From NCBI GenBank assembly GCA_037043015.1, contig CM073323.1, positions 3,596,001-3,660,000 of the forward strand: 64,000 nucleotides of DNA, read 5' to 3'. The notes beneath the pieces are model-generated. The model was not told where the DNA came from. It saw only the letters and a program-made list of their open reading frames with translations, and made no database searches. Positions 1-64,000 of this stretch are shown here, piece by piece (the first letter of the stretch is position 1; each line of letters starts with the position of its first letter). This DNA is from Bryum argenteum. Lineage: Eukaryota; Streptophyta; Bryopsida; Bryales; Bryaceae. The position numbers were made by a program, and so were the translations under genes.

Positions 1-2660
1 ACCCATTGACATTTTGTTCGAAATGAACCTCTCTTATGGCATAGGCAAGGGTGTCATCTCAATCACATTTGATATTTTCATGAATTCTTATTATACAAGA
101 GTGATCTATAAAAAGATGAAGCTTAACAACTTTCTTGTTGAATGCATTTATTAATGGAGTCAATATCGTAGTAGATTTTCAATATTGTATCTATGTAGAA
201 AAATAAATGGTCTTTGAGGGTTGAATAGTTTTAATTGTCCATAAGATTCCAACTTTGTTTTTTTGGCCAATCTAACCCTAAACATCGCAACCTATTTTTA
301 GCTAAAAACACAATTCTCTACAAAGTCTCATAAATGTAAAAATGAAGAATGTAAGTTAATTTAAATCTTAACCCTACATTTGAGCTTGTTATATACTTAT
401 TGTAGGTCATGTGGATCAAAAGTTGAGTCATAAGCTCTCATAGATTGCAAAGTATTCAAGATAAATCATAGAAGTTAAGTATTTTCACTTTGAAGGGGAA
501 TTCTAATAACAATTTTTTTATTGTTCACCTTTAACTCAAGACCCATAAAAATCCATCCAAACAATATCTTGGCTTGTATAATAGCCTTGCCATGGTAAAA
601 AATGCCAAAAACATTAACGAAAGAAAAATAGTCTAAATCCAGACCCTTTGCACTATATATATATATATAAATTGTACCATAGTTGTCAATGTATGATTGA
701 TGTACTAGAGCAACAATGAGAATTCAAGTGATATTCTTGATACAAATATGTTAACATCTGAAGTCAACATAGAATACTTTTACAACACTCTTCATCTGTT
801 CTAATATATTGATACTCTTTCATAGACCTATGCGTGCTTGTAATGACCAATTTCATTGAAGAGAATGTTATTTATTTTATTTTTGAAAGTGAGACAATGT
901 AAATCTGAGAATACTTCTCAGAATTCTTATGCAATACTGTGGAGTGCGCATACTCCACAGCAAACCAAAGTTTGTATAAGAAACATTTTCCAGTTAGAAA
1001 AGGGTGTGGAAAATGATGCTCGGGGTAGCCTCCGAGGAATATACCGACCCCACGGTTTGGTTCTGTAAAGTCTGGATCAGTGGCGGAAACTGAAAGTGGC
1101 CAGCAACAAAAAGTGAGCAGCGAAAGAACGGTTGAGGCCTCGTGCTGTTCACGGGCTCATCATAGCAACAGTCACCAATTCTTTTCCTCACTTGTGCACA
1201 AACACAGAAGAAGGAGACTGAGAAGTTCCAACCTATTCAGAGTCCGGCGTGAATAGAGTGTTCGTTCAACCTATCCTTGAATGTATGCCTGGAGGTCATT
1301 TCAAAAATGGTAGGACTACTTATCCATCCTTCTCAGGGTGAACGCACAAACACATAGCACTTTACTGCGCATGTCATTTCCAATCCAGTATATTCAGTCC
1401 ATTTCTCTCAATTAGAATTATGTTGTTAATCTTAATTAATGTTGTTATTGAAGAGTATCGTTTCTTTTCGATAACACCATTTTTTGCATAACCACTCAAG
1501 AGCCTTGTTATCATCGGTCATTACAAAATAGCATTGCCATTAGTTGCGTTGCTATTAATTACCACAATATGACATTACCATTTGGTTACCACAATCTCAA
1601 GAATCGCGTGCTCCATGCTCTAGAAGGAAGGCCACAATATGCCTCTCGAATGAATTTCCACCTTTCATGCCTTCTCAAAATCAACTCACTCCCGTGATTC
1701 CTATCGTGCCTCGAGAGCCTTCTCTATTATTGACTTTTGGCTTCTGAGGAGCTTTCTTTGACTTCTTACGTATGATTAGTGATATGAGTTGTTGTGTTAG
1801 AGGTAAAAGTGGCGCTTAAATGTTTTCAAGGAGTATAGTACACTGCTTTCATTTTCATCATTCAGAGTCTACATTTACACTTTTGGATGCCCGTGCTCAA
1901 AACGAACAAGGGTTACGTGCCTTAGTAGATTTTGACAATGTTCTTCCTCTACTCTCCTCTTACATCTTACCTTACTCAACAAGAAACTTAGATGTTGAAG
2001 AGGAGAAGTCTGAAGTTTGAATATTTGTCATAGAGGACGCTTCTCAACCCCTAGTTCAAAAATGAAGCCCAAATTCGTTTGGTATAGATACGTCAATACC
2101 TTTGGAGTTAGTATTGTATACAAGCTTTGAAACAATTTATGAATGTATACTTACTGAAACAAGTACTATCATTTCCATTTTCTACGTTTTTCAATCTTAC
2201 AGTCAAAAAATTCAACGACTTCTATCTAGACAAATGAAAAGTGATATGCTTGAATGATTACAACATTCAAGAAACTAAATAATTGTTGATACCTTGCGAC
2301 AAAACTCCTCCCTATATTTGTGAGAGATGAAGGTGGGGGAAGGGGCCAGAAGAGATAGGGGAAAGGAGAGGCTGAGTAAGGTAGGAAAATTGTCCGAAGA
2401 AGGTTCAAAAAGTTGTAAATTTCATTAGCAGGAGTGGAATAATGCACACTTGCACAGCCCAGTTCAAGTGACCTTTTCGACGAAGTGGAAAGGGGCCAAG
2501 CTTACCCCTTTTCCCACCACAAGAACAACACAGGGCTCTCGCCACCCCATGATCCCTATCCCTTTTTCGCTTTCGGATTTGGACCATCCTGCTGCCAGAG
2601 CCACAGATTCAACAGCCATCGCCTCGACCATTCATCGAACCCCTTGCAGCACATACCACA
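1..2660. other. AT-rich intergenic DNA upstream of FBA
   Basis: I see no supported gene here. Open frames are short, start at weak codons and have no recognisable domain. A degraded repeat lies at 271-660 and runs into a short (TA)n tract at about 652-670. The last few hundred bases become richer in C and G and probably hold the promoter of the aldolase gene downstream. Confidence 0.6.
271..660 (+). repeat. Truncated copy of TTAA-element family A
   Basis: The segment follows the left part of the complete element at 6115-7096. Both share a start resembling CTAACCCTAAAC, then CCTATTTTTAGC, a block about rising paths of ATCTCAACCGTAC-like sequence, and a GGTCATGTGGATCAAAA-like block. The copy stops at the (TA)n tract, so its right end is missing. 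The left end no longer reads TTAA exactly, which suggests age. Similarity was judged by eye. Confidence 0.5.
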
Positions 2661-2668
2661 CTTTTATA
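2661..2668 (+). promoter_or_regulatory. Possible TATA box of FBA
   Basis: CTTTTATA lies about 90 bases before the aldolase ATG at 2758, a plausible distance for a TATA element with a 60-base leader. This is a guess from sequence and spacing only. Confidence 0.3.
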
Positions 2669-2757
2669 GTGGCGCTCCACTCCTTGCTTGCTCTCAGGAA
2701 ATTGTAGCCTACACTTCTCACGCAGCGCCAATTCCAGCGTGCGTGTGCTTTGCTGCA

Positions 2758-4290
2758 ATGGCTGCCCTCGGGATGACCTCCAGCATGGCGCTCAAGTCTA
2801 GCTTCTGCGGCACCGCCGTGGTCAGCCAGACCTCCGTCGCACCCAAGGCTACCAATGTGGCTTTCGCCGTGCGCGCTGCGGGTTACGATGAAGAGCTCGT
2901 CAAGACCGCGGTATGTCTACCCATCTAGTGTTGAATTAGGGTAGAGAATGTCGCAGCATTGTAGCGATTGAAAGTGGGCAGAGTCCTTGTGAAATGCAGA
3001 AGAATGTGGCATTGTGTTGATGAAAAGGATGTATTTATGTGGTTGCAGAACTCCATCGCGACCAAGGGACGTGGTATCTTGGCCATGGACGAGTCGAACG
3101 CCACCTGCGGCAAGAGGTTGGCGTCCATTGGACTGGACAACACCGAGGAGAACAGGCAGGCGTACCGTCAGTTGCTGATCAACACCCCCGGACTGGGCGA
3201 GTACATCTCCGGTGCTATCCTGTTCGAGGAGACTTTGTACCAGAACACGACGGACGGCAGGTCCATGGTGGACTGCTTGAACGCCCAGAACATCATTCCC
3301 GGTATCAAGGTCGACAAAGGTTTGGTGCCTTTGACGGGATCGAACGATGAGTCGTGGTGCCAGGGATTGGATGGGCTTGCGTCCCGCACTGCTTCGTACT
3401 ACAAGCAGGGTGCTCGTTTCGCCAAGTGGAGGACCGTGGTGAGCATTCCCAACGGCCCGACAGAGTTGGCCATCACCGAGGCCGCATGGGGTCTTGCCCG
3501 GTACGCTTCGATCTGCCAGGACAATGGACTGGCCCCAATTGTGGAGCCCGAGATCTTGTTGGACGGAGACCACGGCATTGACAGGACTTTGGAGGTCGCT
3601 GAGCGCGTGTGGTCGAGGGTGTTCTACTTCCTGCAGGAGAACAACGTGCTGTTGGAAGGAATCTTGCTGAAGCCCAGCATGGTGACTCCCGGCGCTGAGT
3701 GCTCGACGAGGGCATCACCCGAGCAGGTGGCAGAGTACACCTTGAACATGTTGAAGAGGAGAGTGCCGCCCGCCGTGCCCGGCATCATGGTATGTTTATC
3801 TTCAATACCCCATCTACTGAAGCATCGATTGCCATTGGAATGACATGTTGAGACATTGCCTACCATGTCATTTTGGAGTGAACACATTCAAGTGGAGTCT
3901 GTACGATAGGTGAATTCAACACGTGGTGATGTGAGTCTATATTTGGAGCACTTGTGAAATAGTGCGATATGTATCGGTGTGACTGACGCGTAAATGCTTC
4001 GGGTGTTGCAGTTTTTGTCTGGAGGACAATCAGAGGTGGAGGCAACATTGAACTTGAACGCGATGAACCAGAGCCCGAACCCGTGGCACGTATCGTTCTC
4101 GTACGCGCGCGCTCTGCAGAACTCCGTGTTGAAGGCATGGAAGGGTGAGCCCGCGAACGTGGAGGCTGCCCAGCAGGCACTTCTAGTCCGCGCTAAGGCC
4201 AACTCGTTGGCGCAGTTGGGCAAGTACTCGGCTGAGGGCGAAGCCGAGGAAGCGAAGAAGGGCATGTTCGTGAAGGGCTACACCTACTAA
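2758..4290 (+). CDS. FBA: Chloroplastic class I fructose-bisphosphate aldolase
   Basis: The enzyme cleaves and forms fructose 1,6-bisphosphate and sedoheptulose 1,7-bisphosphate in the Calvin cycle and plastid glycolysis. Three exons, 2758-2910, 3049-3789 and 4012-4290, join in phase with GT-AG borders to give 390 residues. The first about 45 residues are rich in Ser, Ala and Val and look like a transit peptide. The mature part contains [18 protein letters not shown] and the Schiff-base lysine in [10 protein letters not shown] (about K259). [11 protein letters not shown] is the plastid form of that loop rather than the cytosolic one. The C-terminus ends GYTY, with the terminal Tyr usual in class I aldolases. 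The start is the first ATG followed by a transit-like segment. No defect is visible, so I take it to be functional. Confidence 0.96.
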
Positions 4291-6114
4291 GCGATTCCAC
4301 AGAGTAGTCAATTCAGAGTTTTGTACGGCGTGTAATTCATTTCCCTTTCCTCTACATAGTGATCAATTTTAAGACTAGTTTTAAGTGTAAGGATGGTGAA
4401 TGTCATGAGAAACTATGAATCAAAGCTGTATGGAAGAGTGAACATTATCCCTTTTAAAGTAGTGCTAGTGTGTCCCATTGTGTGTAAAATTATTGAAAAC
4501 GTCCGGCATTGGCGCCGATTACTGGATTAATGGGTGCATTCGTCCCAGTTAAACCAAGATTTGCTGTTTGTTGCACATCGCTCTGTGAGCCGCTGGAGGG
4601 TTTACAACTCACTCTCGCTGGGTGTTGCAAACCGTTGAGACTTTCGAATTTGTGCGAATTATCGGATCGACAATGGTGTAGTGCAGTGTTACTTTACAAA
4701 AGCACAGAATTTTTGAATGAGAATTGTCCTTTTCTCTTCTGGTACATGGGATTACCGAGAAGATGAGAGTTTGGATGTGGAGCATACGTATGTAGCTAAC
4801 AGAAATGAGATTGTTGATCTTGTTGTCAATGGACGCTCTGAACTACTGGTATAGTATGTGCGAAAAATTCCAGGGGAGTAGTTTTGGAAGATGGTAAAAT
4901 ATCGAGACGAAACGAGAAGCTGAAAGATGCGAATATTGTCGTGCACCCTCTCGGAGGTTTGCGACAAAAATATTCTGTCTCTCACTTGCGGACGTCAACG
5001 CAAGCGCCTGCAAGACATTCATAAGAACGATGTGCACTCGTAAGCATGGCCTGTAAAGAGGATAATACATTAAGGTGCCCAATGGTTCACTTTTCAGTGC
5101 ACAGAACTTGTTTGTGTGTAACCAGTGGTTACAATCTTTGTTTATGGAAAACATCAACTTTTGTGTATGGAAAAAATCAATTTTTGTGTATAGAAAAATT
5201 AAAGTTTTATGTATGGATAAAATCAACTTTTGAGTATGGAAAAATCAGTGGAAAGAAAGAGCAAGTGGAATTATCATTCTTGGACTTTTCAACAAAGATG
5301 TATGAAATTTCCTGAGTTGTCAATATAGATATATTCAAAATGATACTCTAAAGTAAACCCTACAATCTTTACAGTGAGTACAAATACGATTGGATGTACC
5401 TCTCAGTGAAGATTACAATACGTAAGGAATAGTTTATGCATATCTTAAATATTATGGGAATTGCCCCATTCTAAACAACTCTACTAGAAGTGGTTGAAAA
5501 TGGTGTGTGTGGTAGTTCACTTGGGAAATTCTTGTCCACTACTCCTTTACCAAATTGGTGAAGAATTCTTCAATCTTCAACATTTTTACTTTATGCTTTC
5601 ATTTTGAAGCATGCATGTCTCCATTGCACTACGGCGAGGTACTACCACTCTTTGATTAAGGGATTTACATTAAAGCGATTACATGATTCTTGCATTGAAA
5701 TTTATAAGGCCTAAATTACAAGAATTCAATTTCAATAATCAAGTTGATTTTTGACCCAAGCTTGTAGGGGTTGAGTCAAAAACTTTTAAACATTCAAAGA
5801 GTAGATAAACAAGTGCATCGATTGGGAGATCTAAGCATCTATTGGAAAATTATGCGCTTAAAATCATATTGTGCAATTGACTTTGAGCAAGCAGCATGAT
5901 TTTAGTTGAATAAAATTGTAGCCTTGCTTGAGAATAAATTGCACAATGAAAACACCTACCATTATCATATTCATCTTAGAATATTTAAGGTTTACAAACT
6001 CTCTAACTTATGAGGCTTGCAATGAGAGAAGGTACAAAAGAACTTAATATTTTAAAAATAAAAAACATGAGTCCCGTGGATAGACCCTTCATTTGAATTT
6101 GATTCTAACTCACA
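4291..6114. other. Intergenic DNA after FBA
   Basis: The first 150 bases are likely the FBA 3-prime UTR. Beyond them no gene is supported. The stretch holds a small minisatellite at 5137-5247 and otherwise AT-rich DNA without recognisable structure. Confidence 0.55.
5137..5247 (+). repeat. Minisatellite, about 5 copies of a 22-24 bp unit
   Basis: The unit resembles TTTTGTGTATGGAAAAAATC and recurs five times with one- or two-base changes and small length shifts. It lies in non-coding DNA. The 89-residue open frame running over it is only the repeat read as codons. Confidence 0.75.
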
Positions 6115-7096
6115 TTAACCCCTAAACGCCCAAGCCTATTTTTAGCAGAAAAGCACATTTCCATAGAAATTGTCATTGATGAAAATCAAGAGAAGCTATT
6201 AAGATCTCAACCGTACAAACTTGTAATAGACTTATCGAAGATTATGTCGACCAAAATTTGAGTCATGAGGCCTTATAGATCGAGAGATCATAACATATTA
6301 ATATCAAAAACAAACTGCAAAATTTCATCATTTTCACTTTGAGGTGGAAATGCTACCAATATACCTATTGCAATGAAAAAATCACCAACTAGAAAGATGT
6401 TCAACTTCATCTTAATAAGTCCTTTACCCAACAAAAATTCATCAAAAAAATTTCTTGGCTCAAATAAAATCCATGCAATGGTAAAAACTACCGAACATTT
6501 TACAAAGGAAAAATAGTCCAAAACTAGATCCTTTGCATTCAATTTCATGCCTTATCTTCAAAACATCTTCGATCTTGTTAAGGTTTCTACCACTTAGACT
6601 AGACTCTAATTGGAGGCCATCCCAAACAATTAAGTTGAAATCCTACGGTGGATGAGGGAGATATAGCTCCTCAAATATCATCCATTTTCTCACTTTTTTT
6701 GTTGACAAAACATCATTGCAAATCCAATAGCAAAATCATTTGGATCAAAAAACTTCTCACTACAAAGTTGTTAAGAATCACTTTAAGATCATGACCATGA
6801 AAGAAAAAAATCATGAAAAACTATTTTTAATTTCACATAATTGGCTTGCAATGGTAATACATGCCCCATGCTTGGAAACCCAAAAACAAGAGTTGTCTTC
6901 ACTAAAGTGCATTCCATTAATTCATACTTTATTGTATGGGCTTGAAAATTTTACAACACAAACTAGACTTGATTTGGAACCTAATCCAAGTAATTTCATG
7001 CAAAACGGACCTCAGATGAAGAAGATATGGCTCTTCAAAGTTTCTGATGTACATCCAAAATGTCGTTTTTCGACATCGTGGGCGTTTAAGGCTTAA
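6115..7096 (+). mobile_element. Non-autonomous TTAA-ended element, family A, complete copy
   Basis: The left end reads TTAACCCCTAAACGCCC and the right end GGGCGTTTAAGGCTTAA. These are inverted repeats of 17 bases with two mismatches, each ending in TTAA. The span is 982 bp. There is no transposase frame; the open frame at 6740-7096 is not kept in the related copies. Other copies lie at 271-660, about 30770-32760 (minus), 37215-38069, 40673-40955 and 63658 to the window end. TTAA at both edges with C-rich ends is the mark of piggyBac-type insertion. That class is an inference because no transposase is present. Confidence 0.72.
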
Positions 7097-7221
7097 ACTG
7101 AAAAGCAACCATCCTTAACTACCTTCACTTTGTTTTTAAATCCTCAACATTTCTAAAATTAGATTAACGTTGACTTATTTGCAACTCATGGACTTTTTGC
7201 AACTAATGAAGAACCTTGGTT

Positions 7222-7432
7222 TTATCGGCAACCATTCGATACATCCCCACATCAGGGACTTTCGAAAGGCCATAACTCACTTAAAATTTGTCCAAATCAA
7301 ACATATGAGGTGTTTCTTGACATCTACATTTTTTGTAGATATCAAAAACACCTCTTATGTTTAATTTGGACAAAATTTGACTAAGTAATGACCTTTCAAA
7401 GATGACTGATGGAGTTTAGAGGTAATATCGGC
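7222..7432. repeat. Long foldback (imperfect hairpin)
   Basis: Core arms at 7259-7328 and 7333-7402 are reverse complements over about 70 bases with a few mismatches, around a 4-base loop. Pairing continues more weakly outwards to the ATCGGC-like ends near 7224 and 7430. Transcribed RNA would form a long stem. It may be a foldback MITE or a hairpin small-RNA source; no coding potential is seen. Confidence 0.75.
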
Positions 7433-9130
7433 GAACAGCCGACATTACTTTTGGACTATGAATTTGTCCGGAATTAGTCAAATATCAGTTTTGACCTTTT
7501 TTGACTAGGAATTTTAGGGGTTGACTAAGAGAAGCATGATAGACCCTTGCAACCTCCGTGCCCTTACAATATTTTTCCTTGTGTTGGCCATTTTAAGTTG
7601 ATGCCCACCTTGTACCAATACTTGTATTTAGATTAATCACAATCTAGCCTCTAAACTTCTTAAGAACAAAACCTTGCATTTCTTGTGTTTGGAGGCTTCT
7701 TATGGATAAATTATGAACCTAAATGAAGTTTGCTCAAATATATATGAAGTCACAATCACTAGATTGTTACTCTACATTTAAAACTCCTCAATGATATACT
7801 AATAATAGGTGTGAAAACCCTTTGAGGTTCACAATAGATCCAAAGTAGTCGTTAGAGCTTCTCAAGGTTATCAATTCTCACCTCATGAGAAGTGATAAAG
7901 AAAACATAATTGAATTTCAAGCAAGTAGTACACAATATTGCTTAGTGTGCTCAACTTCGCATATTGCATCGTATCAACATTTCTTAACTCAGATAAATGT
8001 CCTCAAGGAGTAGTTGATGAATATAAAAATCTCTAGGTTTTCTAAGATTTTATAAAAAGTAATTGAGGAACCATATATAATCATCCTAACCAGCTTGGTA
8101 TATAATACAAATCATAAGATTCAGGCATAATGTTGCATTGGAAATCCTACAAAGATGACAGAAAAATTGCCTCCAAATTATTAATTGCAATATTAGAAGG
8201 TTCCTAAATTCCACTAATAAATCACTTATGATTCTTAAAGTTTGACAAAATTCATAAGAATTTTTTTCCATTGCAATTGAGACTCATAACAATGGTTATG
8301 GATCTCTTTACGCTCAAATAATCACTCCACAAATTGACATATGAATACCATTTGATGAAAACATCATAAAACTCAAGTTAGGTTTGGCGGCCTTAATATC
8401 CCTACAAACCTAAACGCCCAACCTTTGCTAAGTCCACACCCAACTAAAAAATTGCATAGGAATGAAGAACACAACTTGTACAATAAAAACTCAAGGGGAT
8501 GAATAACAACGTTATTTGTAGTTTTAATTCCCTCCAGATATAGCAAGCCTCATCATAATTGTGAACGTATTTTTCAAAAATTTAGAGTGTAAAATGTCAC
8601 CCTAAAGCTCAACATACACCCAAGAACGAGTTGTTCAAAAGACATGAAAAAGTAATGTATGAACTAAACTCTAAAGTACTCACAATGATACAAATTGTTA
8701 TATAACCACAACTATAGTAGAGTGGTCCAAAATGGAGCAAGTCCCACAATGAAGCTCTAGTATTCTTCACTCATAGGTACACAATAGCTTCTCCATACAA
8801 CAGAACCATGTACTCACTACAAACATTATAGGGTATCACTTTAGGGCACGATTTAAAATAACACCCATATTACCAACTTCAAAAAATCATAACTCAGTGT
8901 AGAAGAGTTCAAAAATGATAATTCTACTTACTCAAGCTTTCCACTAATTTTCCCCATGCACGAAAATTGCTTGCACTGGTAACATGAAAAATGCGCCATT
9001 AATGGCCACACTACTATACCATCTCTTAAAATTGAATTTTCTAAAAAAGAAGCGAAATTCCTCAAATGTTTTTAAGAATGGGGGCTCATGAGTAGCCATT
9101 ACTGGAGGAGGCCTGCCCCTTCCCCACTCG
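7433..9130. other. AT-rich intergenic DNA
   Basis: No gene, RNA or clean repeat end is visible. Open frames are short and lack homology I can recognise. Confidence 0.5.
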
Positions 9131-9428
9131 CCTGCCTTCAACTCTCCACCCTCGTCTCTCCCACTTTCACCGTTCCTTTCCTTTCCTCGTCTTCGCCTGC
9201 TTGCTCACTCCAGGTGCACCGCTTGTACCTCACTTGCTTTTCGGAACACTTTGAAGCGCAGCTGTAAGCTTTCTTTCGCCACTTCCCAGTTCTCTTTCTT
9301 GTGCTCATTCGATTTTGATCTGTGGGTGGCTCGATCGGTCGGATAAGGATACGATCTGATCGATCAATAGGGTGGGGTTGGATCTTGACAGTGGGAGTGG
9401 GTTTCTTGCAAGAACAGAGGCGGGAGCA

Positions 9429-10257
9429 ATGGTGCGCGGTGGAAGCAGTGGAGGTGGACAGAGCTCCTTGGGCTACCTGTTTGGGTCTGATGCAGGTCCG
9501 CCCAAGGCTGCCGCAGCAGCTAAGGCGCCTGCTCCTGAGCCTCAGCCCGCCGCCGTCGAGCAGCGAGCGGCTGGGTTTGCCAGGCACAGCGCCCCGGAGG
9601 AGAAGCCCGCCGCTGCCGCACCGCCAGCTCGTAAGGTAGAGGACGCCGGCACTTCCTTGGACATGGGCTCCGGCCAGCTCGGCAGGAACCAGAACAACTA
9701 CCGCCGTGCCGATGGACAGAACAACGGGAACTTCATTACTGTAAGCTCTCTCTTAAGATGCTCCAAAGGAGCGTATCCTTCTCTCCGTCGATTGTGAACT
9801 TGTCTTACTCGTCAGTGGTACTCATACCTTTGCTTGTGTGATGAGGAGTTTCAAATGCATACACATTTCAACGTTCCAATGTGAAGAGTGACCTCCCCCT
9901 GTCAATGTTGCTTAATCTTGATTCATGTCGATGGTCTTGTTTCGTCGATTGTGAACTTCTCTTACTCGTTAGTGGTACTCTTCAGCAGTCCTCGTTCTCA
10001 TACCTTCGCTTTTAAATGCATACACATTTTAACGTTCCAATGTGCAGGGTAACTTCCCCAGTGATGTGGGCTGTCATTGTTGCTCAGTCTTGATTCGTGT
10101 CTTTGGTCTTGTTTTACGCCGAATGCTTGATTGAGGGTATGTTGATAGTAATCAAGGAGCGTTGGAATCTTGATGATTGCAGGATCGACCATCAACCAAA
10201 GTGCATGCCGCGCCAGGTGGAGGATCGTCGTTGGGGTACCTATTCGGCGGAAATTAA
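9429..10257 (+). CDS. SP1L: SPIRAL1-like microtubule-associated protein, copy 1
   Basis: SPIRAL1-family proteins bind cortical microtubules and keep cell expansion straight. Two exons, 9429-9740 and 10183-10257, encode 128 residues, within the usual 100-130. The protein shows the family pattern: an N-terminal repeat GGGQSSLGYLFG (residues 8-19), a low-complexity Ala/Pro middle, then NNYRRADGQNNGNFIT-DRP across the splice site, and a second C-terminal repeat GGGSSLGYLFGGN. The sequence before the ATG contains a likely 5-prime UTR intron acceptor (TTTCTTGCAAG). A closely similar gene in inverted orientation is at 34579-35249. The intron holds a tandem duplication (9786-10115). Nothing suggests loss of function. 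Confidence 0.94.
9786..10115 (+). repeat. Tandem duplication inside the SP1L intron
   Basis: Unit 1 starts at 9786 and unit 2 at 9943 with the same CGTCGATTGTGAACTT-like sequence. Both carry ATGCATACACATTT and AACGTTCCAATGTG. The units are about 157 and 172 bp and differ by small indels. The duplication accounts for most of the 442-bp intron. Confidence 0.8.
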
Positions 10258-11467
10258 GTGCCACTTACCAAGATCTTGGTGAAGTAGCAGGGCAAGCCTT
10301 TGTTTGAAGTAGCAGCGGCATAGAAGCAGGCGATGATCTTGGGGATGCAGTATGAAGGCCGTGGTCACTAGACAAAAGGGAATGCGATGAGGTCAAAAGG
10401 GAATGAATGTTGATAGCAACACCACCCATGCTTTGTGCAATGCAGATTCGTGAGCCAGTCGCCCTTTCGATCTTATTTGGATCTTCCGTTTTATTACCAT
10501 CTGAGCGTTTATTACCAACTATGAATGTTGCTGTCCTCTATTCTGAGCGTTGATATGTGAACCATGTGCATCAGTTTCGATCTGTGCCTTCTGAGATCGT
10601 TTCCCTTCGACCAAATCTGCCCATCTGTGTGCTCTGACATGCTCGGGCCGTACAAGCGCCGTTGCTTCAACATCTTGCGTGAGCACTCTTCATCGAATTG
10701 CTATGCTCATGTGGTTTCTTACTCTGTTCTTACTCTGTAACAATGGCAATTGGGCACCATCAGACCATCTAGGGTTTAAAAGCATTTCTTACTTCCATTG
10801 TGGTTCCATTACAGTATGATCTTTGTGAGTACCGTAGAAGCACATGCAACCCTTTATCTACCGTATATAATCGTAGTTAACATGCTGAGCTAACAACCGA
10901 GCGATGTGAATGCAAGGTAGGAGGCTCACTAAGTAGATTGATTAGCGGAAAATTTTCATCTATGATACTACCAAACACTCAGACTGTACAATGTATCTCG
11001 TTCTGAACCTGCGTAACGTTGAAAAACAATCACATGGCTACACATGCAGTATCTAATGAGAACACTAACGATGAAAAAGCACACGAGTAAACCAACCGCT
11101 TTGCTTGAGACATCGAAGACAACCTCCGTATCAAAGACATTGCCAAGTGATGAATTCATCTTCTTGCCGCCCACTCTGAACATACCATGTTACAATGCCG
11201 CATTCATGTACGGTTACGCAAAGCGACCCAGTTCTTTTCAGCTAAAGTGACCCGAACGATACGTAGCATTGGGAAGGTGACGATTCTGTCATTGGAGCCA
11301 GTTCTGACTATCTTCTCGCACAAGGAAACTCACTGCTCGGCCTTGTGGAGCACCTGCCCTGCCTACCTATCACTGCATCAGCCAATTAATGGGATGAGCA
11401 GGGCGCAGGCACCCACCTCTAAGCAACAGTCACCGACATGCTGTTTATTTGAAGGTAAATTTCCATA
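10258..11467. other. SP1L 3-prime region and intergenic DNA
   Basis: The first few hundred bases are probably 3-prime UTR. A 68-codon frame at 11044-11250 has no recognisable domain and I do not call it. No other structure was seen. Confidence 0.5.
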
Positions 11468-11644
11468 TAAGGTAGGAGTGGTGAAAACCGTCAAGCCCCA
11501 AAAACCGCACAGTAGGTTTATGGGCAGGGTCTGTAGAACCGTCTGACGTGATTCGTAAGAAACCAAAGTTAAAAAAAATTCATGGTAAATTGGCCGGTTT
11601 TGGGAACATTTGAGGTCGGTTCACGTCATGAACTTGGTGGATTA

Positions 11645-11911
11645 TGGTAGACTGTCCTAAAAGCGCCACCTCAAGAGATCTGACCTATTTTTAGCACTAC
11701 TAAATTCCAAAATAAAATTATGACCACATCCGAAATAGGTTTTCGGGAGGATTGCAAAAATTTGCAACATGTAATTCACATTTGTGAATTTTATACAAAA
11801 TCCCAAAGTGCTAAGTAAGATTTGACCCAATTGCGTTATATACAAATAAGGTACATCTGTATTTTCACAATCTACAAATGAGGTACAGAGCGCTTTTAGA
11901 ACTGCCTACCT
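11645..11911 (+). mobile_element. Nested MITE of about 267 bp
   Basis: Inside the 902-bp element, GGTAGACTGTCCTAAAAGCG near 11646 is mirrored by CGCTTTTAGAACTGCCTACC ending at 11910, with a few mismatches. TA lies at both borders. The outer and inner elements share the end motif AGGTAG or GGTAG, so they may belong to related families. Confidence 0.6.
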
Positions 11912-12186
11912 TAATTGACTCTTTGTGGGTGGAAATGGCGGTTTCATGTTACCATGCACGATTGTGTCAGCACATGTGATTTTTGTCACCATCCACTATT
12001 TTCATCTCAACCATGCATACTGAACGATTTTGGACAACTCCTATGTCACGTAGTGATCCTTTTTTAATTCGTTTTGGGACATTCAATCCACAGTTTCCGG
12101 AATACAACCTTACAAAAAAGGCAGCACTCTATGTTCCGATAGAAGGACTCCAGATTCAAAAATTCATAAGAAATTTTAGGATTACT

Positions 12187-12266
12187 CAAAAAATAAATAA
12201 ATAAATAAATAAATAAATATATATATTTTATTTTTTATTTTTTTATTTTTTATTTTTTTTTCCGAA
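12187..12266. repeat. (AAAT)n and T-rich low-complexity tract
   Basis: AAATAAATAAAT repeats pass into TATATATA and then T-rich sequence with interspersed A. It is simple sequence lying within the 902-bp element. Confidence 0.85.
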
Positions 12267-12577
12267 TGGATTTGCACTAACTTTGCGGACCATCCCAAAA
12301 TAATTAAAATTTTACACCACTATTCCAAGTATGCAAAGCTGGAATTCAGACGGTTTTCACCCCTCCTACCTTATTCATAATGATAATGGGATCCATCAAT
12401 TACAATCCCTAGACTGGGGAAAACTACATATACAAAAATTATGAATTTCTCACACCTTGAAGATGATATTAGGAAAATTTATGTGTGACCAAGAAGTACT
12501 TTTGTAATCAAATGTAGAAGCTAAAGCTTTGAAAAAATGCTGAATGCATCTCCTCTTTCAGTTCCTTTTGCACTATT

Positions 12578-12796
12578 ACACAAGAGTTGTTAATTAGTGT
12601 TATGTATTTTAAAGATTTGATATTGCTACAATTATTCACTGTTGATATAAATTTTAAGGAGGACCATAGTTTCCAATACTGATTAAGAGCTCCTATCTTA
12701 ACCTATATAGAGAGTAAAAATATTGGTCGTCTATAAAAAAATTCAATATGTTAATGTAAATTAGTGCATGTAACACTAATTAACAACTCTTGTGTA
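12578..12796 (+). mobile_element. MITE with 25-bp perfect inverted ends
   Basis: ACACAAGAGTTGTTAATTAG, followed by TGTTA, at 12578-12602 is perfectly inverted at 12771-12795. The interior is AT-rich with no coding potential. A related end, CTACACAAGAGTTGTTGATT, starts near 12929 with a weak partner near 13158-13180, which suggests a second, more degraded copy next door. Confidence 0.7.
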
Positions 12797-13435
12797 GCAG
12801 GACAGTGACTTGAGTATACTACACAAGTACACTTAAAGGTGATGATTCACACCCAAGGTGGGTTTGAATGGCCACATCAAATGTACTCGTTGGTATAGTG
12901 GGTGGTGTGCTCAAGCTCTGATTTTTCTACACAAGAGTTGTTGATTAGTGTAATATGAAGATTAGTGTTCTTTATCGAAAGTCAATTAGTACACAATTTC
13001 TCACCTCTTTTGAGATTAGTGTTCAATTTTGGCGGCCATTGCGATCAATACCCTTTGTTTTTTTTCTTGAAGTCATCAATTGCACCAATTCCAATAGAGT
13101 CTTCTACATGCAAGAAATTTTCCAAGCTCTTACATTCCTCTAATCATGAAATATAGTGTTAACTACACTAATCAACTTATAATTGTTGTAACCTTTTATT
13201 CTTCATAAATTATTTTCCAACTATGTTTATATGGACGTCGCATGTAAGTAGTAGGAGTTGTTGCGGTCTCGATAAAAAAACATGAAGAGTAAGAAGTTAT
13301 TGCAAACCCTAGTCTTCTAGCAACACTATATTTCATTATCAATGTATTGTCATGTTTTGAAAATTAGTGCTAAAACACTATGGTGACATGTGAAAAATTA
13401 GTGCGTTGATTTGCAGATAATGTTTTTAAAACTAA

Positions 13436-14023
13436 TTAAGCCCTGATTTTCCTTGCAGACCAATATGGTGTTTTGCCATTTTGAGCAACCTAGGTTTATG
13501 TGTTGAAATTAATATTATTGACTAAGATTTTTACTAAGTGTTTCCTATACTACATGTGTGTGTGTGTGCAACAAACTCCAAACTTAGATTCCAATTTTAG
13601 TGTTTCTGAAAGCAAAACTAGTTTTCTCATCCTAGTAGGGCAAAATAATTTTTTCTTTATTTTTGAGATTTTTAATTTTCAATTTTGGAAATAGGTTCAT
13701 AACCAAATCAAATTCTTGAGTTCCAAAAGGTCCCAAGTCAAAAAGTTTACCACTTCTACAAGGGCAACCTTCAAAATTTATAAGAGCAAGCCTTGGAGTC
13801 TTTATAAATTAAAGTAAATTTTTTAGCACAAACTTTGGATGTTATAATCTTGCAAATGATAAACATCCGATTGTCAGTTCTTAAAAGCAGGCTCAATTAT
13901 GAGATCTTACAGTTGGAAGTCTAAAAAATGTACTAAACTTCATTGCACCCTCTCATGGGTGCATGGAGGTAAAAAATTGCAGTTTTGAGGTTTCAAGCTC
14001 CAAAAACACAGTAAAAAGCAGGG
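13436..14023 (-). mobile_element. TTAA-element family C, inverted copy
   Basis: Read on the minus strand, this segment follows the complete family C element at 40057-40642. Shared blocks include GCAGTTTTGAGGTTTCAAGC near 13980 and GATTCCAATTTT near 13588. The left edge begins TTAAGCCCTGA and the right edge ends GCAGGGG, so the ends have decayed. It abuts, and probably interrupts, an ankyrin-coding exon that starts at about 14024. Confidence 0.6.
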
Positions 14024-15150
14024 GCTCTTTTACTACGCTGTAAGGAAAGGCTACATAAACGTGGTGATATTATTGGAGAATCTTGATGATGGGGAGGAAT
14101 GTGAGATCATCGAAACCTTCTTGACGGCCCTCGGAAACTTGAACGATATTGATACAAAACCCATGTTCACGAATCTTATCAATTTGTTAAAGATCGCTAG
14201 CGAGCAACGGCACAGCGAAATGACCACTTTCTTAGTCAAGACTCTAGCCCCTAAAGATCCTTGATACAAAATTGTCTAAATTATCACAAAGGACCCTCTT
14301 CTACTTCAGGCCCGAAAAAACTCAATCTAAGCATTAATTAGAAGATCCAACCGTAGGATCTTGAAGTGAACTTGACCCTATACTCATATGTCAAATTTGA
14401 ACCGTTAATTTTTTTCCGATTTTGAGATTATAATGGTCAAAGTTGGCTGACTTTTTTTTCCTGCGGAAACCCCAAAAAGCCATTTCGGCTTTCTTGGATC
14501 TTTAGGGGCCAGTAAGATAGATCTAGGTTGGTAGCAAGGAGTGCAAGAAACGGGACTCTGTTGCATTGGGCTGTGTAAAATGGAGAGCTCGCCATCGTTC
14601 AAGACGTGATGTCTCCAGAATCGATTCCAGCAGACAAGACGATGACACAGGGAGGGAAAAAGAGAGCAATTGAAGCAGCCATCGTCAAGAAAAAGGAAAC
14701 TGCGATGAGGCAGATCGAGATGCTGTTGTTGGACAGGAGCGACGTGAAGGACTACATGGACAGATTGTACAGGGATAGGCAAATGTATGTCGATGCTTCG
14801 AACTCTCTTCTTGTCGGAGCTGCACTGATTGCAGGTGTTGCATCTGTGGGATGGTTGCAACCGCCTTCGGGGTACACCGATGAAGCAGTCGTCAAAACCA
14901 CCACTTCAGCACTCTGCTTCTTCTTATTCAATGCGTTGGCTTTCTTCGGAGCCATGCCATGGGTGCTGTGATTTCGGGAGCTGTTGGTGCTCTCTTGGAC
15001 GAAGTGCCTTCCTTTCGAGCACGCGCTCGGCTCTGATGTGGACAATCTCGTTGCTCATCATCTCCGTTGTTTGTGTTTCGGGTGCTTTGTGAGTGCTGGA
15101 GTTGTGGTGTTTCCACTTGTTGGAATTGGGTTTCCGAAGACTCTTTAGTT
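14024..15150 (+). pseudogene. Ankyrin-repeat/PGG-domain protein, broken
   Basis: Three pieces of one gene are visible. The first, 14025-14247, encodes LFYYAVRKGYINVVILLENL, an ankyrin-type repeat, and stops where a 261-bp element begins. The second resumes near 14528 with ARNGTLLHWAV-NGELAIVQ, another ankyrin-like unit with an in-frame TAA at 14576 (AAA to TAA would fit). It then reads in the same frame through a basic coiled segment to the PGG-like block NSLLVGAALIAGVASVGWL (about 14800-14860) and a first membrane helix. The third needs a frameshift near 14955 to continue with further hydrophobic segments. Intact relatives (ITN1/ACD6 type) are membrane proteins in salt and defence responses. 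Two insertions, a stop and a frameshift make this a pseudogene. Confidence 0.72.
14248..14508 (+). mobile_element. 261-bp element with CCCCTAAAGATCC inverted ends
   Basis: CCCCTAAAGATCC at 14248 is perfectly inverted at 14496-14508. The ends resemble the TTAA-flanked families, but the flanks read CTAG and CCAG instead of TTAA. That suggests an off-consensus target or later mutation. It sits inside the ankyrin/PGG pseudogene. Confidence 0.68.
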
Positions 15151-15164
15151 TATGGTAGCTGAAG

Positions 15165-15219
15165 CACCATACAAGTGTGTAGTGGGAACACCATACAAGT
15201 GTGTAATGGGAACACCATA
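15165..15219 (+). repeat. 24-bp tandem repeat, 2.3 copies
   Basis: CACCATACAAGTGTGTAGTG plus GGAA is repeated immediately with one change and then partly again. It lies downstream of the PGG pseudogene. Confidence 0.75.
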
Positions 15220-16621
15220 AGACATACGTCTTAATGGTATGTAATGTAGCTTGGAGGGTGAAGGAGATACAATTGATTGAATTATTCCATTCAATATCTC
15301 CTTCTATGGTTGGGTGGCAAGTTACCTTGAACTATATATATTTACTATATCATTATTGATAACAAAATTCCAACACCAGTTGCTACCACGAAGCAAAGCA
15401 AAGAGTAAGCTTTTTTCTTACTCTTATTGTGGGTGTTGTGATGTGCTTCCTTTCGGTGTTCAAGTTCGCTATCAAGGTTTTGAAGAAGATGAAAATTCGT
15501 ACCAGGATTTACAAGAGCGAACACTTGAACGAGGACGACAGTTTTCTGCCTTGAAATATAGCTCATTCACTCCGGAAATAGTAATAGTCGTAGGGAGTAT
15601 GTGCTTTCCATCATGTAAGGGCATGTCCATGAGAATGTGCTTTTCATTATAGAAAAAGATGTTCAACTTGCGAAAACTTTGATATTTGTAAAACATTGAT
15701 GATAAATGTTATGGGTCCTCGAGAAATCACCTATGATTTGCCATTTTTAAGGTCAGGTAGAAGATTTTTTTTCCTAGAATTTTATTTTGATTTGCAATTG
15801 GTTAGCAAAAAATGAGTGATTGGTACTAAAGTAAGTGCTCGGAGAGAGTAGAAATGAGTGAGAAAATGGATGATATTGTCAAACTTGTCTCGGAAATAAT
15901 GTTTTTGGTGAATGAGTGTATAAATAAATTTAGGATGATTTTATCCAATTTTTCCTTACCTTGATGTTTCTAAGGTGTGAGTTGTTCTAACATCAGAGAA
16001 ACAAAGATAGTGGCCGAGCCATGGCACAAGGATAATATTGCAAAGGGAGCACTAGTGCAGACACGGTCCACATGGACTAGGATTTACACTTGGAGTATTC
16101 TGTCGGTGGTGGTTATACCAAGGTTTACTCACTACATCCGCTAATGTAAAATGTCACTATGTCCCCTGCCCATGTTAAGGTATGAAAAAATGAAGTCCAC
16201 ATCTTCCTACCAATTAATGAGGGCTCTAGGAGCGTATGAATTAGTGGACGAGGTTCAAACTTATACCTCTTTGGGCTGAGCTCCTTCCCATGCACACTTG
16301 CCAACCAACTTGTACTAAAGAACCCACCAATGAAGGCTCTTGAACATGATTGCAAGGAGGGGTGGGGTGAATAAATACTAGACTAGTGACTTTCACATGT
16401 CAAAGTAGTCCAACAAAGGCAAACGGAGGAGGGACACTAAACAATTAAGTATACTCCTTTCAAAGTCTCTTGTACCATTGAAATGTACTCAACCCCGTTT
16501 TGTTTTGACGGAGAAGGGATGACATTATAGAGATTGGTCATGCTTGTACGACATGAGTACATTCTAGTAAATACAAGAAAAAGAAAATAGAAAAAAGAGA
16601 ATGGAATTTCCAAGCTCTTCA
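15220..16621. other. Intergenic DNA
   Basis: No supported gene. Frames such as 15314-15652 have no recognisable domain, and their counterpart on the other strand is as long. Confidence 0.5.
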
Positions 16622-17392
16622 TTAACCCCTATTGTCGAAAAGAGCCATTTTGTGGTCGATTTGACTCTTAGGGTCTTAGTTACTAAGTATAGATCCTTTG
16701 AGGTTGAAACTTTTGGTAGATTATAGAGTTTTTCCATACCTTTTCAAAAGTTATAATAGCTTTTCAAAATTCTTCTAACTTTAGGAGATATTCAGGGACC
16801 TAGTTTGAAAACACTAATTGAAATCTGCCAAAAACTGCCCAAACTCTGGTATATGCTCATTTATTCTCAAAACGCGCCCAATTAAATAGCTGTGACTTTA
16901 AAAATCCAGCAAAAAATTGGGAATTTTCTTTTTTTTCAATTTTTGTTTATTTGTACATGTAGAACAGGTACCAAGGCATGTACCGTTTGGATTCCCAATC
17001 CAAGAATTTTTCATATGCCCATTCTATTACAAAGAACCAGCCTTTGTATTTGAATTTCAACATACCTCCATGTGAAATTTGAAGCATTTCTATAGGTTGC
17101 ATAGGACCAACAAAAACAAAAATTGTATAGACGTAATCTTGACTCACTTTGGAACAAGAATTTTAAGAGCCTCAACTCAAATTTCTCTTAAAATTTGTAT
17201 TTTTGGCTCACAAAACATTTCAAACCCATTGTACCACTAGTGAGAAAAAAAACTCTTTTTTCAACTTTGAACAATATGATCTCACAATTGGTGAGAAATT
17301 TGAATCTAAGATCCGGTACACACATACATGTACAATAGGGTGACATTCAAATTGGCCGTTTAGTAGTTCCAGGGATAGTGTCCTACACTGCT

Positions 17393-17909
17393 GCCAACTT
17401 TGACACCCTCCCCAAAGCTGAGAAATTTTTATTTTACCATCAAAATTTGGGGACAACATCATCTTTATGTTGAAAACATGCATACCAAATTTCAAGTCCA
17501 GGAGACTTATACAAAAAAACTTATGCAAGATCCACCAACATGGGATAGCTGTGAGAAAAGTGTCACAGCTGCCAACTTTGACACCCTCCCAAGAATTGAG
17601 GAATTTTTTTTGCCCATGAAATTTTTGGAGCAAAAACATTTTTATGTTGTTTGCATGTGTAGAAAATTTCAAGTCCAAAAGACCCATACAAAAAATAATA
17701 TTCCAAATCTATCAACATGTGTAGTTTTGAGAAACAAAGGGGAAAACCATTTTACTTCTTCCAACTTTGACGCCCTCCTTAGGATTGAGTTTTTGTTGAT
17801 ACATGGTGAAATTTTTGGCACAAGATCATCTCTACGCTGGTAACATATGAGATAAATTTCAAAGCCAAAAGATGTACACAAAAAAGTTATACCATATCTA
17901 CCAACGTGT
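17393..17909 (+). repeat. Three ~180-bp direct subrepeats, left arm of mariner element
   Basis: Units begin at 17393, 17571 and 17759. Each carries a CCAACTTTGA(C)(A/G)CCCTCC block, a central ATTTTTGG/ATTTGGGG block and an AAATTTCAA(G/A)(T/G)CCA block. They diverge from one another far more than the left arm does from the right. The 147-residue open frame across them is a by-product of the repeat. Confidence 0.8.
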
Positions 17910-18908
17910 ATGTCCTCCATTAGCGTCAATCACTGCTAGTAACCTAGAGGGCATAGAATGACATAGTTGAAGGAGCTTTGTACCATTGACTAACTTCCAC
18001 TCTCTTTCAAGAACTACCTTCAACACATCTAAGTTTCTAGGGCATTGTTTGCCATGTTGCACAACATCTTTTAACATCCTCCAAACGTTCTCGATTGGAT
18101 TGAGATTGGGAGAGTTTGCAGGCCAGTTGAGCTTTTCGAGAAGGTGGCTTTGTCTCCATTCTTCACATATTTTGCTCCTATGGACGGGTGCCTCATCTTC
18201 CATAAGCACTCCTTGTGGAATTTGACCCATGAAATGAACCAATTTGGCATCGTAAACCACTTCTATAAAATCCTTAGCAGAACGTTGACCTTTAGGCATA
18301 AAGACAAGTTCTGACTTTTGTCCTCCGGCAAATGCGCCCCAAATCATTAAAGAAGTCCTTCCACTTTTAAAAGTATGAGCTAGACAACTTGATGAATAAC
18401 GCTCGTATGGACTTCTCCAAACATGAATTTGCCGAGAATTTTGTCCAATTTCAAAAGTGGATTCATCTGTCCAAACAACACGCTCCCACTCTTTTGTACT
18501 CCATCCACGGTACTTCTGAGCAAAAGCTAATCATTGAGACATGTGACGAGGTGTCAAGAAAGGTTTTTTGACTGCAATTCGACTAAAAATGCCATTTTTA
18601 TGTAAGACCCTTTGAATAGTACGCCTACACACTTGAGTAGGACATGCATTGGTAATCTCTGAGAGTGAAGAGCAACGATAAATTTTTGAGTAATGCACAA
18701 TACTACGAACATCTCTATTACTAAGCTTTTTCGCGTGACTTCCACCGCAAGGTTTGCGCTTGTAGGTTCCATCTTCTCTAAATGTTTTTACTAACCTTGT
18801 AACTGTTCTAATAGGAACTCCAATAGTAGCTGCAATTTGAACTCCTGTAAATCCTCCCTCACTCAAACCTATGATGCGAGCACGAATTTCATCTGAAATT
18901 GCCATCAT
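17898..18908 (-). pseudogene. Tc1/mariner transposase with one in-frame stop
   Basis: The reading frame runs for 336 codons from the start at 18908 with a single TGA at 18531-18533. The relatives I recall have Arg there (R-LAFAQKYRGW), so CGA to TGA is the likely change. The N-terminus has a helix-turn-helix pair (GFTGVQIAATIGVPIRTVTR, then a second paired-like unit). The catalytic triad is visible as WTDES, MEDEAPVHRS and SPNLNPIENVW. The first two give Asp and the last Glu, with Asn where Asp usually precedes LNPIE. Length and domain order are normal for the family. It would be close to intact but for the stop. Confidence 0.85.
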
Positions 18909-19422
18909 AAACTTATAGAGTGCGTGATGCTACATCAGTAGAGTAGGGATTAGAGTAGAGCAAGGGGGAGAGAAGGGAGCCAAGGTGCTGGAGCAGAGAG
19001 GAGAGAGAAGGGTCGCCAAAACACAAGCCCATATGCATACATGAAAAATCATTTTGCTCTTACTCACTCATCATGTATGCCCAATGTGAATCAACACTCA
19101 TGCATCCCACAATACAACACTCTCTGTTTTGAGGATTGTCTCAACATTCAGTCTATCACAAATCACACACACCATTCCCTTTACATAGTGTTCAATAGAT
19201 ATTTAGAAGAAAAAATTTGCCTGTGTCTAATGCACACTTTATGGCCAAGTGGATTTTTCTGCATGGAACATCTCTTCACTTCTTCATTCAGATGTTATTG
19301 ATCTTTTTGAGAAGCATTTATGTTTGGTGGCTTACTCACATTATTGAGTTCAATGAAAAAGCATGAGGTGTCAAAGATATTTTGACATTTTCAATATGAC
19401 CTTCAAATTGTTTATCATAGTT

Positions 19423-19945
19423 ACACATGTTGATAGATATGGAATAACTTTTTTTATGTATGTCTTTTGGCTTTGAAATTTATCTCATATGTTACCAGCG
19501 TAGAGATGATCTTGTGCCAAAAATTTCACTATGTATCAACAAAAACTCAATCCTAAGGAGGGCGTCAAAGTTGGAAGTAGTAAAATGGTTTTCCCCTTTG
19601 TTTCTCAAAACTACACATGTTGATAGATTTGGAATATTATTTTTTGTATGGGTCTTTTGGACTTGAAATTTTCCACACATGCAAACAACATAAAAATGTT
19701 TTTGCTCCAAAAATTTTATGGGCAAAAAAAATTCCTCAATTCTTGGGAGGGTGTCAAAGTTGGCAGCTGTGACACTTTTCTCACAGCTATCCCATGTTGG
19801 TGGATCTTGCATAAGTTTTTTTGTATAAGTCTCCTGGACTTGAAATTTGGTATGCATGTTTTCAACATAAAGATGATGTTGTCCCCAAATTTTGATGGTA
19901 AAATAAAAATTTCTCAGCTTTGGGGAGGGTGTCAAAGTTGGCATG
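19423..19945 (-). repeat. Matching subrepeats, right arm of mariner element
   Basis: This is the reverse complement of 17393-17909, with the same three-unit structure and only scattered differences. The 150-residue minus-strand frame at 19492-19944 mirrors the left-arm frame and is not a gene. Confidence 0.8.
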
Positions 19946-20128
19946 AGTGTAGGACACTATCCCTGGAACTACTAAACGGCCAATTTGAATGTCACCCTAT
20001 TGTACAAGTTAGGTACTAGATCCTACCGTTGCATACTCAAAGAAATTTTCAATAGTTAAAAATTTGCACCTTGCAATGAACAATGGTTGATTTGAGGCCT
20101 TTTGTGGCCTTACGACATTAGGGGTTGA

Positions 20129-20318
20129 GGATGATTGAACCTCTTAAAATTTGTATGAGAAGTTGCTACCGTACGTACAAATAGTGAAAAAAACTTTTTT
20201 CTCAACTTTGAACATTACGATCTCACAATTGGTGAGGAATTTGAATTTAAGATTTGGTACACACATACATTACTTTGCACCTTGCAATGAACAATGGTTG
20301 TTTTGAGACCTTACGACT
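20129..20318 (+). repeat. Partial family B right-end copy between two full copies
   Basis: The segment repeats the right-hand part of family B, with CTCACAATTGGTGAGGAATT, GGTACACACATACAT and TTGCACCTTGCAATGAACAA. A GAGAAGTTGCTACCGT block also recurs after copy 2, near 21215. The pattern suggests a local tandem duplication of an element together with its flank. Confidence 0.55.
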
Positions 20319-21147
20319 TTAACCCCTAAAGTCGAGAAGAGCCCGAATCGGGTCGTTTGCAGTCTGGTCAGCCCCGTACTTACTATATTTAGTTCGTCTG
20401 ACATTGAAACCTTTTGCAGGTTGAAGAGTTTTTCCATAACTTTCCGAAAAGTCATTTCATGCTCCAAAATTCACGGTCAAAGTTTGAAAACACTATTTGA
20501 AATCTGCCCAAAACTGCCCAAACTGAGGTATATGCTCGTTTATTCTCAAATCTGCCCAAAATAAATAAGATCGCAGGAACTTCAAAAATTCACCAAAAAT
20601 TGAGATTTTACTTTTTTTTAAGTTTTGTTTTTTGTACTTGGAAATAAGGTTTTAAGGCATAGTTTCACTGTTTGGATCTTTCATCCAATTATTCTTCACG
20701 TGCCATTTTTATCGTCAAAGAGGGGCCTTTGAAGTTGAATTTCAGCATACCTCCATGTGAATAATCAAGCATTTCTTTATGTTTTATGGGTCGCATGAGG
20801 GTAAAAATTGCATAGGCATGTTCCTAACTCACTTAGGAACAAGAATTTGAAGAGCCTCATTTCAAGTTTAGTCTTGAAGGTGGTTTTTTGGGCTCACAAA
20901 AAAATTTCGAACCCATTTTGCAACAAGGGAAAAAAACTTTTTTTCAACTTTGAATGATATGATCTCACAATTGGTAAGGAATTTCAAACTAAGTTTTGGT
21001 ACACACATACATGGACAAGTTAGGTACAAGATCTTACGGTTACATACAGGAGATTACGTCAATCCTTTAAAATTTTCATCTTGAATTGAAAGAGGGTGGT
21101 TTTGAGGAGTTGTGACAGTCTTGGGGGCTTTTGACTTTAGGGGTTAA
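20319..21147 (+). mobile_element. TTAA-element family B, copy 2, complete
   Basis: The element begins TTAACCCCTAAAGTC and ends GACTTTAGGGGTTAA, a perfect 15-base inverted repeat including TTAA. It spans 829 bp and has no coding frame. It is the clearest example in the window of the TTAA-bounded end structure. Confidence 0.82.
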
Positions 21148-22032
21148 GTTATGACTTTAAGGGTTGAGGATGAAAAAATCTGTTAACATTTGTATGTGTT
21201 AAACATTTGTTTGAGAAGTTGCTACCGTGTGTGCACTTGGTTGTACGGTGCTTTTTGCAGATTCCTTTGAATAAAGACATTCAAGGGATAAATGGTACCA
21301 TACTTTACATGAATAAGAACACCAATCTCTTGTGGGGTTGGCATTAATATAATGCCAATTCGACCTACCCTTGATGATATGCCCACAGGACATACTTTAC
21401 ATAAAATACTATTGCATGAAGCTTCCAACTGGCACCCAAATCAGCATGACAGAAGAATGGGCTTCATTGCTGACTCGCCACTCATACCGCGCTTGCAACC
21501 GCGCTCCTCTCGTGCTCCCCTTTCGGAACTGCGCGATCGACCAGGACCGCACGGTTCTGCTCTGCATCCCTCTCAGTACAGCAGCTACATCAGTGGCATG
21601 GATCGGACTGTGATTTCGAAGCTTTCGATTTATGATCAAGGTAGTCATCTTCCACTCCGATTGCAATAAGATCGATGCCTAGAGGATTAGTGGTAGGATT
21701 GATCGGTACCAGGGCTTGATGCTTCATCGTACTCTTCGTGTAGTGGGTTATAATACTCAAACGTCGATCAATTCTCCCACTAATCCTCTGATGGTCTGAT
21801 CGCCTGATGGGCCTCAAATTGGATTACCAACCGGAACTAGAAATGGCTATATGTACTTAGTTCTGCTTATACTCGTTGCTCTGGCTTCTTCAATTGTGTG
21901 CTACTGTCACTGGGGTTATTGTGGAGCAGCATTCTTGCGAGTGTGGGGTTTTATGAAAGGGGAATGCAGATCTTGTTTGCATCCACTTTGTTGCGGTTCT
22001 TATGTATGACTTCATGTAATTGCAGAGATAAA
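21148..22032. other. Leader and promoter region of the PGK-like gene
   Basis: No separate gene is seen. A likely acceptor (TAATTGCAG ending at 22025) seven bases before the ATG implies a 5-prime UTR intron, so part of this stretch is probably leader. It contains an inverted repeat at 21681-21789. Confidence 0.5.
21681..21789. repeat. Inverted repeat in the PGK-like upstream region
   Basis: AGAGGATTAGTGGTAGGATT plus GATCG at 21681-21705 is inverted at 21765-21789 with two mismatches, around a 59-base loop. It could be a stem in the leader or a small MITE relic. Confidence 0.65.
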
Positions 22033-24901
22033 ATGGGCCCGTATATCAATCCGGACAATGGCGGTGGCTTAAGAGTGGGATACGTGGTGGACGAGCAGGA
22101 GCGTGGTAAAGCGCCATTGATCGCCAGTCTGCCTCTCTTGCAACATGCCGACCTCGATGGCAAAATCGTCCTCCTTCGTGTGGACCACAATGTCGTCAAG
22201 AAAGGTAAGATATGCTCAATCTTGACGAGCTTTCTATCTATGGTTCAATGGCGAGTTTGAAAGAAGTGAAATCAAGATGTGGACTAATGCCTTAGGCTAA
22301 TTTGCAACAACCAGAGCTTGCTGTGATCTAACAATGTGGTGATTTAATGAATGGGTATGACAGGAAAAGTATTGGATCAATACCGCATTGATGTGACATT
22401 AGCGACTATGTACAACATCATTGAACGCGGTGGCAGGTATGTCTCGTTGCTGATGTTGCACTTTCTTCAATAAATTCGTCATCTGCATTTAACAAGATGA
22501 TTTCGTTATAGTTAGTCGCAGCTTCTGCCACATTATGCCACAAAAGCCATTTCTTCTACCAATTATTCATCACCCTAATCTGAAGTCTATTTTATCAAGT
22601 GACGCTCATCACGTAACTCGGATTAGTGACCAATTAACTCCAAGTTTTGTCAATTCTCATTAGATTGCAGTGAATTTATATTCGTTAACTGGAACTAAGT
22701 AGACTCTTCGATGTCCAACGCCGAATCAGGAGGTGGATATACGAGTGTTATGAAACACGAAACCTGCCTGCACTAATCAGGTAACAGGAATTGGCATTTG
22801 TGCATTGGCAGGCTGATTATAATGACTCACGTTGGGCGTCCATACGACAAGAAGTCCAAAACTCTGACCGTCAAGCAAGATGATGCTGTGGATGCAGTCG
22901 TTGGCTACTTGCAGCGTAAGCTGCGCATCAAGTTTGCGGTCCCGAAGTTCCACGTTGTTGAGAAGAAGGGCATCCTGGACGTTGATACTTCCATCAACTG
23001 GTTGATCCATGATCTGCGAGCTCGTAAAATTGGTGGCATCTACCTTCCAAATACTCGTTGGTTCGCAGTAAGTGATAAAAATCTGCTCCTGAACGTTTTT
23101 TGACTCCCTTTTACAACTCTCCAGGGCCCATGTGTTAGACTTGGCCATATACAAGACTTGGCCATATATATATGAATCCCTCTCTAATCTGGCCCATGTT
23201 TCTGTGGGAGCTGCGATCCATGCTCTGGTAAATGTTTTTGTTACATTTGACTCCAGGAAGCATGTGTTGAATGCATTTGTTAGGCTTAGAGTGGCTAGGA
23301 ATTTGACTTCAGATGCATTAAATAATTCCAGCTTTTGGTTATGGTATTAACGAGCTACCACGTTGATGTGAAGGGTGAAGAAGACAAGGGTGAGCATATG
23401 GAACGCCTTGCCGTGCAACTTACTGGGCTAGCGGATGTGTACGTAAATGATGCTTTCGGTTCATGGCAATCACATACGTCTACTTACCAAGTCACGAAGT
23501 ACCTGCCCTCTTTCGCCGGCCTTTGTATGCAGGTGACTGATGTGTCTTCCAAAGCACATTGTTTGAGATTCCCTTCACATTCACATATTATTGCTATGCG
23601 TGTTTCGATAAATGTGACATGAGAAACTAAACTTGATCATGCTTTGTAGGATGAGCTATCCAATGTGAGGGCAGTGTTGGAACCAAAGAGGCCATTTCTA
23701 GCAATTGTTGCGGGTGCAAAGTATGACACCAAAATTGGCCCACTGACTGCAATCTACAAGAGAGTGGACCATCTCATCCTCGGTGGGCTTATTTACAACA
23801 CTTTCTTGTGCGCCAAGTACGGCATCAAGATCAAGGGTGTGGAGGTGACCATCACATTGAAATCATCATTTGAGCAGTAATCTCCGAAGCCATAGAATGG
23901 ATACTCATTGCATGCATTGTTCCTGCAGGAGTCTGACATTGCCCTAGCAAAAGATCTCGTGGAACAGGACAAAATTGCGAAGAAAATTCTCGAACTACCT
24001 TGCTTAGTAGAGTCTGATACACTGGAGGGCCGCATCGAAGGGAAGTATCGAACAGTCCACATTGAGGTATTTCCTGATAGCTTTCTCACCTTCTCCGTTA
24101 TACGTGCCTGTAAGATGGAATAAATGGCCGCAGTCAAGAGTTCATGTGAACTTCTCGTAAGACATGAGTACTTCAAATTGATCGCTGGAAGTGGCTATGC
24201 AAGTTAGTCGAGAAATGAGTTCTGGAGCATCCTGAAGTGAGTCCTCATTATGAATCTGCTAACTTTGCATTTTCTGGGTGATGTAGGACTTCAAGGCAGG
24301 GCAGGAGTTTCAGTACATTCTCGACGTCGACCCTTCATCTTTTGACGCGCCGGATGTGCAAAAGGGGATTGTGAATGCCAAAACCGTGTTCGTGAACGCC
24401 GTCATGGGCCTGATGCCAGCCTTTTGGCACGGAACTAGCAAGATGGATGAAACCATTGACCGTAATCGTACTGCGCAAAAGTTCTTCGGTGGAGGCGATA
24501 CCCTCCAGGAGTTTAAAAGGTAACAGACAACTTCCACCAATTCTCTTCCCCAACAGATTCCACATTACCTAAAATTCCAGCTTCCACAATGGGACCAGTG
24601 CTTGAAACTGAGAGCATATAAATGACAATCTTGCACATTGGCAGATTAATGACGAGCACTTGGTGATTCCTACAGCACTATTTATTTCATTCTATTTGTG
24701 TGGTTGCCATTGTGCAGTTTGCACCCAGGATTGTACCATGCGGCACTGGATAGTCCCAGGTACTACATGTTCACAGGAGGAGGTACAGTTCTGAAGGTGT
24801 TGGAGGAGGCTGATCCCTTCGGCCTGCCCACTGTCAAAGCGCTCATTGAGAATGGAGAGGCTTTCGGATATCAAAGCTGGCGAGCCACCGCTCAAGTGTA
24901 G
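22033..24901 (+). CDS. Divergent phosphoglycerate kinase-family protein
   Basis: Eight exons join in phase to give 483 residues: 22033-22204, 22364-22436, 22812-23067, 23332-23532, 23650-23844, 23929-24066, 24287-24519, 24718-24901. PGK landmarks appear in order: LLRVDHNV (about 47-54), THVGRP (87-92), NTRWF (162-166), YVNDAFG (204-210), GAKYDTKI (256-263), FFGGGDT (411-417) and FTGGGTVLKVLE (441-452). Several catalytic positions are changed. The HRxH segment after NDAFG reads WQSH, so the 3-PG-binding Arg is Gln. The WNGPMGVFE nucleotide loop reads VNAVMGLMPAF, losing the Pro and the Glu that contacts ribose. The N-terminal extension before the first strand is about 40 residues and not typical of a transit peptide. 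The fold is likely PGK, but normal kinase activity is doubtful. All splice sites keep phase, so it is a gene and not a pseudogene. Confidence 0.85.
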
Positions 24902-25589
24902 AAACAATCCTAGAAGAATGGAGCTCATGATAGTGTAAGCTTTGAGAGCAGCACAAGCTACGATAACTCATATCATGCTTACCAATTTTGACGGAATCCA
25001 TAAACAGTGCAGGCTCAAGGTAATTAGCATCCACACGAGGAGTGTTTCTGCTTCTTACTTCGATTGTAAGATTCCACTTCTCTCGATTAACGAACTGCCT
25101 CCTATTTTGTGCTGACATGTTCCATTGAAATGCAAATAATATGAATAAGCAAGTCACACAGATACGAATGCATGTTGATTGCCGTAATCAATATTAGTGA
25201 CCTCTAAGCAATGGAACACAATACACTCGTGGGCATTGAGCAAAACCTGTTTTCATCATATATTGAAGTACAAGCATACTGGGGAATAAAACCTATTGAT
25301 GTTCAAACATGTGATTCCCATGTAGCAATGTTCTGAGTGCAGGGGTTTCCTGACTTGTTGCAGAGTAGCTTTTTCTTCAGCAGTGTCTTCTGAAGCAAGG
25401 AATGTCCAGAGTCCCACATGAAGTGCATGAGCGTAGGGTCACCTAACGTAAACTGCTCATGTAGGTATATCTGGTTTGTATGCTGAGATCATTGTGCCTA
25501 CTCGACGTATTGTACTTGGGCATCCTGGTGAGATACCCTCAATTGTGAGTGGGCCAAGGTGAGACATGTGCAAGATATTTTTTACCTTT
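24902..25589. other. 3-prime region of the PGK-like gene and intergenic DNA
   Basis: Nothing beyond probable 3-prime UTR was recognised. Confidence 0.5.
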
Positions 25590-25917
25590 TTAGCCCTTAA
25601 ACCTGAGGGGCTTCTTTTCCAACAGAATCTGCTATGTAGCTCTCACTGGACTCAACTTTTGACTTATATTTTTATATTTTGATGTCAAGCTAGTCACCTT
25701 CTTGAGATGTATTCAAAAAGTGAAATTTTACAATTTAAATCACAATTTGTATGAGTGATTTTTGTGTTTTAAAAGGACTGTGATAGGTTGGTTGAGATTG
25801 TACATAACCTTGGAGAAGGTTGCAAGCTCATCATTGATTGGTTCATCTATGATGCCCAAGTCCTAAAGATGTTGTGATTCAATTTTGGGTTGCTCGTTTA
25901 GGGTTAATGTGGAGGAT
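25590..25917 (+). mobile_element. TTAA-element family E, copy 1
   Basis: The edges are TTAGCCCTTAAACC and CGTTTAGGGTTAA. The body is repeated in inverted orientation at 26778-27137. Shared blocks include GAGAAGGTTGCAAGCTCATC and ATCACAATTTGTATGAGTGA, allowing for mismatches. No coding frame. Confidence 0.65.
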
Positions 25918-26535
25918 GTGAGGGCCAACCATCCCATATTTATTGTCACACCCAAACCTCCATGCATTCACCATTTTAATACTACATATTGTTTGGGGTT
26001 GAGAATTAAAGATATTGTGATTCAATGTGATTCAATGTAAAACAATTTGTTTTGTAAGAAAAACTTAATACAAGGCTTTTAAGATGAAACTAATTTGAAA
26101 ATTATGAAAACAAAAGTAAAGTGGAGTTCATTACAAGGCCAATTAAGAATCATATATTGTAGCCTAGTCTAAGATTTCACTTTTGCAAAGTGAAAACAAA
26201 GTAATTATTAATTTTCACATATAGATTTCATCATCGTGGTATTAGATTTTATTGTTTTAGATTTTTATGCTTAAAAATTTCAAAAATATGATGTAAAAAA
26301 TCATTAAGCTTGAAAATTGATGAGATTTAATTACTCGTAATTTTGAAAGATTTTGGTTTTTATCATTTGAAGATTTTTGTTTTTGAAGTAATTAATTATT
26401 TAGTGACAAAATCTTGTAGAGGCTACAGTGGTAATTTGATCCAAAGTAAGTAAGCTTGAGCTCAAAAGGTGCAAATAGATGGCCAACAGACAAAAAAGTT
26501 AAACAAGGTTTCTCAAGGTAGAAGACTATGTTAAA

Positions 26536-26781
26536 TTAACCCCTAACGCTCCGAACAACCATTTTGACATGGTTGTTTTGACAAATACTCAAACTTTGAC
26601 TCAATATATCTCAACATCCACATGATGAAATATGACGAAAATTGGTGGGTATTCTAATTAGACAGTTACAAACAAGATCTTACGGTTGAATTTCTCAAAA
26701 TCAATATCAAGAAAATATTGTCCACGGATCACAGATATGGCCATCTCGAGGTCAGTGTAGAGCTAGAGCATTAGGGGTTAA
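26536..26781 (+). mobile_element. TTAA-element family F, 246 bp, complete
   Basis: It starts TTAACCCCTAACGCTC and ends GAGCATTAGGGGTTAA, an inverted repeat with one mismatch. The interior includes AAGATCTTACGGTTGAA, a motif also seen in other TTAA families. Its right TTAA is shared with the left edge of the next element. Confidence 0.75.
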
Positions 26782-27137
26782 CTCTTAAATGCCCATGGGT
26801 CCGAAACAGGCAACCCAAAATTGGATCACAACATCTTTTGGACTTGGGCATCATGAATAGTGCACTTTTTGAGCTCGGGCATCATGAATGAACCAGTCAA
26901 TGATGAGCTTGCAACCTCCTACAAGGTTATGTGCAATCCCAACCTACCTACAACAATCCTTTCAAAGCACAAAATCACTCATACAAATTGCGATTTAAAT
27001 TGTAAAATTTCACTTTTTGAATGCATCACAAGAAGGTGACTAGTTTGACATCAAAATACAAGAGAATAATTGAGTACAATGCTAGAGATTCTGTTGGAAA
27101 AAAACCCCTCGTGCTTGATTGGGCGTTTAAAGGTTAA
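26778..27137 (-). mobile_element. TTAA-element family E, copy 2, inverted
   Basis: It begins TTAACTCTTAAATGCCC and ends GGGCGTTTAAAGGTTAA, and is the inverse of 25590-25917. The two copies form roughly 330-bp arms around an 860-bp spacer. Confidence 0.65.
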
Positions 27138-27871
27138 AAGCATAAGACCTTCCGAATGGAGAAAACAACATGAGGAGCCAGGTCTGTCCACAGACTGAGA
27201 GGAAGTCTGAATGAGCAGGAGTGAGCAGGACACAAGGCACACATGGAGCTCTCAACAGGTGTCGCCGCTCATGCTCCCCATGCACCCATCACCAAGGCAG
27301 CTGTTCAGACATTCCGACCGGAACAACCCCATTCCATTCCATTGCCACTCCTAATTTCACTTACTGTAACTTACTTCACTTAGGGTTCCATAGCCATGCA
27401 TAACTTCAACACCATCCCAATAACACACTCGGCAAACTGCTCATCCTCCACTTGGTACTCCATGCACATTTCATTTCAATTTTGGGCTTTGAATCAGCCA
27501 AGCTTGATCAATCGAAGATGTGCACTTTGCTGTTCTCGTGCCTTCTTCTCATCGGTTTCGGTATCAAGTCTGTCGTTACTACCGCGCTCACTCTCATCAT
27601 TCCTTGCTGATTCCGGCAACCCATCGCAATTATAATATGCTTCTGAGCACCTTTGGTGGGACCAGTGATCATCGGAATCTATGTCAGTGTATGTCTGATC
27701 CTTTATGTCTGACTCATCGTAGTGTCCATTTTCTCTCGTGAGTGTCGTGCTCTCGGTTTGGGTGGTTTTGCTCTTTCGAGTTCGTTACTTAGAGGCGGTA
27801 AAAGTTTTATGGAGTGACAGCGCGGAGGTGAAATATTATTCGCAGCAGAGCGTTTTGTCACAAGGAAAGTA
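27138..27871. other. Promoter and leader region of the LanC-like gene
   Basis: GC content rises toward the ATG. No TATA box stands out and no separate gene is supported. Confidence 0.45.
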
Positions 27872-29867
27872 ATGGCGGATCGGTACTTTCTTAACAAATT
27901 GAGCGACTATGGCGCGCTAAACAGTGTCGAAGATCAAGCTGAGGCTGGGCGTAGTCCTGATGTTATACTCAAGGGTGCCATAGCTTTGCGAGATGAGGTA
28001 AGCTTCGCACACTTCACTCAGATCATCGGTGTTTTGCATTTGCCGCCATATCCGGTACTGTAATGAGAGATCTTGATGCATATTTGGGCTCTGAGAAGAG
28101 TGGTGGGGTGATTCAGGTAGTTCAAGCAACATGGATACGGCATGGGCCTCGTGTGTCAGATCCAACGATGTACGTGGGTATGCTGGGAACAGCGTTTTTG
28201 TGCTTCAAAGTACACGAGACCACGGGAAGCAGAGAGGATCTTGATCTCTGCTGCCAGATTATCGACAACTGCGCTTCTGCGGCAGAAACTATGAAACAGT
28301 ATGGCTTCTCTCTTTGAGCGAGTAAATTACTGGACAAGTTCAGTTAGCTTTTAAGTTCTGTTGATCGGTTATCGAATTGGTTTGCAGAAGATAGACCTAC
28401 ACTTGGGTGTTCTTACTGCTTAGAATCGAGATGAGTAGAGGGGCATCTTGAGGTCAGCACACTTTTTTCTGACGCAATGGAACAGGTATGTTACATTCTT
28501 ATGCGGGCAGCCAGGCATTTATGCTTTAGGAGCAGCAGCTGCCAAATACAAAGGAGACCAGCAACGACTTGTTCGCTATCTCGGCCTTTTCAATGCGGTA
28601 CCTTCAACACCCTAAAAATGCTACTTGTTTGCACAATAGCTTCTGTACATCGGAAAAGATCTTCCTAAGATGCTCCCTTGGCAAGAATATTTAATAATTT
28701 ATTGGAGCCTGTGCCTTCACGTGTATTTTGCTAATCAGCTGAAATCCTAAAGTTATAATCAGCCTCCCTTTTGTAGCGTGTTGTTTACCAGGAGATTTGA
28801 CCTGTCGAGTATCGTTAATATCATTATACTTAAGCATGAAGCGTTATGTATGATGTTTGTAGATTGCGGAGCAGAGCGTTCTCGCAGTAGGGCCAGGGCA
28901 GGGTGGTCTGGGCATGCCCTATGAACTAATGTATGGACGAGCTGGATTTCTCTGGGCTGCACTTTTTGTGAACAAATATATTGGCGAAGAAACCATCCCC
29001 TCGACCGTGACGGTTAGTTTCAACCTCTGGATACTCCCCAATAGTATGCAATATCATAGAATAATACTAACCTATTCTCTGGCAGTGGGAGCTTCTATTC
29101 TAACAAGAGCCATGGCATGCACATTCAGGGACCAGTAGTGGACGCGGTATTAGCGGCAGGGAGAGCAGGAGCTTCTCACACGCAATGTCCTCTCATGTAT
29201 CAATGGCACGGAACTCGGTACTGGGGAGCAGCACATGGTCTAGCTGGTATAATGCACGTATTGATGCACTACCCACTCAATCAGGAGGACATGGATGATG
29301 TGAAGGGGACGTTACGGTACATGATCAAAGGTCGATTTGCAAGTGGCAATTACCCGTCGAGTGAGAACAACACACGAGACCGACTGGTTCATTGGTGCCA
29401 TGGAACTCCCGGACTTGCACTAACTCTTTGCAAAGCTGCTCAGGTACGTCCGTCCACCGACACCAAACATCTTACGCTTTTTGTTCTGTTGTTTTCTCGA
29501 ATGTTACCAACATTGTGATTTGCAGGTTTACCCTGAGTGCGAGGAGTTTCGCTCAGCTGCTGTAGAAGCGGGAGAGGTGGTGTGGAAACGAGGTTTGCTG
29601 CGACGATTAGGACTATGCCATGGCATCAGTGGGAATGCTTATGTGTTCTTAGCCTTGTATCGGTTAACCGGAGGCAAGCAGCATCTATTTCGAGCTCAAC
29701 AATTTGGTGCTTTCCTGTACAAAAATGCCAAGGAGTTGATCGACACAGGGGAGTTACATGGCGGTGATCATGGCTACTCTTTGTTCGAGGGATTGGCTGG
29801 AACTGCCTGTCTGTGGTTGGATTTAACAAGACCAGATTCTGCAAGATTTCCTGGTTACGAGCTCTAA
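27872..29867 (+). CDS. LanC-like protein (GCR2/GCL family)
   Basis: Six exons give 408 residues, the family's usual length: 27872-27997, 28117-28298, 28486-28597, 28863-29012, 29129-29443, 29526-29867. The N-terminus MADRYFLN resembles plant GCL proteins. The zinc ligands expected of the LanC fold are present as the Cys of HWCHGTPG (about C280) and the Cys-His pair of GLCHGISGNAY (about C326, H327). WHGTRYWGAAHGLAGIMHVL and the C-terminal FEGLAGTACL and FPGYEL are further hallmarks. LanC-like eukaryotic proteins add glutathione to dehydrated residues or bind glutathione. Their proposed role as abscisic acid receptors in plants is disputed. All splice phases agree and nothing looks broken. The long open frame on the other strand near 29.6-29.9 kb is a shadow. 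Confidence 0.93.
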
Positions 29868-30769
29868 GGACTGTATAGCATCTTGCGAAGTTTTGGTACT
29901 CCACCCACTGGTGAACTCTTTACTGAGGGTAGCTAATGTTGCACTCTCAGAAAGCCAGTGTGGTGAAACTTGCACCTTTTATGATCTTCATAACCTTTGG
30001 TACATGAAGGGACTTCAAATCCAATATTTTAGACGGATTTAGGAGTAATGAATATGACCGTATATGAACACATTAGTTCGTAGAATTGGGTGATTACGAG
30101 AGATGTGAATTTTGTATGAAAATCAAAACTGTTCTTAGGTGAAGGTATCAATTATTTTTGTGTATTTGAAGTTTGAGACCCTGTTCCTTACACTCAGAAG
30201 TCGAGTTAAGTTGGTCACCTGAGAATTGTAAGAAATGTGTTTCATTGTAATAGAAGACCAAAGACCATTTAACCAAAGACCGCAAACAGTGCAGAATGTG
30301 CTGAGAGAGGCCTGTTATCTAATGTTAAATTGAATGTGCCAGGAGAGGCTTGGTATCTAACATAAAATTACAGAAATCATATTTGATTCGCAAAGTTAGG
30401 TCAGATCTTGCAATTTTAATTTACCTCCGCAGCCGGCAGAATGCCGGTTAAATGTTATTAGAGGCTAAATAGAAAGCTCAAACTGAGGTACGTACCATTG
30501 GGTCAAGGAATGGTCGATGTTTTAGTTTTGTGTACTGTTTAGTGGCGTTTAGTTTTAGGTCTGAAAGACACAGAAATGAATTTCAATTTTGGTCAACTTC
30601 CAAGCAATGTATCTATAAAGCGATGTAGACTTTTATGGAATAATTTAAGATACCTCTATCATGGAACATCTTTTTATTGATTAGGAACATGCTATAAAAA
30701 TCAATTCTATGTGTAGTGTTTGAATGCACCTAAAATAGAAATATGTCATTGTGTTTGCGACCTCAAACT
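29868..30769. other. 3-prime region and intergenic DNA
   Basis: Probable 3-prime UTR of the LanC-like gene followed by AT-rich DNA with no recognised feature. Confidence 0.5.
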
Positions 30770-31028
30770 AAAGAATGTACACTCAAACTCCCTCCATTGC
30801 TGTGACATTTTGAATGACAAGCTACAACTTTGAAGTGCCATAACTTCTTTATCTCAAGCCTAATTCTGACAAAATTTGTTGTGTTGGATTCCGAATCAAG
30901 TCTAGTTTGTTTGGTGAAACTACAAATCCATTTAAGATAGTATAGATCTTGCGACATGCATTTTGGTGAAGGTAGTTTTTTTTGGTATTTCTAAACATGG
31001 GGCATGTTTTATCATTGCAAGCCAATTA

Positions 31029-32620
31029 CAGTGACCTTCAAAAGTGTCCCAATGTTTATAATTTGAAAGTTTGGTGAGTCACCACATAGTGATTGCATGC
31101 TAGACTGACATGGCATCAATTTAGTTACATACTATCATTAGTAAGGTAATCAAGGAGCAAGGCTTACCACTTGTCTCTACATGTATGTGCATGAATTGAA
31201 GCTCTAGATATTTTCTCTTCATTGGGACAGTTTTGAAAGTACATATGAGTGAATCTTGTATGCATAGCAAGTGAAGTGTACATTCATTGTGAATTGCTTG
31301 GTTTGTGTTCTGTTGTGTGTATTTGTTCTTCTTGCGTCATATATTTGTTTCTTTCGTGTTTAGCTTCACAAGTGAAAATGGTTAGGCCATTGTCCCAGGG
31401 GAAGCAACAAGGTATACTCTCTTTGCTTCAAAAAGGTTGTAGTGTGAGAGAGATAGCAAATTCTTTGCATGTTGGTAAATCAAGTGTACAGAGGCTCCGT
31501 AAGAAGCATTTTCCAGATGCAAAGCTTTTAGTTGGAGGTAGACCACGCAAGTTGACAAGTGCAATGGAGCGGTCTTGTGTAACTAGTATAACAAGAGGGA
31601 AGGTGTCTACTGCAAGAGAAGCTACTAAACATGTGCAAGAAGTTTTTGGAGTACAAGTCAGTGAAGTTACTGTACGCCGTGGACTTTGTAGAGCAGGTTT
31701 GCAATCGCATGTGAAAGAAAAGAAACCACATTTGTCACGCAGTAATATTAGGGCTCGCTTAGAATTTGCCAAAAAGTATCAACTACTATACATTGATGAT
31801 TGGAGTCACGTGATATTCTCGGATGAGACTAAAATTAATGATTTTCTTTGGATGGGAGAGTTTGGTGTTGGGTTCGTGATCCACAGAACTTTCGAGCGGA
31901 CCGTTATTCCGACTGTTAAGCATGGTGGTGGTTCTGTGATGATATGGGGATGTATGTGTATACATGGACCTGGCATGATGTGTAGAATTGAAGGTCGCCT
32001 CAATCAGCATGGTTATCAAAAAATCTTGGAGGAGCATCTCCATGGTACAATTCAAAAATATAATTTAGATCCATCGGGAGTCATATTTCAACAGGATAAT
32101 GCACCTATACATACCAGTAATAGTATGAAACAATGGTTTTCTAGGCAACCTTTTGGTGTCTTATCTTGGCCTCGCTCGTCTCGATTTGAATCCTATAGAA
32201 AATCTATGGGCAATTTTGAAAAGGAGATTGAATCGATATGACACACCACCAAAAGGGATACTTGAGTTATGGTCTCGTGTGGAAGAAACCTTCCCTTCTA
32301 TCACTGTTGATGATTGCAAGAGACTTATAGAATCAATGCCCAGACGAATAGCAGCTGTATTAAAATCCAGAGGAAAATGGACAAAGTGGTGAGGAATTTC
32401 CATGTTGGACGTTCAAAAGTGTACCAATGTACAGAGTAGCTTTAGGTTTTTTTCCTTTCTCATTGAGCGCTTCAATTTTGTTGGAATTTTTGTAATCAAT
32501 TAGTACATTGTATGTACTATTTCAATAAATTTACTACATTCCATTCCATGAGTTTCTCTTACCTACATTATTTTTTGAATGTAACATGTACAAACATTGG
32601 GACAGTTTTGAAGGTCACTG
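31029..32620 (+). mobile_element. Tc1-like transposon, 1592 bp, both ends intact
   Basis: The inverted ends CAGTGACCTTCAAAAGTGTC and GACAGTTTTGAAGGTCACTG, continuing with CCCAATG, differ by about one base. TA duplications flank them at 31027-31028 and 32621-32622. One transposase gene lies inside on the plus strand. Size, ends and duplication are all standard for Tc1 elements. Confidence 0.92.
31378..32392 (+). pseudogene. Tc1-like transposase with one frameshift
   Basis: From the ATG at 31378 the frame encodes MVRPLSQGKQQGILSLLQKG, a two-part helix-turn-helix DNA-binding region with GGRPRKL between, then the catalytic motifs IFSDET and FQQDNAPIHTS. Near 32165-32180 the frame shifts by one or two bases. 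The remainder, LDLNPIENLWAILKRRLNRY to SRGKWTKW, is in another frame and ends at 32392. About 338 residues would be expected, normal for Tc1. The frame is also open for 129 bases before this ATG, but that part lacks family resemblance. Confidence 0.88.
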
Positions 32621-32622
32621 TA

Positions 32623-33216
32623 TGTGCAATCAAAAGTAGTACATCATGAACTATTTGTACACAAGTATGATCATAAGATGAACATCAATCCCACCTTAGC
32701 AATAATTCCCTCTTTTCATAGTTGGTTTTGTATTTTCTACATCAAGGATTAATTGTACAGAGTTAGGCTGGCACTTCTATTTAAATGAAGATCTCTACCA
32801 CAAGGTTTATTTACAATAAATGTTACGGAAATTGTAGATCACTTTCGTTGAACGATGAGCAAAAACGTCTTGCCAAAATAATGCCTATATTGTACTATCA
32901 AAGATTTGAGTTCAACCACTAAAATACCATAAAAGACCATTAGAATTTAGGAATAATTTTTATAAGAGGACTATTTCAAAAGTATTAACAGAAGGGTAAG
33001 GAAATTAACTAGACCTTCATTTAGTTTTGGCCACTTGGGGTTTCTCACTTTAAGGACAACAACTTAGTAAAATCGCACACCATCCACCACTCTTGTTCAA
33101 AAATAGCACTCAAATTTGAATTCTCGTAAACTAGTTCACGAATCCTCGTGGGTGTGAGGTGGCCCCACACTTGTCCAGTGGGCAGCACTCTTAACAATAA
33201 TTCTCTTGATAGAGCC
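32623..33216. other. Intergenic DNA between Tc1 and family D element
   Basis: The first part continues the interrupted family A copy. After that nothing is recognised. Confidence 0.45.
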
Positions 33217-33449
33217 TTAACCCCTAAAGGTCTGAGCGTGCCGTGGCGACCAGTAGAATACGATGTATTTTGGTTGTATTTGGAGTGAATGCACACCTTT
33301 AATGGGTTTGAGTTCAAAGAAGAAGTTGACATTTGAATTAATGCGGTTCTAGTGAGCTATTACAATTCCAGTTTAGAGTTTCTTGTTGGTAGCTAATCCT
33401 AATTATACGACAGCATACATACTATCCCCAAGGGACTTTTAAGGGTTAA
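33217..33449 (+). mobile_element. TTAA-element family D, copy 1, 233 bp
   Basis: It starts TTAACCCCTAAAGGTCTGAG and ends GACTTTTAAGGGTTAA. A second copy of exactly the same length lies inverted at 44539-44771 and is nearly identical. The flanks differ right up to TTAA, which fixes the borders. Confidence 0.85.
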
Positions 33450-33456
33450 CTCAAAC

Positions 33457-33625
33457 TTCCTCCGTCTCGGAAAAACACCTTGATTTGGTTCAAACACTTG
33501 TCTCACAATAAATCCAAGATCTGATATTGAATCCAAACCGTCCAACTGTATCAATGGGTAATCTAGACCATTAGAAAACTCCAACCATTTTTAGCAAATC
33601 ATGGTGTTTTTCAAAGATGGAGAAA
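33457..33625 (+). mobile_element. Stowaway-like MITE
   Basis: TTCCTCCGTCTCGGAAAAAC plus ACCTTGATTTG near 33457 is inverted at about 33595-33624 with several mismatches. CTCCGTC-type ends are typical of Stowaway elements. A clear TA duplication is not visible. Confidence 0.6.
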
Positions 33626-33735
33626 GATTGTTTGGTTCCATGCACGGAACCATTTGAGTGCAGAGACAAAACCAATAATGATATGACCACTCAAAAAATG
33701 TAGAAAGTTTTGTTATAAGTATTTCATAAAGTGCA

Positions 33736-33747
33736 AAATAAAAAAAA
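33736..33747 (-). terminator. Polymerase III terminator of tRNA-Val
   Basis: On the minus strand, CTTTTTTTTATTTT follows the tRNA 3-prime end almost directly. Confidence 0.8.
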
Positions 33748-33748
33748 G

Positions 33749-33822
33749 TGTCTGATCCCAGGTTCGAACTGGGGACCTCTAGTGTGTGAGACTAGCGTGA
33801 TAACCGACTACACCAACCAGAC
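33749..33822 (-). tRNA. tRNA-Val(CAC)
   Basis: On the minus strand the sequence folds as a full cloverleaf. The acceptor stem GTCTGGT/ATCAGAC holds with one G-T pair, the D arm is GTGTAGTCGGTTATCAC, the anticodon stem CTAGT/ACTAG encloses loop CTCACAC with anticodon CAC, and the T arm is CCCAGTTCGAACCTGGG. The discriminator is A and no intron or encoded CCA is present. A run of eight T follows within a few bases, a good polymerase III terminator. It closely resembles plant nuclear tRNA-Val. Confidence 0.96.
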
Positions 33823-34578
33823 AGACGGAAGGCCAAGTGGATCCGTTCAGATGGAACACGTGCTGACCGAGCCAGGAAATGACTATATTACAATAAGGCG
33901 CAAGACTGCCCGTTTTCAAAAATTTCCAAAAGCTACTCAACAGTAGTCGCTTGAAGTGTACGCATCGAGCATCTGAAGTCATGCTTCGTATCACATGCAC
34001 AAAGGCAAAAGTTCCATTCCCAAAAGCGTAAATCATGGAGCGGGTGCTACAGTAGAGCCAGCAGCAATAACTGCCAAGCTCTTAACACAGTTTCACTATG
34101 AAAAAACGGCCATAGCCGTGTAAACAACATGAGCAGATCGAATCCTCCCACCCTCGTCTACGAGATTCGTTACAGTAGATGCTACGGAAAATTCCACTGC
34201 TTGAACGAAAGACAAAAAATGCAAACGATCAGATCAAAACTGCTACAAATGCTTCAAGTATCATACCGCGAACATGAATTCAGCATTAGCTGCTGAACTA
34301 CTGGGGTTGAAAGCTTAATAGAAAAACCGCAGCTCCGACTAGATGCCAGCAGAGAGATTGGCTTATCGGTTGCATTCCACGATCGAACCGGTTTATTCTT
34401 GCACACCAGAAACTGATAATGCAACCCTAAACAAACGCCCCCTGCAGCTTGTTGCTGCGCACACGTTTATCCAAGCAGATGCTAGCCCACGGACAGCCTT
34501 GTGAGTTGAAGGCGACGATGAACTGCTGCAAGATAGCAGAGTCTGGGTTCTCATCGTCGTTTTCCTTCATGTGCCACA
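33823..34578. other. Region between tRNA-Val and SP1L copy 2
   Basis: The part next to 34579 is probably the 3-prime UTR of the SPIRAL1-like gene on the minus strand. No other feature was recognised. Confidence 0.5.
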
Positions 34579-35249
34579 CTTAATTCCCGCCAAAAAGATA
34601 GCCCAGAGACGATCCTCCTCCTGGGGCAGCGTGCACCTTCGTTGATGGCCGATCCTGCGATCACAAGTACCACCCTCCCTAATTTGTTAGAGCACACTCT
34701 CAAGCCGATCGCCGTCGGTCCTCAAATAAACAAGCATCGCCTACAAGATTTCTCTGCTAACGGCAAGAAAAGAGACCACATAAAGGTCTCATCAACTCAA
34801 GAACATGAGAAACAAGCAGGGGCTTCCTGATTACACCCCTAACTCGACTTTCCAAGATTAATACGAAGGGACCGTTACGGGCCAACTTCACTCTGATTAC
34901 GAATGCGACAATCCGAGCCAGCATGATCTGAGATGCTTACAGTGATGAAGTTGCCGTTGTTCTGGCCATCGGCGCGGTGGTAGTTATTCTGGTTCCTGCC
35001 AAGCTTGGCGGCGCCCATATCCAAGGAAGTTCCGGCATCGTCTACCTTGTGAGCTGGCGGTGGCGCGGCAGCAGCAGGCTTTTCCTCGGGAGCGCTGTGC
35101 CTCGCAAACCCAGCCGCTCGCTGCTCGACTGCAGCTGGCTGAGGCTCAGGGGCAGGCGCTCTAGCTGCAGCCTTGGGTGGGCCTGCATCGGACCCGAACA
35201 GGTAGCCCAATGAGCTTTGTCCTCCTCCGCTGCTTCCACCACGCACCAT
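34579..35249 (-). CDS. SP1L: SPIRAL1-like microtubule-associated protein, copy 2
   Basis: Exon 1 is 35249-34941 and exon 2 34653-34579, giving 127 residues. The N-terminal repeat GGGQSSLGYLFGSDAGPP is identical to that of copy 1 at 9429, and the C-terminal exon encodes the same DRPSTKVHAAPGGG and SSLGYLFGGN. The middle differs by small changes, for instance one fewer AAK unit and PPPAHKVDDAGTS against PPARKVEDAGTS. The intron (287 bp) lacks the tandem duplication seen in copy 1. A 5-prime UTR intron probably ends at the CTTCTTGCAG acceptor about 18 bases before the ATG. The two genes are inverted relative to each other and 25 kb apart. Both look functional. Confidence 0.94.
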
Positions 35250-36949
35250 TGTTCCCGCTTCTTGAATCTGCAAGAAGCCACACACGCACACTTGATCAGA
35301 AAACCAAGATCCCCGCTCCGATCGAGCAGATCTTTGCCAAATGCACCAAGAAGAATGTGAGAAAGATCGAGCAAGGAGCGGACCTGAAAGGTGCTCTCGG
35401 AAAGTTGAAAAGCAGAGCGAGCAGGAAGCGAATGGCGAAGGGAGGGAGGAGGGTGGAGAAGTGAAGACGATGGGAGGGGGGGTAGCAAGCGAGGCTGGTT
35501 AGGGCGGTAGGAAAAGCTCACTGATGAGGGCAGACGGAGTGACGAAGCGAGCAAGTAAGATATTTTGTGAGGCAATCTTCATTTCCCTTTTACCTTTCAC
35601 GGTGAAAGTACTTTGACCCATCTTATGGTAATGCGGTGTTTAAATTTTGAATGTGGTTGGTTGTGGTGTTTGAGCATCTCCATCGCTACACTCTAAAGCA
35701 TACACTAAAAGGTAGATTAAAAAGAGGCTCTTGCTAAGTGAGGGAGTTTTATTGTAATTTTTTATCTTTGTATATTAATGTGTGTTAGAGCATTCCTAAT
35801 GGTCTCGCTAAAGAATCGGCTACATTTAACCAAGGGTTGCTAAATATAGCACGTTTTTGAATCCACACCCTTTTCGAACAAATGAGATAGATGACCCTTT
35901 TGTATTTTGCTTTCCACCACACTTTGACAAATTCCCAAATGTACATGTAGCTCAAAACAAATTGGAGTTTAATCTTTGTCCTTTTCTCCTTTTTTGAATT
36001 ATTGAACACTAACCAATCAATTATATTTGAATGATATTATAATTAAGTCAAGGCATTTGCTTCCATTCAATTATAATCAAGGAGCTCATGAAAACATTAT
36101 CTACCATGGAAATATTAGCATACTTTGGGGACCTCAAAGTTAGTGGTCATTCTCCTTTTTCAAGTGAGTGAAAAACCAAATGGGACCATGAGCACTTTAC
36201 TTTCCAATCACAAATTTTGGAAGGTTGTAATCAATCTTCATTGTCCATAGTATAAAGCGACCCTAAGTTAAGTAAATGCCTTCACTCAACTGTGATCAAG
36301 ATAACCATGAGGCTCAAAATTATTGATTGGATAGTGTTGAGTTAACTAAATAGAAAGGAGGAAAACAGGGATAGTAAAAGAGAGAACAATGAGAATTTGT
36401 ACTTGAAAATTGAGCTTAAACTTGTCTGGGTCCGATTCCACTTTACACTAGAAGAGTGATCAAGCGACATAAAAATCTATTTTTGATTTATCATGGTCAC
36501 GGTTCTTTGCCAAGAGACATGACCATGAAAATGATTTTGATTTTCTTGGTCATGGCTCTTGGTCCATAGTGTAAATGAACCCTTAATTAGGTAGAGAATA
36601 TTCATGCAAAAATTTAGAACCCATTACGCTATTTTCGCCTTTGTGGAAATAATTTTCTAGAAGAAGGTGCAAAAACAATAGTATGGTAAAACTTAAATAA
36701 CGTTACTTTAAAAAAAAAATTGGACATTGTGATGGTGGGATGTTACCTCTATGAGTTTGTGAATAATTCTAAAAATTCATTATTATGAGTAACTCTTAAA
36801 TTGCAATTTTTTTCACAATTCTTCAAATAAACAATTGAATAAGAACATAAACCTTGAAGTTTCATGTTGTAATTTTTTGAAGCTGTCTTTATAAGATAAG
36901 TAGAAGTTTCAACTTGGATTTCATTAAAACTTCCATAGTAGTATCATAA
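35250..36949. other. SP1L promoter/leader then AT-rich DNA
   Basis: The 330 bases after 35249 are GC-rich and probably leader and promoter of SP1L copy 2. The 177-residue minus-strand frame there includes out-of-frame SP1L sequence. The rest is AT-rich with no supported gene. Confidence 0.5.
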
Positions 36950-37195
36950 ACATATTTCCATTTTTTCCCAAAAAGCAGTAGAAATTTTATCTTTTTTGTT
37001 CCTCTATTTGGGCTTGAGAACCAAAATTTGGGTAGTAATTTTGAATTTAGTATTTGGCTTTGCAAATTGTACCACATGAATTATGTACGAATTGCAACAT
37101 CCACACCAAATCATAGCCCAAAATACAAAAATTAGACCCTTCATCTGAGCTACGTGAAACATAAATTAACCATTTTGGCTTTTTTGGGCACTTAG
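36950..37195 (+). repeat. Partial family C copy
   Basis: The segment follows the right part of the element at 40057-40642, for example TTTGGCTTTGCAAATTGTAC, GACCCTTCATCTGAGCT and CCATTTTGGCTTTTTTGGG. The left half is missing or too diverged to see. Confidence 0.45.
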
Positions 37196-37214
37196 TAATT
37201 AATCCTCAAGATCC

Positions 37215-38069
37215 TTAATTTTTAAATGCCCACGGGGCTCTGGAGCTTGAAAACACAAGTGTCATAGATGAAAATGAAGGTAAGCTATTTAGATCTTAGC
37301 CGTACAATTTTGTAGTAGACTTATTGTAGGTCATGCGGACCAACACTTGATTCATGAAGCCTCATTAATGGGAGATTAAAACGTATTATCTTTCAAATTA
37401 GTCTACAAAATTTCATCAATTTCACTTTAGAGTGGAAATTCTATCAACAAACAAATTGCTATCAAAAAATACCAACCACAAAGTTATTTACATTTATCTC
37501 AATAACATTATTGGGCATTCGAATCCATTCCTTATCTTTGAAACATCTTTGATTGGGTCTAACTTTCTATTCACTGAAACAAGATTCTAAGTGGAATCCA
37601 TCTCAAACAATAAATTTGAAATCCAACATTGGATGAAGGGCATATAGCTCCTCAAAGATCATTCATTTATTTCACTTTTTCAATTGTAGGAATATTATTG
37701 CAAATCCAACTCCAAAGTTATTTGGATCAAAAAAATTCCAACTAATTTTTTATTGGGATTCATCTAATTATAATTATGCAAAAATATACGTGAAAAAGTA
37801 TTTTTGATTTCACATAATTGGCTTGCAGTGGTAAAACATCCTTTATATATAATATCCGAAAACCAAAAGCTGCTTTCACTAAAATGCATGCCATTATTTT
37901 GTACTTCTTTTAACAAGTCCGCAATTTCACTACATGGACTAGACTTGATTTGGAACCCACTTAAAGTGATTTTGTCAAAAATTGAGTGGATGAAGAATTT
38001 ATGACTCTTCAAAGTTCCTGCCTTCATCCAAAATGTAGAATAACGACATTGTAGACATTCACAGGTTAA
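37215..38069 (+). mobile_element. TTAA-element family A, 855-bp copy
   Basis: It begins TTAATTTTTAAATGCCC and ends GACATTCACAGGTTAA. The body aligns with 6115-7096 over most of its length, with ends more decayed. No coding capacity. Confidence 0.62.
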
Positions 38070-38362
38070 ATGCTCATACTTAATTACTACTAGTACCCCC
38101 TCGCGACGTTGTTGCACCCACTTTAATACTTCTCCCATGCCCCTCTTGTTTTATCATCTAGATCTAAAATAAAATCATTTCAATCACTTCTCGTGATTTG
38201 GGAGCCATACTTACTATGAATTCCTAGTAAATCTAAAGTTATTCAGAATTGTTAGAATAAATCTCACCTTTGTAAACTATTTGATCTTCTACATACATGG
38301 AATATGTAAAGACTTGTATATTTGTTCCTCTCTTTGGACCCATTGTTAACTCAACAGATATA

Positions 38363-39805
38363 CAGTGTGTGGCAAAACCGAGTCAAACTCTTGAAATTCG
38401 TAATTTGATTAGCAATGTGGAAAACTTGGCAATAGATTTTTAGAATGTGTAAATTGTGCAATATAGCAATTTGAATGGGCTACAATTTGATGGAGAAGAA
38501 GTTCCTTCTTACATTGAAATGTACAAGAAAATTACATTTAAAGGAAACTATGTTCCTTGACTCACTTTTGCATCCACTATCAAAAAGCAACTCAATATTT
38601 TGTCCACTTGCCTTTAGCGGCTAAAACTGCTTGGATCCGCCTTGGCATGCTTTCATACAACCTCCTACACTCCTCTATTGCTAAAGAAGCCCAACACTCC
38701 TCAATACGCTCCCACAATTCTAAAATTCATGTTGGAGCCCTTTCATACTGGTTAAGACGACGTTTCAGTCCAGCCCAAAGATGCTCAATTGGATTCAAGT
38801 CAGGAGATTGTGCAGGCCACTTAAGAACATCAAAATTTTGTGATCTCAACCATTGCCAAACACTTTTTGCTGTATGTTTGGGATCATTGTCATGCTGAAA
38901 AATCAAATTTGAAGGATCAAGATCATATGCACAGATGGTATACAATAAATCTCTTTGCAAGATTTCTTAATATTGATGTTGATCCATTCTTCCTTCGATT
39001 CTACATTTCTACATAACATACCAGGGCCATGGAATGTCATGCAACCCCATACCATCACTGAACCACCGCCAAACTTCACAGTCTCTTGCACTTGTCTTGA
39101 ATCACAAGATTGTTCATTGCGAATCCAACACCAACTACGACCATATGAGCAAAATCGATTTACCTTGGTCTCATCAGAAAAGATGACATGCTTCCAGTCA
39201 CCAACGGTCCTATGTTGATGGCGCCTAGCAAATTCAAGTCGATCCTTAATGTGTTTCTGGTTCAATTTTGGTTTCTTCTGCTTCACTTTTGATCTCAAGC
39301 CTGCTGCACGTAAAGTCCTTCGCATCAGACGGACTCACAAGAACATGGCATTCCTTGCGTACATGTTGGGCAACTTGTGTAGCATTTTCAAAACCTCCGA
39401 TGTGACAAAGACGAACACATGCTCTCTTCTCATGCATCACTTAGCACTTGTGGTCTACCACCACTACTAGCTGACAAATCACATAATTTCTTCTTTCTAA
39501 GTCTTGCAACATGGCTCTGAGACACCTGCAACTCATGTGCTACATTTCTTGTAGTCCTACCAGCTTGCAACATCACCAAAATGGAGTTATCAAGGTCTTT
39601 TCGAGCACTACCACAAAGCTCATCTAAGTGCACCATGGTCTGTCCTCACACTCTGCTTACAATGTGCACTAAGTTGACATGGAGTATGTCAAGATAGACA
39701 CTCCTTGTGCCCATGCCAATCTGGTCATAAAAGTCTTCCATCCATTTTTTACCACTTCATTGCATTTATTATGGCATGCCATGCAAAACTGAGTCAAGCC
39801 AAGTG
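38363..39805 (-). mobile_element. Decayed Tc1-like element
   Basis: The left end CAGTGTGTGGCAAAACCGAG is preceded by TA. The expected inverted right end is not found. Instead GCAAAACTGAGTCAAGCC, in the same orientation as the left end, lies near 39783, so the right side seems rearranged. A broken transposase gene lies between on the minus strand. Confidence 0.65.
38592..39636 (-). pseudogene. Tc1-like transposase, several breaks
   Basis: Fragments in different frames follow family order. MVHLDELCGSARKDLDNSIL with an HTH and SSGGRPQVLS are at 39636-39430. A central block at about 39440-39246 changes frame. MRRTLRAAGLRSKVKQKKPK with VIFSDET is at 39325-38970, [18 protein letters not shown] and [18 protein letters not shown] are at 38960-38727, and the final WERIEE to KGKWTKY ends at the stop 38592. 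At least three frameshifts and a stop after YERAPT separate the parts. The three catalytic acids survive. It is the oldest-looking of the three Tc1 relatives here. Confidence 0.82.
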
Positions 39806-40056
39806 TATGTGTTAGAAGACATGTATCTCCTTATAACTTTTTTATATGTCACCATGGATGCTATGTCAACTAATACACTCCATATTATATGTCCTCCATG
39901 TTAAAAATGGTCATTTCATTTATTGAGTTGTTAGGAATTGACGGCCAAATAATCTCTTTCAACAAGGTTGACTCAGGTTTGCCACATACTGTAAAGGGTG
40001 GAAATCAGCCTAAAATGAATTTCACTTATTATTTATTCCATCATGTGGGTTCAAAC
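39806..40056. other. Short intergenic stretch
   Basis: Nothing recognised between the Tc1 relic and the family C element. Confidence 0.4.
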
Positions 40057-40642
40057 TTAACCCCTAAATCTTCTTGGTGTTTTATGGGAGCTTGAAACCT
40101 CAAAACTGCGATTCGCTACCTCTAAGCACTTGTAGGGGTGAGAACCAATTTCTTTTCCTTTTTTAAAACTTCCAACCGTAAGATCTTGTACCTAAGAACA
40201 TGCTTGATTACTGTTCAAATAATTGACCGTTGGATGTTTACCATTTGAGAGATCATAAAATCCAAAGTTTGTCTCCCAAGTTTTTTTGGGCATTGCAAAG
40301 ATTGGTTTTGAAAGTTTTGGAGGCTGCCCTTGTAAAATTGGTAAACTTTTTGAATTGAGTCACTTTAAAATTTGAGTACTGCTTTAGTAGTGAACATGTT
40401 TCAAAAAACAAATTTTAAAAAAGTTACTTTTTTAAGCTGCCCCATCTCGGCTCGCAACCCAAGGATTGTCCTAGAAGACTCAAAAATTGGAATTTGACTT
40501 TGCAAATTTTACCACATATACTTTGCAGTATAAGGAGGACCCAATAAAACTCTTAGGCAAGAATATTACTTCTAACCCCTTCATCTAGGCTGCCCAAAAT
40601 TGCAAAAACCCATTTCGGGCTTCAAGGAGAGTTAGGGGTTAA
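40057..40642 (+). mobile_element. TTAA-element family C, complete 586-bp copy
   Basis: It starts TTAACCCCTAAATC and ends GAGTTAGGGGTTAA. The interior carries CCGTAAGATCTTGTAC, a motif shared with families B and F, and has no coding frame. An inverted relative lies at 13436-14023. Confidence 0.75.
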
Positions 40643-40672
40643 TAAGATGAAAACTATAAATTCTATTGTCTC

Positions 40673-40955
40673 TTAACCCTTAAACGGTTTGACTCATTCT
40701 TGACAAAACATAACACATTCTCAAAAATGTTGTCAAAGATAGAAACGCAGATCATTTATTAATAAGATCTCAACCATACAATCGTCTTGTAGACATATTG
40801 TTCATCATGTGGGTCAAATTTTGAGTCATAAGGCCTCACGCGATCATAACGTTTTACCACTCAAAAAATGTCACAAATCTCAACATCTTCACTTTGGAGT
40901 GACAGTGCTACGAATGGACTTGTTGCAATGACAAAGTCACCAACTTTTACCAACT
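40673..40955 (+). repeat. Truncated family A copy abutting the kinase gene
   Basis: It begins TTAACCCTTAAACGG and follows the left part of the 6115-7096 element, including AGATCTCAACCATACAA, TCATGTGGGTCAAA and TTGCAATGACAAAGTCACCAAC. It ends where the last exon of the kinase gene begins, and appears to supply that gene's final codons and stop. Confidence 0.6.
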
Positions 40956-43391
40956 AAATCCTTCTCCAACACTTTACTTCCAGCTACCCTCGCTAAAATT
41001 TGTGGCAGTAATGAGTCAACGTTGGTGCCTTCCACGAACATGTCACAATTGACATGAGTATCGTCACTCCAGCTTTTTAAACTATGCAGTTGAATTCCTA
41101 ACTCAACCAAAATTGTTGAAATGCTTCTGAGCAAAGAAGGTCCTCCTATTGCAACCATTACATGTATGAGCGATGTGGGTGAGCCTATGGAATTGGACTC
41201 TTCATTGTAGTACCATTCCTCCTTCGATGGCACGCTCAAAACCTGTAGAATTATTATAAGCACCTTCTTATGAAATTCAATTTTTTCACGGCTATCCAAA
41301 CAATAATACTAAATAAAGCCAACTTAGAATTGTCGAAAAATACTAGATACTCCAAAATTACAATCATACGAACCTTCACTATGCAATTTTCATCACAAAC
41401 CTTCCTTCCTTCACCATCTTTCACCTCAAAATCTGCAATAAAATATGTGCAATCTATGTCAAAATACAGAACTCTCCAAAATAATCTCTCTTGATGTCTG
41501 AATTACAATACCTTTGATTGATTATATTGTAGCAACATCAGTCTATAAGAACTTACATTGCTCAAACCTTTTTCTTCTACCATCGCGGACAGGTGCAATA
41601 TATACAGCCTTCGAGACCGACAATTGCATTTGCAATAATCTCTCCAAAGCTTCAAGTAAAGGAAGATTTTCCCCCGACTTAACCTACATCAATAGAACAG
41701 CAATCTTTCAAATCATCATAAGCCGTCACTTTAAAACAAGGTCATTATGTTCCTATACTAAGGAAACACTAAAACTCCTACTGAACGTACAACTCAACAA
41801 CACAACACCCTTTATCTTCATGATCATAGTAAGCCACTAACTTGAATATAATAACGATATATATATTCATAAACACCTACATGTATAACATAATTGCACA
41901 ATAAGTGTTTTGATATTTTTAATTTCAACATTATTAAACATGTTCAATGTAACAAAACTTAGTATAGCTATAATAACATGTATTAGGAGAAAACCTAAGT
42001 AATATGTAACGGCATGTGAGCTCGCGATTTGTCACCTTGATAATAGTTGCAGTTCCGTTACTTGTATTGTCAATGATAACATTCGCTCGAATGTATCTTG
42101 TATTGTGAATGACAACATCCGCTCGATAAGAAGGCTTTTCCAACATCTTACAAATGTTTGAAAAGCTTGGCCTCTCCTCTGGATCACTTTGCCAACAACT
42201 AACTATGATGGTTTTTAGATATGGAGGAAGCTCCACCGGAAGATATGGACGTCTCCCGTTTAAAACTTCGTCTATTGATACAATTTCATAACTTGCTCCA
42301 CTTTCTTCAGAAGCACTCGAAACACTAGATGGAAGGCAACTGAGTACACTCATATAACTTCCTTCAGAAACACTTTGATCTTCACATACACTCATATAAC
42401 TTCCTTCAGAAACACTTTGATCTTCACAGAGAGTACGATCGCACACAATCTTGCAACTTGCCTTTGAAGCACTCCTACCTTCAAAAGGAAGGCAACCTGA
42501 AACAATCTCATAGCAAGTCATGCCATAGCTATATATATCCGACTTACGTGTGAATTGCACTTGTGAACTTGGAATCCTTTCACTCAATTGTTGTAAAATC
42601 TCTGGTGCCCTCCACCACCCTGTGCCCAATACTCCCAATGAGCACTCAAAATCAGCAACAACAGATTCTATTGTTTCACCTTGACTTGGAGCAACAACAT
42701 TCACATTGTCTCCAAACTCGCCCCACACAAGCACATTTGAAGTCTTCAAATCTCTGTGTATTATATTATACTTGTCATGAAGCCCTTCCATATCTTTAGC
42801 TATCCTCAACATTAATTGAATGACTTGATTCAAAGAGAAAGGACCCAGTGAAGTGCGCTTGTGTTTCATTCGACGGTCAATCAACAGTCGCAAGTCACCC
42901 CACCGTCGATACATGACAAATGCAAATCGTCCCCATAACCTTCTCTCAGTCAACACCGTTCCTCCAACCATTGTCATCACGGGCAGGTCAAATACAAATG
43001 ATTCGGAACTGCAAGCTGACAGCATTCCGATGGGCCATTGCGCCTGAAAAGCCTTAAGAGGAGCATCTCCCTTCATCACCTTCGCAACCAGATTGAAAGG
43101 ACCATCACTTCTCATTCGAGCTTCAAATATATCTGCTTGTGCACCTTCACTGATTTTCTCTCCCAACTCCAATGTATGAAAATCTCTGAAAAAACGACCC
43201 CATACGGGATGCTCCTTCAGCATATCAAAGTCTTCGAAGTTGGTGACCGCTGACCACTCTGAGGATGTCCTGGAGTAATCCAAAATGCTCCAATGACGAA
43301 TCCTTGCGGACTCCATCTCAGGTGCAGTTTGGCTACTGAAGTCAATCGTCCGTTCTGAAATGTGCGTGGCAGAAGAGGAGGAGCTCGCCAT
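40937..43391 (-). CDS. Protein kinase with a C-terminal ACT-like domain
   Basis: Four exons join in phase for 615 residues: 43391-42036, 41683-41557, 41432-41374, 41242-40937. The kinase core has an altered P-loop KISEGAQADIFEA (79-91, first Gly replaced by Ser), VAK lysine about K104, catalytic HRDLKTSN (212-219), DFE in place of DFG (247-249) and RAPE (261-264), then DIYSYGMTCYEIVSG. A perfect 14-residue repeat CEDQSVSEGSYMSV follows the core. Exon 4 contains LIHVMVAIGGPSLLRSISTI and ELGIQLHSLKSWSDDTHVNC, resembling an ACT domain. Plant ACT kinases (STY8/17/46) carry ACT before the kinase; here it comes after. The final residues GKSW and the stop lie in a repeat. The ATG was chosen because the upstream frame starts only with GTG. 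Without splicing the frame would end at 41934. The kinase part is certain; the ACT exon assignment is fairly so. Confidence 0.8.
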
Positions 43392-44538
43392 CTTCAGGGA
43401 CCTCTTTAACCTGTGCAACACTTGCTTGCGCGATCTACTTGATCTCCTACAGCAATCGGCCTAACACCACATGAAAGATTTAGAGATCATTTTTTATGGC
43501 GATTGGAGTGCAAGCACAGCATGGGCGGTGAGATCTAGCTCAAAGGCGGAGCTGTAAGCGACACAACAGAAATGATCATTTGATGAAGGCGCATTTACTT
43601 GTTACTACATCACAAATTCAACACAAGCATACGAAATTTTAAAAGCCGGATCAGGATGCCATTGCCGACAAGTTCAGACTTCGCAAGAAATGAAGTAATT
43701 AAGATCAGGGCTCTATCAAACCCTAAGAGACTCTTAACAGTACAAGAGCACGATACATCTTGATACAGGTTTCGATTAATTGACATCAATCGTGGAAAGC
43801 TCCTAGAATAATCGTTAGTGTCGTTACCGAGCTCTGTGCGATACGTGCAAATAAGTGTTCTGCTCGGTACAGTCGGTAAGCGATCAAATCGTGCGGACCA
43901 AGTCCTGTCGCACCAATCTCTGTAACAACACCGACAAGCGATTTACGATATCAATTACACCATATAAGACACTAGCCATAGCTCTGCTTAAGAAATCGAA
44001 AATGTTTCCAAGTCACGGAAGGGAAGGAGCTTACCGTGCTTGCGACGGTCTTCGTGAAAACTCGACACTGCATGCAAGATTCAGCAAAGCTTCCTCAATC
44101 GAAGTGCAAAAGACTTCTCCCCTGCACAAAGTTAACCGTTATTTACGACGGAATACTTTGGGAAGATAGAAACAAGCGGAACGCGCCACAACACATATTA
44201 CTTGCTTAAGAACAACAAGCTCATCTACAAGACTATCCCGTACTCGCAAGCGCCGAAGTAAACTTTTCTGCCCCAAGCACAAACAGATGAAACGTACTCT
44301 TCCTCTAATATATGGCTCCAAGACTGTCCCTCGAGGATCTATCCGACTTTGAATACAACGATACATGACAGCTGAATGATCGCCACGAAACTGACCTTCT
44401 CGAGCGCGTCGCTGGACAGGTAATGCAGGACGGAGTCATTTGTTTACCGACAATTGCAGTCGGAGAAACACGACAGCTGTGAGGATATCCTTGTATATAC
44501 GCCAGCTGACCCTATACTACTAGTCATGATATTTTTCT
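43392..44538. other. Upstream region of the kinase gene
   Basis: Likely promoter and perhaps non-coding leader exons of the minus-strand kinase. Open frames on both strands are short and unrecognised. Confidence 0.4.
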
Positions 44539-44771
44539 TTAACCCTTAAAAGTCCCTTGGGGATAGTATGTACGCTCTCGTATAATTAGGATTTGCTACC
44601 AACAAGAAACTCTAAACTGCAATCGTAATAGCTCACTAGAACCGCATTAATTCAAATGTCAACTTCTTCTTTGAACTCAAACCCATTAAAGGTGTGCATT
44701 CACTCCAAATACAACCAAAATACACCATATTCTACTGGTCGCCACGGCACGCTCAGACCTTTAGGGGTTAA
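44539..44771 (-). mobile_element. TTAA-element family D, copy 2, 233 bp
   Basis: This is the reverse complement of 33217-33449, the same length and nearly identical by eye, with TTAA at both edges. The surrounding DNA is unrelated, so each copy is an independent insertion. Confidence 0.85.
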
Positions 44772-46415
44772 CCCAATCAATGTATCAATAAATTGAATAA
44801 GAATACAATCGTGAACCGAGGTAGCAAGGTTACCCGGCGGGAAGAATTTCGCATTTTTATGTGCCTATTCACGACTTTTGCGAGCTGGAACGATCCGGAG
44901 CAGATCACTGAAAAAGAGCCAGCTATGGCGATCGAGCATGCCAACAAGCCTGACAAGCTATTCTCTAGCAGCAACAAGGGGGTGTAAGGTACGATGCTCG
45001 AAACCGCTCTTGAATTTGAGACTGGCTAGCTCATAAGGAGTGGCCAAAGGAATTAATTCTTGAAAAGCCTATGTAAGAATGAACTAGTAGGGGTCATAGA
45101 TTATTGTTTTTATTTTCAACTACTTCTAGATTATGAAAATCTACTTCTTTAATAGAATATTGTTCAGCAATCCTTCCTACCCACCTATGTACCAAACTAC
45201 CAACGTACGAACTTACCAACCTACGAACTTATCAACCTACGAACTTATCAACCTACAAACTTACCAACCTACAAACTTACCAACCTACGAACTTACCAAC
45301 CTACGAACTTACCAACCTACCTACCTTCTTTTCTGTATTAAAATGATATGAATAAAGAGAGAGAAAAAGGGAGAAAAGAAATCGTTTGAGGAAATGGTAG
45401 ACACGGGATACTTTCTTAAAAGTACCACGTGAAGACCTTTCCCGGCGGGACGACAGGAATCATACTAGTAAGTGTATAGCAAATTACACACTAAAAAATG
45501 TACATGGTGGTTACATCAAAATTTGAAACTCAAAGCTATAATGTACTTCATATTTGAATGCCTTTAATCTTGATCCTATTCTATGTGATTTACGGGCATC
45601 CTGCCTTTGACAAGATGATTCTCAAAGAATGAGAGATGAGCTCATTCATACAAAACATTGTAAAGTAAAAATGGAACATATTTTCTGAGGCGTGCATGTT
45701 ATACAGAACTACATCACCTTATTAAGCAGGTGGTGATGCATTTGGCATCAATTGATGAGAACCAACTCAAGAGAAGAGGCAGGATTTCAATATTACAAAG
45801 GCTACTTAGTACACTGTATGATTAGAATGTTCTGTGAGGTGATATTATATTGGTGTCAGTTCATCCATGAACTCGATTTGGGCAACAAATTTGAAGTAGC
45901 AAAAATCAAGAATCTTCAAAACTTCAGCATTGAATCGAGATGTGAACGGAGTGCGCCATATCTGGAAGCATTGGTACTTTTCCTTCGTTTTGCATGGAGG
46001 TGTCTTGCGTGATAAACCGAACATCTTCACAAGCCAAACAATCCCCCTGTCCTCCTTTTGCTATCATACATTCTTGAAGGATTGGTTCAGCGAAAATCAG
46101 GCCAATCACAGGCACTTAGAATGCCAAAGTTAAATAGATGACATCGCCATACCGTTCTCGTGTGCCGTGCAACGAACTCCCCCAACAACAGACGCCTCTA
46201 TAATGGCCTTCCTTTCCAACAAAGCAAAAGCGTTGTCGTTGTCATTCCATTCTGTGCAACTCTGAACGCTCATCAGTCTATCGACACGGACTACGATCAG
46301 GACGATGCCACTTTTATCATTCCCGTAAATGACATTAAGCTCCGCGAAATGGACCTTCATTGCTCTGAGATCGTTGTATGTAAGAGGTGACAGAGAGTTC
46401 GAGCTACTGATCAGA
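44772..46415. other. Intergenic DNA before the flavoenzyme gene
   Basis: Contains a 16-bp minisatellite at 45205-45316. Other open frames have no recognisable content. The last 200 bases may be leader for the gene at 46416. Confidence 0.45.
45205..45316 (+). repeat. 16-bp minisatellite, seven copies
   Basis: The unit CTACGAACTTACCAAC repeats seven times with single-base variants (G/A and C/T). The 72-residue frame of YQPTN and PTYEL is just this repeat translated. Confidence 0.9.
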
Positions 46416-48081
46416 ATGGGGAGCTACATCCTGGCAATGCTGGCGTTAGACCTTGTTGTTGGCACCGTGTCTGGGTGTCACTGCGTGTTAGAGCACCAGA
46501 ATCGGACCAACTGGGCGGGCAACGTAGTATTCAGTGCAGAATGCTTGCAAGTGGCTGCGTCGGTGCAAACGATTCGCACCCTTGTGCGCTTTGACGAGAA
46601 GGTTGAGGAGCTTCACTCACTTAAATTACAGTTGAGAGATATCTTTGATTCTCATTAGAAACGGAAGTCCGCTGAAAAACGAAGGTATTTGATCATTCAA
46701 TGAATTGGCATTTTTTCTTATTGCACAAATTGTCTGACAAATCTTCATAGGTGACAGTGCTCGGGAGGCGGCACAGCTTCAACAGGATTGCGGACAACGA
46801 ATACAACCAGCTCTCGCTGATGAAGTGGATGCACAGAGTGGTGGCCTTGAACAAAGCGGAGCGAATTGTGACAGTGGAAGGGGGCATTACGTACACGCAG
46901 CTGTGTCCCTGGCTGGATAGCAAGGGCTTCGCGTTACGCAATCTGATCTCGCTCACAGACCTCACGGTCGCCGGAGCCATCAGCACTGCAGCCCATGGGT
47001 CCGGCGTGGAAAATGGAAACCAGGCCACTCAAGTGCGGGCCCTCGAGCTGGTCACTGCTGCGGGGGACGTAGTGAAATACTCACGGAACTTGGATCCAGA
47101 GTTTCATGGCGTCGTGGTGGGACTGGGTGCCCTAGGAGTCATCGCGCGCATCACACTCGACATTGTGCCGCGCTTCACTATGCGGCAATACGTGTATCAG
47201 AACATGCCTCTTGCAGAATTGACGAAGCATTTCGACACTGTATTCGAGAGTGGATACAGCGTCAGTCTCTTCACCGACTGGCAGGACCAAACTATCAAAC
47301 AGGTAGCCCGCACAAAACTGCTCGTACAAACATATGACACACAAATTCTGGTCGTATCTTCAATCATGAATTAACACCTTTCCAGAAAATGATCGTCTAG
47401 TTGTGTGAAACTTTTATGCACTTAGTGACAGTAATCTATCAGAGGTTGTAGCTGATCGCTCAGATTCTGACATTGAAGGTGTGGATCAAAGTGCGGGACG
47501 GAGACGAGCCTGAGTTCGCAGGGCCAGAAACGTACTTCGGCGCAACGCTAGCAAAAGAGAATCTCAACCCAAATGGGTTGTCGGCGAAGAATGTGACGCA
47601 GCAGATGGGAGTTCCCGGTCCGTGGTACGAGCGCCTGCCTCACTTTCGTCCCGGAACAATCCCCTGGTATGGGAACGAGACGCAGACGGAGTATTTCGTC
47701 CCTCGAGAGCAGGGGCTCGACGCGTTCCTGGCGGTGGAGAAACTTGGCGACCTAATCAGTCCGCAGCTGCGGATATCCGAGATCCGCACAGTTGCGGCCG
47801 ACGAGCTCTGGTTGAGCACTGCGTACAAGCGGGACAGCTTGGCAATCCACTTCACCTGGCGGAAGGATAACATAGCGGCTGTACAGGCCTTGCTGCCAGT
47901 GATCGAAGCAACAATCGCCCGATTTCAGCCTCGTCCTCACTGGGGAAAGCTCTTTACCATCCCTCCAGCGGAGCTTCACTCTCGATATGAGAGACTCGAG
48001 GAGTTTCGTCGTCTCGCAAACAACCATGATTCGAGTGGAAAGTTCCGCAACGAGTATCTAAACAGGAACATCTTCACTTGA
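46416..48081 (+). CDS. FAD-linked oxidoreductase resembling alditol oxidase
   Basis: Three exons, 46416-46601, 46751-47302 and 47479-48081, give 446 residues in phase. The first about 20 residues (MGSYILAMLALDLVVGTVSG) look like a signal peptide, so secretion or entry to the ER is likely. NRTNWAGNVVFSAECLQVAA and VLGRRHSFNRIAD are typical of this vanillyl-alcohol-oxidase superfamily branch. The His of RRHSFN (about H70) is the expected covalent FAD site. Residues lining the substrate pocket of bacterial alditol oxidase appear kept: the Ser of AAHGSG, Glu and Arg in ISEIRT (about 347 and 349), and Lys in HWGK (about 403). Substrate is probably a sugar alcohol or aldonolactone, with O2 as acceptor and H2O2 as product. 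Related plant enzymes of ascorbate synthesis are less similar in these motifs. The donor GTTGAG of intron 1 is weak, but phase and alignment support it. Confidence 0.86.
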
Positions 48082-49106
48082 ATCGGATTAGTATTCATGA
48101 AGTTACACTTCGAAGTGGCCGCATATGATTTGATTTCTTATCCACAGTTCCGCGTTCATCCTGGAGATTATCCCGATTGATTGTTGTTAAGAGTTCCTCT
48201 GCTACGCACCAATCTCGAGAATTTATTTTTTTCTGCGGAGAAATTGACGTTGAGACACAACTGAAGCGAAACCTTAGACTCTGAGTTCATCGGACAGATC
48301 CTTCGATACGGATTCCAACCCTCAATCTCTTCAGACCGTCCCGATCATTACCATCGCAACCCACACGAAATATCTACAAGCAGCTGCGAAATTAGCACTC
48401 ACTTCCAATCACCACATCCGCACAACAGCACGTTAATTCTTCCGTATGCAAAATGCGAATCGCAGTAAAGCAGTAATATCCTACTTCCAGCACAGCCGCA
48501 CTAATCGATTCCTGGGCAAACGAGCACAAAACTTAAATGTCTTCTTTCCAAATGACCGATTAAGATGTTCCTGGGCTCAAAAAGCTTGAAAGAACCCACA
48601 GCAATGGCAACGGCCCACAACGCGCAATCACCTTCATAAATTCGATCCAAATTTGACGACAAAAAAGTAGGCTATGCTTAGAAGCACCGACCTGGTCAAG
48701 ACTCATTCCATGTGTGCGAATGATGCTCCCGGTCCGTTACAGAACTTCAGAAGACACGAAACAAACATGATCATTCATGACCCCTTTATACCCCCCAAAC
48801 ATGTAAAACATTGAAGAACAAAATTGCAAACTGGTACTGTCCTAATCCGAAACGCTGAACGACAAAATTGCTAACTGGTACTGTCTAGGTTCAAATGCTG
48901 GACAACATTCCAATCTGCTCCTGTACGATTCCCATTTGTTGATCAGAAAAGGGACGCTATAAACTCATCACAACAAGACAAATGAGAACGGAATCTATAC
49001 TCACAATTGATGCGAACGAGAGCAAACAACCAAGCCAACAGCGCTGCTCGGTAGACAGTAACAGAACTTAGGGATCAATTAGGATCAAAATCTGCAGAGA
49101 AACAGT
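48082..49106. other. Intergenic DNA
   Basis: Probable 3-prime UTR of the flavoenzyme gene, then DNA without recognised features up to the inverted duplication. Confidence 0.5.
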
Positions 49107-50545
49107 TCAAAATGTGCTATTTCTTGCTGTTCGTTTATGATACCATTACACCTCCTCCTCGCCCGCATCCCCACACCTGCAGGGATACCTCGTGAATACC
49201 GTATTGTGCTTCGCGCTTACCCCTCCTTATCCTCTTATCCTACTCAATCGGACGCTTAGAAAGCGCTACATTTGTGCGTCTGGATGAATGACCTAACTAC
49301 TACTATGTGAGGACTGCTCATCTGCTCATTGTAATTCCCATTTGCCAAGCCTAATAAACTCTGCTCATGCTCCGAAGTCCAACTAACTACAAATTACTTC
49401 AAGGCTCTACGACAGCACAGCCAGGATGTCCGACACCCGCAACACCACAAACTGCGTTCCATCCTTGCTCTTGAAGTCGTTCCCCGCGTACTTCGAGTAC
49501 AGCACCGTGTTACCTTTGCTCACTTCCAGCGGCCTCCGCTCGCCATCCTCGCCGTAAGTGCCCGGTCCTGCCGCCACCACTGTGCCGATCACTGGCTTCT
49601 CCTTGGCACTGTCCGTCAGCAGCACGCCTCCCGCCGTCTTCGACTCCATCTCCGTAATCTGGATCAGCACGCGGTCACCTGCCGGCTCCAAATCCTTCAC
49701 GTCGTCCGACGACAGTAGCCCCACCACGTCGTCCTCCTTCAGCAGCAGGTGCGGCTCGCCGTTGAAATCAACCTCCGTGCCCGCGTACTTGGAGTACACA
49801 ATCTTCGCGCCCGTCTTCACGGCCGGCTCCAGCTTCTTGTCGCCGATGGTCTTACCCTCACCCACGGCCACCACCTCGCCACCCTGGGGCTTGGTCTGGG
49901 CCGTCGTCGGCAGCAGGATACCGCCAAGGCTCTTCTCCTCCACTACCTGAATCTTCACCAGGATGCGGTCGCCCAACGGCTTCAGGGTCGAGAACTTGGA
50001 TGCCACTGCGGCCGCGGCCCGCACGGCGACGCAGCGACGAGGCGAGGAGGAGATGGCGAAGGAGACGTTGCTAGGGTTGCGCGCGCTCGTAGCGCGAAGA
50101 CCCTGGAACGAGGCCAATTTGCAGGGTGCCTGAGCGTGCAGGGCCGCTCCCACCTGTGCTGCCATGGCGACCTAACTGATTGCGATGGGGCAAATTGAAA
50201 TGCTGAAATGGGAGATGCTGTGCGCAATGGGCAATGGACACAATGCAATGCAATGCAATGCGATGGTTGAGGCGGATTGATTGACTGACTAAAGAGAAGC
50301 AAACGGAGGACGATAAGGAGGGGAGGGGTTTTGGGGGTTAAGGCCCAACAGAATGCTCCAGAAGGCCCGAGTGAACACAAAGGAGTTGGGCTGGTCTGTT
50401 GCTCTGTTCCCTCACTTGTGGATAATGCCTTGCGCGCCTCTGCTCTCCCCTGAACCAGCTCCTAGAACTCTTCACCATCTCAGTCCACATTCCAACGAAC
50501 GGATGGGCTGCCTGGATGACTTCACGTCCTCCGTACCCTTCCCAC
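49107..50545 (-). repeat. Inverted duplication, left arm (carries CPN20 copy 1)
   Basis: The arm is the reverse complement of about 51035-52487. Homology covers the 3-prime flank (ending at ATGGTATCATAAACGAACA-like sequence), the whole coding region and the 5-prime flank to a block reading GATGGGCTGCCTGGATGACT. Identity is highest in the coding region and lower in the flanks. Confidence 0.9.
49407..50165 (-). CDS. CPN20: Chloroplast co-chaperonin CPN20, copy 1
   Basis: CPN20 is the plastid partner of the Cpn60 folding chamber, made of two fused Cpn10 domains. This uninterrupted frame gives 252 residues. Residues 1-50 form a Ser/Arg-rich transit peptide. Domain 1 (about 58-150) has the mobile loop EEKSLGGILLP, and domain 2 (about 155-252) has ESKTAGGVLLTD. 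Each domain keeps the roof-loop YSKYAG segment. The ATG context and length match plant CPN20. Absence of any intron is unusual beside the intron-bearing neighbours. Copy 2 at 51432 differs by only five residues (by eye). Confidence 0.95.
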   Translation of the reverse strand: MAAQVGAALHAQAPCKLASFQGLRATSARNPSNVSFAISSSPRRCVAVRAAAAVASKFSTLKPLGDRILVKIQVVEEKSLGGILLPTTAQTKPQGGEVVAVGEGKTIGDKKLEPAVKTGAKIVYSKYAGTEVDFNGEPHLLLKEDDVVGLLSSDDVKDLEPAGDRVLIQITEMESKTAGGVLLTDSAKEKPVIGTVVAAGPGTYGEDGERRPLEVSKGNTVLYSKYAGNDFKSKDGTQFVVLRVSDILAVLS

Positions 50546-51034
50546 AGAAACAAGATACCGACGAAGTAGGAATGAACTCGACCATGAATGATGCAATTAG
50601 GCAGAAGATAGTGGAGATTAGCTCCTTGAAAGCCATGCGCTTCCTCAAATCCTGTAGTGAAGGAAAATCGTTGAAACACTGATACTTCAATAAAAAAAAC
50701 ACTTTCAACCAAACTGTTCTTGATTATCATCCTAAGATCACACTCGCCTCAAAAATCATGATATAAAAAAAGTAAAGCATGCAATAGTAAAATATATTCC
50801 ACAAAATAATAACATGCCTATGCGAACCATTTCGGATTAAGCCAGAAATTAGACTTGGTTGGTACAATCAATGTAGTCTAAAATGAACATTGGTTGAAGA
50901 TGATATGAATTTGTACAGTTTACGTTTTTTATCAATGTGAATTTTTCTAACATACAAAAAATTCAAGGCACAATCTCAATTTGATGAAAAGTGCCCAATA
51001 CATGCTCTCTCTGAGTTTGAGATTGTGACGAAGA
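50546..51034. other. AT-rich spacer at the centre of the inverted duplication
   Basis: About 490 bp with no match between its two halves and no gene. It separates the divergent CPN20 genes. Confidence 0.6.
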
Positions 51035-52487
51035 TGGATGAATGTCTCCACGAGGGACTGAGTGAGTGGGGACGTGAAGTCATCCAGGCAGCCCATCTGT
51101 TCGTTAGAATATGGAATGAGATGAGAAGAGTTCTGCGAATGCTCCTCTGAGGCGCTGAAGACATTATCCACAAGTGAGGGAACAGAGCAGAGCTGTGGGG
51201 GGCAAGCGTCCAATTCCTTTCTATTCACTCGGGCCTTCTGGAGCATTCCGTAGAGCTTTAACCCCAAAACCCCTCTCCTCCTTATCGTCCTCCGTTTGCT
51301 TCCCTTCAGTCAGTCAATCAATCCGCCCCAACCATCGCATTGCATTGCATTGTGTCCCATTCCCCTCCCATTGCACATTGCGCGGAGCATCTCCCGTTTC
51401 AGCAGTTCAATCTACAATCAGTTAGGTCGCAATGGCAGCGCAGGTGGGAGCGGCCCTGCACGCGCAGGCACCCTGCAAATTGGCCTCGTTCCAAGGCCTT
51501 CGCGCTACGAGCGCGCGCAACCCTAGCAACGTCTCCTTCGCCATCTCCTCCTCGCCTCGTCGCTGCGTCGCCGTGCGGGCCGCGACCGCAGTGGCACCCA
51601 AGTTCACGACCCTGAAGCCGTTGGGCGACCGCATCCTGGTGAAGATTCAGGTGGTGGAGGAGAAGAGCATGGGCGGCATTCTGCTGCCGACGACGGCCCA
51701 GACCAAGCCCCAGGGAGGCGAGGTGGTGGCTGTGGGCGATGGCAAGACCATCGGCGACAAGAAGCTGGAGCCGGCCGTGAAGACGGGCGCAAAGATTGTG
51801 TACTCCAAGTACGCGGGCACGGAGGTGGATTTCAACGGCGAGCCACACCTGTTGCTGAAGGAGGACGACGTGGTGGGGCTACTGTCGTCGGACGACGTGA
51901 AGGATTTGGAGCCGGCAGGCGACCGCGTGCTGATCCAGATTACGGAGATGGAGTCGAAGACGGCGGGAGGCGTGCTGCTGACGGACAGTGCCAAGGAGAA
52001 GCCAGTGATTGGCACAGTGGTGGCGGCAGGACCGGGCACTTACGGCGAGGACGGCGAGCGGAGGCCGCTGGAAGTGAGCAAAGGTAACACGGTGCTGTAC
52101 TCGAAGTACGCGGGGAACGACTTCAAGAGCAAGGATGGAACGCAGTTTGTGGTGTTGCGGGTGTCGGACATCCTTGCCGTGCTGTCGTAGAGCCTTGAAG
52201 TAATTTGTAGTTAGTGGGACTTCGGAGCATGAGCAGAGTTTATTAGGTCTGGCGAATAGGAATTACAATGAGCAGTCCTCACGTAGCGGTAGTTAGGTCA
52301 TACACTCACATGCTCACACATGTAGCGATTGCGGAGCATCCGATTGTGTAGAATAAGAGCAGGATAAGATGAGGGTAAGCGCGAGGCAGCTGATGGCATT
52401 CACGAAGTATCCCTGCTGATGTGGGGATGATGAGGAAGAGGAGTTGTAATGGTATCATAAACGAACATCAAGAAATAACACATTTTG
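51035..52487 (+). repeat. Inverted duplication, right arm (carries CPN20 copy 2)
   Basis: Mirror of 49107-50545. Both leaders hold an (ATGCA)n tract near the gene start, and both 3-prime flanks share GAGCATGAGCAGAGTTTATT. Confidence 0.9.
51432..52190 (+). CDS. CPN20: Chloroplast co-chaperonin CPN20, copy 2
   Basis: An uninterrupted frame of 252 residues with the same transit peptide and double Cpn10 structure as copy 1. The differences seen are A52T, S56P, S59T, L80M (in mobile loop 1, now KSMGGILLP) and E103D. Domain 2 is identical. The gene is head to head with copy 1, with 1266 bp between start codons, so each has its own copy of the leader and proximal promoter. Nothing suggests decay; both are probably expressed. 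Confidence 0.95.
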   Translation: MAAQVGAALHAQAPCKLASFQGLRATSARNPSNVSFAISSSPRRCVAVRAATAVAPKFTTLKPLGDRILVKIQVVEEKSMGGILLPTTAQTKPQGGEVVAVGDGKTIGDKKLEPAVKTGAKIVYSKYAGTEVDFNGEPHLLLKEDDVVGLLSSDDVKDLEPAGDRVLIQITEMESKTAGGVLLTDSAKEKPVIGTVVAAGPGTYGEDGERRPLEVSKGNTVLYSKYAGNDFKSKDGTQFVVLRVSDILAVLS

Positions 52488-54508
52488 TTTCTCAGCCCAT
52501 ACTTATACCTTGCAAACATCAAGTCATCGGCAGTGGATCTCGCAGTCCCTTGTCTCGCCTGCTTATTCGACTTACGATGTTGGTGAGCTGCGGCTCTACA
52601 CCTGTAGGTAGGAAATCTGATTCGTATCATCTTTGTCAATCTTGAATGTTGATGGGTGGTGAATGAAAATGTACCTCACATCTGTCGTGGTTTCGGGATT
52701 GTGAAAGCATAATGTGGGTCTATTACGATTTGTTTGCTGCACGAATGACGATTACTGGTTTCAAATTTGATATTGGGAACTTAGTCCGAAGTCTGGAAAT
52801 CCTGATATGGAAGTCACATAGCTTCACATTCTTCACAAGTTAGTGGATTGAGATAAGGACTCGTGGTGCCTGTACAGTAGTAGTCTGTGCACGAGACAGG
52901 TTAACGACCAGAATAACTTAATGTAACAGGGTGAGAGATGCCTATGTGATGCAGACTCTCTCTATCGTTCCGCAATGACTGAAGCTTACTGCACCTGCAC
53001 GTCAAATTAGGTCACCAGATGGCACAAGGTATCTTGCTCCAAATTGGCGAAGATTCCAAAATGGAGCACTAACTAAAATGGCCCACTAGAGTTGCCAGAG
53101 CTAAATGATACTTTCAGAGGTTTTAGTTCAATGTACACAATGAATACATTGGACAATGCCATTTCTGGTCACCTACAAGTTCAACTTAAAAATTTCATAA
53201 CACATTATAGAAGGGTCCAAATGATGAGTACAGTAAGGCCCAATCCGGTACTTACTTTGCATGGCTAACTTCCTCAAAGATATGTCATGCTATTTCCATC
53301 AAAAGATTGCCATGTTAAATAAGTTGGGCCATATTTAGCAAGTTTCTTTTTGTTCAAATACCTTCTAGGTATATATTAGGAAGTTCCCAATCTTGACATT
53401 TGAAGTATTCAAAATGAATAACCTAGGTTTTTTTCATTTTCGGTACTTGTAGAGTCACTTTAACACTTGATTGTTTAATAATCTATACATTCTTGAGATA
53501 TCTAACTAGACAAACCTAATTTTGTGTCAACTTCAAGTTATTTTGACTACCATTTCATTTTTTGAGTAACAAAATATATATGTACTTTTTTTTCTTTTTT
53601 TTTGAATTACTAGCCTTGCATGGCATGGTGTTGCAGCCTAATTCCCAAAATAAGAATCAAATTTTGTTTGAGGGGGTCATCTTAAGTCTATATATAAATT
53701 GGAACTTGTAACAAAGTATGCAAGTCCCCCAACTACCTTTTTTACAAGACAAAGTATTCAGATTAATTTTAGGCAATGGTTTCATGATTCTAGGGGACTG
53801 ACGGTTCCTTCTTGGGTCAAACATATGAAATAACCTTCATATACCTATTATTTATCTTATCACGATATACATTGATTGTGACTAAGAATAGTAAATACTG
53901 AATTCAATTTTTATTGATGTGGCCTGCGGCGTTGCTACAAATGTATTGTCCGTTATCTTCATTTTTGTAATTTTTGGTGATTTTGGGGCCATAATACTTT
54001 AATATTCAATATCTCGGGATCCATCTACCGATCAATCGGTTTTGCAATCTAATTATTTTCCACATCTCCACAGAAAATAGCGCTTCCAACAACATCTCAC
54101 GCAACCCAATTGGACCAGCGTGAAAAATAAAATTTCAAATATAAAATATCATATGACCACAAAGTATGGAATGAGCTTATCAACAATGGTATTAAGTATC
54201 TCTCACTTCGCAAGACATCGGAACCAACATTTGTAATGCGAAAGAGTGTATTATATAGTGTCTACCCTCAATAGTCCTATATCACTATTATTATGCATGT
54301 GGGCATATCATCAAGGGTAGGTCAAACGGATACTATATTCACGTCAGGGGTTTGGTGTTGTAGTTGTTCTTCTTGCAAAAGAATGGAAAACTCTCTATAC
54401 CTTGATACCGTATCAATACATATCATACTATACGCATACGACTCCCAAAACGTATAATACGTTTCCTTCGAAGACTCTGGACTTCGTGAACACACACGTT
54501 GTTCGCAG
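52488..54508. other. AT-rich intergenic DNA
   Basis: About 2 kb without supported genes. No clean repeat ends were found. Confidence 0.5.
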
Positions 54509-54594
54509 GGCTGCTGGTGCTGCTGTTGCTGCGGAGCGCTGCGCTTCGATCTGCCATAGCCATCCTCTTGTACACCGCGTCCGACCCCGTCAAG
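54509..54594 (+). other. Exon-like hydrophobic segment, unassigned
   Basis: A TTCGCAG acceptor precedes and a GTAACG donor follows an 86-bp GC-rich block whose open frame encodes LLVLLLLRSAALRSAIAILL and TASDPVK. Composition differs sharply from the AT-rich surroundings. It may be an exon of an unrecognised membrane protein or a signal-peptide exon, or chance. No partner exon was identified. Confidence 0.3.
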
Positions 54595-54616
54595 GTAACG
54601 CTCATCTCTCCATTTA

Positions 54617-55234
54617 CGTCAATGCACCACATTAATCACCGCTGTATTTTTCTCTTTGCCCTACCAAGAATGGATCGAGCTAGGGTTGGGAAAGAGGAGT
54701 GCGTATCCCCTTATTCTAACCTTTAATTCGTTTTCTAAGCTTTCGATTTTTTTTGAAGTGGACCGCATTATACTTCGACAGTGCAAGTGGAACCCTAGTT
54801 AGTTCGAGCCTGGGGTTTGAACTGTGATCGGATTTGGAGGATGCTAATGGTGTTGGCGGAGAGATTGACTTGGTTCTATAAAGGATGAAGCTGAGGTTCG
54901 ATCGCTTTGAGCCCGATCGTGTTGCACATTACCACGTCGATGGATAGCATTAATTACCGTTTTATGTTTCTTTCTCAAGACTGGATCGATCTAGGGTTGT
55001 GAGAGAGGAGCGCGTCTTCCCTTTTTCTAACTCTTTAAGCTTTTAACTTTTAAGTGGACCGCATTATACTTTGACAGCAATCTCAGGGCGCTAATTGAAA
55101 CCCTAGTTAGAGTCTGAGGTTTGAGCTGTGATGGAGGATGCTTATGGTGTTGGAAGAGTGATTGAATTGGTTCTACAGAGGATGATGTATTACAAAGCTG
55201 AGGTCCGATCGCTAAGAGGCCGATCGTGTTCTAC
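54617..55234 (+). repeat. Tandem duplication of ~300 bp upstream of OST4
   Basis: Unit 1 (54617-54926) and unit 2 (54935-55234) share ATCGA(G/T)CTAGGGTTG, AAGTGGACCGCATTATACTT, GAAACCCTAGTTAG and GATCGTGTT in order, with indels. The duplication lies in the likely promoter and leader of OST4, so it may have doubled promoter elements. Confidence 0.85.
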
Positions 55235-55318
55235 CCTAACTTATCTTTGCCATTTGCCAGCATTATTACTTTTAGTACGCTTTTTTGTTATGTTATTGAT
55301 CTGGTTTTATGTGTGCAG

Positions 55319-55432
55319 ATGATCGACGACACGGATCTGGGCTTCTTCGCCAACTTTTTGGGCATTACGATATTTGTGCTAATAGTAGCCTACCACTATG
55401 TGGTGGCCGAACCTAAAGTCAAGGTACAGTGA
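55319..55432 (+). CDS. OST4: Oligosaccharyltransferase subunit OST4
   Basis: OST4 is the tiny membrane subunit that helps hold the catalytic STT3 subunit in the oligosaccharyltransferase complex of the ER. The 37-residue product [37 protein letters not shown] is one transmembrane helix with a short acidic N-terminus and has the family's length. The ATG directly follows a GTGTGCAG acceptor, so the leader is probably spliced. A possible donor (AAG-GTACAG) near the end could alter the last residues in another splice form. Confidence 0.93.
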
Positions 55433-58162
55433 TAGGAACCCGGACACAATATGAAGTACCGGTGGCATCCTGTTCGGGAAATCACCATGTAAGGAAACAA
55501 TTCAACATAGGAGAGCCTTAGCCAGGACTAAGAGGTACTGGTCAATGAATGTGCGTTTACGCTAACCAGCTTGATTGGGACCTATGCTTATACTACCTTC
55601 GTGATTTTGGCACCTATTGAATTCTCAATTGGATGTGTTTGTATCGGTCATGGTCTTGGGTGTTCGGTACTTGAAAGTAGCTCATTGAAGTTTGCAAACT
55701 GTTATTTACTTTGTCCTGCACTTTCTTATAATGCGACTTGGTTTTGGTTCGATTGTCGATTCAGAAGATTGAGGAGGCGTTCGTGAAATCTTACTGCTCG
55801 AGCCTATACTATTCCCTATCTTTGGGTTCTTTTACATTTTTTATTTTCTTTTGCCTTCAATTGTTACTTGAAGGGAGATCTTGTCTTGCATGCAGTGTGT
55901 TTACTGTTGAACGAGGTTTGAGGCAGCATTTAAGTTCAGCAGCACCGCACCGCAGTTCATACAGGCAGTTCTGTTCCGTTGTAGTCGAACATTAAAATGT
56001 CCACCGGTGGGTTGCTCCACAAAAATCTCAGTAATGAGGGAGATGGCACAAAAATCTCAGTAGTGAGGAAGATGGAAGCACTCAAAGTACTAAAGATCAA
56101 AGATGATTTATCTCTTCGCCATTTACATCGCATGTCATTTTTTAAGAAGTACTTGGAGTTGGAGATACTAGTGGTCCAAGTAATTTAGTCACCTCAACAA
56201 CTGGTCACCACAACAACTAGTACACTCATACTGTGAGGTTCCTCAAATCACAATTCTGTTAGTGTTTGTTATTGTTTATCATTCTTGTACAAGTGCTTGG
56301 CTTACGACTTCTTAAGATCATGTTAGTCTAGTACTATGACACTTGAGGACATTGAGTATTCGTATTTTCATTGTCCCACATGTTAATGATACTATGTTCC
56401 CATTGTATTGTGAGAACAGTGATTTGTTTATTTTTTTTATTTTTTAATATGTTCGCATGCAATGGCTCAAATAGAAGTTCCTCTCCTACACATGTTGAGA
56501 CAGTTTTCATTTCAGTAACTCTTCCGCAAATCACCTAAAAGCATGGCATATCACTCCGCACCCAAAAGTATTGATGTAACATTCATGAGAGCCTCTAGCT
56601 ATGGAGAAATGCTGAAGAATGTGAAATCCATAGCTGGTGAACACACACCTACTGCAACTGCCTCTTCCTTATCAGTACATCTAAGACGAAGACCTGTCCA
56701 CAACCTCCGTTGATTATCCCTGGAATACAACCTACCACATTAAAGAGAAGACACTCCCTACATATACCTGCCTCTGCCGCTCGTGAACAGGCTTCCGAAT
56801 GAGCAGGGCAAGCTCCAAAGTTAGTGGTCGACATAGATAACTGCTAGCGAGAGAATTTCAAAAGCAACAATCAATCGAGAAACTGATTCAGTTCCTCGGT
56901 AGCGATGCCTTGAAAATCAATATAAGAGAGACTCACGAGGCTGTACGTAGGAATGCGAAAAGTGGAAACAAATGCTAGACAATGAGAGTACTTGTAGCAG
57001 TAGGACTACCCTTGAACCTCGTGGGATACTCATGTATACCTCGTGCGTGTGATATATATCGTTTTAGAACACTTAGTCCTTCTTCAAATTTCCAGCTCTA
57101 ATGTAAGCATGTATGCCATATACTCCCAACATCTTACATTGACATGCTAAATTAACTACACAAACCAAAACTTCATTTGGAACTCAACTCCAACAATCTT
57201 GTCAAAAACAAACATCAATTAGAGAAATGAAATGGCCCATTGAAATTTCGTTTATCATCCACAACGACTCAATTTGAAATCGTAAGCCTTGAAGGGTTGA
57301 GGGGGTCTTTTAACTAATTTCTATCAATTCTTATCCCCCAAAGGTTGAATATGTTGTTTTGAAAAACCAATGCTACTTTTGAAAGCTTTTGAGAGTCGAA
57401 CTCTACATTCCAAAAAACATGAAAAGAAGAGTGATTACAAGTTTGAAGGGTCATGGGTCGCAATGCCATTCATACAACTACATTTGAATTCCTATTTCAT
57501 CTATACATTCATTCAAATATAGAAAGAGCAAGATTTGTGTCTAAGATTTGTGTCAAAGGGCAATCTACCCTCCAAAACGTTTATGTATCTATATCCAATA
57601 ATATGCCTATGTTACACAAGTTTCCACGACTAGAATATAGAGACACTCACAAAAAAAAGTAAATCTCAAATGGCAATTCGAACCAATTTGAAATGGCATA
57701 TGATCATGTGATTAAATATCACAGGTTATCTTGGCCCTTTACTTTAGAGTGAAGGATAAAAACACGGCTAACATACCAAGTGTGCTCACCCAATCACGAA
57801 TTAATAACCACACATCGGAATGGTAACATTTTTGAACCATTGACGACCGTAATGATAAATCTCAGGAAAACAAAATATGGGTTCAGGGCAGGCTTTGGTT
57901 TATACTGGATTTATTCAGTGATAGGAATCCGTGGATGTTGTGCTTCACATGAGTTCATTAACTCTCAACATATGAACATCAGCTTGTGAGGTTTAGATGC
58001 AGCGCATGGATTGTGCAATAACAATTGCAAGTTTTACAAAATATAATCAGATTAATTTCATATTCTGGATTTCATGTCCAGTTTTTAGTTTGAATACAAA
58101 ATGTTTGCTCTGTATATGAGCAATGTCCTATTCACTAGCAATGGAAACTCAAAGTTTGATCT
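55433..58162. other. OST4 3-prime region and intergenic DNA
   Basis: No gene recognised over 2.7 kb. Open frames are short, and some (56649-56834 minus, 57453-57662 plus) have no domain. The last part will include the 3-prime UTR of the minus-strand gene ending at 58163. Confidence 0.5.
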
Positions 58163-59131
58163 CTAAAACTGTTCACTCTCCTCACTCCATACTTGTTGGG
58201 TGTCCATGACAACACCTCCTGTTGAATCACCACCGAGATCACCACCATTGCCTTCATTCATATTTTCATCCATCTCCAGAAATTCTTGCAAAAAAGTGTC
58301 AAACTCTTCTTGTGTAATTTCTTCATTAGAGAGCTCTTGAATTGGCTCTAGAGGCATTCCTTCCTCTAGTTGTTGAATGAAGGACATGGGGTCTTCACTC
58401 TCATTCCATGGTGTTGTGTGTAGATTGAAGTTCTCATCTACATAACATGCATGAACTTCATTTAAGAGCTCTACTTGCTCTCCACACTCTAATTCATTCT
58501 TTATCACTTGAGCAAAGTCCAAGTCTTGGTGGGTGAAGACACTCTCATCACATGGAATTGGTGCATTAACATGGTTCCAATTTTGTTGCATGGGTTCTTG
58601 AGCTCCATTGGGGAGCTCTACTTGCTCTCCACACTCTAATTCATTCTCTAGTTGTTGAGCAAAGTCCATGTCTTGGTGGCTCAAAAAACTCTCATCACAT
58701 GAAGTGTTGCAAGATGGAGTTGGAGCCGTTTTGCCCTTTCTTCGGGAGGTGTTCTCCAACCACACTTGATTGTCTTGCATGAGCAAGCGGGTTTGGAATT
58801 GGCGGCTACAAGCCATGCATTTGAAGCGCGGTTGCAAGGGGTGGTTGTTGTTGTAATACTTGAATGTGGCGTTGTTTGCCACATTACAATGGGGGCATTG
58901 TTTGTACAAGCCTTGCAACTCTAGGGGATCCTCATTGCGTTTTTTGAGGTAGGTCTTGCCTTTGGAGCGGCCACATGAGCTCCATGAAAAGAGTTTGTTG
59001 CAATTGCAACACTTGAAGCGTGGTTGGTCCTTCTTGTTGTTGTTGAAGTACTTGAAGGTGTGAAGAGAGGACACATACCCACAAAAGTAGCATTGTCTTA
59101 GCAATGTCATATCCACCTCCATGTCACCCAT
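58163..59131 (-). CDS. Protein with two Dof-like zinc fingers and an acidic repeat tail
   Basis: An intronless frame of 322 residues. Two C-x2-C-x22/23-C-x2-C fingers lie at residues 14-44 and 79-108. The second, QCPHC with KYYNNNHPLQPRFKCMACSR, closely resembles the Dof finger (YYNN, QPR, CxxC), while the first, CYFC with KYFNNNKKDQPRFKC, is a more distant copy. The RRYWTKGG tail of true Dof domains is missing, and spacing is one or two longer than the canonical 21. The acidic C-terminal half has two repeats beginning CDES, each with DFAQ and NELECGEQVEL, and could be an activation region. A nuclear DNA-binding role is likely by analogy. I do not recognise the exact family. Confidence 0.78.
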   Translation of the reverse strand: MGDMEVDMTLLRQCYFCGYVSSLHTFKYFNNNKKDQPRFKCCNCNKLFSWSSCGRSKGKTYLKKRNEDPLELQGLYKQCPHCNVANNATFKYYNNNHPLQPRFKCMACSRQFQTRLLMQDNQVWLENTSRRKGKTAPTPSCNTSCDESFLSHQDMDFAQQLENELECGEQVELPNGAQEPMQQNWNHVNAPIPCDESVFTHQDLDFAQVIKNELECGEQVELLNEVHACYVDENFNLHTTPWNESEDPMSFIQQLEEGMPLEPIQELSNEEITQEEFDTFLQEFLEMDENMNEGNGGDLGGDSTGGVVMDTQQVWSEESEQF

Positions 59132-59273
59132 AGTCGCTTGTTATCCAGAGAGTGAAGCAAATAATCGGTCGCAAATAGGCACAGAAGGGCCAGAGGATGT
59201 GAGAGAGGAGGAGAGCGGAGGTTGAGGGAAGGAGGGCGAGTTGTAATGAAATTGTAAGTGGCCTGAGGTATTT

Positions 59274-59281
59274 CTTATATA
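59274..59281 (-). promoter_or_regulatory. TATA box of the Dof-like gene
   Basis: On the minus strand GTATATAAGAAA lies 143 bases before the ATG at 59131, at a suitable distance for a TATA element with a leader of about 110 bases. Inference from sequence and position. Confidence 0.5.
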
Positions 59282-59837
59282 CTCTGAAATTGAAGGGGGA
59301 CACGTACACTTGAGTGCAGCTTAGTAGCTCCGGAGCACCGCAGGTGCACTGGTTAACGTTTCTGAGCACTCACGTTGGTGATGATGCCCAGAGCTACCCC
59401 CGTGAGGCGAGAGGTCGAAACTCCTCGGATGCGGGCTCTATATTTGATTAATCCTCGCAGTGTGGTCTTAACGAAGTCCGGTTCTACCCTTTCTAACACC
59501 GCGAGATCGAACTCCGTTAGAAGCGAATTTAGTAGATGCTGTACAATCTGTCGGACGCATAATCGATATGAAAGAGTTCCTGCAGTGATACAACTTTTCT
59601 AATATGAAAATTTCTATGCGCTTTCGATGAAATTCTGGATGCATGCACATGATGTCGATGAACATTTCGGAAACATGGAAGCCAGCAGTCTTTCAGAATC
59701 TGTGTTTATCAAATGGGGATTATCTCTATGGCTAATATGAATGGAGCAGCCACTTTTCATTATCCTTCTCGCAGGTTTTGGATCGAGCTTTTCATTATCC
59801 TTCTCGCAGGTTTTGGATCGAGCCCAGGCATCAGGTG
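59282..59837. other. Intergenic DNA
   Basis: Upstream of the Dof-like gene. A direct duplication of about 30 bp (TTTTCATTATCCTTCTCGCA followed by GGTTTTGGATCGAGC) is visible at 59754-59823. No gene is supported. Confidence 0.5.
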
Positions 59838-60940
59838 CTATGCCGGTTTCGGTTTATATTGTTCTGTACATGATTGATGAGAAACCTGACCAGAAAGCTT
59901 TTTTCTTCTAGAGTATACTTTTGGTGCTGTATATGGCAGATCATTCTCTAAATAGTCGCTGAACTGAAGCATTGCATTAGCCCGTGCAAGGACGTTGGAC
60001 GCACCTGCTGCTGGCTTTCTGAAGCTTTCCACAACCTTTCTCACTTGACTCAGCTCCGGTTCACGTCGAGGTCTATACCGACACACAAGACCACTTCCCA
60101 TCAATATCGTCTTGAGTGCATATGATGAATGTGTAGCGTTTGCACACGTTCCTTTTTTGGTGCCGTATGCTCTGCCAATGCGAGTATAGAGCTGGTCGTC
60201 CTTCGCCAACTTGTACAAAGCGTCCGTTACGAGTGCCGGATTGCACCAGCGGAGCATGTCTGGGTGTATGATCTCGTTAGTTTCGGAGCAGAGAATGTAC
60301 AAGCCATTTACCAATGGCTGCTGAGCAGGTTCGCAAGTTCGATCTAGCGACGGCTTTTCATCTCTCCGCTTGCCTGGACTCCTGGCAGCTTTTGGAACGC
60401 ACAGAATTGGCCATTGCAACGTTGTCACGCTTTGGGGGTTGGATTCGAAGGATACTTCCGGAACCCCCTCAAAAGATTGCAGTGTTTTCTCTCTTTGGTG
60501 GTTGGAATCCGTGGATACCTCTGGATCCTCGTTGAAAGATTGCAACGTTTGGGATTGGGCTCTATGGATTCATCCTGAACCCAGTCGAGAGTTTGCAGTG
60601 TTTTCTCTCTTTGGTGGTTGGATTCCATTTACACCTCCGGAACCTCGTCCAAAGATTGCAGTGTTTTCAGTTTCTGGGGGTTGGATTCTATGGATACCTT
60701 CGGAACCCCGTCAAGACATCGCAGCGTTTCCACTCTTTGGGAGTTGAATTTTATGAATACCTTCACCGTAGCTGATGGCTTCACCGGCTCTCGATTCTCG
60801 ATACACCGAGCTGTCTCTTTTGTTGCTGTTTCCGCCAGTTTCTGTTGTGCACGTGTAATGAGCTCCTGCAACTTTGGCTCCATCTGACCTCGTAATTCCA
60901 TCCCTTTCTTCGTCACTCTGTCAAGAAGCCATAGCTCCAC
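59838..60940 (-). pseudogene. Unrecognised gene with an internal 21-residue repeat, probably broken
   Basis: On the minus strand the frame at 60940-60629 includes a basic-acidic helical stretch (RGQMEPKLQELITRAQQKLA) and then 21-residue units of the type LQSLDEVPEVSIESNPQ. It meets an in-frame TAA and a frame change, then continues from 60545 with two more units. A unique C-terminal region of about 190 residues (LVNGLYILCSETNEIIHPDM and on) ends at 59838. One repeat unit is 53 instead of 63 bp, which by itself explains the frame change. I recognise no domain. An intron removing the faulty units is possible. Confidence 0.45.
60413..60768 (-). repeat. Coding minisatellite, 63-bp unit, six copies
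   Basis: Units start at 60413, 60476, 60539, 60592, 60655 and 60718, marked by ATTGCA(A/G)(C/T)GTTT. Spacing is 63 bp except for one of 53 bp. Sixty-three bases is 21 codons, in register with the minus-strand frame. Confidence 0.85.
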
Positions 60941-63657
60941 AGTATTTGGTTGGTTGAATATATTGAATTGACCGTTTCACAATTGCCTGAAGAGATCCTC
61001 ATTGGCATAGAGCATTAAAATTCTCTTGAAGGTCAATTGATCAATCCATTCTATCTTTGCGTGTTGTGCTCAAATAGAAAATGCAGGCTATTTGTGCACG
61101 AGAGAGTACCTGACAAGCCTGTATGAGTCTCGGAAAAAAGCCTCGAAGTAACCTATCAAGTACGATTCACAAGTAAGATATCTCATACCGCATCTCATTG
61201 AAGGTGAGGTTGCAATCTCTTATTGGTCAGTTTACCATCGGTAAAGAGTTGATTTGCCACTATTCCCCACCACTCCACCGTTCTCTCACGTCCCAGTCCG
61301 TGAATTGATGATCTGCTGAACCGATTTTCCACTATTCTTTTGCCCTGCAAACAAGCAGATCGGAAACCAGACTAACTCAGCTCAAGGTATTCTAGTATAC
61401 TTCTAACTACATGAGATATTCTCTAGTCGAAGTCGATACAGCCAGGGTCGAGAAAACGGGATACGAGAAATACCCGAGAGCCGCGGAGGACATCAATCGG
61501 GATGCGAAATCCATTAATTTTGACCACAAGCTGCGACAGCACTGATCAAGAGAGCAGCCTCTTCACGAGAGTCACCACCGTCACTGCTCTCTCGCCGCAC
61601 GCAGTCGTCACAATTGCCTGCACAATGGCATCGTATCAGCAATCATATCAAGCTGCATGATGCATGTGGGTACACGGTGGGATTCGAACCACAGTTTTGT
61701 GTGGTGATAGCTTCATCAAAATACTCCAAAATAGGCCGTCGGGGGCAGGCAAGCGTTATACAATAGCTCTGGGCTATCGAGTATGCCTCCCTCACTGCTT
61801 CTTCTCTCACTTCCTGCAAAACCCCAACCATTTGGCAGCTTACAAACATGGTCATGTTCTTAGAGATTTGGAGCTTGAAAGTTGCCATAGTGCGAGATGG
61901 TTCGAGGTAAGCATGTTAATCATTGTTACGTGTGAAATAGGTTAGTGGCTGGGTCTGCTAGAGGGTGTATAGTGGAGATCCTCACTTCCTTGTGATGGGG
62001 TTTGCTTCTTGTAACGTCGATCCGTTTGTAGTAAAGCGAACATCGAGATGGTTGACCATCTCTACCTGAACGACCAGTCTCCTGACAGTAAGCCTCAAAG
62101 CTTCACGGACAGCCATAATGAATCACTCGTCGAACATTTGACTTATCAATGCCCATTCCAAGGACGTTGGTAGCCACCACAATCTGCACTTCTTCGCTTG
62201 AAAATACCCTGCCACAAACCAGCAAACCAGCTAGTAGAGTCTATTCAGCACTTAGAGGTCATTCCAGATCATTTATTTACTCCTTCATATTCCCTTTTCC
62301 ATTCCTCACCTCCCATAAGTACTCCTCGAGGACGACCTGCATTACCATTTAATATCATTCGGTAGCTTAGGGTTTAGGGTTTAAGAACTTCAGTCTCGCA
62401 TTAACGGTTCAGGCATATCTGTTCACATTGTGATACCACAAACATATCCAAGTACATACTGCAGCACAGGTCATTACATTTTAATATTGACATTTGAGAG
62501 GTATCCGTTCACAACGACGCCCACCTGAGTTCGGCAGTGGCAGCAGCTTCCTCTTGGACCTAAATCCATAAATCAGAAGCCCAAACCCACACCTGCACAG
62601 TAGGAAGGTGGTAGCATATTCAGGTATCTCCAACTCATCCTCACAAGACGAGCAAAAGACTGTAGAGAGAGCCATCTTCCAAATACCCGCGTTCTCGCTC
62701 CGACTGATGCAGTGAAGACAACAACGTGCAACCAACGAAGTATTTGACGTTCAACCTCAATTGACAGTGCAACTTGTGATTAAAAGGCACGATAATCCTC
62801 CAGCAGCACAGCTCGCTCCTTCTCATGGTTTGGATTTGTTTTCGCTGCTGCATCTCGACATTCCTGTGAAATACCCCATGTCAATCTAACATTACAATTG
62901 CTCAACATTCGAAGGCTGTCAATCGCATTGCATTTCATGCTAAGGATTGAAGGAATCTGAACAAACTGCACCTGCTCGTGCATGATGCCGATATCGGCAA
63001 TCTAGTTGGCCACTTTCTCCCAACCCCACTGCCTTCTTTCACCCTGAGAAGCCCTATGAATGGAGTTGTGGCCTCGGTTTCCTCCACTCTGGCCGAAAAA
63101 TCCATCCTCTGCAAATCAATCAAAGCGAATCACTTGTAAACCTTCAAAGGATAAATTAGTTGAGGACGTGAGCCGCGGTTCGCATCCGCGTCGCCATCTT
63201 CGCTGATGGTGCATGCCCTCCATCCAAGTTCGATCCGTTTCGTTTCCTGACCACTCTCTTGATGAATCCCAGAGTCTCATCACCGACACCAAAAATCGAT
63301 CGGGCCCCGCAAATCAAGACAGAGGTGTTCGATATCCACACTGTCGGCCGATCTTCTGAAACCCCGACGTTTTGAATGAGCCCCATAAACCCACACCTCT
63401 TTATTATCACACTCTAAGGGAGTCTGCTCAAGAATGGCTCACATTGCAGAATGGGAAATGTGTATTGAAATATACAATGTCATTACATTTTGTGCATTGG
63501 AAAAGTAAGTAAGAGGATAGTCCAAGTAATTCATCATGTGTGTATACTACAATAATGTGTTTATGAATTTCTTAGGTGGACTTACATGTGTTTTTGAAAT
63601 GGTTGTGTAAATTGACACCCTGTAATGTTTGGAATAATTGCATGATGATGTTGGAGT
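60941..63657. other. Region without recognised genes
   Basis: Several short frames lie on the minus strand (for example 62780-62983, ending ERAVLLEDYRAF after an apparent TTTCACAG acceptor at about 62863, and 63156-63410). Their arrangement suggests a multi-exon minus-strand gene that I cannot name or join. A T-arm-like sequence near 61680 was rejected as a tRNA. Confidence 0.35.
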
Positions 63658-64000
63658 TTAACCCCTAAACGTCCTTGGGGTAATTTTAGCCAAAAACTCA
63701 TTTTCAAAAAAAGTGATATAGACGAAATTAAAGATAAACTATTCAGATCTCAACCGTACAAACTTGTAATGGACTTGTAGTAGATCATGTGGACCAAAAC
63801 TTGACTCATGGGACCTCATAGATTGCGAGATCATAACATATTAGTGCGCAAAACAGGCTACAAAATACCATCATTTCCACTTTGAAGTGAAAATACTACC
63901 AACATGAAATTTGCAATAAAAAAATCAGCAACTAAAAATTTGTTCATCTTCATGTCGAAGACACTCTTGTACCAAGAAATTTCTTGAAAAAAAAATCTTG
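63658..64000 (+). mobile_element. TTAA-element family A, left part, runs off the window
   Basis: It begins TTAACCCCTAAACGTCC and follows the element at 6115 closely, with GATCTCAACCGTACAAACTT, GATCATGTGGACCAAAA and GAGATCATAACATATTAGTG blocks. It is cut by the window edge. Confidence 0.7.

Follow-up and report, generated by a model that had tools for sequence, protein, structure and literature searches.

The 64-kb window of moss DNA analyzed here (the whole stretch, to which all positions refer) contains several families of short repeats that start and end with TTAACCC(C/T)TAA, and the question that these repeats raise is what kind of transposon they represent and which enzyme could move them. 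Such elements, as originally predicted, are real: 13 exact TTAACCCYTAA ends were detected in the window, compared to a mean of 0.08 and a maximum of 1 in dinucleotide shuffles (0 of 100 reach 13). A scan of the window pairs these ends into five complete elements and leaves single ends at positions 6115, 40673 and 63658. The five elements (B1, F1, D1, D2 and C1 in Table 1) are those that had been singled out as the best cases in the original prediction, and all of them indeed have exact ends with TTAA on both sides. Of the seven length classes described there as sharing these ends, B, C, D and F have exact ends in the window, whereas the right end of A and the ends of E are mutated. All the families are 233 to 982 bp long, too short to encode a full transposase, and in the one frame that was scanned against Pfam (13989-14264, overlapping C2 and G) no match was found. 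Two features not included in the original prediction are a second, older copy of B (B2), which is split at about 17326-20009 by an element of the Tc1/mariner type that has long inverted repeats and a transposase on the minus strand, and a TTAA at 26778 that is common to the right side of F and the left side of E2. Tc1/mariner-type transposase frames occur in the window.

Table 1. Members of the TTAA-bounded repeat families in the 64-kb window
Element	Positions	Strand	Features
A0, A-like fragment	about 273-652	+	self-comparison, flank reading
A1, 982 bp	6115-7096	+	left end exact, right end mutated (CTTAA); 96% identity to copies in loci L004 and L007
C2, old degenerate C copy	13432-14018	-	66% identity to C1 (self-comparison)
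G, 261 bp (14248-14508) plus 4-bp flanks	14244-14512	+	flanks CTAG/CCAG; copy comparison
B2, older B copy	16622-20128	-	73% identity with B1 in an alignment of 730 columns (self-comparison); TTGA at the right end (flanks)
B1, 829 bp, non-autonomous piggyBac	20319-21147	-	exact ends, TTAA on both sides; box AACCGTAAGATCTTG from base 107 inward of the right TTAA
E1, about 318 bp	25590-25907	+	ends mutated
F (F1), 246 bp, carries box	26536-26781	-	exact ends, TTAA on both sides
E2, about 360 bp	26778-27137	-	ends mutated; final 33 bp match the P2 left end at 82%
D1, 233 bp, young family	33217-33449	+	exact ends, TTAA on both sides
A2, degenerate, A-like	37215-38069	+	self-comparison, flank reading
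C1, 586 bp	40057-40642	+	exact ends, TTAA on both sides; both ends related to the 5.7-kb autonomous P1; box from base 118
A3, A-like left part	40673-40945	+	end TTAACCCTTAAACGG
D2, 233 bp	44539-44771	-	97% identity to D1; exact ends, TTAA on both sides
A4, A-like, cut at the window edge	63658-64000	+	self-comparison

A search of the genome with the Pfam profile of the piggyBac transposase domain, PF13843, yielded 775 candidates, and all 116 that were scored exceeded the cut-off (top E-value 7.4e-82). The profile had no match in 14 genomes used as controls, which carries little weight, as no plant is known to be among them (the only one identified by name is Synechococcus elongatus). Four of the six matches tied at 258.4 bits (loci L029-L032) were fetched with flanks and represent copies of a 5.7-kb element, denoted P1, with 99.76-99.84% identity in four of the six possible pairwise comparisons; the homology stops at the 4-bp flank, and the inverted ends TTAACCCCTAAAGGCCC are present on both sides. 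Among five further loci with upstream sequence, four have similar ends on both sides, namely P2 (L010; 5,199 bp), P3 (L024; 4,469 bp), P4 (L018; 5,412 bp) and P5 (L016; 5,286 bp), each a single element, the two ends of which were assigned to each other from their location and similarity rather than from aligned copies; in the fifth, L023, one end only was seen. The piggyBac-like transposase with the same ends that was to be looked for according to the original prediction was thus found, enclosed by such ends in full-length elements.

The P1 protein is similar to the transposases of solved structure from piggyBat (9c0f, E-value of 1.7e-27) and Trichoplusia ni piggyBac (6x67, 6.5e-25). At the columns of the three catalytic aspartates, which were placed from the alignment of P1 with these two proteins, the 21 domains compared (20 loci and P1) contain D in 21, 20 (E in L015) and 21 cases, respectively; a pattern scan alone recognized all three in 10 of the 21. 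Of the 20 frames, 13 contain the arrangement C..C(5-10)C..C in their C-terminal 140 residues, and 7, several of which are cut by stops, lack it; no Pfam family matched this cysteine-rich stretch. The stop-to-stop frames around the domain span 716-1,002 codons in 12 of the 20 loci (introns not considered); the chains in 9c0f and 6x67 comprise 578 and 594 residues. A second gene of the 5.7-kb element was sought in L032, where neither of the two frames upstream of the transposase (168 and 149 amino acids) matches a Pfam family.

The flanks of genomic copies bear out the predicted TTAA tabulation for most of the families. Both sides carry TTAA in all 13 D copies, in otherwise unrelated flanks, in 5 of 6 C copies and in 4 of 6 copies of G; for F, an old family with decayed ends, this holds for only 2 of 6. 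The window copy of G, the 261-bp relative that had been described as TTAA-bounded, does not fit that description, but among the five copies outside the window, four do, and one has ATAA on the left. Three of the four P1 copies are flanked by TTAA, and the fourth (L030) has ATAA on both sides; the same may apply to the G copy with ATAA on the left (L064), provided that its right end has lost a G.

The decisive observations come from empty sites, the existence of which had been proposed as a check. The joined flanks of 20 insertions were searched against the genome, and among the best 40 of 1,933 candidates that were scored, empty sites were found for three of the 20 junctions: the D element at L048 (11 sites), P1 at L031 (18) and P1 at L030 (11). 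All seven empty sites that were fetched align without gaps over a single 4-bp target, four without a mismatch and three with one. At L030, ATAA flanks the element twice and stands once in at least 11 unoccupied copies; because this tetranucleotide is not a palindrome, its doubling at the element and single occurrence in the empty site indicate a direct 4-bp duplication rather than element sequence. Thus, the 4-bp target duplication is proven by the empty sites, each of which is either a pre-insertion or an excised site, and the insertion of the piggyBac type that had been predicted is upheld by this duplication, the TTAA flanks and the PF13843 transposases between the ends.

An alternative is that TTAA is part of longer inverted repeats of Tc1/mariner (TA target), PIF/Harbinger (TWA) or Kolobok (TTAA) elements, the likeness to piggyBac being due to chance. 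Although transposase frames of the Tc1/mariner type are present in the window and TA is contained within TTAA, we consider this reading very improbable given that PF13843 transposases are encoded between such ends in full-length elements, which refutes it for P1, and that four target bases are duplicated at L030. The TWA and TA duplications of PIF/Harbinger and Tc1/mariner, respectively, are ruled out separately: the left TAA and the right TTA do not form a direct repeat, and the duplication of ATAA involves all four bases.

The ends are also abundant far beyond the window. The genome search for the ends that the original prediction called for gave 23,184 occurrences of TTAACCCYTAAA (11,520+11,664) in the 258.8-Mb genome (25 contigs), compared to 401 (207+194) for the reversed pattern; for TTAACCCCTAAAGTC, the respective counts are 219+207 and 1+2 (all these counts are complete, although the individual places are listed only in part). 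The motif CCCTAAA, the repeat unit of plant telomeres, is contained within the end, so that the repeats might be taken for telomere-like sequence, satellites or debris of recombination instead of transposons. Such an origin is extremely improbable and we count it as refuted by the inverted pairs of ends, the fixed lengths, the unrelated flanks and the empty sites.

Taken together, these findings make us highly confident that the repeats are non-autonomous, MITE-like piggyBac transposons that would be moved by a piggyBac-superfamily transposase encoded elsewhere in the genome. Under the proposed mechanism, a DDD transposase from the 4.5-5.7-kb elements would recognize ends starting with TTAACCCYTAAA, excise the element, insert it at TTAA (rarely, ATAA) and duplicate the four bases; judging from the shared ends, the short elements would be mobilized in trans by the same enzymes. 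The sequences are best explained by cut-and-paste movement with the transposase provided in trans, transposition itself being inferred from them.

To delineate the transposase lineages, we compared the 21 domains (P1 and the 20 best-scoring loci of the 116); other groups may exist. The P1 clade (L012, L014, L019, L020, L022, L025-L028 and P1) shows 69-98% identity within the group, and the P2 clade (L009, L010, L013, L018 and L024) 83-98%; the smaller groups consist of L016 and L023 (82%), of L015, L017 and L021 (59-88%), and of L011 alone. Identity between the groups is 35-48%.

The recurring block that had been noted in several of the families, CCGTAAGATCTTG, is a one-sided box located about 95-118 bp inside one end. 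Of the window families, B, C, F and G carry it, whereas none was found in A, D or E; B, C, F and P1 (in its right end) contain the form AACCGTAAGATCTTG at a similar position, and G the variant AACCGTAGGATCTTG. Among the transposase loci, the box was detected in all nine P1-clade members with downstream sequence (L012, L014, L019, L020, L025, L026, L027, L028 and P1), including L026, which has no readable end; for L022, of the same clade, no downstream sequence was fetched. It was found in none of the seven loci of other clades in which the 3' end was seen (L009, L010, L013, L016, L018, L023 and L024), and L011, L015, L017 and L021 have neither an assignable 3' end nor a downstream box. In L021, a box pair lies upstream of the domain, perhaps within a nested element.

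Because the box accompanies the P1-clade transposases, B, C, F and G probably belong with this clade, an assignment that sets one clade against two others and thus involves few independent origins. The single superfamily of the original prediction, with its common set of ends, is to be refined: the window families are divided by the box (B, C, F and G as opposed to A, D and E) and probably comprise at least two sets of passengers that go with different piggyBac lineages. Transposases of the P1 clade would move the first set; E would depend on P2-like enzymes, and so, with less support, would A. C1 resembles P1 at bases 111-213, 381-460 and 525-586, as expected of an old internal-deletion derivative. 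The first 22 bp of A4 match the right end of P2 (91%), but the first 27 bp of A1 match the right end of P1 (89%), which makes the assignment of A weak. For D, no match was found among the five autonomous elements compared (P1-P5).

Genome-wide, TTAACCCCTAA is followed by AACCGTAAGATC in 2,136 places at a gap of 88-118 bp, compared to 63 places at 57-87 and 18 at 119-149, with no pairs in any of these gap classes for the reversed-pattern control; among 100 of the 2,136 places that were listed, the total length is 116-118 in 39, 120 in 1 and 126-130 in 60. The box starts at base 116-117 in all eight P1-clade elements with a readable end, and at base 118 for C1, 107 for B1, 106 for G and 95 for F1. 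The differences approximate one turn of the helix, but few of the families are independent. A second box, [AG]ACCGTT[GA][GA]AT[CGT], lies 51 bp further inward in six of the eight P1-clade elements and in C1, and 55 bp further in L014; it was not found in L020, B1, F1 or G. The information profile around the box, built from 10 of 12 right ends (L020 and L028, near relatives of L019 and L012, were omitted), is biased, its rows being anchored on the box match, and the only features independent of the anchor are the spacing and the TTG that follows the box in all rows but L027.

We regard the box as a putative transposase-binding site. In piggyBat, subterminal sequence is reported to lower the activity, and the end motifs begin at bp 11, 55 and 99 (PMC11707139); in the P1 clade, the boxes begin near 117 and 168 and include the palindromic core AAGATCTT. 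By analogy, this 8-bp palindrome may have a role like that of the piggyBat motifs, either needed or inhibitory. Tentatively, and with slightly less than even confidence, we propose that a plant piggyBac lineage evolved a clade-specific, one-sided signature, which consists of the helically phased AACCGTAAGATCTTG (at 95, 106-107 and 116-118, in steps of ~10.5 bp) and AACCGTTGGATC 51 bp inward, and which the long transposase of the plant type binds or regulates. If this is the case, a phased box that is retained by MITEs with unrelated interiors would be a cis requirement that sorts MITEs to a transposase lineage.

The block could also be a mere relic of common descent without a function in transposition, a reading that we consider less likely than not. 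The sequence beside the box is alignable among B, C, G and P1 as well, and a single spacing is inherited within each family, so that copy counts overstate independence. What speaks against a relic is that the box starts at one of three positions while the other sequence of the families diverged, that pairs at the preferred gap vastly outnumber those at the neighboring gaps and in the control, and that the box tracks the transposase clade. The P1-clade elements differ from T. ni piggyBac and piggyBat in having a box 95-118 bp inside one end and, often, a second box 51 bp inward. The moss host and the 4.5-5.7-kb length set the autonomous elements apart as well; common to all are the DDE_Tnp_1_7 transposase with three conserved aspartates, the cysteine-rich C-terminal stretch, the ends starting with CCC and the TTAA duplication.

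The ages of the families appear to differ. Copies were searched as the best 40 candidates per family, so that the copy numbers are lower bounds. For D, the main rows among the best 40 of 953 candidates are 97-100% identical to the window copy, and the mean pairwise identity of 13 copies (12 loci including D1, plus D2) is 99.05%, from which the 233-bp element is judged to be young. The best 40 of 2,224 candidates for G are at 98-100% (the 39 besides the window copy at 98-99%); for C, the other 39 of the best 40 of 4,971 candidates are at 93-94%; and for F, the other 39 of the best 40 of 594 are at 75-84%, with many spanning only about bases 41-229 and thus partly representing other families. 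Such a range of identity values points to separate bursts of amplification over time, with D and G being the latest.

Elements of this kind have a close counterpart in the coral CMITEs, which are piggyBac-type MITEs with TTAA duplication and CC[C/T]T ends, an autonomous element that shares its ends with one family, and reported tandem arrays (PMC2872659); the kind of MITE, the type of ends, the duplication and the autonomous element with shared ends correspond to those in the moss, whereas the host and the sequences differ. The original prediction called this class little known in plants, which is fair but not absolute: several papers mention piggyBac among the transposons of plants at large (PMC10813416, PMC4438587, PMC10140906), and it is listed as a MITE superfamily of angiosperms (PMC10004981) and is represented by 1,230 pieces in a fern (PMC6890710). 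In the literature searched, which did not include most subscription journals or Repbase, no description of piggyBac elements in a moss was found by title or start of abstract; in a moss genome paper, the word 'piggybacking' has an unrelated meaning. Nor did this literature yield a moss with a large population of piggyBac elements that was active recently.

The piggyBac transposon is a standard tool of genome engineering that is of animal origin. With ~23,000 ends, near-identical full-length copies and young MITEs, the moss elements represent a natural plant piggyBac system and a candidate plant vector, and the MITE families allow end recognition to be inferred by comparison.

Contig C12 of the genome carries the chloroplast genes psaA and psaB, and its PsaA is most similar to the photosystem chains 8htu (1732.6 bits) and 6l35 (1712.4), followed by 9lut (1698.2) and 7wfd (1653). 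Of these, 6l35 comes from Physcomitrella patens (PMC7884438), and 8htu, named PpPSI-L (PMC10005731), is taken to represent the same species; by this measure, the host is most like a moss. The window also includes a gene for a protein with a Dof domain, a domain of green plants, which fits a green-plant host.

Newer members of the short non-autonomous piggyBac-type families were found occupying precisely the TTAA that borders an older one, both in the window, where F (246 bp) adjoins E2 (about 360 bp), and, beside a GTTTAAGGGTTAA end in each case, at genomic loci L041 (a copy of the 233-bp D family) and L070 (another F copy). Thus, the TTAA duplications of older elements seem to be reused as targets by newer ones.

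The window copy of G, a 261-bp element of the same type, is flanked by CTAG and CCAG. The adjoining frame has its end within G and the following frame, judged by eye, looks like a PGG-domain protein, suggesting on this inspection that G may interrupt an ankyrin-type gene.

B2, an older B copy, carries an inserted Tc1/mariner-type element with inverted repeats of about 560 bp that are 98% alike and a minus-strand transposase frame containing one in-frame stop. In the main transposase frame of P1, the 5.7 kb autonomous piggyBac element, the approximately 390 residues ahead of the DDE domain have no Pfam match.

Coordinates of the features (within the window unless a locus is named)
Feature	Position
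F/E2 junction	26778-26781
G copy	14244-14512
Frame following G	14579-14971
Tc1/mariner-type element in B2	17326-20009
Main P1 transposase frame	L032:1977-4727
Large inverted repeat	49108-52487
Dof frame	58163-59140
Tandem array, 8-bp units like TACNAACY	45158-45349

The large inverted repeat consists of two diverging gene copies (96% over 861 nt), both with 254-aa frames resembling, by eye, a chloroplast co-chaperonin. Elsewhere, a single frame encompasses two Dof zinc-finger stretches, one per protein being the usual case.
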